64,000 nucleotides of DNA from contig NC_061063.1 in assembly GCF_021917145.1 (NCBI RefSeq), positions 11,258,516-11,322,515 on the forward strand, in the 5' to 3' direction. The position numbers and the translations under genes are program-made. The stretch is from Hypomesus transpacificus. Its lineage: Eukaryota > Chordata > Actinopteri > Osmeriformes > Osmeridae. A model generated the notes under the pieces. The model was not told the origin of the DNA. It did not search any database and worked only from the letters and a program-made list of their open reading frames with translations. Positions 1 to 64,000 of the stretch are shown in pieces (position 1 is the stretch's first letter; each line of letters opens with the position of its first letter).

Positions 1-1161
1 TTCAGCGGCTGTGGGTGGTCTGTATACATACTTGAGGAGCAAGTTTGGCCAAGTCAAACAGACAGGAGGAAAGGGATGGAGAGAAAAAGAAGAGGAGGAC
101 AGTGAAAGAGGAAGAGTAGGATGAACCTCTGTTACTGGATGATGGTGACTCCTTGTCTGGTGATGATGATGAAGACGCCACTCCCTGGGGGACCACTGCA
201 GGCAGAGACAGTACAGTTATCTTAAGGTTATCCTCCCCCAGACTACGGCCAGTGCATGTCTAGGGTATGAGGCCTGCTATACAGGCTGAACCGTCGAGTG
301 CTTGTACTCTACAGGGCTGGTCGACAGTTACAGCACCTTCTGCATTTGGTTCCTGCAGGTGCAACTCCACATGTTCCTGTAGGATGGAGCAGTCACTGCA
401 GACCAGGGAACAAATAGGACATGGAAACTGCTTGCCTAAAACACAATACAAACAGGCCCAAATTCATACGTTTCAGGAAGACACAGACCAAAGCATGTAT
501 CCATTTACCAGTTAGGCCTATCAAACGTCAATATGTTCACTCCACCTTTGCTAGGAGAGGCGAGGCGCTTCTGTTTTGCCTTGCTGTGCTCTTCTCTGGT
601 ACCCCCTTCCCCTTCTACCTCACACTGACTTGACCACTTGCAGTCAGGAGTCTTAGCTAGCAGGATAGGATTCTTGGCTTGGGGATTAGGAATCTTGGTT
701 AGGGGTTGTCTCATCAGACTGCATGGAGTGTGGTTTGAAGCCATTCCTGGAGAGACTTCTGGCGTGGGTCCCGTTCCCACAACAGGAGCAGTGCCCCTGT
801 TAGCAGGGGTAGTTCCTAGAGACGTGGATGTATGCTCGATGGTGGTGTCACATATGCTAGCTTTCGCTGCTGTAGCCCCTTCACAACGCTCAGACTGACC
901 CTTGGCTTGACGGACCGTTTTTGTGGTACAGTAGTTGGACCCGCTGCCGAGTATGTGAGCTGTTCCTGCTGCATCAGCAGGTCCTTGGTCTTGACTCTCA
1001 GGATGCGCCGTGCTTATGTGGAAGTTGAGTTCATCATAAGAGACGCCGGAGAGGCAACAGAAAGGACAGGTTATCTTGTTCTCTGTGTGTGTGAGCAGGA
1101 GATGGGTTCTCATGTCCTCGTCCAAGATAACCTGCTGGCCACAAATTTCACACACCAACAT
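1..1161 (-). CDS. zup1: Zinc finger-containing ubiquitin peptidase 1, 5' part only (runs off left edge)
   Basis: ZUP1 (ZUFSP) is a deubiquitinase specific for K63-linked chains that acts in genome maintenance. Only its N-terminal zinc-finger part is here; the peptidase domain lies beyond the left edge. The first coding exon is 546-1161. The ATG at 1161-1159 begins MLVCEICGQ, matching the human start MLSCNICGE, although 16 upstream residues are also open. It encodes a C2H2 pair (CEICG...HLLLTH, then CPFCCLSG...HISTAH). A donor after AAAG at 546 joins in phase to an acceptor at 435, where exon 2 encodes the finger FPCPICSLVCSD...HVELHLQE, close to human YDCPMCGLICTN. A third exon at about 127-195 stays in phase but is uncertain. 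The linker between fingers shows no counterpart of the human second finger (ECPFCG...). The neighbouring head-to-head KPNA5 supports the assignment. Confidence 0.85.
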
Positions 1162-1762
1162 TTCTCCTCTGGGAACACACTGAAGACGGAACTGCGTCGA
1201 AGCATACAACGAATGTTAAACCATGTAGGCCCTACGTGCCCGTTGCCTGTTCCTTTGGCAGTACTTTACAACGTTTGATATAAGCAATGCCTTTCACTTT
1301 TCATTCACAGACAACAAACGAGCTCAGACAGCTACATGCCTTTTTAGTGGGTTTACTCGTTTTGTTGTAACTGACATGGACAAAGTCCTCCAGTCACAGA
1401 CGGGTTATCGCTTTAAAGATAATTTAACAAAATGATTACATTCTTATTCTAACTGCCTTGACGGAATTATAAATTATACGTATATTTGCATACAATACTG
1501 TCAATGTGATAAGTAGATAATTATATAATTTGATATACACTGAATCCTGGTGCCTTGCAAGATTACCCGGTAATCGCAGACGAGCGTTCTTTTGGAGACA
1601 GTTGCCAGCTGACGGATTTGACGTCAGTGGTTGTTGAGGGGGTTACTGGGAAATAAGCGACCGACACAGGGCGCCATATTGCTCTCAGCTGTAGTACAGG
1701 GGGAGCTTGTGTCAAAGAAGAATTTCTAAACATATACATTTCCCTGAGATTTGTCATCTTAA
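1162..1762. promoter_or_regulatory. Shared head-to-head promoter region of zup1 and kpna5
   Basis: About 600 bp separate the divergent start codons of zup1 (minus) and kpna5 (plus), so both transcription starts and 5' leaders must lie here or very near. The kpna5 leader probably occupies roughly 1560-1762, which is less AT-rich than 1400-1550. No TATA box can be assigned with confidence. Bidirectional use is inferred from gene arrangement. Confidence 0.6.
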
Positions 1763-4700
1763 ATGGGTAAGAGTGATGTGATCTGCACAGTGTACATACT
1801 TGTTGCTACTCCTACACAACAGGTCATTTGACTGCATGTTGTGATTGCTTGCTTGGCATGAAAAAGCCGGACAGGGCAATGCACAGGGGTGTGTTGTGTT
1901 GAAAAGGGTTACCTAGGCTAACTGGATAGCTTATCAGAAAAAATATCTTTATGATATTGATAAATTTGCTTGATGTTAACGTTGCTGGATTACCTATCGT
2001 AATGTTATTTTATATATCGGTTCTATACAGATTTGTGTTTATACATCAAACAACCGGTCTTTGCAGGCGTGATTAGTCTAAACGTCGTTAGCTAGCTAAC
2101 TAGCACAAGCTGGCTAAGTTATGTAGGCTAGCTTGCTACGTCGTAAGCTACTAGATGGCTCTAGCTACGCAAGCTCCCACCAAGCTATACTAGGCCCTAG
2201 CTAGCTAGCTAATAGATGCTAACCGCTGGTAATATCTATGAGCCAGCTCAGGGGGTCTGACCGGTTTTCACAGTGTTGACAGCTGTCTCTGTAACTAAAA
2301 CGATTGTACGTTTCTTCTCTCATCTCACGGTGGTCTTGGTTATAACTTGCTGTCTTTTCTCTTAGACGCCATGGCGAGCCCAGGGAAGGATAACTGTAGG
2401 ATGAAAAGCTACAAGAACAAAGCCCTTAACCCGCAGGAGATGCGCCGAAGAAGGGAGGAAGAGGGCATTCAGCTCCGCAAACAGAAGCGAGAGGAGCAGG
2501 TGCTGTATGTCCACACACTAGTGTAGAGTTCTAAATAAACAAACTAGTGTCCTGTGCTATCCTCATATAGCTATACTAACCCAAAATTGGACATTCACTT
2601 AAGAAGAACATTGAGCAGTATAAGTGACCCAATGAGGGATGTAACCCTGGGTTTGCAGCAGGTTTAATCACAGTCTTTTGTTTTTTCCCCACAGTTATTT
2701 AAAAGGAGGAATGTGTGTGTGCCTGCGGGTGAGGAGTCGATGTTGGAATGTCCCATCCAGGATCCAGATGTCAGCTCAACTGTACCAGTCTCAGGTGTAA
2801 GTCTGAGCCTATACCTGTATCACTGTCAGCCCCTATAACTCTCACTCTCAGCCCCTACCGGTCTCTAAACCCCTACCTGTCTCACTCTCAGCCCACACCG
2901 GTCTTACTCTCAGCCCCTACCGGTCTCTAAACCCCTACCTGTCTCACTCTCAGCTCATACCGGTCTCACTCTCAGCCCCTAATTGGTGTGTGCGCATTGT
3001 CATTGTGTCATCTCATTCAGTTGTGTGTTTGGTGTTTTCACAGGAGGGTGTGATCACACCAGACATGATTCAGATGATGTTCTCAGAGGATCCAGATCAA
3101 CAGCTTGTCGCAACGCAGAAATTTAGGAAACTACTGTCCAAAGGTATGCTTCTGTAAGCTTACTAATGACCCTTACTCACTGACTGCTGAATGCCTTGAT
3201 TAATGAATTGGTTGACTAATCACGCTCCTGCCTCTGTCCAGAGCCCAACCCTCCCATTGATGAGGTCATAGCCACACCTGGTGTGGTCACCAAGTTTGTG
3301 GAGTTTCTGAAGAGGAGTGAGAACTGCACCCTGCAGGTGATACATTTACATTTAGTCATTTAGCAGACGCTCTTATCCAGAGCGACTTACAGTAAGTACA
3401 GGGACATTCCCCCCGAGGCAAGTAGGGTGAAGTGCCTTGCCCAAGGACACAACGTCATTTGGCGGGGCGGGGAATCGATCCGGCAACCTTCCGATTACTA
3501 GCCCGACTCCCTCACCGCTCAGCCATCTGCCTCCTGATAGGATACAGCTAGTAGAACATGAGAACATACAGCTGGTAGAACATGAGAACATAGAGCTGGT
3601 AGAACATGAGAACATACAGCTGGTAGAACATGAGAACTTACAGCTGGTAGAACATGAGAACATACAGCTGGTAGAACATGAGAATATACAGCTGGTAGAA
3701 CATGAGAACATACAGCTGGTAGAACATGAGAACATAGAGCTGGTAGAACATGAGAACATACAGCTGGTAGAACATGAGAACATACAGCTGGTAGAACATG
3801 AGAACATACAGCTAGTAGAACATGAGAACATAGAGCTGGTAGAACATGAGAACATAGAGCTGGTAGAACACGAGAACATTCGCTGGTAAAACACGAGAAC
3901 ATACAGCTGGTAGAACATGAGAACATACAGCTGGTAGAACACAACATACAGCTGGTAGAACATGAGAACATAGAGCTGGTAGAACATGAGAACATACAGC
4001 TGGTAAAACACAAGAACATTCGCTGGTAGAACACAACATACAGCTGGGATAACATAGAGCTGGTAGAACATGAGAACATAGAGCTGGTAGAACATGGGAA
4101 CATAGAGTTGGTAGAACACGAGAACATTCGCTGGTAGAAAATGAGAACATAGAGCTGGTAGAACACGAGAACATACAGCTGGTAGAACTGCACAGTGGAG
4201 TCAGCCTCAGATACATCTCAGATGGCTTTGAATAAGGTATTGATTAGATTCATGGACTTATTATTACTATTAAGAGGGAAACTTTGTATTAGGGAAAATT
4301 ATATTATTTATAATTATTTAGATGGAAACTTTGCAACCACTCAAGTGACTGTGTTAACCATTCTGTCTATCAGTCATCTACGAAGCCCTTTACTCATATG
4401 TGTATGTGTGTGTCTGTCCCAGTTTGAGGCAGCATGGGCCCTGACCAACATCGCTTCCGGCACCTTCCTGCACACCAAGGTGGTGATCGAGACAGGGGCG
4501 GTGCCCATCTTCATCGAGCTCCTCAACTCCGACTATGAGGACGTCCAGGAGCAGGTGAGCAGCACGTCACTAAGGGCCTCTCCACGACGCCAAACACCCC
4601 ACCCTGAACCCAACCATCACCCCAGTCCTGCTCTGGCTGAGCTGTGTGTGTGTTCTTGACAGGCTGTGTGGGCTCTGGGGAACATTGCGGGGGATAACGC

Positions 4701-7469
4701 CGAGTGCAGAGACTACGTGCTCAACTGTGGCATCCTGCCATCTCTACAACAGTGGGTATTAACAGTGTCAGGGCATGAGCTTAGTTAAACGGATACCAAA
4801 ATACATTGTCTGTCAGTCGGATTTGTGTTTGCACTCGTGAGGAATAATCATACTGCCCCCTTCCCTCACCCCCTCCCACCCCCACAGACTACTTGCCAAA
4901 TCCAATCGCCTCACGACAACTCGGAACGCCGTGTGGGCGCTGTCCAACCTGTGCAGAGGGAAGAACCCGCCCCCAGACTTCTCTAAGGTCGGTCCAGCCG
5001 GGACCCCAGGACCCCCACCAACCCATCCCCCCGTCCGCTCACCGGCGGCCATCCCCACCCCTCTGTTTACATCCTCTGTTTTCTCCCTCTCCACCCCCCC
5101 CCAGGTTTCCCCCTGCCTGACCGTCCTGTCCAGACTGCTGTTCAGCAGTGATCCAGACGTGCTGGCCGATGCCTGCTGGGCCCTCTCCTATCTGTCCGAC
5201 GGCCCCAACGACAAGATCCAGACCGTCATCGACTCTGGCGTCTGTCGCAGGCTGGTGGAGCTGCTCATGTAAGAGGCGCGGGCGGCAGGCAGGCAGGCAC
5301 GCGCAGCGGCCTCAAAACAAACGCACTCAGACGTGGACATCCCAAACATTTTAACAAGCACACACGGACCTCGTGTGGCATGCATGCACCCTCACTGCAA
5401 ACACACACATGCCTGTCATGGAACTCACCCTGCTGACGCCACTGACATACATAACCAAGACATGGGGCTCAGTACATTCGAATGTGTGTGTGTGTGTGTG
5501 TTTGTTACACAGGCACAGTGACTATAAAGTGGTCTCACCTGCTCTGCGTGCCGTGGGCAACATAGTGACTGGAGATGACATCCAGACCCAGGTAGGATAG
5601 ATCCTCTAACCCCCCCCCCCCCCCTTCTCAATCCACCTTCCTGCCATGGCTGCATGTGTAAACCTCTGTCTGTGTGTGTGTGTGTCAGGTGATCCTGAAC
5701 TGCTCGGCGCTGCCCTGTCTGCTACACCTCCTCAGCAGTCCTAAGGAGTCCATCAAGAAGGAGGCGTGCTGGACCGTGTCCAATATCACTGCAGGGAACC
5801 GAGCCCAGATCCAGGTACTGCTGTGTGTGTGACTTCACCATTACCTGTGTGTGTGACCTCACCATTACCTGTGTGTGTGACTTCACCATTACCTGTATGT
5901 GTGTGTGATCTCACCATTACCTGTGTGTGTGTGTGTGTGACCTCACCATTACCTGTGTGTGTGACCTCACTATTACCTGTGTGTGTGACCTCACCATTAC
6001 CTGTGTGTGTGACTTCACCATTACCTGTGTGTGTGTGACTTCACCATTACCTGTGTGTGTGTGACTTCACCATTACCTGTGTGTGTGACCTCACCATTAC
6101 CTGTGTGTGTGACTTCACCATTACCTGTGTGTGTGACCTCACCATTACCTGTGTGTGTGACTTCACCATTACCTGTATGTGTGTGTGATCTCACCATTAC
6201 CTGTGTGTGTGTGTGTGTGTGTGTGACCTCACCATTACCTGTGTGTGTGACCTCACTATTACCTGTGTGTGTGACCTCACCATTACCTGTGTGTGTGACT
6301 TCACCATTACCTGTGTGTGTGTGACTTCACCATTACCTGTGTGTGTGACCTCACCATTACCTGTGTGTGTGAGTTCACCCTTACCTGTGTGTGTGACCTC
6401 ACCATTACCTGTGTGTGTGACTTCACCATTACCTGTGTGTGTGACCTCACCATTACCTGTGTGTGTGACTTCACCATTACCTGTGTGTGTGACCTCACCA
6501 TTGCCTGTGTGTTTGACCTCACCATTACCTGTGTGTGTGACTTCACCATTACCTTTGTCTTTGTCCAACAGACGGTGATCGATGCCAACATCTTCCCGGT
6601 CCTGATCGAGATCCTGCAGAAGGCAGAGTTTAGGACCAGGAAGGAGGCGGCGTGGGCCATCACCAACGCCACGTCCGGAGGCACGCCCGACCAGATCAGG
6701 TACAACACGAGCAGCTTAGATTCTCTTGGCCCAGACGCTGCTCTGCAGACCTCCTGGTATACTGCTGTTCCGCAGACAGCCAGCAGGGGGACCACAGCTG
6801 TCATTTTTTGGTGTTTCTTGATATCCTCGTGCTGTAAATGTTACTGTCCCCCCTCCTCTTCCCTCCGTGTCCGCCCCCAGGTACCTGGTGTCCCTGAACA
6901 CCATCAAGCCCATGTGTGACCTGCTGACGGTGATGGACTCCAAGATTGTGCAGGTGTCACTGAACGGCCTGGAGAACATCCTGAGGCTGGGCGAGCAGGA
7001 GGCCAAGCAGAACGGCTCCGGCATCAACCCCTACTGCGCCCTCATCGAGGAGGCCTACGGTGAGACACGCACACACACAGTCTTATGCACACAAACACAC
7101 AAGCACTCACTCATATAAACACACACACACACACAAACAATCTCATACACTTTGACTCAGAAACGTTCAGCTCCATCTTTGCCTCTAGAGGGCAGTCTAT
7201 GTGTTTGTAAAAGAGTTGATCTGTAGCTGTGCAGTAGGTATCTAACTGTGCGTGGCTTTCCACCATTCACCCTCCCTCCAGGCCTGGATAAGATAGAGTT
7301 CCTGCAGAGCCACGAGAACCAGGAGATCTACCAGAAGGCCTTCGACCTGATCGAGCACTACTTTGGGGTGGAGGAGGAGGATGCCAGCCTGGCCCCCCAG
7401 GTGGACCAGAACCAAGCCCAGTTCCTCTTCCAGCAGCAAGAGGGGCCCATGGAGGGCTTCCAGCTCTAA
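1763..7469 (+). CDS. kpna5: Importin subunit alpha-6 (karyopherin alpha 5), complete, 14 exons
   Basis: Importin alpha is the adaptor that binds classical nuclear localisation signals in the cytoplasm and hands cargo to importin beta. Coding exons are 1763-1766, 2366-2499, 2695-2796, 3044-3143, 3242-3336, 4423-4554, 4663-4751, 4888-4987, 5105-5268, 5513-5591, 5689-5814, 6572-6699, 6881-7059 and 7282-7469. All have GT-AG borders and compatible phases and total 1620 nt, or 539 aa. Exon 1 gives only ATGG; spliced to exon 2 it yields [11 protein letters not shown], as in human KPNA5. Residues about 10-55 are the arginine-rich importin-beta-binding domain ([24 protein letters not shown]). Armadillo repeats follow with the NLS-pocket W...N pairs ([54 protein letters not shown]). 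The C-terminus is [16 protein letters not shown] and [12 protein letters not shown] favour KPNA5 over KPNA1/6. An unusual [11 protein letters not shown] replaces the common LGCIKPLCDLL. Confidence 0.96.
2808..2975 (+). repeat. Short minisatellite in kpna5 intron 3
   Basis: Imperfect tandem repeats of a roughly 26-30 bp pyrimidine-rich unit (ctctcagcccctaccggtct and variants) start just after the donor of exon 3. A few copies are visible. They are intronic and have no evident role. Confidence 0.75.
3341..3536 (-). mobile_element. tRNA-derived SINE, minus strand, next to the exon 5 donor
   Basis: Read on the minus strand, a tRNA-like head (GGCTGAGCGGT as A box region, GGATCGATTCC as B box region) is followed by a body ending in gagcgtctgctaaatgac and a tail of aatgtaaatgta. 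The same family occurs at 19394-20999 and 57128-57325. Its left end begins about 5 bp after kpna5 exon 5 (ends 3336). TGATA occurs at both borders and may be a short target duplication. Confidence 0.85.
3540..4192 (+). repeat. 24-bp minisatellite in kpna5 intron 5, about 27 copies
   Basis: The unit is agctggtagaacatgagaac plus atac, 24 bp, repeated with point variants (atac/atag, some units with cgct or shortened acaacatac forms). Because 24 is a multiple of three, several frames stay open on both strands (IQLVEHEN repeats on plus, CSTSCMFS repeats on minus). This is a by-product of repetition, since the flanking exons splice cleanly around it. It begins directly after the SINE. Confidence 0.95.
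5822..6556 (+). repeat. About 24-bp minisatellite in kpna5 intron 11
   Basis: The unit is acctgtgtgtgtgacctcac plus catt, with dyC/dyT variants and expanded (GT)n stretches, about 30 copies. It starts 8 bp after the exon 11 donor and ends about 16 bp before the exon 12 acceptor, so almost the whole intron is repeat. Higher-order duplication is visible: blocks around 5900-6010 recur around 6180-6300. Confidence 0.95.
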
Positions 7470-9985
7470 CCCTTACCCTCCCCTCACCACACACATTCTA
7501 CCCTAACCCCCGTCCCTCACCTCTCCTACCCCAACTCCCCTATCCCTCCCATATCCTCGGACCCTAACCCCCCACCCCTCCTCGCAACCCTCCTGACCCT
7601 AACACATGGGCTCGATCTCTCCTGACCCTAACCCTGCTGGATAGAACTGACGACCCCCGCCTCGCTCCCCATCTCCCCCTCTCATTGAACTTGCCCTCGT
7701 GGCTTCTCCCCAGCCCTCCTTTCCCAAGGCCTGCCCCCTACCCCCACCCCTCCCAGAGGGAGAGACTGGTAGCGAGGGAGAAAACAAAGAGGGAGAGGGA
7801 GAAAGAGAGAGACTGGGAAGGGCTTGGATCAGTGCCCTTGGCTGAAAACTCCTCAACCTGTAGAGCATCTGTGTGGAGTGTGGCGTACCCTAGTGGACAC
7901 ACATGGAAGTGGTTGTTTTGCTTTCTCCTTAATCTCATGTATTATGTTGTTGTTTGTTGTATTATTATTATTATAAACTGAGGATTATCATTTATCTAAC
8001 AAATTGACTTGGATCACCCTCCATATCCCATTTTAAATGTGAAACTACCTCTTCAGGCTTTCCGATAAACAACAACAACAGCATCATATATAAACATGAG
8101 TTCAGTAGAGTGCTGATGGTCTACTTACTCCTTCCTGTCTCTGAGGACTTGAGGCACTGGAGCAGCTTAAAGGCCACGCCCACACAGGTCATTCAGAAAA
8201 CATACAGGAAGTGTACACATCTCATGATTAACCTGCCGCTAAATGGCTTTGAGACCTCGCGATGCTTTGATCAGATATTACCAAGGGACGCTCCTATCGG
8301 AATATCGCATCTGTGCCCATAAGGTGAAAAATCACTCTCACTGAAAATATTCTCTACAGGAAACTGCAAACAAATAAGAAACAAACTCTTGTCAGTGAAT
8401 GGCTGCCCTTGGAGAATGCGTTCAGAAGTGTTGACTGATATGGATTGGCACAGTTGGACAGTGTGACTGCGGCCCAGAGTTTCAGGCTGGCTTCGATGTG
8501 CTTAGCTGTGTTCAGCCACTCAGTAGATGTTTCCATATCTGGCATTGCGCTACAATGTCTCCACTTGAGTTCCCCCGGGGTGAGACACTTGTCGCGGCCT
8601 GGGGTTTTGTGTTGATCCTTTAGAAAAGTTTCTCGTCAGACAGAAAGACAACGAGAGGGACAGATGGATTGAGGGAGCAGCGTGTCAAAACCTCGGTCGA
8701 AATGGCAGTGGAGTGGGAAGTTGCATTGGAAAGTGGGATGGCCGTACAGTGTGGATAGACTGGTGCTACTGCTCATGCCCCCCTCCCCCCCCCCCCCCCC
8801 CCCCTTAGAGGAGGTTGCACAGTCTTAGAACGGGAACAGAGCCCCGTCCAAGGGCTACTGGGGTGCGACACTAGAACTGAAAAGAAGCGCTCAGTGGATG
8901 TATAGGTATATTCTTCTCATCTCATCATGACCTTGTAGATCATGACCTTATTGTCCTGCCTTGTTGTTCGTTGGGTGTGTGTGTGTGGGGGGGGGGGGGG
9001 GGGGTGGTGGTAGTAGGGAGGGGGGTTACATTCGCCGGCAATGTACAACTGAAATGGGAGTGTTCTGTATATTATATATACACGTAAGAAATGAAATGTT
9101 ATAGTGTATGCGACATGGCTGGTGTTGGGGAAGGTGTGCCCAGGTGGTGATGTGTGGTTGTCTCCCAGGTTCTACCTTGTCACTTGATCTGATGCAGTAA
9201 TGTCTCAGATACTTCCATACAGACTCCCATCTATCCACCCTTCCTAGATTAAATTACGAATCGAAGATGGTTGGATAGGTGACAGTAATATGTGTATGGG
9301 ATGGAAGGATGCATAACAGAGATGGGGGGGGGGGGGGGGGGGCTTGACACCAGTATTCCAGCCCCCTGATTGGCTCTTGGGAGCCCCCTTCTCAAGCCTG
9401 TCTCGACCATTGGTTCTCCTTAGCCTGATACACACACACAAAAATGTAGATGTGCAGCAGTGATCTGCCCTGGATGAAGAATCTTTATATTCCCCCGAGA
9501 TGGAAATTATTTATGATGCACAGTTCTGTCAAGCACATTAAAGCGTGTATAGTTTTCTAATATGTAATGTTTGTACGATTGTATAGTATTTACTTTATTT
9601 TAGGCTCGGATGTGAGTTGTTTTCCCCTGTTTGGGAATAGATTTTGCAGTGATTTAATTTCTCTGGTCCAGAGCCGGGACCTGTTGGATTGTGGCAGGCA
9701 CTGATTTGCTGGTTTAGTCTCTCCCGAGCTTCAATTGGCTATTTCCTGTCGTCCAACTGGCTGGTTGACCATCTTTAATTGGCTAGCTGGCTCTCTCCTG
9801 TCATCTGATTAGGTGGCAGGCTCTCTCCTATGCTGTAATTGGCTGGTGATGATGCAGGGTGTAGGGGAAGGGAGCTGCACTATAGGGCTCTGTCCCCACC
9901 TACGGCTCTACCTGATGGATGAGATGTGAATATGACAATGTTCTGTAAAATTATACTGAATAAATATAAAAGGATTTTCTCTTAA
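7470..9985 (+). other. kpna5 3' UTR and immediate downstream, with polyadenylation signal
   Basis: There is no further coding after the stop at 7467-7469. The first 200 bp are rich in CCCTAACCC-like runs, and homopolymer C (about 8779-8805) and G (about 8989-9004 and 9326-9342) tracts follow. A canonical AATAAA lies at 9959-9964, about 20 bp before a plausible cleavage site, so the 3' UTR may be about 2.5 kb. Shorter usage is possible. Confidence 0.55.
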
Positions 9986-11129
9986 GCCTCTTGTTCTATT
10001 TGCTGTGTGTGAGTGAGACTTAACTCGTTTCTTGTGTTTGTAAAAAATAAATAAAAAGACCTTCTAATGACAAGCAGGATAGTGTGTAAAGTGAAGATGC
10101 AGGGTCAACATGGAACATGCCTAGCCACCTACAGCTCCAGGAGTTGATCATCGTGTTTAGCCAGATCCAGGACATGGAGTACATCTACTTGTTCAACATC
10201 AGATCCAGTATGATTCAGCCCGTGGACACCTGCCGTTACGACAGCAGACAGGATCTCTAGACAGACACTGCCTGAGGGATCATGAGTGACACTGATTATG
10301 TATGAATGAAGAAACAACTATGCATGCTCCAGTTCCAGCCTCAGATCGTCTCAGTCCCAGCCTCAGTCTTTGCCTCGGTTCCAGCCTCAGTTCCAGCCTC
10401 AGCCACCTTCCTGGCCCCAATTTTAAAGTCAAGTGACAGAGGGGTTTTCCTGGGTGCGTTGCTGTACGTCATACCGAAAAAGGTCAACAACAACTTAGTC
10501 ACGCTCATTTGCCACATCAAAAGGTTGTTACGACTCCCAACAGGTTTCAGTAAAAGAGTACATTGTCATTGAATTCATTGTCTGGTTGTGAGAGAAGTGA
10601 ACATATTTATACCAGAGGAGATATTATCGTTGTATTCCCCCATACACTCATACAAACACAAACATCATCTGTCATGTTTACAGTAAACCACTGTCTGTGA
10701 GGGGAAACTGAAACCCACATCTGACGTAAGCAGCAAATCATTTGTAATCAGCTGGAGGCCTCACAAAAACCTTGTTGTTGGACTTAATAAACAGCTTAAA
10801 CAAACACATGTACACATTGCCTAGTTCTTCAGTTCTTAGTTCATAGTTTGTCTTGTGATGAAAACTTCAGCAGCTTCAGCTCCCCATCACCAGGAGGGAG
10901 AGATCTGTGAAGGTGATTTTTCCGTGGGAAGGAGAATGGATGTGTAGTTGGATTATGTGTAGGGTTTAAGGAGCAGTGTGGTCTCAGGTGAACACCCCCC
11001 CCTCACCCTCAAGGTGTGGGGGGCCTTCCCCTCAGGCCTCAGAGACAATAGGCCTCATTCCTGAGGAGTTCACTTGCTCTCCTGTTTCAGCCTGGGTTTT
11101 GTCCTGTGCCTGTCTCCCTGCTCCATCTT
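9986..11129. other. Intergenic; one short unassigned ORF segment
   Basis: I see no recognisable gene. A plus-strand stretch at about 10131-10260 follows an acceptor-like cacctacag and reads LQELIIVFSQIQDMEYIYLF, ending in DSRQDL and a stop. The antisense is also open. I do not recognise it; it could be an old exon or chance. FAM162B, expected here from human gene order, was not recognised. Confidence 0.4.
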
Positions 11130-11315
11130 AGCTTTGGGCGGGGGTGAGGGTGAGAGCGAGGGTGGGGGTGAGGATGGGAGGGAGAGTGGGAGTGGGGCTT
11201 GAGGGTGGGTGTGGGGATGGGGATGAGGGTGGGAGAGAGGGTGGGTGTATGGTTGAGGGTGAGAGTGGGTGAGAGGGTGGGAGTCTGTTGGGTGAGGGTG
11301 GGAGTGAGGGTGGGG
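11130..11315 (+). repeat. G-rich minisatellite (GGGTGAGGGTGGGA-like)
   Basis: Tandem variants of gggtgagggtgggagtg run across about 180 bp, with a strong G/C strand bias. The runs of three or more G could form G-quadruplexes on the plus strand. The block sits at the edge of the duplicated flank described at 11320. Confidence 0.85.
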
Positions 11316-11319
11316 ACCA

Positions 11320-13690
11320 GGAGGAGCAAGGTGGAGATGACAGAACTCCCAGGCAGGTGTCGGGGTGGTGATGCAGTGCTCTCAGAGTTTCTGCTGAACG
11401 ATTTCTGAGTTATTGTGCCCTTGGAGGGTTTGGTGTCACATGACTCTGGAGTGTCTAGGTAAAAAATTAAAAAGCACAAAAATGACCCATCCCCCCTCGT
11501 ATCACTGTATCTAACTATCTCTGTCTCTGACACACTCTTTCTCTCCTGATGATTTTAATGTGACCGAACCAGACAAGCTGGTTCAGAGGAACTTGATGAC
11601 AGGGAAGTGTGCCCAAGGCTTCTCACAACAGTGGACCACAGTCTGAATCATACTGCATGTAAATCGAACAACTGATTCTTAATGCTTTGTTTTATCAATG
11701 AAGGTTTGTATGTCATACGTTAACCAGTATTCCATAGGTAATCTAATGGATTTGTCTCACCTTAGCAGGAGTAATGAATAGGGTGGTTGGTTTTCTAGTT
11801 CTTTTCTAGTTCACTCTAAAGGTTTCACTTTGTGAGGCAGTCCAAATAGGCAAAGTTACATTATTTCAATGTTTCAGGAAAATAATGATGTCAGGTTTCT
11901 ATCTGAGCCAGTGTTGAAGTACTCGACTCCGGTCACCTATTTAAGGTCTTGGCCTTGTCTCGGAATCGACCGCATTTTTACTCCGTCTTGTCTCGGTCTC
12001 TGGATTTTTTTTCGAGACTACAACTGCGGGAATATCACTAAATTGCCTGTGCATTGTTTAATTTATTTATTAATATCATTACTGTTATTGGATGTACAAC
12101 GTCAAGCTTCAAATGCAACCAATAACGTAACTCATTTCTAATTACCCATCACCCCTACTCCCACCACAACAGTGAATGAGGAAGTTCGGCGAAACAGTTT
12201 GTGCGAAACTCTAGGCCAAATCAGCTAGAATTCGATTTGGTTACCTGAACCACAAAGAGTTTACAATGACGTCCAAAAAAAAGAAACCACACAGTTTATG
12301 GAAATTCTGCAGAGACGCTCACTGAGACGGCTGGCGTTTGGCCTACATCAAACTTTTACCCGGCATTTAGAAAGAAAACATTAAAAAAGGTAAGCTAGGC
12401 AAGTGACGCTAGCAAAGCTAGCTAACGTTTGCAATGTGCCTCGCCCTCTGTACCAAAACTCTTCAGAAATATCCTCCCCAATTATAGAGATTTAGCTATG
12501 TAACATATCCTACTGTATGTTTCAGGGCGTTAGTTTCAGTTGCTTGCTAGATTTTGTTTGTGATAACGAGCCAGGCCACATAAAGCTATGTAGTTAATGA
12601 TGAATATAAAGTTATGTTACATCATGTCAGCTGCATACCTCTGCCTATTTCATAATGTTAAGTTAAGCGCCGCTGTAACACACTCCTTCACTTGGGTGAG
12701 AGAGAGATGTGAAAGGAGAGACCGAGTAATGCTAAGAAAAATAAGAAAAAAATTGCTGTTTTGCCTGGCCATAAGCACACGGCACTACTTAAAGAGTGCA
12801 ATTTTTTTTGTTCAAACACTGTTACAGATCAAATCTAACCTATTACTTAATCAAACCCTACTGCTTGTGTATTTTGAATGGTCTGGTCTTGAACCGGTCT
12901 CGCCCTGTCTTGGTCTTGACCCGATCTTGACCTGCCTTGGTCTTGGTCTTGACTCAGTCTCGACCCCTCAAAGTCTTGGTCTTGTCTCGGTCTCGATACA
13001 CTCTGGGCTTGGTCATGACTTGGTTTTGGTTTCGGTGTTTTTTACTACAACACTGGTATGAGCGGACTGTGGGTGTGTGTCCCGGGAATTTTCATCATTC
13101 CTGTTTGTCTGCAATAAATCCAATTATAAAACATTGAGGTAGAGATAGCAACTGTTCTTCAGTGACTCACCTCTTACCAATCAGTCTTGTCATACCGCCA
13201 ACAATAGAACCAAACAGATGATCAGTGATCACCGTCAAACAGGATATAACTTTCCCTCTGGTGTGCCTTTGAATCCGGCAAAGACTGAGGCGAAGACTAG
13301 AGATGGGGAGGGTTTAGTGTCCAGGTGCAGGCACTGACGTTTTGGTTGTTTTCAACCAAAAATGGACAACCCCCAAAGTGTTCTGTCTGACCTGTAAAAA
13401 AATAGCTGTCTGGTGATACCTGTCTTGATTTTTTGTTGGTGTTTTTCTAGAGGGTGGTGTTTTTTTTAAATCAGTAGCAGTATTTCTGTGTTGTGGGGCT
13501 GGGAAATGGCCCTCAGCACTCTCCCCCTCCTTCTGTAGTTAGAGAGGCCTGCAGCAGAACGGTGAGGTATCGCTGGATGGTATCATTCTGTTTGGTATCA
13601 CACTGTATGGTATCACTCAATAGACAGTCAGCTGGGAGACTATTCCTAAAGTCACTGATCAAGTCCTCTCCAGAATAAACAACTCTCTTT
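11320..13690 (+). repeat. Duplicated 3' flank of receptor copy A (partner at 28625-30300)
   Basis: 11325-11452 and 11566-11770 match 28640-28768 and 29215-29450 in the same orientation. The next block, about 11770-13540, matches about 29450-30125 in reverse orientation. Collinearity then resumes at ttagagaggcctgca (about 13540 and 30130). Copy A's flank also holds a hAT-like insertion (11909-13055) that is absent from the partner. Confidence 0.8.
11909..13055. mobile_element. Non-autonomous hAT-like element, 1.15 kb
   Basis: The termini are CAGTGTTGAAGTA and TACTACAACACTG, a 13-bp inverted pair with one mismatch. The flanks atctgagc (11901-11908) and gtatgagc (13056-13063) look like an 8-bp target duplication with two differences. 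Subterminal stretches are full of cttggtcttgactcggtctc repeats, typical of some teleost hAT families. No transposase is seen. Confidence 0.8.
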
Positions 13691-13709
13691 ATTGTACTTT
13701 ACTCATAAC

Positions 13710-14474
13710 TAGGGATGGGCATTCGACTAAATTGTCTTAATCGATCGTCGGGAGAATTAACGATCGATTTTCGATTATTCATTAAAAAATGTATATTAAA
13801 ATTCACTATTTTAAGTTTCCGCATTGAGATCTGTAGCTATTACAAGAAAAACAACTATTTCTGTAACTCCTAGAAGCAGCTAGAAGCCTGTGCTCAAACA
13901 CAACTGACCCTCGGTTTTTTTCAGGCTAATTTAAGGCTTTTTTAAGGCTAACAAAGCTTCATAAAAACCTTCGCCCTCAACAATAGCCTACTTAAGGGTA
14001 GCATATCCATCTCGATGGACTTGCAGATCCGTTGGGTAATTTTCTCTGCTCGTTGTGCATCGCAGCTCCTCCGTGCTAGCACCGAGAGCAGGATGCACCG
14101 CCACTAACCAGGGTCAGACTTACGTTCTTCAAGTGGTACATCATTTGAGTCGTGGAGGAGTTGTATTTATACTCAGCTTTGCAGTGTTGGCAGTGAACAA
14201 AGTAATTTTTTAGTCAATATGGTCTCACGCTACACTTCGCCTTGACCTCTTCATGTTTACTTTTGAAATACATGGAAACTCGCCGGTAACTGAGTAGGCA
14301 TGTGGCGTTTTGGTAAAATGTTTACTTGCTGCCACATAGCGAAATCCATTGCATTCCTTCAAGACTCACACTACGCAACAGAACACGCATTAGTTTTATC
14401 GATGAACAAATAATGTCATCGACTAAATTCTTAATGATCGATAATCGATCGTCGATTAATTATGCCCATCCCTA
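13710..14474. mobile_element. Non-autonomous hAT-like element, 765 bp, perfect 8-bp TSD
   Basis: It has inverted ends TAGGGATGGGCAT and ATGCCCATCCCTA, flanked by identical ctcataac at 13702-13709 and 14475-14482. The interior is rich in palindromic cgatcgat motifs near both ends. The matching 3' flanks of copies B, C and D have no insertion, so it arrived after duplication. Confidence 0.92.
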
Positions 14475-14665
14475 CTCATAACATCAGTGTGGCAGCAACT
14501 TAGGATGTTCAAGATGACATAGGATGTTCAAGATATTCAAGCATGTAAAATATTTTGTGTTTTCAATATGAATCAAAAGGATTTACTGTATTAGCTCCCG
14601 AAGCAAATACCAACCCTCTTGAGGAGAGGAATTTACATTGTTGTACATAGTCAAATATACTTCTG

Positions 14666-14671
14666 TTTATT
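14666..14671 (-). terminator. Polyadenylation signal of receptor copy A
   Basis: AATAAA on the minus strand, about 215 bp after the copy A stop codon. The same motif is kept in copy C (30482-30487) and relic D; the matching site in copy B has been lost to substitutions. Confidence 0.55.
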
Positions 14672-14883
14672 TACTGTACACATATAAATAGACAGTATAC
14701 ATTGGGCAGAATAAGAAGTTTGTAGCTTGTAGCATGTAGTTTGATGCTCAGGGTAGAGACTTGAGGGTTCAGCCGTTGTATCAGTCTTCCCCTACACCCT
14801 GGTCCCTCGCAGGGCTTAAACACCAGCAAGCTCTGGCTGATGAACTCAGGTGCTGGTGCATCTTCTGAGACATGTATCCCTGT

Positions 14884-17800
14884 TCAAGTATCCCTGGCTT
14901 CCTGCTGGGACCTGGCGGGGTGCGGTCGGTACATGTGGTCGGGGCAGGAGCATCGGGGAAGGCCGATGGTGAAAGGAAGACCCGTGGGTTTGTCCTCCGG
15001 TAAATCGCACTCAGAGACGGACACAGTGTCCTGGCCCCGGAAGGCGTATTTGTGCACATCCTGGATGAAGGCGTCCTTGGTGTTGTGCTCCTTCCGGAAC
15101 AGGATGATGTAGCACTTGGGCAGGAAGTGACAGCAGATGATTCCGTAGGAGGAGATGAGGATGACCACCATCTCCACTGCCGGCAGGTACTTCCCAGATG
15201 TGGTGATGTACACAGGGACGAAGATCGCCCAGGAGATGAGGTAGAGGAGCATGCCAAAAGTGATGAACTTGGCCTCGTTGTACTTCTGGGGCAGCTTGCG
15301 GCCCTTGAAGGCGCAGAAGAAGCAGACCAGCGCCAGGACGGCGATGTAGGACAGCATCACGCCGAACGCCACGTGGGAGCCTTCGTGGCACTCGGCCAGT
15401 ATTGAGGTGGGCTGGACGGTCAGCTTCTCTCGGGGGCTGCTCGGGAGGAGGAGCCAGAGGAGGCAGGTTAGGAGCTGCAGGGTGAGACAGCCACAGACGA
15501 TGACGAGGGGCTGGTACAGGCGGCGGAACACCCGCCCAAGCGCCGGGTTGAACTGGAACGCCAGCAGGATCTTCAGCGACTTGACCAGGATGCAGGAGAC
15601 GCACAGCGTGAAGCTCAGGCCAAACAGCACCTGGCGAACCTTGCAAGTTAGGTTGCTGGGCTTACCCACGAACACCATAGCACTGATGAAACTACCAATC
15701 AGAGACAGCAGGATGACCTGGCACAGCCCCCCTCCCGCCGCCTTCACCACGGGGGTTTGGCACTGGTGCAGGAACAGCGCCCCCACCAGGAGGGACAGGA
15801 GGATGCCCAGGGCGGCCAGCGTTAGTAAGACCACTGCAAAGCCATCGTCCCAGGAGAAATACTCCAGGGTTTTAGGGGTGCATCTGGAGCTGCCCTTCTC
15901 AGACCACTCTCTGTCAGTGTTGCAGGCCGGGCAGTGGTCCATGTCTGCAGGGCCAGAGATGGGGGTTAGACCAGAGAAATAGCCATGGAATAAGATGACA
16001 TGCCGCACCAAATAGTGCGGACTATGAGGAGAAGGAGTTACAGAGTATCTACCCTTAGGTTATGACATGATGTGTGTGTCAGTGTTTGTGTGAGAGTGTG
16101 CGTGTGACGGTGTGAGTGTGTGTGTGTGTCTGTGATTGTGAACGTGTGTGTCGATGAAGAACGCCTGCCTGTGCTGTTGGAGTAGGTGTTCTCAGTACAG
16201 TTGATGCACTTGTAACAGCAGGTGTGCAGCTGTCCTTCAAATGTCTGCTTCCTCTCACCAGGAAGACAGCTCTCTGAGCACCTGGACACTACTTCCTGTG
16301 GACAGCACAGAGCACCACGTCACAAACCAGATTACAGATGAGTAAAATGAAGATGTAACTCACTGGGAAAGAAGAGATGATTTGTGTGTGTGACTGTGTT
16401 TGTATGGAAGTGGCACACACTGTGTGTGCATGTGTGTGTTTGTGTGTGGGGGGAGTGGCATCACCTTCAGGTCAGTGAGGTAAGCAGCGCGGGGAAGGAT
16501 GGTGTGTGTAAAGCTGTCGTTCACAAGGTGGTACTCTGCCACAACGTCGCCCACTTGCACCTTCCCCTCCTTAGAATTCCAGAGAGTGACCACATAGCCC
16601 AGGTTGATTTCTCCACTCTTGTCGAAAAAATAAGTCTCCCCGTCCTGCTCAAATTCCATGCCCTGTTTCAAAGCTCTCCGGACCTAAATGAAATAAGAAT
16701 ACACTTTGTTTTTTGTTTTATTAAGAAAGAGATGTAACACAGCTAAATGTATCAAACAAACCAAAACAAGCAAAGCAATCAGAAAACGAGTTCTAGATCC
16801 ATCTTGCTCCTTCATTTTGCTTTAGCCACCCCTCTGGTCTCAAAGTAAGAGCTGCAAGTCACCTCCCACGGCTCGATGCTTTTCTGGGTGCAGTTCCTGC
16901 TGCTGCAGACTCCGATCATGGCCTGGGCCAGAGCCCTCACAGCCAACTCCACGCTGAACACCGTCTGAGCCTGGCTCTTCTTACCCAGCTCTTCCAGGTC
17001 CAGCTCTCCATTCTCCAGGAACTCATCCAGGAAGGGGTTACGTCTTCTCTCCTCCTCCTTGGTTTCATTCAGTCTCTGCAGATACTTGCGGTAGGACTCC
17101 AGGTTGCTACTTTTAAACATGAAGCCTACCACCTTTCCGATGCTCTCCAGATCCAGGTTTCCCACCACATCTTCGGGAGTTGACGACCAGCCGTCGCTGG
17201 CCAGCCAGACCCTTCCTCCTGAGGCTGACTCCTCCTGCTTATCCTCCAGGGTCTTCAACTTCGGTAAGAGGAACTCCATGTGAGGGGCCATCACAAACGC
17301 CACCACCACCTTGACGCGGGGGTTTGTCAGGATGACGTTGGCGACCCTCGTCACAGCTGAGGAGTAGTTAGGGTCGCTCAGCGAGTTGGGGATGGTCTCC
17401 TTGAAGGCTACGCAAATCCCTCTCTCTGAGGTCTGAGCCAAAAGGGCGTCGAGGGCCGAGCGTCCGTAGTCGTTGTCGGCAATGACCAAGCCCACCCAGC
17501 TCCAGCCACTGTCCACCATCAGCCGGACCATGGCCTTGGTCTGGTACAGGTCACTGGGCACCGTACGCAGGAAGCCTGGGAAACGCTTCTTGTCACTTAG
17601 GATGATGGCGGTGGAGGAGTAGCTGATCTAGAAGGTTGTCAACATGAATTATTGGAAAATTGAGTATTGGAAACATGGATTATTTGAAAATTGAGTATTA
17701 TAAACATTGATTATTGGAAAATGCATTATTGTAAACATGGATTATTGTAATATGGAGTTGTAAACATGGAGTGCTGTTCCAGGGTTGTACACATAGTTAC

Positions 17801-18444
17801 TGTGACACTTAATCTTCTCTAATTCTACACTCTCAAAGCAGGATGGTCGGAAGGTATTTTTACCTGAGGAATGAGCTCCAGGTTCAGTTGCCTGGCAACA
17901 GCGATGGAGATTTCAGAGTAAGAAGCTCCGACAATGGAGGTGATGGGCGGGAGTGAGCCGCCGGCCGCTTCCCCTTGTTTGCGGAGCCCAGCGATGGCCC
18001 TCAGGGCCGTGGTGACGTCAGAGCAGGAGTCTTGGATGCGATAGCCCAGCTTCAGGCCAAGCCGGGACATGGAGGGAGACTGGTTGACTAACTCCACTGT
18101 GTTGATCATAGCCAGGCCACTGTTTAATGCATGATTATTAAACCTGTCAATGGGAAAAGGGAATTCAGCACTCGTGAATGGTCGCAGATTGTTATGTATT
18201 GAGCATACCCACTCACGTGGATACGTTTAAATGTTACACGTTTCTGTTTGTCGGGCACTCACCTCACACACTTAGCCACATGCGGAGGGACGATTGTGGT
18301 GTTTTCCTCCACATCATCGTGGAAAGGGAAAATACCCCCTATGATGATGTCACCAGCGGCAGTAGTCCCCTCATGCGTGCCACCTGTCAACCTTGGCAAC
18401 AAAATTACAGACAGGAACAGTAACGGACTGATGCAAGTCACCAT
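14884..18444 (-). CDS. gprc6a: GPRC6A-like class C GPCR, copy A, intact (amino-acid/odorant receptor, OlfCa/5.24 group)
   Basis: This is a plasma-membrane receptor of the family that senses basic amino acids and, in fish, serves as an olfactory receptor. Six exons: 18263-18444, 17864-18143, 16863-17627, 16465-16683, 16169-16295 and 14884-15944, totalling 2634 nt or 877 aa, close to family length. Residues 1-20 form a signal peptide (MVTCISPLLFLSVILLPRL). The Venus-flytrap domain (about 25-480) carries GASYSEIS, ISYSSTAIILSD and VWLASDGWSS at positions that hold ligand-contact residues in the family. The cysteine-rich domain (about 483-550) has CSESCLPG and CCYKCINCTEN. Seven helices run from about 559 (WDDGFAVVL) to the class C motif FLPKCYIIL. 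The tail is short. Introns are GT-AG, except the last, which uses a GC donor after ACAG. KPNA5 synteny supports gprc6a. It is probably the only functional copy. Confidence 0.93.
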
Positions 18445-18960
18445 GATCTTCTGTATACTCCTCGGTGTCTCCCAACTGCGGCAGACTTTTATTTTTGCAG
18501 CTTTTTATCCATTCTTTCTGGTTCTTTCTGTTGGAGTCTTTCTCTTTTCTGGCTGCGTCTCTGCGTCTTCTCTCTCTCTGTCTCTCTCTCTCTGTTTCTC
18601 TCTCTCCCTTCCTTTCTCTGTCCCTGATTTCACCTGTGTATCCTTAACTCTCTCTCTGTGTCCTCCACAAGGTGTGGCTGGCAGACTGCTGCCTCCTACT
18701 GCCAGTATCTTCAGTTCAACACACCTGTTATCCCCTCCCACAACACCTCGACAGGATAGCCCCGCCCACCATTCTTGAGGGCCCGATTGAGAAATGGACT
18801 TGTTTCCAGACAATCATAAGATCTGTGTCTGCAGGTTAGGGTTAGGGTGACATCACTGACTGAAACAAGCATTACAGCCCTCTGAGATATCATGTCGCTT
18901 TGCCTGTGGGTGGGATTGGAATGGCTGTGTATAACAGTATTTGTTCAAACACCTGAGGGG
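18445..18960. other. 5' flank of receptor copy A
   Basis: Upstream region of copy A, with a CT-rich stretch (about 18558-18665). It aligns with the 5' flank of copy B at 25325-25860. No clear core promoter element can be named. Confidence 0.5.
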
Positions 18961-19395
18961 CAAGTGTGGGGGTCAAAGAAGCGGTGAGTGTGTGTGTGTG
19001 TGGGGGGGGGGTGATCCTAACAATATGGTGGAATTTACTGAGTCAAGCTGAAAAATTTAGATGTCTGGACAGGGGTCAGGAGCAGGGCCAGAACCAGGAT
19101 TGGGTGGTAGGTGGCCGGGGGTCCCTCAAGGATTCCTGGTTTAATGTTTCCACCCAGTTAAGATTTTATGAACGTCTCGAGAACAAAAACATGTTCATCC
19201 TCCTAAGGTATGAGATGCAACAGGTTCTCATCAGCAGATGGCAACATTGGGTTGATAATGTGTTGGCCTGTCTGGTGGCTGGGAGTTCATAATCTGTTAA
19301 TCAGCAGACTGTCAGTGCTGCTACTGTAGCATTAAAGAGCCCTCCAGGTGAGCAAGAAATCTAAAAATAGAATACTGAGATATGCATGTGAAGTT
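18961..19395 (+). repeat. Array spacer block between receptor units A and B (first half)
   Basis: It contains gaacaaaaacatgttcatcc, gtatgag(a/c)tgcaacagg and agcagactgtcagtgctgct, which recur in the same order at 25860-26404, 33310-33626 and 38129-38700. It continues after the SINE at 21001-21290. The blocks mark unit boundaries of the receptor tandem array. Confidence 0.9.
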
Positions 19396-20999
19396 AGTCA
19401 AGTGGCTGAGCGGTTAGGGAATCGGGCTAGTCAGGGCCGTAACTACCATTGAGGACACCGAGGTCGTGTCCTCAGTATTTTTTTTCGTATTTCTGTTTAT
19501 TTTTTTGCTTAAATCGTGGTATATAAACTCAAAACAAAGTACACGTGAAACTGACTGCAGGACGATGATCTTGGTCTCCCACAAACCGTAACGTGATTTT
19601 ATACTTGAAGAGCCGAGTAGCTCAAGAGTTTGGACATACGTGCTGCACGTCATCAACAAAACGTACTGTCGTTATGGTAACCACCAAACACAAGTCGGAC
19701 GCTGATGTTACCGCCATAGACATACTACCTCTACTGTTAGTGAATAGCCTATGTTAGTTACAGTCACTGGAAGAGGAGCGCAGCAAACTAAACATGTAGC
19801 TAGGTTAAGAGAAGTTTAAGTGGCAGATGACTGTGAGAAGAAAGATTCATTTTCATGTGGAAATATTTGTATTGCAGCAGCGTACTACTCAGATAAGGAA
19901 ACATCAAATCAAAGTTTGGTTAACTCCGTCAGTACCGGTTGTCAATCAATTTCCACCGGTTGAATCAACATTCATTTTGCGATTGATATGTCATTGATGT
20001 GACTGATTGAAAATGAAATTCAGTGGCAATTGGGAAATATCAAACTGACTCGCTATCGCTCGGTCGATACGTTCCAGCCTCAGTTTGATACAGTATTTCC
20101 CGGCATGACCAAACGGTCGAGTTTAGTAAGTAGTTTATTATATGGCAATTTTAGATTCTTTTCATTTTGTAAACGAAAATAAATGGTACCTTTAGGCTAA
20201 TTGTAGCTAGCTCTCAAGTCTTCTCACGGTGTGTTTCATGTGTTGCCAAGCAACTCATTACTTTTGATAGAAAGCGGACAACATGGTTCTGCTAAAATTG
20301 CTTTAATTTCATCACAAAATAACGACACAAGTGATTCAAAGAGTGGTCTTCATCCTCACTTTCGATGACAAAGCTTTTCAGCATCATCTGGATAGTAAAA
20401 CTCAGCAGCTGACTCATCGATATCGCTCATTTTTAAGCTGACGTCAGAGGGCAATACGGATCCGTATTGACCGGCGAGGAGGGCAATACGCGGCTGGGGT
20501 GACTACCCATTATCCAATCAGAACGCTCGTACTGTCGTTGCCATATAATAATAATTTAAAAAAAATTGTGGTAACTTGCCCTTACTTCATGAGTCCCATA
20601 AAGGTCCTTCAAAAAGCCTCAGAATGCCCCATGTTTACCTCAAAATTTCAAAAGCTCCACACCGCCCCATACTCAAAAGTCATAATGATGATGTTTTTGC
20701 TCCTTAAGACTCAATAAGAGAAAATTGCCATATTTAAATAATGTAATTAAAAAAAATTCCGGGGGAGCATGCCCCACGAACCCGCCTAGAAGTTCTGACT
20801 CATGACCTCAGTATTTTTTGGGCCCTGCGTACGGCCCTGGGGCTAGTAATCAGAAGGTTGCCGGTTTGATTTCCGGTCGTGCAAAATTATGGTGTGTCCT
20901 TGGGCAAGGTACTTCACACTACTTGCCTCGGGGGAATGTTCCTTTACTTACTCTAAGTCGCTCTAGATAAGAGCGTCTGCTAAATGACTGAATCTAAAT
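19394..20999 (+). mobile_element. tRNA-derived SINE split by a hAT-like insertion
   Basis: The head GTGGCTGAGCGGTTAGGGAA at 19402 stops at 19431. The B box region and body (aatcagaaggttgccggttt ... gagcgtctgctaaatgac) resume at 20840. The gap is exactly the hAT-like element at 19432-20839. The other spacer blocks lack the SINE at this point (gaagttatgtgttactg at 38403), so it inserted after duplication of the array. Confidence 0.9.
19432..20839. mobile_element. Non-autonomous hAT-like element, 1408 bp, nested in the SINE, perfect TSD
   Basis: The ends are CAGGGCCGTA and TACGGCCCTG, a perfect 10-bp inverted pair, flanked by identical gggctagt at 19424-19431 and 20840-20847. No transposase ORF is seen. 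It holds further inverted repeats: a 14-bp perfect pair at 20135-20148 and 20538-20551, and a hairpin at 20032-20101. Confidence 0.92.
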
Positions 21000-21000
21000 G

Positions 21001-21290
21001 TGTTATTGTTTAATTTCATGTTGTAGTGTACCTCTCTATGAAACACAAAATCACATGAATTACACACACTGGGCTGTGACTTTGGCTACATTCAGAATCT
21101 CTGTAGGATGAAGGCTGTGAGTCATTATTAATCATGCATTTAGAAAATACAATGTAATTCATAGTTTTACATGAACACGCATTGCTCATTTGCATAGCTA
21201 CCCAAATACAAAGACACACATACACACGCTCTCTTTCTCTCTCTCATGAATACAAATTCCTCAGACACACACAGATTGAAGAACAGGTTT
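21001..21290 (+). repeat. Array spacer block between units A and B (second half)
   Basis: Matches 26247-26402 and 38403-38670 (tgttactgtttaatttcatg, gaatctctgtaggatgaagg). It is continuous with 18961-19395 once the SINE and hAT-like insertions are removed. The 3' flank of copy B follows. Confidence 0.88.
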
Positions 21291-21773
21291 AACCTTGTAG
21301 GCGTCCTCCAAACGACCATTGCTGTTAGGTGTCACTCTGTATGCTATCACTATATTGACAGTCATCTGGGACGCTATTCCTAAAATCATCGATCAAGTCC
21401 TCTCCAAACAACTCTTTTTATTGTACTTCACTTAGGGTTAACATCAGTGCGACGGCAACATAGTATTGTATTACTGTATTATCTCCCACCCCAACTCCCC
21501 TGAGGAGAAGAATTTACATTGTTTTACATAGTCAAATATACTTTTTAAAATGTACTGTACGTATATAAAAACGTACACATAGAAATCGACGGTATACATT
21601 GGGCACAAGACGAAGCTTGTAGCACGTAGTTTGATGCTCAGGGTAGAGACTTGAGGGTTCAGCCGTTGTATCAGTCTTCCCCTACACCCTGGTCCCTCGC
21701 AGGGCTTAAACACCAGCAAGCTCTGGCTGATGAACTCAGGTGCTGGTGCATCTTCTGAGACATGTATCCCTGT

Positions 21774-24700
21774 TCAAGTATCCCTGGCTTCCTGCTGGGA
21801 CCTGGCGGGGTGCGGTCGGTACATGTGGTCGGGGCAGGAGCATCGGGGAAGGCCGATGGTGAAAGGAAGACCCGTGGGTTTGTCCTCCGGTAAATCGCAC
21901 TCAGAGATGGACACAGTGTCCTGGCCCCGGAAGGCGTATTTGTGCACATCCTGGATGAAGGCGTCCTTGGTGTTGTGCTCCTTCCGGAACAGGATGATGT
22001 AGCACTTGGGCAGGAAGTGACAGCAGATGATTCCGTAGGAGGAGATGAGATTACCACCATCTCCACTGCCGGCAGGTACTTCCCAGATGTGGTGATGTAC
22101 ACAGGGACGAAGATCGCCCAGGAGATGAGGTAGAGGAGCATGCCAAAAGTGATGAACTTGGCCTCGTTGTACTTCTGGGGCAGCTTGCGGCCCTTGAAGG
22201 CGCAGAAGAAGCAGACCAGCGCCAGGACGGCGATGTAGGACAGCATCACGCCGAACGCCACGTGGGAGCCTTCGTGGCACTCGGCCAGTATTGAGGTGGG
22301 CTGGACGGTCAGCTTCTCTCGGGGGCTGCTCGGGAGGAGGAGCCAGAGGAGGCAGGTTAGGAGCTGCAGGGTGAGACAGCCACAGACGATGACGAGGGGC
22401 TGGTACAGGCGGCGGAACACCCGCCCAAGCGCCGGGTTGACCTGGAACGCCAGCAGGATCTTCAGCGACTTGACCAGGATGCAGGAGACGCACAGCGTGA
22501 AGCTCAGGCCAAACAGCACCTGGCGAACCTTGCAGGTCAGGTTGCTGGGCTTGCCCACGAACACCATGGCACTGATGAAACTACCAATTAGAGACAGCAG
22601 GATGACCTGGCACAGCCCCCCTCCCGCAGCCTTCACCACGGGGGTTTGGCGCTGGTACAAGAAGAGCGCCCCCACCAGGAGGGATAGGAGGATGCCCAGG
22701 GCGGCCAGCATTAGCAAGACCACCGCAAAGCCATCGTCCCAGGAGAAGTACTCCAGGGTTTTAGGGGTGCACCTGGAGCTGCCCTTCTCAGACCACTCTC
22801 TGTCAGTGTTGCAGGCCGGGCAGTGGTCCATGTCTGCAGGGCCAGAGATGGGGGTTAGACCAGAGAAACAGCCGTGGAATAAGATGACATGCCACACCAA
22901 ATAGTGCGGACTATGAGGAGAAGGAGTTACTGAGTATCTACCCTTAGGTCATGACATGATGTGTGTGTCAGTGTTTGTTTGAGAGTGTGCATGTGACGGT
23001 GTGAGTGTGAGTGTGTGTGTGTCTGTGATTGTGAACGTGTGTGTCGATGAAGAACGCCTGCCTGTGCTGTTGGAGTAGGTGTTCTCAGTACAGTTGATGC
23101 ACTTGTAACAGCAGGTGTGCAGCTGTCCTTCAAATGTCTGCTTCCTCTCACCAGGAAGACAGCTCTCTGAGCACCTGGACACTACTTCCTGTGGACAGCA
23201 CAGAGCACCACGTCACAAACCAGATTAAAGATTAGTAAAATGAAGATGTAACTCACTGGGAAAGAAGAGATGAATTGTGTGTGACTGTGTTTGTATGGAG
23301 ATGGCACACACTGTGTGTGCATGTGTGTGTTTGTGTGTGGGGGGGAGTGGCATCACCTTCAGGTCTGTGAGGTAAGCAGCACGGGGCAGGATGGTGTGTG
23401 TGAAGCTGTCGTTCAAAGGGTGGTACTCTGCCACAATGTCGCCCACTTGCACCTTCCCCTTCCTAGAATTCCAGACAGTGACTTCATAGCCAAGGGTAAT
23501 GTCTCCATTCTCGTCGAAAAAATAAGTCTCCCTGTCCTGCTCAAATTCCATGCCCTGCTTTAAAGCTCTCAAAACCTAAATGAAATAAGAATACATGTTG
23601 GGTTTTTGAAAATATGTGAAAGATATATAACTGACAACACAGCTAAATGGATCAAACAAACAAACCAAAACAAGCAAAGCAATCGGAAAACAAGTTATAG
23701 ATCCATCTTCCTACTTCACTTTGCTCAGCCACCCCTCTGGTCCCAAAATAAGAGCTGCAAGTCACCTCCCACGGCTCGATGCTTTTCTGGGTGCAGTTCC
23801 TGCTGCTGCAGACTCCGATCACGGCCTGGGCCAGAGCCCTCACAGCCAACTCCACGCTGAACACCGTCTCATCCTGGCTATTCTTACCCAGCTCTTCCAG
23901 GTCCAGCTATCCATTCTTCAGGAACTCATCCAGGAAGGGGTTACGTCCTCTCTGCTCCTCCCTGGTCTCCTTCAGTCTCTGCAGGTACTGGCGGTAGGAC
24001 TCCAGGTTGCTACTTTTAAACGTGAAGCCTACCACCTTTCCGATGCTCTCCAGATCCAGGTTTCCCACCACATCTTCGGGAGTTGACGACCAGCCGTCGC
24101 TGGCCAGCCACACCCTTCCTCCTGAGGCTGACTCCTCCTGCTCATCCTCCAGGGCCTTCAACTTCAGTAAGAGTTGTGACATCTGATGGGACGTCAAAAA
24201 CGCCACCAACACCTTGACGCGGGGGTTTGTCAAGATGACGTTGGCGACCCTCGTCACGACTGAGGAGTAGTCAGGGTCGCTCAGCGAGTTAAGGATGGTC
24301 TCTTTGAAGGCCACGCAAATCCCTCTCTTCGAGGTCTGACCCAAAAGGGCGTTGAAGGCCGAGCGTCCGTATTCGTTGTCGGCAATGACCAAGCCCACCC
24401 AGCTCCAGCCACTGTCCACCATCAGCCGGACCATGGCCTTAGTTTGGTAGAGGTCACTGGGCACCGTACGCAGGAAGCCTGGGAAACGCTTCTTGTCGCT
24501 TAAGATGATGGCGGTGGAGGAGTGGCTGATCTATAAGGTTGTCAACATAGATTATTGGAAAATTTCGTATTGGAAATATGGATTATTGCAATATGGAGTA
24601 TTGGAAACATGGATTATTGTAATATGGAGTTGTAAACATGGAGTGCTGTTCCAGGGTTGTACGCATAGTTACTGTAACACTTAATTGAACTAATCTTCAC

Positions 24701-25324
24701 TAATCCTAAACTCTTTCAAAGCAGGATGGCCGGAAGGTATTTTTACCTGAGGAATACGCTCCAGGTTCAGTTGCCTGGCAACAGCGATGGAGATTTCAGA
24801 GGAAGAAGCTCCGACAATGGAGGTGATGGGCGGGAGTGAGATGCCAGCCACTTCCCCTTGTTTGCGCAGCCCAGCGATGGCCCTCAGGGCCGTGGTGACG
24901 TCAGAGCAGGAGTCTTGGATGCGATAGCCCAGCTTCAGGCCAAGCCGGGACATGGAGGGAGACTGGTTGACTAACTCCACTGTGTTGATCATAGCCAGCC
25001 CACTGTTTAATGCATGATTATTAAACCTGTCAGTGGGAAAAGGGAATTCAACACTCGTGAATGGTCGCAGATCGTTATGTATTGAGCACAACCACTCACG
25101 TGGATACGTTTAAACATTACTTACACGTGTTTGTCGGGCACTCACCTCACACACTTAGCCTCATGCGGAGGGATGATTGTGATGCTTTCCTCCACATAAT
25201 CGTGGAAAGGGAAAATACCCCCTACGATGATGTCACCAGGGGCAGTAGCTTCAGGTCTGCCACCTGTCATCCATGGCAACAAAAAAACAGATAGGAACAG
25301 TAACGGACTGATGCAAGTCACCAT
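21774..25324 (-). pseudogene. GPRC6A-like receptor copy B, full exon set but nonsense codon and frameshift
   Basis: The exon layout is the same as copy A: 25146-25324, 24747-25026, 23766-24530, 23357-23575, 23062-23188 and 21774-22833. The N-terminus is MVTCISPLLFLSVFLLPWMT. In exon 3, TAG (plus strand CTA at 23907-23909, about codon 361) replaces the GAG of copies A and C within ENGELDLEELG. In exon 6 a 1-bp deletion at about 22049-22052 shifts the frame after YLPAVEMVVI, at the start of helix 7, so the read-through product would have a foreign tail ending at 21671. The Venus-flytrap motifs also differ from copy A (GASSSEI, ISHSST). All splice sites, including the GC donor of the last intron, are kept. 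Two independent lesions make a sequencing error an unlikely explanation for both. I call it a recent pseudogene. Confidence 0.9.
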
Positions 25325-25859
25325 GATCTTCTGTATACTCCTCGGTGTCTCCCAACTGCGGCAAACTTTTATTTTTGCTGCTCTTTATCCATTCTTTCTA
25401 ATTCTTTCTGTTGGAGTCTTTCTCTTTTCTGGCTGCTTCTCTGCGACTTCTCTCTCTCTCTGTCTCTGTCGCTCTCTTTCTCTGTTCCTGATTTCACCTG
25501 TGTCTCGTTGGCCCTCTCTCTGTGTCCTCCCGAGGGTGTGGCCAGCAGACTGCTGCGCTGCCTCCTGCTGCCAGTTGATGGACCGATTGAGAAACTGACT
25601 CACTTCCGTCAGGCAGAAGACAATTGACGATCATATGATCTGTGTCAGCAGGTGAGAGGGCAGGATCGGCAACGTCACTGACTGAAACAAGCATCACAGC
25701 CCTCTGAGATATCCTGTCTCTTTGTTTATGGGTGGGATTGGGATGGCTGTGTTCAACAGTATACCTTCTCCTGTCTCACTGCCTGTGCTTTGGGGTTAGG
25801 GTTAGAGGCAGGGTGTGGGTGGGATTGGAACGGCTGTGTATTACAGTATGGGTGGCAAG

Positions 25860-26404
25860 TGTGGGGGTCGAGGAGGAGGGGGGGGATCCTTACAATATTG
25901 TGGAATTTACTGAGCAGAAAAATTTAGATGTCTGGACAGGGGTTAGAACCAGGGCTGGGGGGGAGGGGGCGGGGGTCCTTCAATTCCTGGTTTGAGGTCT
26001 CCACCTAGTGGAGATTTTATGAAAGCTTCGAGAACAAAAACATGTTCATCCTCCTGAGGTATGAGCTGCAACAGGATTTCATCAGCAGATGGCGCAATTT
26101 GGTGAATAATGTGTTGGCTTGTCCGTTGGCAGGGAGTTCATAATCTTTTAATCAGCAGACTGTCAGTGCTGCTACTGTAGCATGAAAGAGCCCTCCAGAT
26201 GAGCAGGAAATCTAAAAATAGAAGACTGAGATATTGCATGTGAAGGTATGTGTTACTGTTTAATTTCATGTTGTAGATTCAACCTCTTTATGAAACACAA
26301 AGACACATGAATCACACACACTGGGCTGTGTTTCGGGCTACATTCAGAATCTCTGTAGGATGAAGGCTAAGACTCATTGGTAATCACGCATTTCTAAAAT
26401 CCCT
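25860..26404 (+). repeat. Array spacer block upstream of copy B
   Basis: Matches the spacers at 18961, 33310 and 38129, without the SINE insertion. Homology breaks off at about 26402 (catttctaaaatcc), where unrelated transposon-rich sequence begins. Confidence 0.88.
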
Positions 26405-28624
26405 GGGGGGTGGGAATGAGGGTGTGTGTAGGGATAAGGGTAAGGAAGAGTGCCCGGCAGAACTAGCTTTATCCTTGTGCCCAGTGTTGGTCCTTGCACA
26501 TTTAGCACCCCGGGCATTCTACACTAAAAAAGTCAGGGAGGACTGCTTTTCGTAGAGCCTGCCTGCCGAAGATAGCCAGCATCTTGGATTTCTTTAACCG
26601 AGCCTGTTTGGTCATTTGCCTGAGAAAGCGACCTCGTTAGCAAGGCTAGTTTTGCCCGTTTCACTAGGTCAGGCTATATAAGGTCTCGGACAAGTTTTGT
26701 GCATGGAACGTAAGTTAATGTCAAGACCTGCATCTGACATTAAATAAATATTTTCCAGATTAATGACAGCCATGAGGTAAGTGGCACTAAAATGAGTGCT
26801 TTAGCTAGCTGTTAGCCACTTAGCTAACAACTCGCTACCTAGTCAGAGTAAACGACCACCAAAATCCTACATTTTATTTTGTTTTCATAATATTTAAATT
26901 TCCCATGATTAACTATAAGTCCTTGGTTGCCAGGTGCCACACTTTCACATCATTTACCCATATAGCCACATAAGCATCCGTACTCTTGAAAGCTATCCCC
27001 ACTGTATGGGGGGTTATGCACAAGCAACCTGGGTTGAGACTGGGTTGGCACAAGATAAATGTTTATAGTCATGGAAAGTCAATTGGGGCAAGCCCAGGGT
27101 GATAATAAGGGACAAAAGAAAACTGGGGTTAACAAATAAGAATCAGAGCCAAAATTGAAATGTTCTCAAGATATTTCTGTCTCTCTCATTCAAATGGGCA
27201 GTGCGAGATCGGTCGTGCATATGGCGGTGGTCTGTTTGGAAGTGATGAAGGTGGCAATGAATAGGGGGGAAAAGTTAGGACGAATCTAAGAACGGACGAT
27301 CCCAAAAAATAGGTAAAAAGTAATATGAAACTGCATTATATCCTAACATATAAACCATCTTCATTGAGTATATATGTTCCATTTATAATAAAACAATTAA
27401 TGATCTCTTTGTTTTTACATGTGTTTGGCAATAAAAGTAAAATATCCCCATCGACAAGGCCGGATTAACCATTGGGGCAACTGCACTTGCCCAAGGGCAC
27501 ATGACACCTAAGGGGCCCTGGACAACGTCAACTAAAATGTTATATCACGTTGTGAATGCAGTGCTTACTTCCCTTAATGTGAGCACTTTATTGCAACTCG
27601 TTCGATCAAAATATTATGTTAAATCACGTGTGTAGTCTAGTAGCTGCCTGCACAAATGCCGCTTGCGGGTTGCCAGATCCACGCCGCGGACACTGCGAGC
27701 GAGAGTCACAAGAGCTGCAGTTGGAGGAGAGGGTTCTATGGGGAAAAGTAGTGTAGCAAGATGGAGAAGCAGTTAAGCGGGAGTGTTAAAAGAAAATTGA
27801 AAAGAAAGGGGGGTATCGAGAATTGTTGCCCAGGGCACAGAAAATTGTGAGTCCAGCCCTGCCCATTGACCAAAAAGTAAACATCCATATTGACCCACGA
27901 CCCCCATGTATTAACATGAAATCGTTTGTTCCTGCCTTAGCGCACTTATGTGTTTAGGTGCTGTCAGTAGACGCGCTAGCCGCCAGAAATAGTGATCACA
28001 ATGTTTCCAAGTTTTCAATTTGTAACCCAGTTTTTCACCAAAAAAGTGGGTAGCCAGTCTCTGTGGTATTAACCTGTTGGCTTAATGTCCATAGTGAAAT
28101 AAGATAGCTAGCTACAGACTAGTGTTAGCCTACATTTCATCAACATGTTAAAACGGAAACGTTTGGCAAAATATTCATATAAATCATTGTCCCAACTCAA
28201 TGCCCTATTACCAGACTTAACAACAGATGTCAGCAGCAGCACCCCAGTCTCCCAATAACTGTACTCCTCCCTGTCCCATTGAAGAAAAAATTTGTAACTT
28301 TGTGTTAACGACATGCCAGTTAGCATCATTCCAGGGAGTGTGTGGGGATTTCTCTCTCTGGGGGAGATGCATGGTGGATGCAGATTTGACTGTCAGGTAC
28401 AGGGAGGCTTTTGTGAGGGCACTGGTCAGCAGTGATGATGACGATGTACACATGCATGCAGACTTGCAGGTACAAATCACAATTGCAAGCCTTTAACTAG
28501 AGTTATGTAAAGCTTTTGACGGGACAGCGAGGTCCTAGATTTGTGGTGACAACAGCTGCACACGGGGCCCCAATTCGATTTTTTTTGTCATGGGGCCCAA
28601 AATTCCTGGCGGAGGCCCTGCGGG
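26405..28624. mobile_element. Transposon-rich island between units B and C
   Basis: There is no gene. The island interrupts the spacer. It contains a delimited hAT-like element (27455-27861). At its right side is the minus-strand end of another hAT-like element, whose terminus reads CAGGGCCTCCGCCAGGAATT on the minus strand and ends at 28617. hAT-style sequence cagtgttggtccttgcacat near 26482 may belong to that second element, but no matching target duplication was found. Confidence 0.6.
27455..27861. mobile_element. Short hAT-like element, 407 bp
   Basis: It begins CAAGGCCGGATTAAC and ends GTGAGTCCAGCCCTG, imperfect inverted termini. The flanks cccatcga (27447-27454) and cccattga (27862-27869) are an 8-bp target duplication with one mismatch. 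It is non-coding. Confidence 0.82.
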
Positions 28625-30300
28625 GAAGGGACTAGGTGGAGCAAGTTGGAGATGACAGAATTCCCAGGCAGGTGTCAGGGTGGTGATGCAGTGCTCTCAG
28701 AGTTTCTGTTGAACCATTTCTGAGTTATGGTGCCCTTGGAGGGTTTGTTGTCACATGACTCTGGAGTGTAATGCTGGGGACACACTAAACAATTTTTTTA
28801 ACCTTATAAGATTTTCAAACTGTGAGAGACCACAAACATGAGGACAAAAATCCTAGATTTAGCCGTTTAGCTCCTACAGTGTGTGGTGTGCCATGATTTG
28901 ACAAAGACAGCACACCACACACAATCAGATTTCCAACCAGTGTCCCGACTGTTAACACAAGAAATCTCGCAAAATCTGTCGAGATTTAAGAATAAGCATG
29001 GCGGACTATATGCAGGAAGAAATTGCGATAATAGTGTTTGGAATTCTTTTCACAGAAAATTTACAGAAAAAAGAAAAGGGTTTGCTGTTGCACAAATCAA
29101 TTCCATTTAACTTTGTGTTGCGCCGTGACTCTGTTTTTTATGCTTCTGTCTTCTCTCAGCTTGCTTTCTGATTGGATATTGTTTCGTTTCACGTGATAAA
29201 CTGAACAGACCCAGACTGGACTGAACCAGACAAGCTGGTTCAGTCCTCTGAACTTGATGACAGGGAAGTGTGCCCAAGGATTTTCACAACAGCGGACCAC
29301 AGTCTGAATCATACTGCATGTAAATCGAACAACTGATTCTAAATAATCTAGCAATGGATGCTTTGTTTTATTAATCAATGAAGGTCTGTATGTCATACGT
29401 CAACCAGTAAGCATTCCATATGTAATTTAATGGCTTTGTCTCACCCTAGCAGGAGAAGGAGGGTAAGGGTGCTGAGGGCCATTTCCCAGCCCCACATCAC
29501 AGAAATACTGCTACTGATAAACACTTCTCCCTGTTGGAACCCCCTACCACCAGAAAAAAAAAAAATAACAACCAGACGGATTTTTTTACAGATCAGTCAG
29601 AACCCTTTGGGGGTTGTCTATTTTCGGTTGAAAACAGAACCAAAAATGTCAGTACATGCACACTAAACCCTCCCCATCTCTAGTCTTCGCCTCAGTCTTC
29701 GCCGGCTTCAAAGGCACACCAGAGGGAAAGTTATTTCCTGTTTGACTGTGATCACTGATCATCTGTTTGGTTCTATTGTTGGCCGTCTGACAAAAAAATT
29801 GATTGGTAAGAGGTCACTGAAGAAGAGCTGCAGTCTCTACCTCAAATGTCTCATAATTGGATTTATTGCAGACAAACAGGTATGAGTCCTGGGAATTCCT
29901 GGAACTTTTGACACACACCCACACACACATACCTACACACATGTTCAAATCACAGTTCGCTTAGTCAGGTTAGGCAAGGGCACAACTCTAAAAGTGACAG
30001 GTACATGTTGAAAGCCGACAACATAAGTTTCCTGAAACATTTCAATAATGGAACTTTGCCTATTTGGAATGCCTCACACAGTGAAACCTTTTGAGTGAAA
30101 TAGAAAAGACCAACCCCCCTATACATTACTCTCGTTAGAGAGGCCTGCAACACAATGGTGAAGTATCGCTGGATGGTATCATTCTGTTTTGTATCACTCT
30201 GTATGGTATCACTCAATAGACAGTCAGTTGGGAAGCTATTCCTAAAATCACAGATCAAGTCCTCTCCAGAATAAACAACTCTCTTTATTGTACTTTATAA
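28625..30300 (+). repeat. Duplicated 3' flank of receptor copy C (partner at 11320-13690)
   Basis: Collinear matches to copy A's flank are broken by two events. Different sequence fills 28770-29214 here and 11453-11565 there (it starts atgctggggacacactaaac here, possibly another transposon). The block 29450-30125 is inverted relative to copy A. The end, cctctccagaataaacaact (about 30262), is shared by units A, B, C and D. Confidence 0.8.
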
Positions 30301-30668
30301 CACCAGTGTGGCAGCAACATAAGATGTTTAAGATGACATAGGATATTCAAGAAATTCGAGCATAAAAAATCATTTGTTTTCAATATGAATAAAAAATATT
30401 ACTGTATTAGCTCCCACAGAAAATACCGACCCCTCTGAGGAGAGGAATCTGCATTGTTGTACATGATCAAATATAATTTTGTTTATTTACCGTAAATATC
30501 AAAACATTTACACATAAATAGACGGTATACATTGGGCAGAAGACTAAGCTTGTAGCTGGTAGCATGTAGTTTGATGCTCAGGTTACAGACTTGAGGTTCA
30601 GCAGTTGTATCAGTCTTCCCTCTGGTCCCCCGCAGGGCTTAAACACCAGCAAGCTCTTGCTGATGAAC

Positions 30669-33309
30669 TCAGGTGCTGGTGCATCTCCTGAGACGTGCAT
30701 GCCTGTTCAAGTATCCCTTGCTCCCTGCTGGGACCTGGTGTGGTGCCGCCAGTATGTGTGGTTGGGGCAGGGACATCGAGGGCACGCTGATGGTGAAAGG
30801 AGGACCTGTGCGTTTGTCCTCTGGTAAATCGCACTCACAGGCGGACACAGTGTTCTGGTCCCGGAAGGCGTAGTTGTGCACGTCCTGGATGAAAGCGTCC
30901 TTGGTGTTGTGCTCCTTCCGGAACAGGATGATGTAGCACTTGGGCAGGAAGTGACAGCCAAGGATTCCGTAGGAGGAGATGAGGATGACCCCCATCTCCA
31001 CCGCCGGCAGGTACTTCCCAGATGTGGTGATGTACACAGGGACGAAGATCGCCCAGGAGATGAGGTACAAGAGCATGCCCAAGGTGATGAACTTGGCCTC
31101 GTTGTACTTCTGGGGCAGCTTGCGGCCCTTGAAGGCGCAGAAGAAGCAGACCAGCGCCAGGACGGCGATGTAAGACAGCATCACGCCGAACGCCACATAG
31201 GAGCCTTCGTCGCACTCGGCCAGCATCGAGGTGGGATGGAAGGACAGCTTCTCTCGGGGGCTGCTCGAGAGGAGGAGCCAGAGGAGGCAGGTGAGGAGCT
31301 GCAGGGTGAGGCAACCACAGACAATGATGTGGGGCTGGTAGAGGCGGCGAAACACCCGCCCCAGCGCCGGGTTGAACTGGAACGCCAGCAGGATCTTCAG
31401 CGACTTGACCAGGATGCAGGAGACGCACAGCGTGAAGCTCAGGCCGAACAGCACCTGGCGAACCTTGCAGGTCAGGTCGCTGGGCTTGCCCACGAACACC
31501 ATGGTGCTGATGAAACTACCAATCAGAGACAGCAGGATGACCTGGCACAGCCCCCCGCCTGCCGCCTTCACCACGGGGGTTTGGCGCTGGTGCAGGAACA
31601 GCGCCCCCACCAGGAGGGACAGGAGGATGCCCAGGGCGGCCAGCGTTAGTAAGACCACCGCAAAGCCATCGTCCCAGGAGAAATACTCCAGGGTTTTAGG
31701 GGTGCACCTGGAGCTGCCCTTCTCAGACCACTCTCTGTCTGTGTCACAGGAAAGGCAGTGGTCCATGTCTGCAGGGCCAGAGAAGGAGGTTTGACCAGAG
31801 AAATAGCCGTGAAATAGGATTACATGCCACACCAAATAATGTGGACTGTGAGGAGGTACTGAGCATCTATCCTTAAATCATAACATCATGTGAGTGTGAC
31901 AGTGTGAGTGTGAATGTGTGTGTCGATGAAGAACTCTTGCCTGTGCTGTTGGAGTAGTGGTTCTCCGTACAGTTGATGCACTTGTGACAGCAGGTGTGTT
32001 GCTGTCCTTCAAACGTCTGCTTCCTCTGACCAGGAAGACAGCTCTCTGAGCACCTGGACACTACTTCCTGTGGGCAGCACAGAGCACCACATCACAAACC
32101 TGATTAAAGATGACTAAAATGAAGATGTAACTCACTGGGAAAGAATAATTGATTTGTGTGACTGTATTGGTATGGAGGTGGCTCGCAATGTGTGTGTGTG
32201 TGCGTGTGTGTAGGGGGAGTGGCCTCACCTTCAGGTCTGTGAGGTAAGCAGCGAGGGGCAGGATGGTGTGTGTGAAGCTGTCGTTCACAGGGTGGTACTC
32301 TGCCACAATGTCGCCCACTTGCACCTTCCCCTCCTTAGAATTCCAGAGAGTGACTTCATAGCCCAGGTTGATTTCTCCATTCTCCTCAAAACAATAAGTT
32401 TCCCCATCCTGCTCAAATTCAAAGCCCTGCTTTAAAGCTCTCAGGACCTAAATGAAATAAAAATACACGTTGGGTTTTGAAAAGATGTAAGAGATATGCA
32501 ACTGACAACACAGCTAAACTGATCAAACCAAAACAAGCAAAGCAATCGGAAAACAAGTTATAGATCCATCTTCCTCCTTCACTTTGCTCAGCCACCCCTC
32601 TGGTCCCAAAATAAGAGCTGCAAGTCACCTCCCACGGCTCAATGCTTTTCTGGGTGCAGTTCCTGCTGCTGCAGACTCCGATCACGGCCTGGGCCAGAGC
32701 CCTCACAGCCAACTCCACGCTGAACACCGTCTCATCCTGGCTCTTCTTACCCAGCTCTTCCAGGTCCAGCTCTCCATTCTCCAGGATCTCATCCAGGAAG
32801 GGGTTATGTCTTCTCTCCTCCTCCTTGGTCTCATTCAGTCTCTGCAGATACTTGCGGTAGGACTCCAGGTTGCTACTTTTAAATGTGAAGCCTACTACCT
32901 GCCCGATGCTCTTCAGATCCAGGTTTCTTGCCACTTCGGGAGTTGACGACCAGCCGTCGCTGGCCAGCCACACCCTTCCTCCTGAGGCTGACTCCTTCTG
33001 CTTATCCTCCAGGGCCTTCAACTTCGGTAAGAGGAACTCCATGTGAGTGGACGTCACAAACGCCACCACCACCTTGACGCGGGGGTTTGTCAGGATGACG
33101 TTGGCGACCCTCGTCACAGCTGAGGAGTAGTCAGGGTCGCTCAGCAAGTTGGGGATGGTCACCTTGAAGGCCACGCAAATCCCTCTCTCTGAGGTCTGAG
33201 CCAAAAGGGCGTCGAGAGCCGAGTGTCCGTAGTCGTTGTCGGTGATGACCACACCCACCCAGCTCCAGCCACTGTCCACCATCAGCCGGACCATGGCCTT
33301 GGTCTGGTA
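30669..33309 (-). pseudogene. GPRC6A-like receptor copy C, 5'-truncated
   Basis: The retained exons are 32629-33309 (exon 3, truncated), 32229-32447, 31941-32067 and 30669-31768. Exons 1 and 2 and the first 28 codons of exon 3 are gone, so about 182 residues are missing: signal peptide, lobe 1 and part of the ligand hinge. Homology stops inside the Tyr codon of DLYQTKAM and passes directly into array spacer at 33310. The rest is open with no stop: lobe 2 (MVRLMVDSGWSWVGVVITD), the cysteine-rich domain and all seven helices to FLPKCYIIL. A 1-nt insertion near PSMSLPQ shifts the tail frame and lengthens it by 13 codons relative to copy A. The last intron uses GC donor GCAAGA. Without a signal peptide it is unlikely to make a normal receptor, but the ORF is well preserved, so truncation is recent or the remnant is constrained. 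Confidence 0.88.
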
Positions 33310-33626
33310 AAGGGGCGGGGGTCCATCAAGTATTCCTGGTTTGACGTCTCCACCCAGTGGAGATTTTCGAAAGTCTCATGAACAAAAACATGTTCATCCT
33401 GCTGAGGTATGAGCTGCAACAGGATTTCATCAGCAGATAGCAACATTGGGTTGATAATGTGTTGGCTTGTCCGTTGGCCAGGAGTTCATGATCTGTTACA
33501 TGTAATCAGCAGAAAGTCAGTGCTGCTACTGTAGCATGAAAGAGCCCTCCAGGTGAGCAGGAAATCTAGAAATAAGACTGAGATACTGCATGTAAAGTTG
33601 TGTTACTGTTTAATTTCATGTTGTAG
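33310..33626 (+). repeat. Array spacer block upstream of copy C
   Basis: A shortened spacer (gggggtccatcaagtattcctgg ... tttaatttcatgttgtag) joins exon 3 of copy C directly to the 3' flank of relic D. It lacks the second half seen at 38435-38700. Confidence 0.88.
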
Positions 33627-34042
33627 TCCTCTCCAGAATAAACAACTCTCTTTATTGTACTTATAACATCAGTGTGGCAGCAACATAGGATGTTCAAGAT
33701 GACATAGGATATTCAAGATATTCAAGCATATAAAATCATTTGTGAATATTATTTTTTTTACTGTATTAGCTCCCACAGCAAATGTCAACCCCCCTGAAGA
33801 GAGGAATTGTTGTACATAATCAAATATACTTTTGTTTATTTACTGTAAATATCTAAAAATGTACACATATAAATAGACGGTATACATTGGGCAGAAGACA
33901 AAGCTTGTAGCTGGTAGCACTTAGCTTAATGTTCAGGTTAGAAACTTGCGGTTCAGCATTGGATACAATGGATTATTGTAATTTGGAGTTGTAAACATGG
34001 AGTGCTGTTCCAGGGTTGTACTCATAGTTACTGTGACACTTA
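33627..34042 (-). pseudogene. Relic of a fourth GPRC6A-like unit (copy D)
   Basis: 33627-33957 matches the receptor 3' flank (cctctccagaataaacaact, gcagcaacataggatgttc, tatacattgggcagaaga). At ggttcagcattgg it jumps to intron 2 sequence (gttgtaaacatggagtgctg at about 33988), which ends at 34042 where a mariner-like element begins. Exons 3-6 are deleted and exons 1-2 were not found. Its spacer reappears at 38129, after about 4 kb of later insertions. Confidence 0.85.
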
Positions 34043-34679
34043 GAGTTTTTTACAATCGTTACGACAGTTTTTTCAAAACCTTAAACAAGTTTTCTAAACT
34101 CTTAACGCACCAACACACCTATCACACACAATTGACAAAACAGTTAATTTCATGCTCAAAATCACACATTGTAAACTAAATTCAAACACTAATTGTCATA
34201 ACACAAAAATACACTAAACATTACACCATGTCTAACAAACACTAACACACGTTCTCTTTTCACAGGAACTTTTAGTCAATCATGGCACAATGTCATAAAA
34301 AAAACACTAACATCAGATGGAATTACAGAAACTGCATTCATTTATGCAGGTATGTGTCAGGTCTCACAGTATATGGATTATAGATTATGTTTGCAAAGCA
34401 GTTTCTTTTGAAGCCTCTCTACATTATGTTTTGATGTAAATGTATGCATTTTGTATCTTTTGCAGCAGAAATTCAGAACAAAAAATGAATCACCCATCTC
34501 AGAGTAGCTTTATAGAATGTGCGGTTACTGTATTGAAAAAAAGAAGACAGAAACATAATTGCTGCAGTAAAGGCTTCATTTGCAACAGGACTTTACTACA
34601 AGAAATATGCAATATAGCTTCCATTTACAGTATTACCCTAGCTCTGGCCCTTCTCTGAGCGCCACCACACATTCTAACT

Positions 34680-34880
34680 CCTCTCCCTTTCCCCACTCCT
34701 CTCCCTTGTCCTGGTACTTGTCTTCCTCTCCCTTGTCCTGGTACTTGTCTTCCTCTCCCTCTTCCTTGCCCTTGTCCCACTCCTCACCCTTGTCCTGGTA
34801 CTTGTCTTCCTCTCCCTCTCCCTTGCCCTTGTCCCACTCCTCTCCCTTGTCCTGGTACTTGTCTTCCTCTCCCTCGTGCA
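34680..34880 (+). repeat. CT-rich minisatellite inside the mariner-like element
   Basis: Repeats of ctcccttgtcctggtacttg followed by tcttcctctccc, about four to five full copies with nested shorter copies. The minus strand reads as DKYQDKGEEWDKGKGEGEE-type repeats, which I consider non-coding. Confidence 0.85.
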
Positions 34881-35204
34881 GGCACAACTGTATACTTACT
34901 TTCTTCGTGTTGCTATATATTGTTCTTTTTCCAAACAAGATCAGCCCAAAGAGGTCCTCTTTATATGTACTGTAATAAATGTAGGTTTGTTCGTGGAGCA
35001 AGAAATTACTGCCAAATATGTCAGACTGAAAGAACACAGGTACAAGCTTGTAACAATATAACAAGGTTTTTATTAAGTCAGGACAAGGGTTCTCTAAAAC
35101 TCATAAGCTGGGGTGGAATACTCCAGGGCACAACGCAGGCTACACAGGCATTCAAGGAAGCTGGGCTCTCTGTGGACCACACTCCACCCTCCCCAATCAT
35201 GTGA

Positions 35205-35325
35205 AAGCACACCACTCTCAAAGCTGGGCCAAACCCCCAGTAAACACCCCAACGTCACTGCACTCTCGAAGCTGGGCCAAACCCCCAGTAGACACCCCAA
35301 CGTCACTGCATCCTGGCACTCACTC
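35205..35325 (+). repeat. About 50-bp tandem repeat
   Basis: Two complete copies, with a third partial one before them, of agctgggccaaacccccagt plus acaccccaacgtcactgca, with few differences. Confidence 0.85.
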
Positions 35326-35499
35326 AAGTTCAAGTTCGAACGCATACCTTCACTATGTCACTCGTGTATAGGGGAGCCCCAACTACCCACTCTGGACGGT
35401 GCACTGCTCCTCGCACCGTGTCATAGCGATTGTAGAAAACTGTAATGTAAACCTAAAGTGTGTCTTTGTCTGTATATGTATCATATATAACTTTTAAAT

Positions 35500-36440
35500 G
35501 AAAAATAGAGCTCTTACATGTCCATGGAGACTTTACCTCAGCCTTCATTACAGTTATCCCACACAAACTCTCAGTAAAGCTCCTCACTCTGGGTCTGACA
35601 CCGGCCCTCTGCAACTGGGTGCTGAACTTCCTATCAGGCAGACCCCAATCAGTCAGAGTTGGCAACCGCAGTTCCAATACAAGGCCTGTGAGCACAGGGA
35701 CCCCCCAGGGCTGTGTACTGAGTCCCCTGCTGTACACCCTCTTCACACCCGACTGTGTGGCCTCCCAGGGAAACAAGTTTGCAGATGATACTACGGTCAT
35801 TGGAATGATCACTGGTGGGGCTGAGACAGCGTACAGAGGAGAGATAGAGGAACTTGTGGCCTGGTGTCAAAATAATACACTCTCCCTGAACACAGACAAG
35901 ACCAAGGATATGGTTATCGACCCAAGGAGGAAGAAGTTGCAGCACATACCACTGTACATGGGTGAGGCCGAGGTGGAAAGAGTGACCTTTCAATTCCTTG
36001 GAACACACATTAGCGAGGATCTCACCTGGTCTCACAACATACTCCAGATCATGAAAAAGGCTCAGTAGAGGCTGTACTTCCTGAGTACAGCCTCAGGAAG
36101 CCGAGGAAATTTGGCATGCCAACCAAAATTCTCAGGAACTTTTACAGAGGCACGGTCGAGAGCATCCTTACCACATCTGTCATAGTGTGAAATGGACACT
36201 GTACTGCCCAGGACAGGAATGCACTCCAGCGTGTGATCGAAACAGCACAGTTCATCTCAGGAGCAGCATTCCCCTCAGGACATTTACCCCACCAGGGTCA
36301 CCAGGAGAGCACAGAATATCATTAAGGACAGAACACACGCCCAGCACTGACTCTTCTCGCTGCTGCCATCAGGCAGACGTTACAGGAATCTGAAATCCAG
36401 AACAAAGAGACTAACAAGCTCTTACCACAAACTTTGCTCT
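35500..36440 (+). mobile_element. LINE fragment, reverse transcriptase and 3' part (Rex1/CR1-like)
   Basis: The plus-strand frame 35619-36068 encodes the middle of a non-LTR reverse transcriptase: [18 protein letters not shown], then FADDTTVIG (the catalytic YxDD-type motif with F-A-D-D), then [15 protein letters not shown] stop at 36066-36068 and frame changes break the C-terminal part, whose remains (tgccatcaggcagacgttac) continue to about 36440. It is 5'-truncated and inactive. The family name is from general resemblance. Confidence 0.82.
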
Positions 36441-36533
36441 AGGCATTGGAGGCCGGTTATAACTGATAGACGAGTAATACGTAAGGAACTCATGGGCTAT
36501 ATCCAATAACCAACTAAGGACATTAGAACACTG

Positions 36534-36867
36534 GGTAACACTTTAGATGAGCTCACCAAATTCATAATTTATCAACCAATTTGTTACCTATTAGTTAACA
36601 GTTTGTTCACCATTAGTTATTAATTGTTTATATAAAATGTATCATTAGTAAAGCATTTGTTCACACAGTTAGGGTTTGGATTTAGGGTTAGGGTTTAAGT
36701 TTTGGTTAACGTTTAGGGTTAAGGTTTAGGGTTATGCTTTACTAATACTTTACTAATGATACATTTTGTATGAACAATAAATAACTAATGCTGTACAAAC
36801 CGTTAACTAATAGGTAACAAATTGGTTAATAAATTATGAATTTGGTGAGCTCGTCTAAAGTGTTACC
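36534..36867. mobile_element. Palindromic short element (MITE-like), 334 bp, perfect 8-bp TSD
   Basis: It has long inverted arms beginning GGTAACACTTTAGA and ending TCTAAAGTGTTACC, each continuing through caccaaattcataatttat. Identical gaacactg flanks lie at 36526-36533 and 36868-36875. The centre carries ttagggtt-type telomere-like runs (about 36670-36735). Confidence 0.92.
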
Positions 36868-37794
36868 GAACACTGCAACCCCTGAGTTACGTTGGCAGAA
36901 ATATTAATCTATCAAGCATTGCACAGTCAGTCGGTGAACAAGTTTAAGAAAGCTTTATTGCTTGCGGCCGGCCCACAAGGAGACAAAAACATCACACGCC
37001 ATTGTGCTACAAAGTTTGTCTGCTAGCATGTTGTGCTAGCTAGCCATTTACAGTAAGCAGTCCCACTCTTTACAGTCATTGGTTAAGACAAAGGCATGCA
37101 AATGTTCCATGGCTCTTCTTCATTGGTTCCTTGCGTATACGTGGTGCGTGTGTGTGCGTGCGTGTTTGAGTGTGTGCCTGTGTGTGCCTTTTGACCCCTG
37201 TAAGCTTGACCACATGATTCACCCAACACAGATAAGGCCAGACATCTTTTATGGCCTTTCCAGTAAGAGAGAGTGGTCAGCCCTTGTGTACATATGCCGC
37301 ATGTTACCCAAAGTTCAGATTTGGGGGTAGGCCTCTCTCTACACACAAGGAATGCTGAACACAGAATCATTCTTATACAGGATAAATGTGTTACATCTTC
37401 AATTTTTCCAACATACGTAAATGTCAGACCGGCGCCCTTAGCATTTACATATTGACAAGAAGCAGAGAGGGAAATTGACAGGTTATCAACTGGTTACCTT
37501 GCAACACATTTATGTTTAGAAAGGGGCGGACGTTTTATGAGTATAAAGCAAGCTGTGCTCATGCAACTGTTGGACTTTTCATGCTCGAAATACCCAATGT
37601 GTGTATATCCTGTATTGAAGTAAATAAAGCTACTTTATGCTAATTATGATAACTAAACATTAACCAACACTAACCAACTCTGACCCAAGTTGAACACTGG
37701 ATTTTGATGTTTCAACCCCCATTGACCCTGCTGTATGACTATGTTTAGCCTGTGTTCTGCACCTATCTTTCACTAACTGTCTCTGGAGGAGGGG
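36868..37794. other. No gene seen
   Basis: Unique-looking sequence with a short GT-rich stretch (about 37140-37190). No exon or repeat could be assigned. Confidence 0.4.
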
Positions 37795-38127
37795 ATCCAG
37801 CGTGCGAATTACGGGGGAATTTGGGGGGGTCTGACCCCCCTAATTAAGACTTGGACCCCCAAAAGAGGTAAAAACAACAGGTCAGGGGGGTCGATACATG
37901 CCCTGGAGAAGAAGTTGACCCCCCCGATTGTCATTGGATAATTCGATCCCTCACTGAATTGCTCCTCCCAAGGTTTCTTCAAAAGAAAATTCCACTAGTG
38001 AGTTTTTCTGGGATTTTTTCCTTGTCTTCCTTGAGGGTTTAGGTTGGTTGAGGGGCAGTTCTATGGGCGAATGTGAAGCCCTTTGTGACATTGCTTGTAA
38101 AAAGGGATATACAAATAGATGTTGTAT
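37795..38127 (+). mobile_element. Transposon debris, including an L2-like LINE tail
   Basis: 37795-37935 shows gggggtc and gacccccc inverted runs. From about 37965 the motifs aaggtttcttc, tgtgacattgcttgtaaaa and gggatatacaaataga resemble the 3' end common in teleost L2-type LINEs. Confidence 0.5.
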
Positions 38128-38128
38128 T

Positions 38129-38700
38129 GGGGTCCCTCGAACATTCAAACCAGATTCCTGGTTTGAGATTTTTCAACAGTCTCGGGAACAAAAAGCCCAA
38201 AAAGTTTATCGTCCTGAGGTATGAGCTGCAACAGGATTTCATCAGCAGATGGCGACATTGGGTTGATAATGTGTTGGCCTGTCTGCTGGCAGGGAGTTCA
38301 TAATCTGTTAATCAGCAGACTGTCAGTGCTGCTACTGTAGCATGAAAGAGCCCTCCAGATGAGCAGGAAATCTAAAAATAGAAGACTGAGATACTGCATG
38401 TGAAGTTATGTGTTACTGTTTAATTTCATGTTGTGGAGTCTACCACTTTATGAAACACAAAGACACATGAATGACACACACTGGGCTGTGACTTTGGCTA
38501 CATTCAGAATCTCTGTAGGATGAAGGCTGTGAGTCATTACTAATCATGCATTTCGAAAATCCAATGTAATGCATAGTTTTACAAGAACACGCATTGCTCA
38601 TTTGCATACCTACCCAAATACACACACACATATACACACTCTTTCTCTCATGACTACAAATACCCCCCCCACACACGGTTGAAGTGAAGGACAGGTTTAA
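38129..38700 (+). repeat. Array spacer block of relic unit D, most complete copy
   Basis: Runs through both halves of the spacer without the SINE seen at 19394, so it gives the pre-insertion sequence. It marks the distal end of the receptor array. Confidence 0.88.
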
Positions 38701-39390
38701 CCTTGTTGGCAGTCCTCCAAACGACCGTTGCCATCCAGTCACACCTACAGCTCCATGTTTGTCCTTGACAGTGAATGACCTGGATTGGCTCACACACTCA
38801 CAATGACAGGAAGTTGAGAGAATTGATGTTTTCAATTCGATGCCTGTCAGTGTCACGCGTAATAGATCTGTCTCCGGGCATGCGTGTGTGTCTGTGTTCG
38901 AAATCTGAAACTTTGACTTACATTTGTTTTGCAAAAGGCATGATTAGTAATGAGTTGTTGCCTTCATACAGAGATGGTGAACGTAACCCTTGTCATGGCC
39001 TTGTGTGTGAGCCGTGTGTGGTGGATACACTCCCGTGTGACTGTCCCAAGACCCCAAGCCAGAGAGGACATGCCAGTAGGACCATTCATATCTATATTTA
39101 CATGCTAATCTTAGTCTGAATCTTTATATGATGTGACATCACATTAGATCATCTCTCGCTCTCTCTTTCTCTCTATTCTGCTTAGTAGCTCATATCACTC
39201 TTCTTTCCCTCTCAGTCACTCCCTCTCGCACTCTTTTTCTCTTTCAATCCCTCCGTCGTCCCACGGCAAAGGTGATCAATCAGGAGGATTGTCATTGGCT
39301 CCAGCAGGGTGATGGTGAGGCCCAGCCCTGTGAGTCCGGCCCAGGGGACAGGAACCCCAGTCACACATTCCTGCTAACAAGCCTCTCCCC

Positions 39391-39451
<61 letters not shown>

Positions 39452-41763
39452 CGTGTGCCTGTGTGCGACACTGAGCGCAGAATCACACTGACACACAGAC
39501 GTTGACTCAGACTTGACAATGGGAAGTGTGCACCACTTCTTCATTTGACCCTCTCTTTGCAGACGAGACCTGGCTTGCAGTGTTGCTGGTTGTGGTGATG
39601 TTGGCAAGGCTCAAACCTGGTTTTTATGCACTCATTTCATCCAAATGTTTACGGTAAACGTAGAAAAATGATGACAGGTGAGAACAGTGGAAAGCAGTGG
39701 TGTGGTCGGCTTTTCAACACGTTTTATGTATTTATTTAAACAATTTGATGAACGACGCATATACACACACATACGGTCAAATCACACTGCAAACAAAGGA
39801 GAGTTTCAGACAAGACATTCCACAGATTAGACATGAGGTAAGACAACAACGTGACTGGTGACAGGTATGGAGATGACCTCTGTTGTGACCTTGTCCTGGA
39901 CATGTCACTTCCTGTCCCCACTTCCTGTCCCAGGTGTGCTGATATGTCCGTCGTGCTGTCAGAGAGGAGCGAAACGCATCCATGAACCCAATCATCCCCG
40001 GGCATCATGGGAATCACAGTTGACAGCGCTAGTCAGCACGGGTCCCCCTCCCTCCTCCCCCTGTTCCCCTGTGACCTCATCAACAGGGGACCAGGAAAGC
40101 ACAGCAGCACCGTGGCTACAAGCATAGCGGGGGAGGCCTGGGTCTCTGTCATCTGCCTTCTCTCCTGTTTCACATATTGTCATGTTCATAAACACAACGT
40201 TTGGCACTATTGGCGAGTGCTGTGAATTGTATTATTATAATTTCTGTATTTAGTCAAATGTTCCATTTTAACCATAATGTGTTGTGATATTGGACCACTT
40301 AACTAAGGAGCAGTCTGTTTCAGAGAGAAAAGAGGGGGAGGAGAAGAGAGGAGACTGCTGGAAAGGGCAGAAGAGGAAAGGGTGAGGAGAGAAGAGAAAA
40401 GAAGTGAAGAGAAGAGAGGAGACAGGAGGGGAGAGGAGAGGACAAGGGAAGAGAGGAGACCGGAGGAGAGGAGAGGAGGGAAAAGGAGAGGAGCTGAGCG
40501 GTGATGTGTCTCTGCAGTGTGCTGTCAGGGGAGGGACTGAGATAACAGTGAACAAACACACTTATGCAACCATGTTAACATCTTAGCAGACCACAGTGGG
40601 CTGAAACCCCGCAACACAATCAAACATACCCAGTCAGTGGCTGCATGCCTCACCTCTATTCTAGGATATGAAACATGGATGAGTGTTTATTGATCAATAA
40701 TGCATGTGTGTCCGTCTTGGGAGAAGAGAGGCAGCCCGAACGTGCACACACACACGCACTGACACTCACGCACACACACCAGAGCCTACCTGCTTTTATT
40801 TCATCCTGAAGGTCACTGGAGCGGAGTGTGTACGTATGCCGACATGTGTGTGCGTACGTGTGTGTGCGTTTGGGTGTGTGTAGGCACTGAGGCATTGGAA
40901 CGGGAAGCACACGAGGGAGCTTGATATACCCTCTCTCTCGCTCATCCGGTCTGGCTTTCCGCGAGTGCTGTTGTCCAAGCACAACCAGCATCCAATGGAC
41001 ACACACACACACACACACATGTTCCTCCCAAGGCTGTCTGTTTCCAGATACACACCCCTCCCTGAAAGCCTCTTCACGGGTCCCGCGTGTGGCCACGGGC
41101 TTTCTTATTCTCCTGACCAATACACATCTGGCAGGCAGTTACCGTGACCGCACCTCCCTCACAATGTGCTCGCCTCGCGCACTCACACACACGCACACAT
41201 GTGTACATGCGCACACACACACACAAACACATGCATGCACATATGCACACACACACTTGTATACACCGATACACACGCACACACATGAATGGACACGTGC
41301 ATCAACACACACACAAGCACACGCACACCGGATCTTCCTGTCATAATGACCAGCCCTCTGCTCTAATATTGGTGCTCTCAGGATGACACCTAAAGATAAT
41401 CGCCCCCCGACCCTGAGGAACCTATAACCACCCGGCGCTCCCCATCAATTAGACAGCATTAAGGTGTAGGGCTGCTGCAAGGTCCTTCTGACGTGCGAGT
41501 GTGTGTCTGTGTGTGTGTGTGTACGCATCTGTGAGTGTGTGCCTCCGTGCATGAATGCGTGCCTCTGTGTGTGTGTGTGTGTTTGCCTGGTGCTAACCAG
41601 ATCCCTAGTCCTCTCCTTCAGCCCAACCTAATTACAGGTACAGATAGGCAGGCCAGATGAAACGCCGGCAAATGCTTTGATGGATGGTGGCGCTGCTGCA
41701 GAGAGAACAAACATGTCATTAGCATGACAATGGGCCCAGATACAGAGGCCGCGGACAAAAGAC

Positions 41764-41765
<2 letters not shown>
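38701..41765. other. Intergenic; microsatellites, no gene seen
   Basis: Contains (GT)n at 39397-39444, a GA-rich stretch at 40325-40495, a GT/CA-rich zone at 40745-41335 and several small GT tracts. Open frames here are short or lie in repeats. Confidence 0.6.
39397..39444 (+). repeat. (GT)n microsatellite
   Basis: About 23 uninterrupted GT units. Confidence 0.98.

Positions 41766-41768
<3 letters not shown>

Positions 41769-41834
<66 letters not shown>
41769..41834 (+). repeat. (GA)n microsatellite
   Basis: More than 30 uninterrupted GA units. Confidence 0.98.
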
Positions 41835-41839
<5 letters not shown>

Positions 41840-43745
41840 AGAAGGAAGTGAGGGAGGGTAGGAGAGAAGGAGAGAAGGAGGAGGAAAATAGAGAAGACTG
41901 ATGGAAGGCCCCGCCAGATCTGACAGGATATGAGAAGGAAATACACTGATGAGGAAATAACTTTGAGTACGCTTATATATCAAATGTATACTGTGACTGG
42001 ATAGACACGAGACTAGTGGCTGTCTTTGATACACACATATTGAGTCATGAGTATTTGAAGTAAATGTTTAAATGATTCCTGTCCCTGTTAAGTTAACATA
42101 CATTTGGTCTGCAACACCATTTTCTTTCTTTTAAGATAAGAATAGAATGGCTTCACTCGTTTCATGTCTGCCTTGGGAGTGTGAGAACGACAGTGTGTGC
42201 GAGAGGAGTGTGTGTGTGATGCGTGAATGTGTACGTGAGAAAAGAATGTGTGTGAGGAGGTTTTAATGGTGGTGTGGAAACCACATGCTGAGAAGGAATA
42301 AATAATTGATCCTTGGACAAAGTATACCTCATCAATATTTCATGAGAACATATCTTAAGGTATACCATAAAAGCTTGGCGTGGAACGTCATGGATTTATA
42401 CCTGCTGGATATCTCATACGATTCTCATTCACAGTTCAACAGTTTCCCTCAATGCTCAATTAAAGAATGACCATGCAATCATATTAATCAACACCACCAT
42501 ACCATTACCAGTATCCAAATCCCCAGGCGTACGATCTATTCTTATTGGACAACCCAACGATTATACATGATATCAGTCTTGCTGCCCAAAGTCCCCAGCC
42601 TCTGACCTCAGTAACATCCAATCATGTTCCAGACATGTTCTGACACCCCAGAGCAGCGCTGGACACAGGCAACATTGACGACGTCACATGAGAGAGAGCC
42701 TTTTGTAATTCCCTTTTCAAACAACAGAAATATTCCGTCAGGATTATGTTGCCGACAAGACCCCTTTGTTTGGGATTCTAATCCCTCATACTGAACTAAA
42801 AGGATTTCACAATGGAAGCTAACAATTTTCTCACTTACTTACTCACTTACTTTACTTAACTTACTTAACTCGTACTTTACTAACACCCTACAAAAACGTA
42901 TTCTGTATGGATAAGGTAGTAAATTATATGTACGGTATATTACCAAACACATTCATAGATTACCTCCGTATTTGTGTCACTGAGATTCAAGGCTAATTGG
43001 TTCAGGTCACATAAATAGATTTAGGAGTCATGAAAGGGTCCCGGGAAAAGTGTCCCTACACATGATGACAGTCCACACTGTCACACTGTGTTAGGCTACA
43101 TTCAGCGTAACATTTCTTTATCCTTGTTTGAAGTTGCTGCGACTTCTCTCCGTAATTGTGTTAAGTGGAGACAGAGAGAGAGGCTCTGTTTTTACATTGT
43201 ACACCCCAACAAAGATGAGAGAGGAGAAAGAGAAGGGACAGAGGAGTGTGTGTGGGGGAGGGAGAGAGGGAGGGGGAGGGAGGGAGGGAGAGGGAGGGAG
43301 GGAGGGGAGAGAAGGAGGGAGGGAGGGAGAGGGAGGGAGAGGGAGGTTACTCAGGCTCCCCTCCCCCTCTCAGAGAGAGCTGCAGGCCCTCCACAGCTTC
43401 TTCCTCCTCCCTGTTCTCTACCAACTGAGCGTTCCGTTTGAAGTTTTTTTCACAACACCTAAATCACTACAACTAGCTCCACACTAGTCTAACTCCAGTA
43501 ATGGATCACCTCAGCTCATAGCTTCAGACTAACTGTGGCAACAGGTTTCAAATGTGTGATGCCGGCAGAGTGAAAGGGCATACACACACTGGGCCACACT
43601 CACACACACTCCCCCCCCCCCTCCCCCTCAGCCCAGCGCATGTGGAGATCCTCAAACTCAAAGTCAGCTGTTTGGCACTTGAAGTCGTTGCTCGCTCTAT
43701 TGTTGTCAGTTGGAGGAGTGGTGTGTTGTGTGAGAGAGGGGAGGG
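41835..43745. other. Intergenic; no gene seen
   Basis: Contains a small (ACTT)n-like patch at 42830-42890 and purine-rich GGGA repeats at 43205-43350. No exon is recognised. Confidence 0.55.
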
Positions 43746-43767
43746 AGAGACACACAGAGAGAGAGAG

Positions 43768-43806
<39 letters not shown>

Positions 43807-43825
43807 GAGAGAGACAGAGTCAGAG

Positions 43826-43881
<56 letters not shown>

Positions 43882-43913
43882 GGAGAGAGAGAGGGAGAGA
43901 GAGATGAGAGAGA

Positions 43914-43986
<73 letters not shown>
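43746..43986 (+). repeat. Long interrupted (GA)n microsatellite
   Basis: About 240 bp of GA repeats with GGGA and GACA interruptions. The open frames over it are repeat artefacts. Confidence 0.97.
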
Positions 43987-43994
<8 letters not shown>

Positions 43995-46269
43995 TTGGAG
44001 TTTGGGGGTGGGGCGTGTTTTGAGGGCTGTTGGGAAGCGAGGTTGTGTGTATGTAAGAAAAGGAAATCAGTTGTGTTTGCATGTGAAGGGGGCCGGGGGT
44101 GTGGGGGGAGGAGGGAGGTGAAGGAGGGAGGGAGGGCATAAGGTCTGTGATTGTGGAATTGAGATCCTGTCTTTGGAAGTCCACTCACCATACTGGAGTA
44201 TTTGTGTAATTACCAGACTGGTTGACTATACGCTCAGCACAAACAACAGCTGTCTCTGACATAAGAAGTGCACACAGAAGCACAAACTCTGCCTCCTCCC
44301 TCTCCTCCACCCCTCCCTTTGTCTCTCTCTCTCTCTTTCACACACATGCTCTTTTGCTCACTCTCTCTAAATCTCTCTCTTCTCTTTTTCCACTCCCTCT
44401 ATTTTCTCTCATTTTCTTTCTGCGCTCCTGTTTTCTCTCCCTGTGCACACACAGTACACACACATTGTACACAAACACAACTCAATATGATTAGTTTAAA
44501 TGAAGATGAGCAAAGTAACGCGATACATCTTTCTGTGTGTGTGTTTGTGTCTGTAAGGCGTTACAATAAATACCCCAGCTGTGCTATAACACATCCTTAC
44601 AAAACAACTTGTATTTAGTACACACATACTAACATTTGTATTAAGAACACAATAAAACTTGTACGCAGAACACAATTAAACTTGAATTTAGTACGGGGTC
44701 TGTGGTTCTCCTTGATGTGCTGAGCTTTGCAGGTTGGAGTGCTGGTAGGCCACTCTCTAGACAATGCTATGGTGATGTGTATAAAGTCCTTTAGGGCAAA
44801 GGAGCAGCAGAGATGGACAAACAAAAGATAATCAATATCATATGCTTCTGGCCCGCCCAAAGTCTAGACGGCCTTGCCTGCTGGAAACCACATGGTCCTC
44901 TCATGTTTGACTCAATGTCAGACATGCTGTCGGACATAAGGCCTTTTCACCATCCCTGGTAATACTCGTTAGAATCATCTAGAATCACTCACGTCAGCCT
45001 ATGTTCAAACATATTCTGGAGAAACGAGACATGTTTCCTACACACTGGCGCAAGGACTGCAAACATAAAAGAAGAGTAATGGTCGGTGGTGAAGTATACC
45101 TGACAGATTTGACAGAACACACACATACAAACACACACACACACAGACCGACCCACACTCGCAGCACAAACGCACTTAAGCCCACGTGCACACGCATTTG
45201 CACACCCGCACCTCACACACGCACATCACACACACACACGTGCACACGCAGTCTTTGATCCCAAGGGCAGAGCCGGCAGAGTGTTTGTAGTGAGGGGCTG
45301 AGACCAGAGAGACTGGGCTTCTCTTCTCCAGACCAGGCGTGTAATAGGGCCTCCTCCATTAGTCAAATAAACCGTGTGGAGAAACTGCTTCCTGCTTCAC
45401 AATCCCAAAACAGGATATCAGATTATAGTGTCTGGATTGAAGCCATGAAGGGATATATGAGCATTTGTTCTCCTGCCTGGTGCTCTCCATCTTTCTCTCT
45501 CTGGACGCCTGCGTTTGGGCTATTTCTTCTTGCAGCACCTTGTCTGTGGTCTGTGTGTGCATGCTTGGCTGGCTTTGAATGATCGCACTCCTTTAACTGT
45601 GTGTGTGTGTGTGTGCGTGCGGTGGTGTGTGTGTGAAGGAGAGAGACAGTGGTATAGCTTTAGGGTGTATTATGGATGTGTGTGAGTGGAGTGTTCCGGG
45701 GAAAGTGTGTTTTAGACAGTGATAATGTGTGTGGAGAGGCGGGCGGGCAGGCAGAGAGGGAGGGAGGGGGGGCAGGGAGAGAGGGGTGCAGAACAATGTC
45801 AACGCTGCAGCATGATCTTGTGGATCCATCACACTACCTCCTACTGCAGTCACCCCTGCTTAAAATGCACTGCCACACACACACCATACACACACGTACA
45901 CACACACACATATACACACAGGAAACAGCTAGATTGCGCAGGCTGGCTGTGTAGAGTCTCCCCCAACCTAGATGGGATTAAGCTGTCAGGACGTAATTAC
46001 ACCCCCTTATTATATTAGTGGACTACGACGCAACCTGGCTCTTCCATCAATCACGCCCCCTCCCCTCACCAGTCAACAGTCCCACAATACTGTAAACTAC
46101 AGCAAGCACTTGGATGCAGAATACATCATGCATTACATTGGGGAATGTTGTGATGTGTTGTGTTTATGACTTGCACGTGTGCTTCCGTGCATGTGTGTGT
46201 GATGTTGTGTGTCTGTGTGAAGGTGTGCATGTGAGTGACAGTGGGTGTGTGTGTGTCATGCTGAGATGC

Positions 46270-46316
<47 letters not shown>

Positions 46317-46340
46317 ACGAGAGAGAGAGAGGAGAGAGAG

Positions 46341-46373
<33 letters not shown>

Positions 46374-48016
46374 GGGGGAGAAAAAAAGAGATATAAAAGG
46401 AGAGAGAGAAGAGAAAAAGGAAGAGACAAGAAGAGAGATAATAAATGAGAGTGATGTAAAGGACAAGAAAGACAAGATCAGACAGTGACAGAGATGAAGA
46501 GAAGATTACAGTGAGATAGTATCAGAAGGGAGGAAAGAAAGAAGGAGAGTGGCAGAGGAGAGAGAGACAAAAAATGGAAGGAAAGGGGAGAGGGTCAAGG
46601 AGAGGAGGGGTGTAGAAGAGTGAGAGTATGTAAGGAACAGATAACATCCTGTGCAGAGACAGGATAGTGGGATGTGAGGAGAGGAGAGAAGACGTGAGGT
46701 GAGAGGAGGATGGGAGGAGGAGCGGTAAGGGGAGGAGAGGTTGAGGAGGGGGCAGGAGAGGCGAGGTGGGGGAGAGGAGGGAGAGGAGTTCACCAAAAGT
46801 GGGTGTCATTCTAAAGCAGTCATCTGATAGCACATGCATATTGGATGTAGTGTAGCATTGGCTTGCCGCTGCTGCTTCAGATGTTGTTGCTCACTGACCA
46901 TGAGGCAATACACAAAGACACACACACAAATGCTGTACATACACACGCACACACACACACGGTCTCCGTGGTAAGGATATCACAGCGCCGCACCTCCAGT
47001 TGACAATTAGCACGCAGTTGCTAATGCATTGAGAGCTAATTGAGCACCAGGGGCTGGGGTGTCACTCACCACAGCAGAGTATTGCAGAACACACACACAA
47101 CAACACACACGCATGCATACACACACATTTACACACGCAATGGCAGACACACACACACCCCCCCCCCCCCTCCCCCATTACTGTACCACACAGAAACACA
47201 CACGTGAACATGCACACAGAGGGACACACCCGCACACACGCGCACACACAAAGACACACGTGTAGTGTCAGCGTAGTGGTAACTGCTAGTACAACTGAAG
47301 GGTGATGTCTGTCACCAGCCGTGTACAATATGACTGGATTGCATGCTGCACAGTTGAGTCTTGACTAGCAGGAGGAATAGCTATTAAAAGCCTTCCCCTT
47401 AGGTTATGGTGTGTGTGTGCATGTTCGTGTGAGTGTAATTATGGGGTGTGTGTGATTAGTGTGTGTGCGTGCCTGGGTCTCTCTTTGTTTGTGTGTGTGT
47501 GTGTGTATGAGTGCTTGATTGCAAGTCCTATTTAGCCCAAAAGGAGAGAGGAAAAACGCATGGAATTGCCTCAGTGAAGTTTGGTTGAAAGATCACTTCG
47601 GAACACGCAACACACAACAAGGATGCACCAGGAAGGACAGGCTCTGAAGGATGCCGTGATAGAGAGAAGGGGGGGGGGAGAAATAAATGGTAAGAGGGAG
47701 AGAGAAAAGAGAGAGAGGGGGGGGGGCAGAACGAAGGAAGCAGGAGAGGATGTTGAAAAAGCCTCTCGTATGACAGGAAGCATCTAAACAGAGACTCACT
47801 GCAGCACTGAGACAGGAGGAGACAGGACTCTCTAGTCATCGGGCTCATTACAAAAACATTTTTGCTGGTTTGTGTGTGCGATGCTCAAGGAAGCGTGTGT
47901 GTCGTTAAAGTGTGCATGGTTGTGTAAATGTGTGCCTGCTTACTGTGTGTGTGTGTATAAATTTTTATTAAAATGACAAATAGGACGGGGATAAAATTTT
48001 TTTTTTAATTATTTTG
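43987..48016. other. Intergenic; microsatellite-rich, no gene seen
   Basis: Holds a CA/CT zone at 44320-44480, CA repeats at 45118-45240 and 45870-45920, (GA)n at 46276-46377 ending in a G run, purine-rich 46500-46790, and CA repeats at 47088-47260. A short non-repetitive block at 46980-47055 (gacaattagcacgcagttgc, gagagctaattgagcac) has homeodomain-type TAATT motifs and could be regulatory. Confidence 0.55.
46276..46378 (+). repeat. (GA)n microsatellite ending in poly-G
   Basis: GA repeats with AAGAGACGA interruptions followed by a run of about 16 G. Confidence 0.96.
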
Positions 48017-48116
48017 NNNNNNNNNNNNNNNNNNNNNNNNNNNNNNNNNNNNNNNNNNNNNNNNNNNNNNNNNNNNNNNNNNNNNNNNNNNNNNNNNNNN
48101 NNNNNNNNNNNNNNNN
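48017..48116. other. Assembly gap (100 N)
   Basis: Exactly 100 N, a conventional placeholder for a gap of unknown length. Distances across it are not reliable. Confidence 0.99.
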
Positions 48117-49664
48117 GTTTCTCATTCATAATAGATTAGATTCAACCGCAGCATACATTTATGGAGGACGCAGACCTTAGGGATTCCTAAGCAGGCTGGG
48201 AGTGCTGCGTTATGGGGGAAGGGGGGGGGGGGGGGGTCGTTGTTTCACCACTGAGAACAGTTGATGAGCTGGGTTTTGTGGATCAGTCGATCCAACCTGC
48301 TTGCAGGGATGCAAAGAGGCCCTGTGCAGGTGTGACCTGATAGATGGAGGACCGAGGGAGGATTAAAAGATGAACTTAGACATGGCGGGACAAGACAGGT
48401 GCTGGTAGAGAGACAAACGTCCTCTCCTTAGAAATGACGTTTTGCCAGGCAGCTGAACGTCGCTGGCTATGGACCAACGTCAGGTTTGATTTGGAGGTGT
48501 TATTCTTTCTCTGACGAAACCCTCAAACACGATTCCACCCTTCAAGACCTCAAAGGTAAGGAGCCATTTTGATTTTTCAGTCAAACTTCTAATTCTGATC
48601 CACTCTGGGCCACAAACACAATTTATGTTCTTAATTCGCTCCTCATAGCGAAGACAATCTTTCTAAGAATCAAATAAATGTTTTTTATCAGTTCCTATAT
48701 CTCTTCTACTGCCCTCAATAATAAAGGGACTTTTGTCGGCCATTTTGAGCCTTTGAACCAATCAAGTCATTGATTTCCCTCCAGACCAACTGAATTACTC
48801 TCTGACTCATCCTCCTAAGACTCACATTAAGGATGTATTAGCGTGTGTGATCTTACTAGCTGTAATTCTGTTCCCAATTTGCCCTTTTGCTTATCTGAGG
48901 ATGTTACACGTGAAAACGGTTTGCCAGAGCCAATCGGTCATGCCCTGATCATGCAGTATCATGGGATTTGATTGGCTTGCTTGGGAATAAAGGAGAAAGG
49001 CTTCGGAGTATGAAAAGGGGCTTGTGGCTTAGCTTGCCGCTAGCTTTAGAGAAGCTTCACATTACATTTCTGTCTTTGTGTCGGTGTCATCCCCCAGCCC
49101 CCCAGTTCTACCCAGACAACACAATAAGGCCCTTCATATCCAGATATTGTCACAGTGTGTTTTCGCAGGAGTGTAAGCACGCACACACACACAATAGGCC
49201 TGAATAGTTCTGTGATTTGCACATTGCTGAAGTGAATACTTAACCTGTAGGGTCTACCTAGCAGGCAGGTCCTTCTCATTCAGAGTGGGAACGTTGTTTC
49301 TTAGCGTACTTGACTGTACTTTACTGTCCAAGTCTGTCTCCCCCTCAGAAGCTCCCTCTGCTGAGGTGGTGTTCTGCAGGTAAAGGTGTTCAGTTGCAGT
49401 CGTTCGCAAGGTCCCCGAGGCACGAGTGTGTGTGCGCAGCAGTTATTTAGCATGGTTAGTGCAAGCGTGCTGGCCAGGGCGTGTCCGGCAGGCCCATGTG
49501 CTCCACTCCCCCCTCCTCCACCCCCCCCTAAACGTCTGAGGATCGGAGGAATGTGTCCGCGTCGACGGGGGAGAATTCCTCAGTCCTCAGTGAGTAGGTC
49601 AGAGCGGGTGACAAGAGCCAGCCTCCTATTGGAGCTCTTTTCTTCTCTCTGTCCCTGCCCCCTA

Positions 49665-49665
<1 letters not shown>
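48117..49665. other. Intergenic; no gene seen
   Basis: Mostly unique sequence with a G run near 48220. No exon or known repeat could be assigned. Confidence 0.45.
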
Positions 49666-49733
<68 letters not shown>

Positions 49734-49813
49734 GCCCCTATCTTTCTGTCTCTCTCTCTTTCTCTCTCTCTCTCTCTTTCCCCTATCTTTCTCTCTATCT
49801 CTCTCTCTTTCAC
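49666..49813 (+). repeat. (CT)n microsatellite
   Basis: About 150 bp of CT repeats with ccctatctttct interruptions. Confidence 0.97.
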
Positions 49814-51265
49814 CTCGACCTTCTGTTCTCGGCCCCGCCTCTCTCGCTCATGGCTACTGTAGTATATTCCCCCCAGACATCATTACTTTACAAAGAAATA
49901 TGACCTCTTGCTTTTTTGTTAAATCAGCATCTTTCCTCATTGATACTCCTGCTCTGTACATTCTCCCCCCCCCCCCCCTCCCTCTCCTCCCCCCTCCCTT
50001 ATTTTCTAGTCCCTCCCTGCGCCCTTCTCTTTTTTCTCCGGCACGTGGAGTTCATTGCCGGAGGTACGGGGGGGGGGGGGGGGGGGTTGGGGGAATGAAG
50101 GAAAGGACACACTGTACTCTGTCTGTGTGTGTAGTACTATGTGAGCATGCTTGTTATTAATGCAGTGCATTAGCTACTGTGTTTCTGCAGCTGCTCATGT
50201 CTGATTTATAAGGTGTGTTCCCAAATGGCCTGCGTGCGTCCACGGCTTCGATTGGCTTCTTTTTCTTTACCCCAATTCTGATTGGCCGATACTTTTGAGT
50301 GACAGTCCTAAAAGGAATACTGCCGCTGCTGCTTGTGGCAGATGGGAGACACTCTAGAACTTACCTGCTCGCTGATGGAAAGCACATTTCTAGCCCACAG
50401 ATGTAGGTGGAGCACGGCCACACATCTCACACTTGTGCCCTGTCTCCAGTTGTGCTCCGTGTGTCGGTTGACACTCCCCTCCCCCCATCAGTTTTACCCC
50501 GCCGCCGTCGGTAACAAACCGCCATGGCGCATCAGAAACGCGGCTAGAAGGACAGACAGGCAGACATAGAACACCGCTCGGGGTGACAGGGAGGAAGGGG
50601 GGGGGAGGGGGAGAAGGGGAGGGAGGAAGGGAGGGAGGGGGGGGAGGGAGGGAGGGGGGGGGGGGAGGGAGGAAAACAGAAAGAGCAGGGGAGAGAGACA
50701 GCCTTGACACGTCTTTTGGTTCTTTTTTCGACAGAGCCTGATCAGAGTACATCTGTTACATCTGTTAGTCTGTCGGTCTAATCTGAATCCGAATTTCACA
50801 TTGAGAGGGAGTCATCTGTAATGGGGGATTGCATGGTGGCGGTCAGCTTCCTCCCCCTGACACCGTGGGGAGAGGTGACACTGAGCGGATCGATCCCGTT
50901 CAGATGGCTCTTCAACAGCAGACAGACACCCTGATGAGGAGTCATCAGGAAGCTGAGAAACATGGGGGTCAGAGGTCACCCGGCTCTGCTGCAGTGTGTC
51001 TGGTGCAGAAGGGCCAGATATCTTCACTGGGAGAGATGTCGAAGGTCAAGGGTAGGCGACACCCCGACACCTCCACAGTCGTCCTCCGGTGCCTTGCACT
51101 CAGTCTAGCACCAACAGGATGGGTTATCATAAAGAGTCCATTTAAGGAAGGAAAGAGCCTATTTTTTCTCACACTCGTGTCTCTCTATCTGGTTCTCTAT
51201 CTTACTCTCTCACTCTCTTTCTGTCTCTCTCTTTTGCTCTGTGCCTTTTTTTCATTTTCTTTCTT

Positions 51266-51325
<60 letters not shown>

Positions 51326-52325
51326 AGTCTGCTTCAGTAGACTGTGTCATCTCAGCGCCTTGCTCTCTCTCCCTTCTTCTCGATCCCGTGTTTTCATCCT
51401 CGCTGACCTCTAAGCACTAAGGTTTGCCTGTAGAAATGAGTGGTTTTTCCCCAGCGTACCATTACAGACAGCAGGGCCAGCACTAACCGTCCCCCCTCCC
51501 ACTCAATCCTCCCTTTCTCTCACTCCCCTCTTCTCCTTCACTCTCCCTCGCTCGGCTTAGTATTGATCAGAATTCATTTGTTGCCTATTGATCTGCCACC
51601 CCACCCTCTGCCGCATCGAGCAAACACAAGGACACACACACACACACACACTGATGCAAAGACAACGCAACACGCACAACTGCTAACTGAGACAGACGTG
51701 CTGCATGTACACGCACACAAGCACTTGGGTTTTCAGAGGGCAGAAAGACTTTCGAGGTCGAAGACAACAGGGGCCTTCTAGTGGTCTCTCCTCGTCGTGA
51801 GACCTGCTAATGACATCGGGTGGAGCCCAGATTCCTTATTGATCTGACACCTCAGAGGAGTGAAATGAAAACAGAGAGACAGGCCCTGCAGGTAACACAA
51901 TTAGATCTGCAGTTCATTTCTCATGGCTGTCCAAGTGTCTGTGGAAAAGGTTAGAGGGTTTCGTGTTCGACAGTTCCACCCACTGTGCTATGTCCATGCT
52001 GTACCAGAAAGATTTGGCAGAGCAGAGGCAGAAGGTAGAGAAAGACACAGGCAGAATCACACCCACTGATGGAGGTGAGAACTCGTTGCATTTTGGGTTC
52101 ATGCAGAACAAAATAAAATAAACACTCGGAATGAGAAAGACGTTCCGCACGAGAGCAAAGGAGCAGAGAGGAGATATTCTAGTCTATGGCTTTCAGATGG
52201 AAGAACGATTTGTTTTTGATGATGACAGTTTACCTAACACACACACACTATCCTCTTTCCCTCATGATCTGTGGTTAATGGCATCATGTTGCCATGACAG
52301 CAGATTGTTGATCCTACCCCCTGAC
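49814..52325. other. Intergenic; low-complexity patches, no gene seen
   Basis: Includes a poly-C run at about 49967-49978, a poly-G run at about 50069-50086, G/GGGA repeats at 50590-50690, and (CT)n at 51258-51324. CA repeats lie at about 51632-51650. Confidence 0.55.
51258..51324 (+). repeat. (CT)n microsatellite
   Basis: About 30 uninterrupted CT units preceded by tttctttctttc. Confidence 0.97.
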
Positions 52326-52500
52326 CCCCCCCCCACACAACCCCCCCCCCCCCCCCCCCCCCCCCCCAACCTCTCGTGCTCGATCATACATCTTCAGCTG
52401 GGGTGGGGGGAAGTGAAGGGAGGGGCGGGGGAAGGGGGTGGCGGGGGGTAAGGGGAAGGTGGGGGGCCGAGGGATGGGGAAGGGTAGGGGGGGGGGGGCA
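52326..52500 (+). repeat. Poly-C tract followed by G-rich low-complexity DNA
   Basis: A near-pure C run at about 52340-52367, then ggggaaggg-type purine runs. Opposed C-rich and G-rich stretches 30-100 bp apart could pair or form tetraplexes. Confidence 0.9.
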
Positions 52501-52603
52501 GCACTGATGCTGTCAAACAAGATTCCCCGCAGGCCACCCTCAGCACTCTCTTGTGTCCGTGCACACACAGAGACACATGCTGTCCTGGCATTCCAGCTAA
52601 CAA

Positions 52604-52671
52604 ACTCACACACACACACAGTCACACAGTCACACACACACACACACACAGTCTCACACACACACACAGTC

Positions 52672-52704
<33 letters not shown>

Positions 52705-52893
52705 GACACACACACACACAGTCTCACACACACACACACACACACACAGTCACACACACACACACACACAGTCACACACACACAGTCACACACACACACA
52801 CAGTCACACACACAGTCACACACACACACTCACACACACACACACAGTCACACACACACACAGTCACACACACACAGTCACACACACACTCAT
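52604..52893 (+). repeat. (CA)n microsatellite with periodic GTCACA units
   Basis: About 290 bp of CA repeats punctuated by gtcaca and gtctca at irregular intervals. Confidence 0.97.
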
Positions 52894-52904
52894 ACCCGTG
52901 ACCA

Positions 52905-53270
52905 CTTCTCTGACTGTCTCTGTGAGCCGAGATGTCCTCATTATTACATTTGTTTTGGCTCGTTGCTGTTTAATTTATGATGGAGGAGTGTATCTTCTAC
53001 CGTGAATGTATAATTTAGACATTTGCTTTTGTACTAAGCCATCTGCGTGTGGCTTTGTATTTCAAGATCTGTTTGTTCTTTATAGATAACATAATACGAG
53101 AAATTTCAATCTAATTGACAGCTTCATCCTATTTTATTTTGTATTTTTTTATATCCCGTTATTTTGTTTGAGACAATGTATTTAATGCTTCTATATTCTC
53201 TTGATGGCATTGCAATTGAGCTTGAATCTCGCTATTGTCTCTAATATCTATTCAAATGCAGTGAAAATAC
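52905..53270. promoter_or_regulatory. Candidate conserved non-coding element (AT-rich, unique)
   Basis: A 350-bp AT-rich, non-repetitive block between repeats, with ctgtttaatttatgatgg, gaatgtataatttagac and tctaattgacagc, motifs of the kind bound by homeodomain and TALE factors. It has no ORF. Called by appearance only; conservation was not tested. Confidence 0.25.
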
Positions 53271-54030
53271 GAGGGGAAGTTTGGGGGGCGAACACCAGGG
53301 CTGGGAATGGATGTATTGATGTCTAGACAGTGTCCTGAGTAGAAGATTCTGACCTTGCTCTGTTGGTTCCAGGAATGCTGTGACCTATGAGGGGAACTCT
53401 CCAAGCAAGGACGCGCCACCAGAGGAATGTCAGAACCCCCGCTGGGTAGGGTAAGGTAACACACACAGTGTTTCCCACAGATTAGAAAACTATATGTGGC
53501 GGGGGGGGGGTCGAAATAATTCACTAAATCAACAACAACAAACAAATAATTTCTGCATATGCAGGTAGTGACGCTGCATACAGGGTGCTAAATAACTATT
53601 TAACTGGTCGGCTCCATGACGCCGGGTAAGTAGCTAGCTCTTGAAACTTCTCACCAAAAGAACGAAGGGGAACCTTCGATTAAGACGTGTCCGTCGGTAC
53701 CTAGCGAAAAGTAGCCTCAACTTTCCTAGACCTTTAGCTACGGCACTAATGCTGAAGGCTCTCTGATGTAGCTGTCGGTCTCACTAGAACGGCGTATGCA
53801 TTGTTGCTAACGTGTGCTGACGTAGTGACTGTGTGTGTATGTGAGAAAGACGCGTGCGTGAAAGAGACGGAGGGAGAGCAGGGAAAGGAAATGCAGCTGA
53901 ACGAATACGCTGCGTGTTTTTACCTAAATAGCGATAAAAAAAATGTTTTACGAAACGCAATGTGTGGCGGCCGGTGTTGATTCTGTGGCGCACCGCCACA
54001 AATTAGTCTATGTGTGGGAAACACTGACAC
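53271..54030. other. Intergenic; no gene seen
   Basis: Unique sequence with a G run near 53503 and small GCTAGC-type patches near 53630. No exon is recognised. Confidence 0.45.
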
Positions 54031-54216
54031 ATACACACACACACACAAACACACACACACATGCCCACACACATGCCCACACACACACATGCCCACACAC
54101 ACACACACACACACATGCCCACACACACACATGCCCACACACACACACACATGCCCACACACACACACACACACATGCCCACACACACACACACACACAC
54201 ACACATGCCCACACAG
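54031..54216 (+). repeat. (ACACACATGCCC)n microsatellite
   Basis: CA repeats interrupted by atgccc about ten times. Confidence 0.96.
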
Positions 54217-54368
54217 TCAGATACAGACGTTCGCAGGATTGGCACGCTACCCAATTGCCACTGACAACGGTGCCCTAGCAACCATCGGGCATCTCGCCAA
54301 GCTATTGAGGTTGCCTGGCAGTGCGTTCCCATGGTAACGTCTTATTTGCTGCCTTTGTAAATAAGGTA

Positions 54369-54414
54369 TGGAGAGAGAGTGAGTGAGTGAGAGAGTGAGA
54401 GAGAGAGAGTGAGT

Positions 54415-54464
<50 letters not shown>

Positions 54465-54556
54465 GTGGGGGAGAGTGTGAGTGAGTGAGTGAGTGAGTGA
54501 GTGAGTGAGTGAGTGAGTGAGTGAGTGAGAGAGAGAGAGAGGGGGGGGGGGGGGGT
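54369..54556 (+). repeat. (GA)n / (GAGT)n microsatellite ending in poly-G
   Basis: GA and GAGT blocks alternate (GAGT runs from about 54474 to 54528), followed by about 16 G. Confidence 0.97.
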
Positions 54557-54822
54557 TTGGGCGAGATCGCTCGCGGCGTCTTCCAGCTTGAGAGGGCTAA
54601 TAATTTATGGTTTGGTAGTCGCAGATACTTATCCTGGCCCTGAATCAAGCTGTCAGCCGGCTAAAGAACGTAGGTCTCTTCGGTGGTCCTCAGTCCCGGC
54701 TCTCACACACACACACGCGTGGGGGTCGGGGTGGGACCTGGGAGAGGAGGGGAACACATTCCAGCCTCCTCCTGGACGCCAGGCGAGCACCACACAGCTC
54801 ACAAGTCACGCCTAGCACTCAG

Positions 54823-55058
54823 GACAGGCCTAACTCACAGGACAGGCCTAGCACTCAGGACAGGCCTAACTCACAGGACAGGCCTAACTCACAGGACAGG
54901 CCTAACTCACAGGACAGGCCTAACTCACAGGACAGGCCTAGCTCACAGGACAGGCCTAGCTCACAGGACAGGCCTAACTCACAGGACAGGCCTAACTCAC
55001 AGGACAGGCCTAACTCACAGGACAGGCCTAGCACTCAGGACAGGCCTAGCTCACTGGA
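54823..55058 (+). repeat. 18-bp minisatellite, about 13 copies
   Basis: The unit is actcacaggacaggccta, with a variant gcactcaggacaggccta. Units are nearly identical, suggesting recent expansion. The repeated LTHRTG-type reading frame is a by-product of the 18-bp period. Confidence 0.95.
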
Positions 55059-57127
55059 CAGACTGTGAGACAAACGCTGTGAGACAAATGTGAGAGACTT
55101 CTACGGTGGTTTTGTGTGTTGTTTCGGGCAGAGACTTCTGCCTGTTCCTCGGCTGGTTGCCGTTGACGCTGCCTGTCACAGGCCTCGCAGGAGACGTCGC
55201 TTTCGAAGCGGGTGTCAGATGTAGACCTGTCACCAGAGAATGACGTTTTTTTTTTCTCCAAGCTTTGTATCCAGTGAAAATGCTTGTGAATGATTGACGT
55301 ATCGTTGCCAGTGGAGAGAGAGATGGGCTCGCTTTTTTCAGTGAACTGTCAAATGGATTTGGCCCTCGTCATCCTCAGTCAGTCAGGTCAGGATGCGTCT
55401 CCATGTGTGCTCTTGGTGAAGTTTCCCCTCACAGCTAAGACTCCATTATATCCTTTACACCTTCATATCTGCTTCTGCTCCTTTGAATGGAGACGTCATT
55501 GCCACGTTTCTCCACTTTCGTCAGCCGAAAACAACGAGTGTTTCTTTCTGTCGGTGTTATTTAAACGAGGCCTTCCTCTCCTTATTTTCGGCGTGGCTTT
55601 CCAGTTAGCTGCCGGCTAGTGGAGGCGTGACCTTTCACCCCTTCTACGCCTGTTCCCAGAGGATCCACGGGGATCCTGTTTGTTTTCGAGTCGCACCCGA
55701 GAGCCGCTCTGCTCAATCCCAAACAGCTGTGAAGGAGGGCCGTCCATCAGTCACCCTCCCAACTGCCAAATGTGGATTCTGTCGACGGCTAGGCTTTGCT
55801 TTCACCTTCTCCTAATGGCGCAGTGCCTTTGCAGCTTTTCTGACTCAAACCAAAAAAACATGTTTATGGGAAAGTGTGCATGATTGTTCGACTAAATCTG
55901 TCGATAACAAGTCTAGGTATTTACAGATGACTTCCCTCACGTTACGACTAGGTTTCGTTTTGTTGTTTGTCGCTATAGCACCGTGATTCATGCAGCCTAA
56001 TTTGTTTTTTCTTATTCAAGAGTGTGATCATAAATTTTTCAAAGCCTTTTAGCTGACCCTTAGCCAACTGGGACCCAAATTTACCAGCACCCTGGCACCC
56101 AGTCAGGGACTTACATCAGATCCATGTTGGCACACAAACACAGAAAAACTGGCAAAGAACTGGCATTGGCACAACCATGCCGCATGCATGCGTGATTCAA
56201 CTGCGAATGAGAGGGCGAGGTAGACGAAAGGAGAGAGGGGGATAACCAGGGGAGGGATTGTCCAAGGAAGATTAAAACAAATGTACAAAAAAATAACTTT
56301 GGGCCTGAATATGAAGGACAAGCAGAGGCGAGAGAGAGAGAGAGAGCGAGAGAGAGAGAGGGAGAGGGAGAAAGAGAGAGAGAGCGAGAGAGAGAGAGAG
56401 AGAGAGGGAGAAAGAGAGAGAGAGAGATTTTAGAACGGCGGGGAGAGCCAGGGAGGAGGACAGAGAGCAGGTTAGCATTTGGATGCCGTCCAAAATGAGT
56501 AGTGGAAAAGAAGACTAGATACAGATCAGTAGCATCTCCATTGTGCACACTTACTCTAAGCGCTGCCTGATAACATCAATACACAGATCAAAGACATAAC
56601 CAATTGATCCCTCTCTTAGTTAAGAGGTTTGAAATAATCTCTCACAACAGGTCCGACCTTACTGCCAGGCAAAGAAAAACGTGTGCGCAAATGTGGCAAA
56701 AGGGAATTTCTCCAGCCAATAAGAGGCTCACCTCTCTTGTGATGACTCGCGTTTATCGACCACTCGGGCTCGAGGTTTTCATGAAAGGCCACAGCCTTCT
56801 CAGAACGAGTTAGAGGCTCCAGACGTCTCACATACAACACAAAGCCTTTCTCTTCTCTTTGGCAGTCCTTTCTTTTACCTTGATCTGAACGTCTAGCAGC
56901 TCCAGCTATCCAGTAATAATGAGTCCTTCAAGCACAATTTAGAGGTTTCAAAACACCACCATTGACTACCGACAGCAACATATTTACTGCTTTTATGAGA
57001 AGCATGAAAAACATCCATCAAAGATAATGCACCTATTCACTGCATTTTTATGCATTGACATTTTAGTAATCCTAAAGATGAATCATTGAAGGGGGTCTGC
57101 TGATAAAACAAATTACAAATATTAATA
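55059..57127. other. Intergenic; no gene seen
   Basis: Unique-looking sequence with (GA)n at 56332-56427. No exon could be assigned. Confidence 0.5.
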
Positions 57128-57325
57128 GGTGGGGGTCAGAGGGCTGAGCGGTTAGGGAATCGGTCTACCAATCAGAAGGTTGCCGGTTCGAGTCCCAGCC
57201 GTGCAAATGACTTTGTGTCCATGTGTCACTTCACCCTACTTGCCTCGGGGGGAATGTCCCTGTACTTACTGGAAGTCGCCCTGGATAAGAGCGACTACTA
57301 AATGACTAAATGTAAATGTAATGTA
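57128..57325 (+). mobile_element. tRNA-derived SINE, plus strand, full length
   Basis: Head GGGCTGAGCGGTTAGGGAA, B box region GGTTCGAGTCCC, body gcctcggggggaatgtccct, end gagcgactactaaatgac and tail aaatgtaaatgtaatgtaa. It is the cleanest example of the family seen at 3341 and 19394. Confidence 0.9.
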
Positions 57326-57882
57326 ATAGTATCCATTAGCCGTGGGTTGTCAATAATAGTTAACAAAGTCACAGTTCCAGACTTTTCTTCCACTGAATAA
57401 TAACCGTCAGATATGAGCATTTCCCGAGCACTGCAGTGTTGTTGAAGTAGGTCAGACAGCCTTTGCGGCATCTGTTGGTAACGTGCTTGGTTTTGTGCTT
57501 GGAGACAGTGTAGGTCTTGCTGTAAAGGGAGGGGGGGACTCCTGCAGTTCAGTGTCCTGCCACTGGAGGGCGACAACTCCCCAGGCGTGCCGGGGTGAGA
57601 AGATTCTCGAAAGACTGTCGGCGTGTGTTTCCAGCTGACAGAAATCACACTGAACTAACACTGAAAATGGAAACATCACAAGCACATGGAAATGTCACAC
57701 ACTGGGGGGAAACTAATCAGAGGTTAAATGCCCATCAGAAACGTTTCCATGAGCCTTGAAATAGCTGGAGCAACATGAGAGATCTGGGGAGGGCTGAGGA
57801 CTGAGGGACGAAAAAAGAGAGAGAGGGAGAGAGAGAGAGAGAGGGGGGGGGGAGAGAGAGGGAGAGAGAGAGAGAGAGAGGA

Positions 57883-57934
<52 letters not shown>

Positions 57935-59149
57935 GGGGGGGGGAGAGAGAGAGAGGAAGAGACGGGCAGCAACCAGGAAGACACCCCAGCGATGACCCCT
58001 TTCCTGGGAGTGCACCGCGGCGTGAGGTAGTTGGTTGTATGGTTTCGCATAATAAACAGCCTGGAGATAACTGTACAACCTTCTAGCTTTCCCTGCGGTG
58101 TCACCTAAACATCCGTCCTGGTGGATCCCAGCTCTGTGGTGAGTATGAAGACCAGGGTCTATATTCTGTCAGCACAGGACACCTGAAGGGATCCAAGGGC
58201 TGATACCTTGGGCTACTGTAGGAGCTCTGTGGCCTTTGAAAAGGTTTACCATGTCAAAGTAGACATTGTAGTGGATTGTATTGTGGGAGAAATCATGTTT
58301 TGTCCATTCGTTAATAGTAATAATGGCAAAATTGTTATAAATACATTCAGAGGGTGTGGTTGAATAACCGGAATTTGTGATCACTGTAGACAGGAAAAGA
58401 AAAGTAATGACCAATCTCAGATTAGAGTCTAATTCTATCCTACAAAACTGAATAAAGAAATGCTGTAATGCACCATTAATGAATTACGTTCATGCAAGTC
58501 TTGAAATGACAGTAATCCAATATTGAAATGAGTCTTGGCTTTTACACAGAAGGGGCTTGAATGTGGAACTCAAAAGACTGGCACCAGGACGTTGCTATGT
58601 GAGGAAAATGCTGACAGCAGTATTGACTAACTCTAGCACTTCAAGTCCTCAGTTGCCTGCTGCACTTTACCACTGTCAATGCAATGTCTTTAATACGCTG
58701 CTTTGGGTGAAAGCATCTCTTCTGTAAATAAGTGGAATGTTAAATGGTTTCTTTCAGTGGCGTATCAGTGATGTTCGGAGATTGATGTTGTACTTGATGT
58801 TGATGTGCAGTCTGAGAGGGTTGTAAGTACTTGGTCATACCATCCAAGCCTGCACATACCTGCATTAGATCCCCACCCCCCTTCACACATTAACCAAAGA
58901 GACAAATACATACAGTATTAAGCTACACACGATTGTAGGTCCACAGGGATGCCGTATGGATGCTAGATGACCTCCCCCAGGTGAGGCTCCAGGTCCCAGC
59001 TCAGGCTCAGACTACCATGGCTGCTGAGGCTGCTGAGGCTGCCATCAACCACGTTCTGAAGCATGGGGCTCACACATCTGCTCCCCCTCCCTCCCACTCC
59101 CGCCTCCTCCATTCTCCCTTCGTCTCATCCTCCTCCGCCTCTCCTTACA
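57326..59149. other. Intergenic; (GA)n and an unassigned open stretch
   Basis: Minus strand 57340-57520 has a cctttacag acceptor-like site and two long open frames (for example MPQRLSDLLQQHCSAREML), not recognised. (GA)n with G runs lies at 57817-57955. The rest is unique sequence without exons. Confidence 0.4.
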
Positions 59150-59151
59150 GC

Positions 59152-59188
<37 letters not shown>
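59150..59188 (+). repeat. Poly-C tract
   Basis: Uninterrupted run of nearly 40 C. Such tracts are prone to length error in assembly. Confidence 0.97.
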
Positions 59189-59189
<1 letters not shown>

Positions 59190-59372
59190 CCAGTCCCCCA
59201 GTGTGTCTGGCGAGTGGCTCAGACAGTCAGGATCCGCATTGCGTAGCAGCGTGGAGGGGAGAAAAGAGCCTGTATCAGCAGTCTGTGTGCGGCTCTGCTC
59301 TTTTCTGTGCGCGACGGCGCACAAAGACTGAGTCTGTCCCTGTCGGAGGTGAGGAACAGAACAACGGGGACA

Positions 59373-59444
59373 ATGGAACTGACGCCTCCTATTTTCTTTT
59401 CGTTACTCTTGTGTCTTTCTTGCGTTTTGTCGTCAAATACGAAG
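59373..59444 (+). CDS. Possible first coding exon with signal peptide (hypothetical)
   Basis: The ATG at 59373 opens MELTPPIFFSLLLCLSCV then LSSNTK, a convincing hydrophobic signal peptide. It follows about 170 bp of GC-rich leader-like sequence that is free of repeats. A possible donor AAG/GTCCGG is at 59444; it is weak, and without it the frame stops at 59528. No partner exon was recognised and the gene cannot be named. The alternative is chance. Confidence 0.25.
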
Positions 59445-62400
59445 GTCCGGCCAACTTTGGTTTGGCATTTCGGCATTTGCATTTCTTTCCAACCTTTTGC
59501 AAATGGGTCACACTCACACAATGTGTAATTAACATTTTCTGTGTTTTGTATCTCATATAATATAGGTTTTGGTTGTTTTACCTTTTGCATTCACGGTGCA
59601 AAAGGATATAAACATTTGCTGACACATATTGGTCTTACAAAACTTGCATCAAGGGAGAGCCCGTTGATACATTTTACAGTTAGGATTCCAACTGTGATGT
59701 TCAAATCTAAAGTTGTGAAAAAGGGGAATTTGCAATCTATCTTCCTGCCGAGGGCAGATTGGTTGATGGTGGAGGTGTTTTGGAGGCAAGCTAGGCTGTA
59801 CATGTTGGCTTTTGTTCCTGAGACTCCCAGCCTCGGTCTGGCCCCTCCACTGCCTCGCTCTCCCACTCCTCCTATCTCTGCTGTCTCACACATTCACTCT
59901 GTCACTCTGTCTCTCACAGATGCATGAGCACAGCGTACGAGCACACACGCACGCGCGGGCGCATACACACACACACGCCGACGCCATACATGCGCGAGAG
60001 AGCAGACTGCAAGATGGACCAGACAGAACGTCACGCCCTAGGAAATGATAACACTCAGGTTAGCGTTGGTGGTGTGTGTGTCTGTGTGTGTTTGTGTGGT
60101 GTGGGGTGTGGTGTGTGTGTGTGTGGGGGGGGGTGTGGGGGGGGGGGGGTGAAATAGCAGTGGATGCGGAGAAAGAGCAAGGTAGGCAGTTGTGTGTGTG
60201 TGCCCGTCCATATTTGCGGTGTACGGTATGTAGGTGACACAGATTTATAAGGGGAGGGAGGGGGTCATGGATGGAGCTGCTGGTGGCTATAGCAGGGGGT
60301 GGGGGGGCTGAGCTGTTGGTACAGCTGTAGAAAATCCAACCAATGCGATTGTGTGTGTACCTGTCTTCCCAGGCTGCCTGCTTAGACTTGAACTGCCTGG
60401 AGAATTAGTGATGTGACTTGGCAGAGGGAGACAGTCACAGGCAGAGCCAGGGACAGAGCCTGGGAGAGAAAGAGAGGAACAGGGAAGACAAAAAAAGAGA
60501 GCGAGAGAGGGGGGGGTGAGAGAGAGAGCGGAATTGAGAAGGGAATACAACGGGAAACCGCTTTTTCATTTATCGTCCAGAGCACTGAGAAAAGGATGGC
60601 TGAGAAGATGTGGAAAGCTAGGGTTTATAATGCTTTATTAGCTTTTTCCGGCGGATTCATTGTCCTTTTTCTCAGAGGGGTAAATGGATCAATAGCTCAT
60701 GGAGGCTGTGTGCTTTAGTGAGTGTTTGTGTGCATACAATGCTCGTGTATGTGTGCACTTGTATGCACTGTGGGTGCGCAAATGTGTGTATGAGTGTGTT
60801 TCTGTCAAGAACATATCTTCAGCACCAGCTATAAGCGGAATGGTGAGTTCACAACTATTTAAGCGAACCAGCAAACAAACAGGCTGTAGACGGTAGTCGA
60901 ATCACCTGTCCCGTCCGCCATTTTTCCCATTCTTCTCCCTCGCGTTCATCCTTACCTTTTTTCTTCTCTGCAAAATGTTATTTTTTTTATATATACAAAT
61001 TATTTCTAGGGCAATTTCATCTCTCAGATTCTCTATCTGCCCACTGTCCTCTTGTGCACTTTGGCTTTGGAGAGAAAGGAGCCGTTGAAAGTGGGGCAGG
61101 GAAAATAGTTCGGACCAGAGGGACAAAGAGAGGCAAGAGAGGGAGTCCAGTTTCACACACCCTGCGTGCTGACTGCGTCTTTTGTTGACTTGTGTTGCCG
61201 GTTTTGTACTGTACTGTAAGTAGCCCCGCGTACCTGCGGATGTGGATCCTGTCGGCCCGTTTTCCTGTGTCTCATTAAGGTTTGCTTCGTGTGTAGGCCG
61301 TGCGCCATCTTTAACATGCACGCAGCATATAGAGCCCTCCGTTGCTGCTTGTTATATTAGAAGCTTTGCTTGACCTCTGTTTCGATAGGCGTATGAACTC
61401 ATAAACGACAACGGTAATGTGTCCATAAATCGCTCATCAATGTTTAATCATTTATGACTGCATCGATTACAAGATGAATGTATGTATCACATGAAATGAT
61501 AGCCGAAGTCTACATATTAACTACATAGTATGTTACAGCTGGCTTCACATGAACCAGGCATGAGCTAAACATACATGTCTACATTGTTGCTGCACTGCTT
61601 GGGTTGTTGGAACTCCATACATACAGCCACATCATGTGTTTATCAGCTATGATTACACTGAGGTCTCCTTACATTTTTCATTTGAAGCTCAGTTAACATG
61701 TCAATCAGGCATGTCTTTCAATAGACTCTCTGGGTGTATGGCTGTCTGTGGCTGCCATTATGTATGTCTGCCACCAGAGGGCAGCGTGTTAACACAATAG
61801 CACAGCACATAGAAGCTGTTTGAGACGGGTGCATTAACTTAAGCAAATCAGTGCTTTCTGATGAATCACCGTAAACCATACGTGTACTTGTGTGTCCTTC
61901 TTTTTTTTTTTCTTATGGATTCTCAGTAATCCCTGTCATCCATTTCCTTCCAGAAAGTGGCAGTTTGGACCTCTGGAGATCAGCCATTTTGGGGATGAAG
62001 AAACCCTAGCCTGTTCATACTGTCTCGCTCCCCGAACAAAAACACCTTTCACAAGCGGTCTGTGTGCCACATTGTCCCTGAGACCCTTAACCTGTGTTGA
62101 CATAGAAGGTCACAGGTGAGGTCCTTGGGAACAAGACAGCACTCATGTGCACCCAGGTAGACGGAGGAAACTGGCTTTGTTAAACCAGAGAAGTTACGTT
62201 TACTGATGAACCAGACAGATGCCGAGATTGTATAAATACACTGTATTGTAAGCCATGACAGGAAGGTGACCTTTGAATGGAATTAAGTCCCTATTGGCCA
62301 ACTTTGTTGAGCATTGATACAGCCAATTATATGGTCAAGCATGCAGTGTTTTCCACATGGATAATTTAAGTTCTAAAGACAAAACAATCGAATATGATTA

Positions 62401-63764
62401 AAATACTTTTTATCACCTAGTGTTGCAAAATGTGTCAACCAGCTGACAAAACATTGTAAGAATGTATTTGCCTCAAATAAAGAAACTTCTGGAAAAGTAT
62501 TTGTACTTCTTTCTTTTAATTCATATTTATTCAAACCAAAATAACTTATGTACATCAATCCTATATTGTTAATAGAAGCTTTTTTCGTATGACTGCTTCT
62601 ACTTATTACATACACAAGACACGATAGGTACATAATGTATGACAGCATGTTTCAGCATATGTGAAAACATCCTTAACAAATGGATGAAAAAAATCCAAAT
62701 ATTTTCCCTTTGAATCGCTTAGTTTCAAATGATCTATTAATTGGTTTCTTTGGATCTTTGCCTGTGTTGGTGCATCCTGGGACGGCTGACATCAGTTGTG
62801 CTGAAGACAGACGGCGCCATTAGTACCCAACTCAGCCTTGCCGCAGAAAACATTAACTGCCTGCGCTAGGAGCCCAGTAACCATGGCGAAGCATACGGAG
62901 GAGGGGGGAGGGGGGGTAGCAAGGGGCAGCAGGTTCATGCACAATGTCTGGGATTGCTTCTTCAGCTTTTATCTGTGTCTCTCTCCCTTTCACTCTCCTT
63001 CTGAACCTCTCAAACACATATGCCACATTTGCATATTTCCTTTTTAATACTCTTAAATTGCTTGTGTTCCAACTGTAATATTATTTTCCTTTCTCCGAAA
63101 CATCCCTGACTTTTACGCTATGATAACTATAAGGTCTAAGCAGTGAGGAAATGAATAATATCTAATAAAGAGTAAATACTGATTTAAAGAGACTTTTAAA
63201 TATAGATTTTATTTTGACTGAAGATCACAAATGATACATTTTGGTGGAGAAATCCAGAAAAGATGTGCAGTGTAAAATACATGTAAAAAATAAATGTTTC
63301 TGATAGTTTAATTGTATAGTAAAATTGTGGGGATCTCGTCTTGAATGACAAATTCGTTTCAAAATAGCCACACTGAACAAAAAATCCTTGCGGTAGCAAC
63401 CATCGAGTAGCCTAACACCCACCAGGGAGCGCTGTAACCACCCACCAGAGTCCTTCATCGGCGTGTCATATTTAATTTGTCATTTAATTACATTGATATG
63501 TGTCAATACGTTTTACAGCTCCAATACTCAAGGTATGTGTGTGTGTGTTGTGCGTCTATTTGTGTATTTGAGTACAGTGTGTTACCATTTTTTTTTTTTT
63601 TTACTTTTTTGTATCACCATATGTATGTTTTTCAACAACAAACCGTTGAATAAAGTAAGATGAATAACAGTTACTGAAATAACCGGGTGTTAATTTTAAC
63701 TGGCATCAAATGATGTACGGAACTGAAAGGATGGGTTGTTTTTCTTCCAGACACAGTGACGGAT
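59445..63764. other. Intergenic or intronic; no recognised gene
   Basis: Apart from the small ORF at 60596, it holds GT-rich and G-run patches at 60068-60150. Several long AT-rich unique stretches (61330-61700, 62350-62700, 63040-63330) follow. No tRNA, exon or transposon with clear ends was found. Confidence 0.5.
60596..60718 (+). CDS. Small hydrophobic ORF or possible first exon (hypothetical)
   Basis: ATG at 60596 after aaagg gives 40 codons with a hydrophobic segment (ALLAFSGGFIVLFL). GTAAAT at 60680 could act as a donor after LRG. It lies on the same strand as the candidate at 59373. I do not recognise it. Confidence 0.2.
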   Translation: MAEKMWKARVYNALLAFSGGFIVLFLRGVNGSIAHGGCVL

Positions 63765-63922
63765 TTCCGGAAATATTAGCCAATCAAACTACTCCTGTCG
63801 CAGAATCCGCTCTCTGCTCTCAGTATGCCGGAAAGCGAAAGACGAACATATCTTGCCGCCAACCTACAAAGACTACACGTTAACATTAGACAAACGTCTT
63901 GTTGATAAAAAAAATTGTAAGG
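63765..63922 (+). promoter_or_regulatory. Putative promoter and non-coding first exon
   Basis: TTTCCGGAAAT (ETS-type palindrome) is followed by AGCCAATCA (CCAAT box) and GC-richer sequence. A donor-like AAG/GTGAGG follows at 63922. The short ATG frame at 63823 (MPESERRTYLAANLQRL...) stops after 26 codons, so it would be leader or uORF. Inferred from motifs only. Confidence 0.4.
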
Positions 63923-64000
63923 TGAGGCAATGTGTTTTTATGCAATAATTTACCTCACAAACTGTGATTCACTTTAAGGATTTGAGAACGCAGGGCTCAG

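What the first reader, a model, noticed from the sequence alone, without database searches (positions are those of the whole stretch)
14884..38700. A four-unit GPRC6A-type receptor array caught at successive stages of decay
One intact gene (A), one full-length copy with two lesions (B), one 5'-truncated copy (C) and one scrap (D) lie in the same orientation, separated by homologous spacers. GPRC6A is usually described as single-copy in vertebrates, so a local expansion followed by loss is notable and relevant to fish amino-acid olfaction. The exon structure and lesions are read directly; the family and synteny come from knowledge.
Basis: partly seen in the sequence, partly recalled or inferred. 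Interest (0 to 1): 0.8.

Follow-up and report, generated by a model that had tools for sequence, protein, structure and literature searches.

The report
Decayed tandem GPRC6A array in smelt
A smelt-like fish carries four tandem units of an amino-acid-sensing receptor gene that is usually single: one readable gene and three broken copies, which appear to have been copying stretches of sequence into one another as they decayed.

Summary
Four head-to-tail GPRC6A units lie on the minus strand. A (exons 18444-14884) has an 877-aa open frame. B is full length with an exon-3 stop and a 1-base deletion in exon 6. C lost exons 1-2 and part of exon 3. D keeps no detected coding sequence, only 3' flank, an intron-2 piece and spacer around a 4.1-kb insert. 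Genome searches found high-identity copies only here.

Corrections. (1) A is not pristine: it shares with B a frameshift replacing the C-terminal tail; C and Osmerus eperlanus keep the original frame. (2) Copies are mosaics: A and B differ at 5 of 899 sites over the 3' part but at 153 of 1945 from exon 1 to exon 4, and shorter tracts link A-C and B-C. Damage therefore does not order the copies by age. (3) GPRC6A is not strictly single elsewhere: Diretmus and Paramisgurnus show 4 and 3 proteins with equal contig lengths.

Most likely a birth-and-death chemoreceptor array with gene conversion; no paper on it was found in seven library searches.

The parts
14884..18444 (-). Copy A, GPRC6A gene: exons 18444-18263, 18143-17864, 17627-16863, 16683-16465, 16295-16169 (GC donor), 15944-14884; 877 aa
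   Evidence: Pfam ANF_receptor and 7tm_3; 91% to Osmerus eperlanus GPRC6A-like
14884..14960 (-). Frameshifted C-terminal tail of A (shared with B at about 21850)
   Evidence: 1-base alignment gap against C at A 14960 / B 21850; P0001 and C end in RRCTST, A does not
21774..25324 (-). Copy B, full-length pseudogene: exons 25324-25146, 25026-24747, 24530-23766, 23575-23357, 23188-23062, 22833-21774
23907..23909 (-). In-frame stop in exon 3 of B (codon 362 in A numbering)
   Evidence: also 1 TAG inside the match
22049..22050 (-). 1-base deletion in exon 6 of B (frameshift near the end of the membrane domain)
   Evidence: the match breaks in two at query residue 301
30669..33313 (-). Copy C, 5'-truncated: exon 3 from 33313 to 32629, exons 32447-32229, 32067-31941, 31768-30669; keeps the original tail frame
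33305..33626 (.). Upstream spacer of C joined directly to broken exon 3: deletion breakpoint at 33305-33313
   Evidence: matches 19105-19395 and 25966-26276
33625..34042 (.). Remnant D: gene 3' flank (33625-33964) joined to an intron-2 piece (33955-34042); exons 3-6 absent
   Evidence: found elsewhere only in this array
34043..38162 (.). Sequence inside D without match in the other units (insert), with a reverse-transcriptase fragment at 35502-36068 and a hairpin repeat at 36534-36867
38163..38731 (.). Upstream spacer of D, right edge of the array
   Evidence: matches 26011-26402, 20998-21322, 19158-19396, 33360-33624; found elsewhere only within the window
18775..21322 (.). Upstream spacer of A (18775-19396 and 20998-21322, split by a 1.6-kb insert); 21317-21322 is the A-B unit junction
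25575..26402 (.). Upstream spacer of B
28623..30610 (.). 3' flank of C, partly homologous to the flank of A at 11308-13701, with inverted segments
14761..15660 (-). A side of the near-identical A-B tract (partner in B at about 21650-22550)
   Evidence: 5 differences in 899 sites
16750..17453 (-). A coordinates of two shorter tracts: A-C 17453-17263 and B-C 16969-16750
   Evidence: 0 of 5000 shuffles reach either segment score

Best explanation
This is the only GPRC6A locus found in the genome of a smelt-like teleost, expanded by tandem duplication of a unit made of the gene, up to about 0.9 kb of upstream spacer and some 3' flank. A is probably the one working receptor, an amino-acid-sensing class C GPCR (function inferred from family and retained ligand residues). 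B, C and D are broken by separate events: B by a stop and a frameshift, C and D by deletions whose joins fall where the two sides share a few bases, D also by a transposon-bearing insert. Unequal exchange and gene conversion between units (inferred from mosaic identity) have overwritten segments, including a recent A-B tract that carries a shared tail frameshift. The array is in birth-and-death turnover and does not display an ordered age series.
For: Gene models and lesions. Unit architecture and deletion joins. Spacer and flank pieces found genome-wide only in the window. Three high-identity exon-6 copies (B in two pieces) and three exon-3 copies in the genome; next-best matches 49% or less and 51% or less. 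Eight of eight ligand-signature positions kept in A and B against goldfish P0098 (positions from PMC1764893 passages, shifted by two for goldfish from recall). B has more derived residues than A in exons 1-4 when polarised by P0001: 34 against 13. Mosaicism: longest A-B run, 0 of 10000 shuffles, A-C 7 of 10000; best A-B, A-C and B-C segments, 0 of 5000 each. Segment trees differ: exons 3-4 leave A, B, C and P0001 unresolved, exons 5-6 join A and B at 99/97.
Against: A's tail is frameshifted, so even A may be impaired. The nonsynonymous share does not differ significantly between A and B (Fisher p 0.23 over shared codons, B's stop counted), and at strongly conserved positions B has only one private departure, so constraint on A and its absence on B are not shown. 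The B-C longest-run test is weak (671 of 10000). Site shuffles assume an even rate along the gene. The whole-length tree puts the Osmerus protein with A and B to the exclusion of C (90/85, below the tool's star), so the duplication may predate the species split. Without reads, the near-identical A-B tract could be an assembly chimera. No expression data.
Confidence: 0.84

Rival explanations
1. Assembly artefact: allelic haplotypes of one gene laid out in tandem, or paralogues stitched wrongly.
For: P0121 and P0122, two exon-6 proteins from short public contigs of evidently the same or a very near fish, are mosaics of A-, B- and C-type residues, so either some assembly mixes copies or the copies really recombine.
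Against: A and B differ by 8-13% in introns 1-3 and 5' flank, far above ordinary allelic difference (general knowledge); copies have distinct deletions and inserts; the window lies more than 11 Mb into a contig with no N run in the array.
Confidence: 0.08
2. No conversion: A and B are simply the youngest duplicates, and exon 6 is conserved by purifying selection.
For: Exon 6 is the conserved 7TM part, and A-B dN/dS is low there (0.09 for codons 483-830). A-B dS in exons 1-2 (0.073) is not far above that in exons 5-6 (0.058).
Against: Introns 4 and 5 are 97% identical between A and B whereas introns 1-3 are 87-92%, and C differs from both by 12-16% in introns 4 and 5. A-B dS is 0.058 in exons 5-6 against 0.108 in codons 1-482, while A-C dS is 0.140 against 0.108 in codons 181-482.
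Confidence: 0.06
3. All copies are dead, and A is a pseudogene that has only lost its tail so far.
For: Tail frameshift in A; 78 of 120 listed homologues end in R-x(2,3)-S-[ILMTV] while A does not; no other GPRC6A was found in the genome.
Against: 877-aa frame, splice sites and eight ligand residues kept; at the 214 positions compared that are at least 95% conserved A shows only the seven departures that the Osmerus eperlanus protein also shows; 42 of 120 homologues also lack the tail motif.
Confidence: 0.15

Closest known systems
GPRC6A / goldfish receptor 5.24 / zebrafish OlfCa1 (class C GPCR)
   Same: Domain order, six exons (recalled for the family), eight ligand-signature residues, best match named GPRC6A-like
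   Different: Tandem array with pseudogenes; A lacks the usual C-terminal tail; zebrafish, goldfish, fugu and mouse were reported with one gene (passages)
GPRC6A proteins of Diretmus argenteus (P0027, P0042, P0051, P0076) and Paramisgurnus dabryanus (P0095, P0097, P0110)
   Same: Several GPRC6A proteins per species, with equal contig lengths and so probably on one contig, each set its own clade
   Different: There each listed copy is predicted as a whole protein; here only one of four units is open. The expansions are independent.
Teleost OlfC/V2R tandem clusters with pseudogenes
   Same: Same-orientation tandem copies, mixture of genes and pseudogenes (PMC1601972 passages)
   Different: OlfC clusters have up to tens of members; this is a small array of a related gene outside that family

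Membership tests
GPRC6A | Class C 7TM domain plus Venus-flytrap ligand domain | tested here: met
   Pfam 7tm_3 1.9e-74 and ANF_receptor 8.9e-36 in A
GPRC6A | Groups with named GPRC6A proteins | tested here: met
   Among the 120 listed of 253 matches, every name that states a receptor is GPRC6A; others are hypothetical, unnamed or without name. Clade with Osmerus GPRC6A-like 100/100. No CaSR, T1R or V2R rows were put in the tree.
GPRC6A | Amino-acid signature residues (8 positions) | tested here: met
   A and B keep 8 of 8; C keeps 4, the other four being lost or at the breakpoint
GPRC6A | C-terminal tail motif | tested here: not met
   A and B frameshifted; C and P0001 keep the frame. The motif is absent in 42 of 120 rows too, so it does not define the family.
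GPRC6A | Neighbour genes ZUP1-KPNA5 on one side, RFX6 on the other (human order, recalled) | tested here: inconclusive
   Armadillo exons at 4.2-6.9 kb and a weak zinc-finger match at 505-1215 fit KPNA and ZUP1; no RFX6 match in the window, nearest RFX domain on this contig about 10.4 Mb away
GPRC6A | Response to amino acids | not testable with these tools
   needs a cell assay
Interlocus gene conversion array | Mosaic tracts with different closest partners, introns included | tested here: met
   the B-C longest-run test alone is weak
Interlocus gene conversion array | Tracts confirmed on single molecules | not testable with these tools
   no reads available

The most novel reading that the evidence does not exclude
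The array is actively recombining in the population: dead units act as donors that rewrite the live receptor's membrane and tail segments, so individuals carry different A/B/C mosaics, and the tail frameshift in A was itself copied between units. P0121 and P0122 would then be real alternative haplotypes rather than assembly chimeras.
Probability: 0.25. Interest if true: 0.55.

Novelty: new member of a known kind. Interest (0 to 1): 0.38.

Why it matters
GPRC6A has been treated as a single, broadly expressed amino-acid receptor in fishes. A tandem array with pseudogenes and conversion, next to independent expansions in Diretmus and a loach, suggests that the gene does take part in the birth-and-death turnover seen in other fish chemoreceptors. 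It also cautions against reading pseudogene damage as a clock when copies exchange sequence.

Tried and rejected
D as a coding scrap: rejected, no coding match. D as a dispersed repeat: not supported, its flank, intron piece and spacer were found genome-wide only in the window; the tool warns that very common words are skipped, so rarity is not proved, and one weak inverted match (38908-39009, 74%) lies just right of the array. The GC donor of exon 5 as a lesion of A: rejected, shared by A, B and C. RFX6 as right-hand neighbour: not found. Monophyly of A, B and C against Osmerus: neither shown nor rejected (p-AU 0.095 for exons 3-4; 71/63 support for exons 5-6); the whole-length tree leans against it (90/85 for P0001 with A and B). 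A search with A's exon 3 for smelt fragments gave 20 matches, the best 46% identical, one 60% over 40% of the query. Excess nonsynonymous change in B against synonymous change: not significant. Species name: not determined; Osmerus eperlanus is the nearest named relative only, and its cluster P0001 stands for 7 sequences that I could not see apart. Structure prediction, promoter scans and RNA-family searches were not run.

Full report
What is there. The window comes from a teleost close to smelts. It lies on contig C4 of a 437-Mb, 376-contig assembly, and the closest protein to copy A is Osmerus eperlanus GPRC6A-like, 91% identical over 99% of the query. Four units lie head to tail with genes on the minus strand. 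Copy A has six exons with standard splice sites except a GC donor after exon 5, and 877 residues without an internal stop. Pfam finds the ligand-binding and 7TM domains.

Copies B and C. B has all six exons and the same splice dinucleotides as A. It carries a stop at codon 362 and a 1-base deletion in exon 6. C begins inside exon 3: at 33313 the exon runs into sequence that in A and B lies upstream of exon 1. One deletion of about 1.5 kb by comparison with A and B explains it.

Copy D. No coding match was found at 34-39 kb. But 33625-33964 matches the 3' flank of the genes, 33955-34042 matches intron 2 at 93-94%, and 38163-38731 matches the upstream spacers at 86-89%. In the genome search the spacer has 5 matches besides itself and the flank piece 7, all within the window; the spacer's weakest, 74% and inverted, lies just right of the array. 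The tool skips very common words, so this does not prove rarity. D therefore looks like a true fourth unit that lost its exons; 4.1 kb without match in the other units, with a reverse-transcriptase fragment, separates its parts.

A is not pristine. A and B share a 1-base frameshift near the end of exon 6. C and the Osmerus protein keep a tail ending RRCTST. Of the 120 listed homologues 78 end in R-x(2,3)-S-[ILMTV] and 42 do not. A therefore has an altered tail, though its ligand and membrane parts look sound: eight of eight ligand positions are kept, and at the 214 compared positions that are at least 95% conserved it shows only the seven departures that the Osmerus protein shows. B has one private departure there and C three, so this measure hardly separates A from B.

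Mosaic copies. A and B differ at 5 of 899 sites over A 14761-15660 but at 153 of 1945 from exon 1 through exon 4 with introns 1-3. Introns 4 and 5 are 97% identical while introns 1-3 are 87-92%; C differs from both by 12-16% in introns 4 and 5. Two shorter tracts link A with C and B with C. For the best segment of each pair 0 of 5000 site shuffles reach the score; by longest run the figures are A-B 0, A-C 7 and B-C 671 of 10000. The tail frameshift lies inside the A-B tract. B's exon-6 deletion lies in the same tract but only in B, so it is probably younger than the last exchange there (inference). Trees of the two halves differ: exons 3-4 unresolved, exons 5-6 with A and B at 99/97.

Other sequences of the same kind. 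P0121 and P0122, from short contigs of an archive (source 'ena', no name), carry at every position compared in the first 330 residues of exon 6 a residue found in A, B or C. P0121 is B-like early, A/B-like in the middle (with one A/C-type residue where B differs) and C-like from residue 823 on, with one tail residue found in no window copy. P0122 is A/B-type at the start, C-type at 613-692 and A-type after 700. They are either assembly chimeras or real recombinants; I cannot tell.

Selection. Polarised by the Osmerus protein, B has 34 derived residues against 13 in A in exons 1-4 (binomial p 0.003), and in the part shared by all three 23 against 9, with 12 in C. The comparison with synonymous change is not significant (Fisher p 0.23). 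Faster protein change in B is suggested; constraint on A is not proved.

Copy number elsewhere. Genome-wide, exon 6 has three copies at 89-100% (B's in two pieces) and the next match is 49% or less; exon 3 has three at 87-100% and the next is 51% or less. Two 2006 papers report one GPRC6A in the fishes they examined (passages). Seven library searches listed no paper on a GPRC6A array in smelts; passages were read in five papers. The library lacks most subscription journals.

Timing. The whole-length tree places the Osmerus protein with A and B, C outside, at 90/85, below the tool's star; the segment trees do not settle it. The duplication may be older or younger than the split from Osmerus, and conversion blurs the signal.

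Verdict. Most likely a real tandem chemoreceptor array in turnover.

Noticed in passing
505-6919: A weak zinc-finger match (minus) and Armadillo exons (plus) fit ZUP1 and KPNA, neighbours of GPRC6A in human (order recalled).
   Followed up: partly
3542-4188 and 5821-6558: Two long 24-base minisatellites lie before and between importin-alpha-like exons.
   Followed up: no
16167-16168: The exon-5 donor is GC in all three copies that keep it (A, B, C).
   Followed up: yes
17636-17770 and 24544-24642: 31-base minisatellite in intron 2 of A and B, next to the piece that survives in D.
   Followed up: no
20840-21001, 3342-3504, 57137-57320: A dispersed repeat of about 160 bases occurs three times in the window.
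   Followed up: no
36534-36867: 127-base inverted repeat with a short loop, a MITE-like hairpin, in the insert of D.
   Followed up: no
48017-48116: 100-N assembly gap outside the array.
   Followed up: no
G000 contig C67: Dense cluster of more distant class C receptor exons on both strands, many with one internal TAA in the match, perhaps an OlfC/V2R cluster with recent copies.
   Followed up: no
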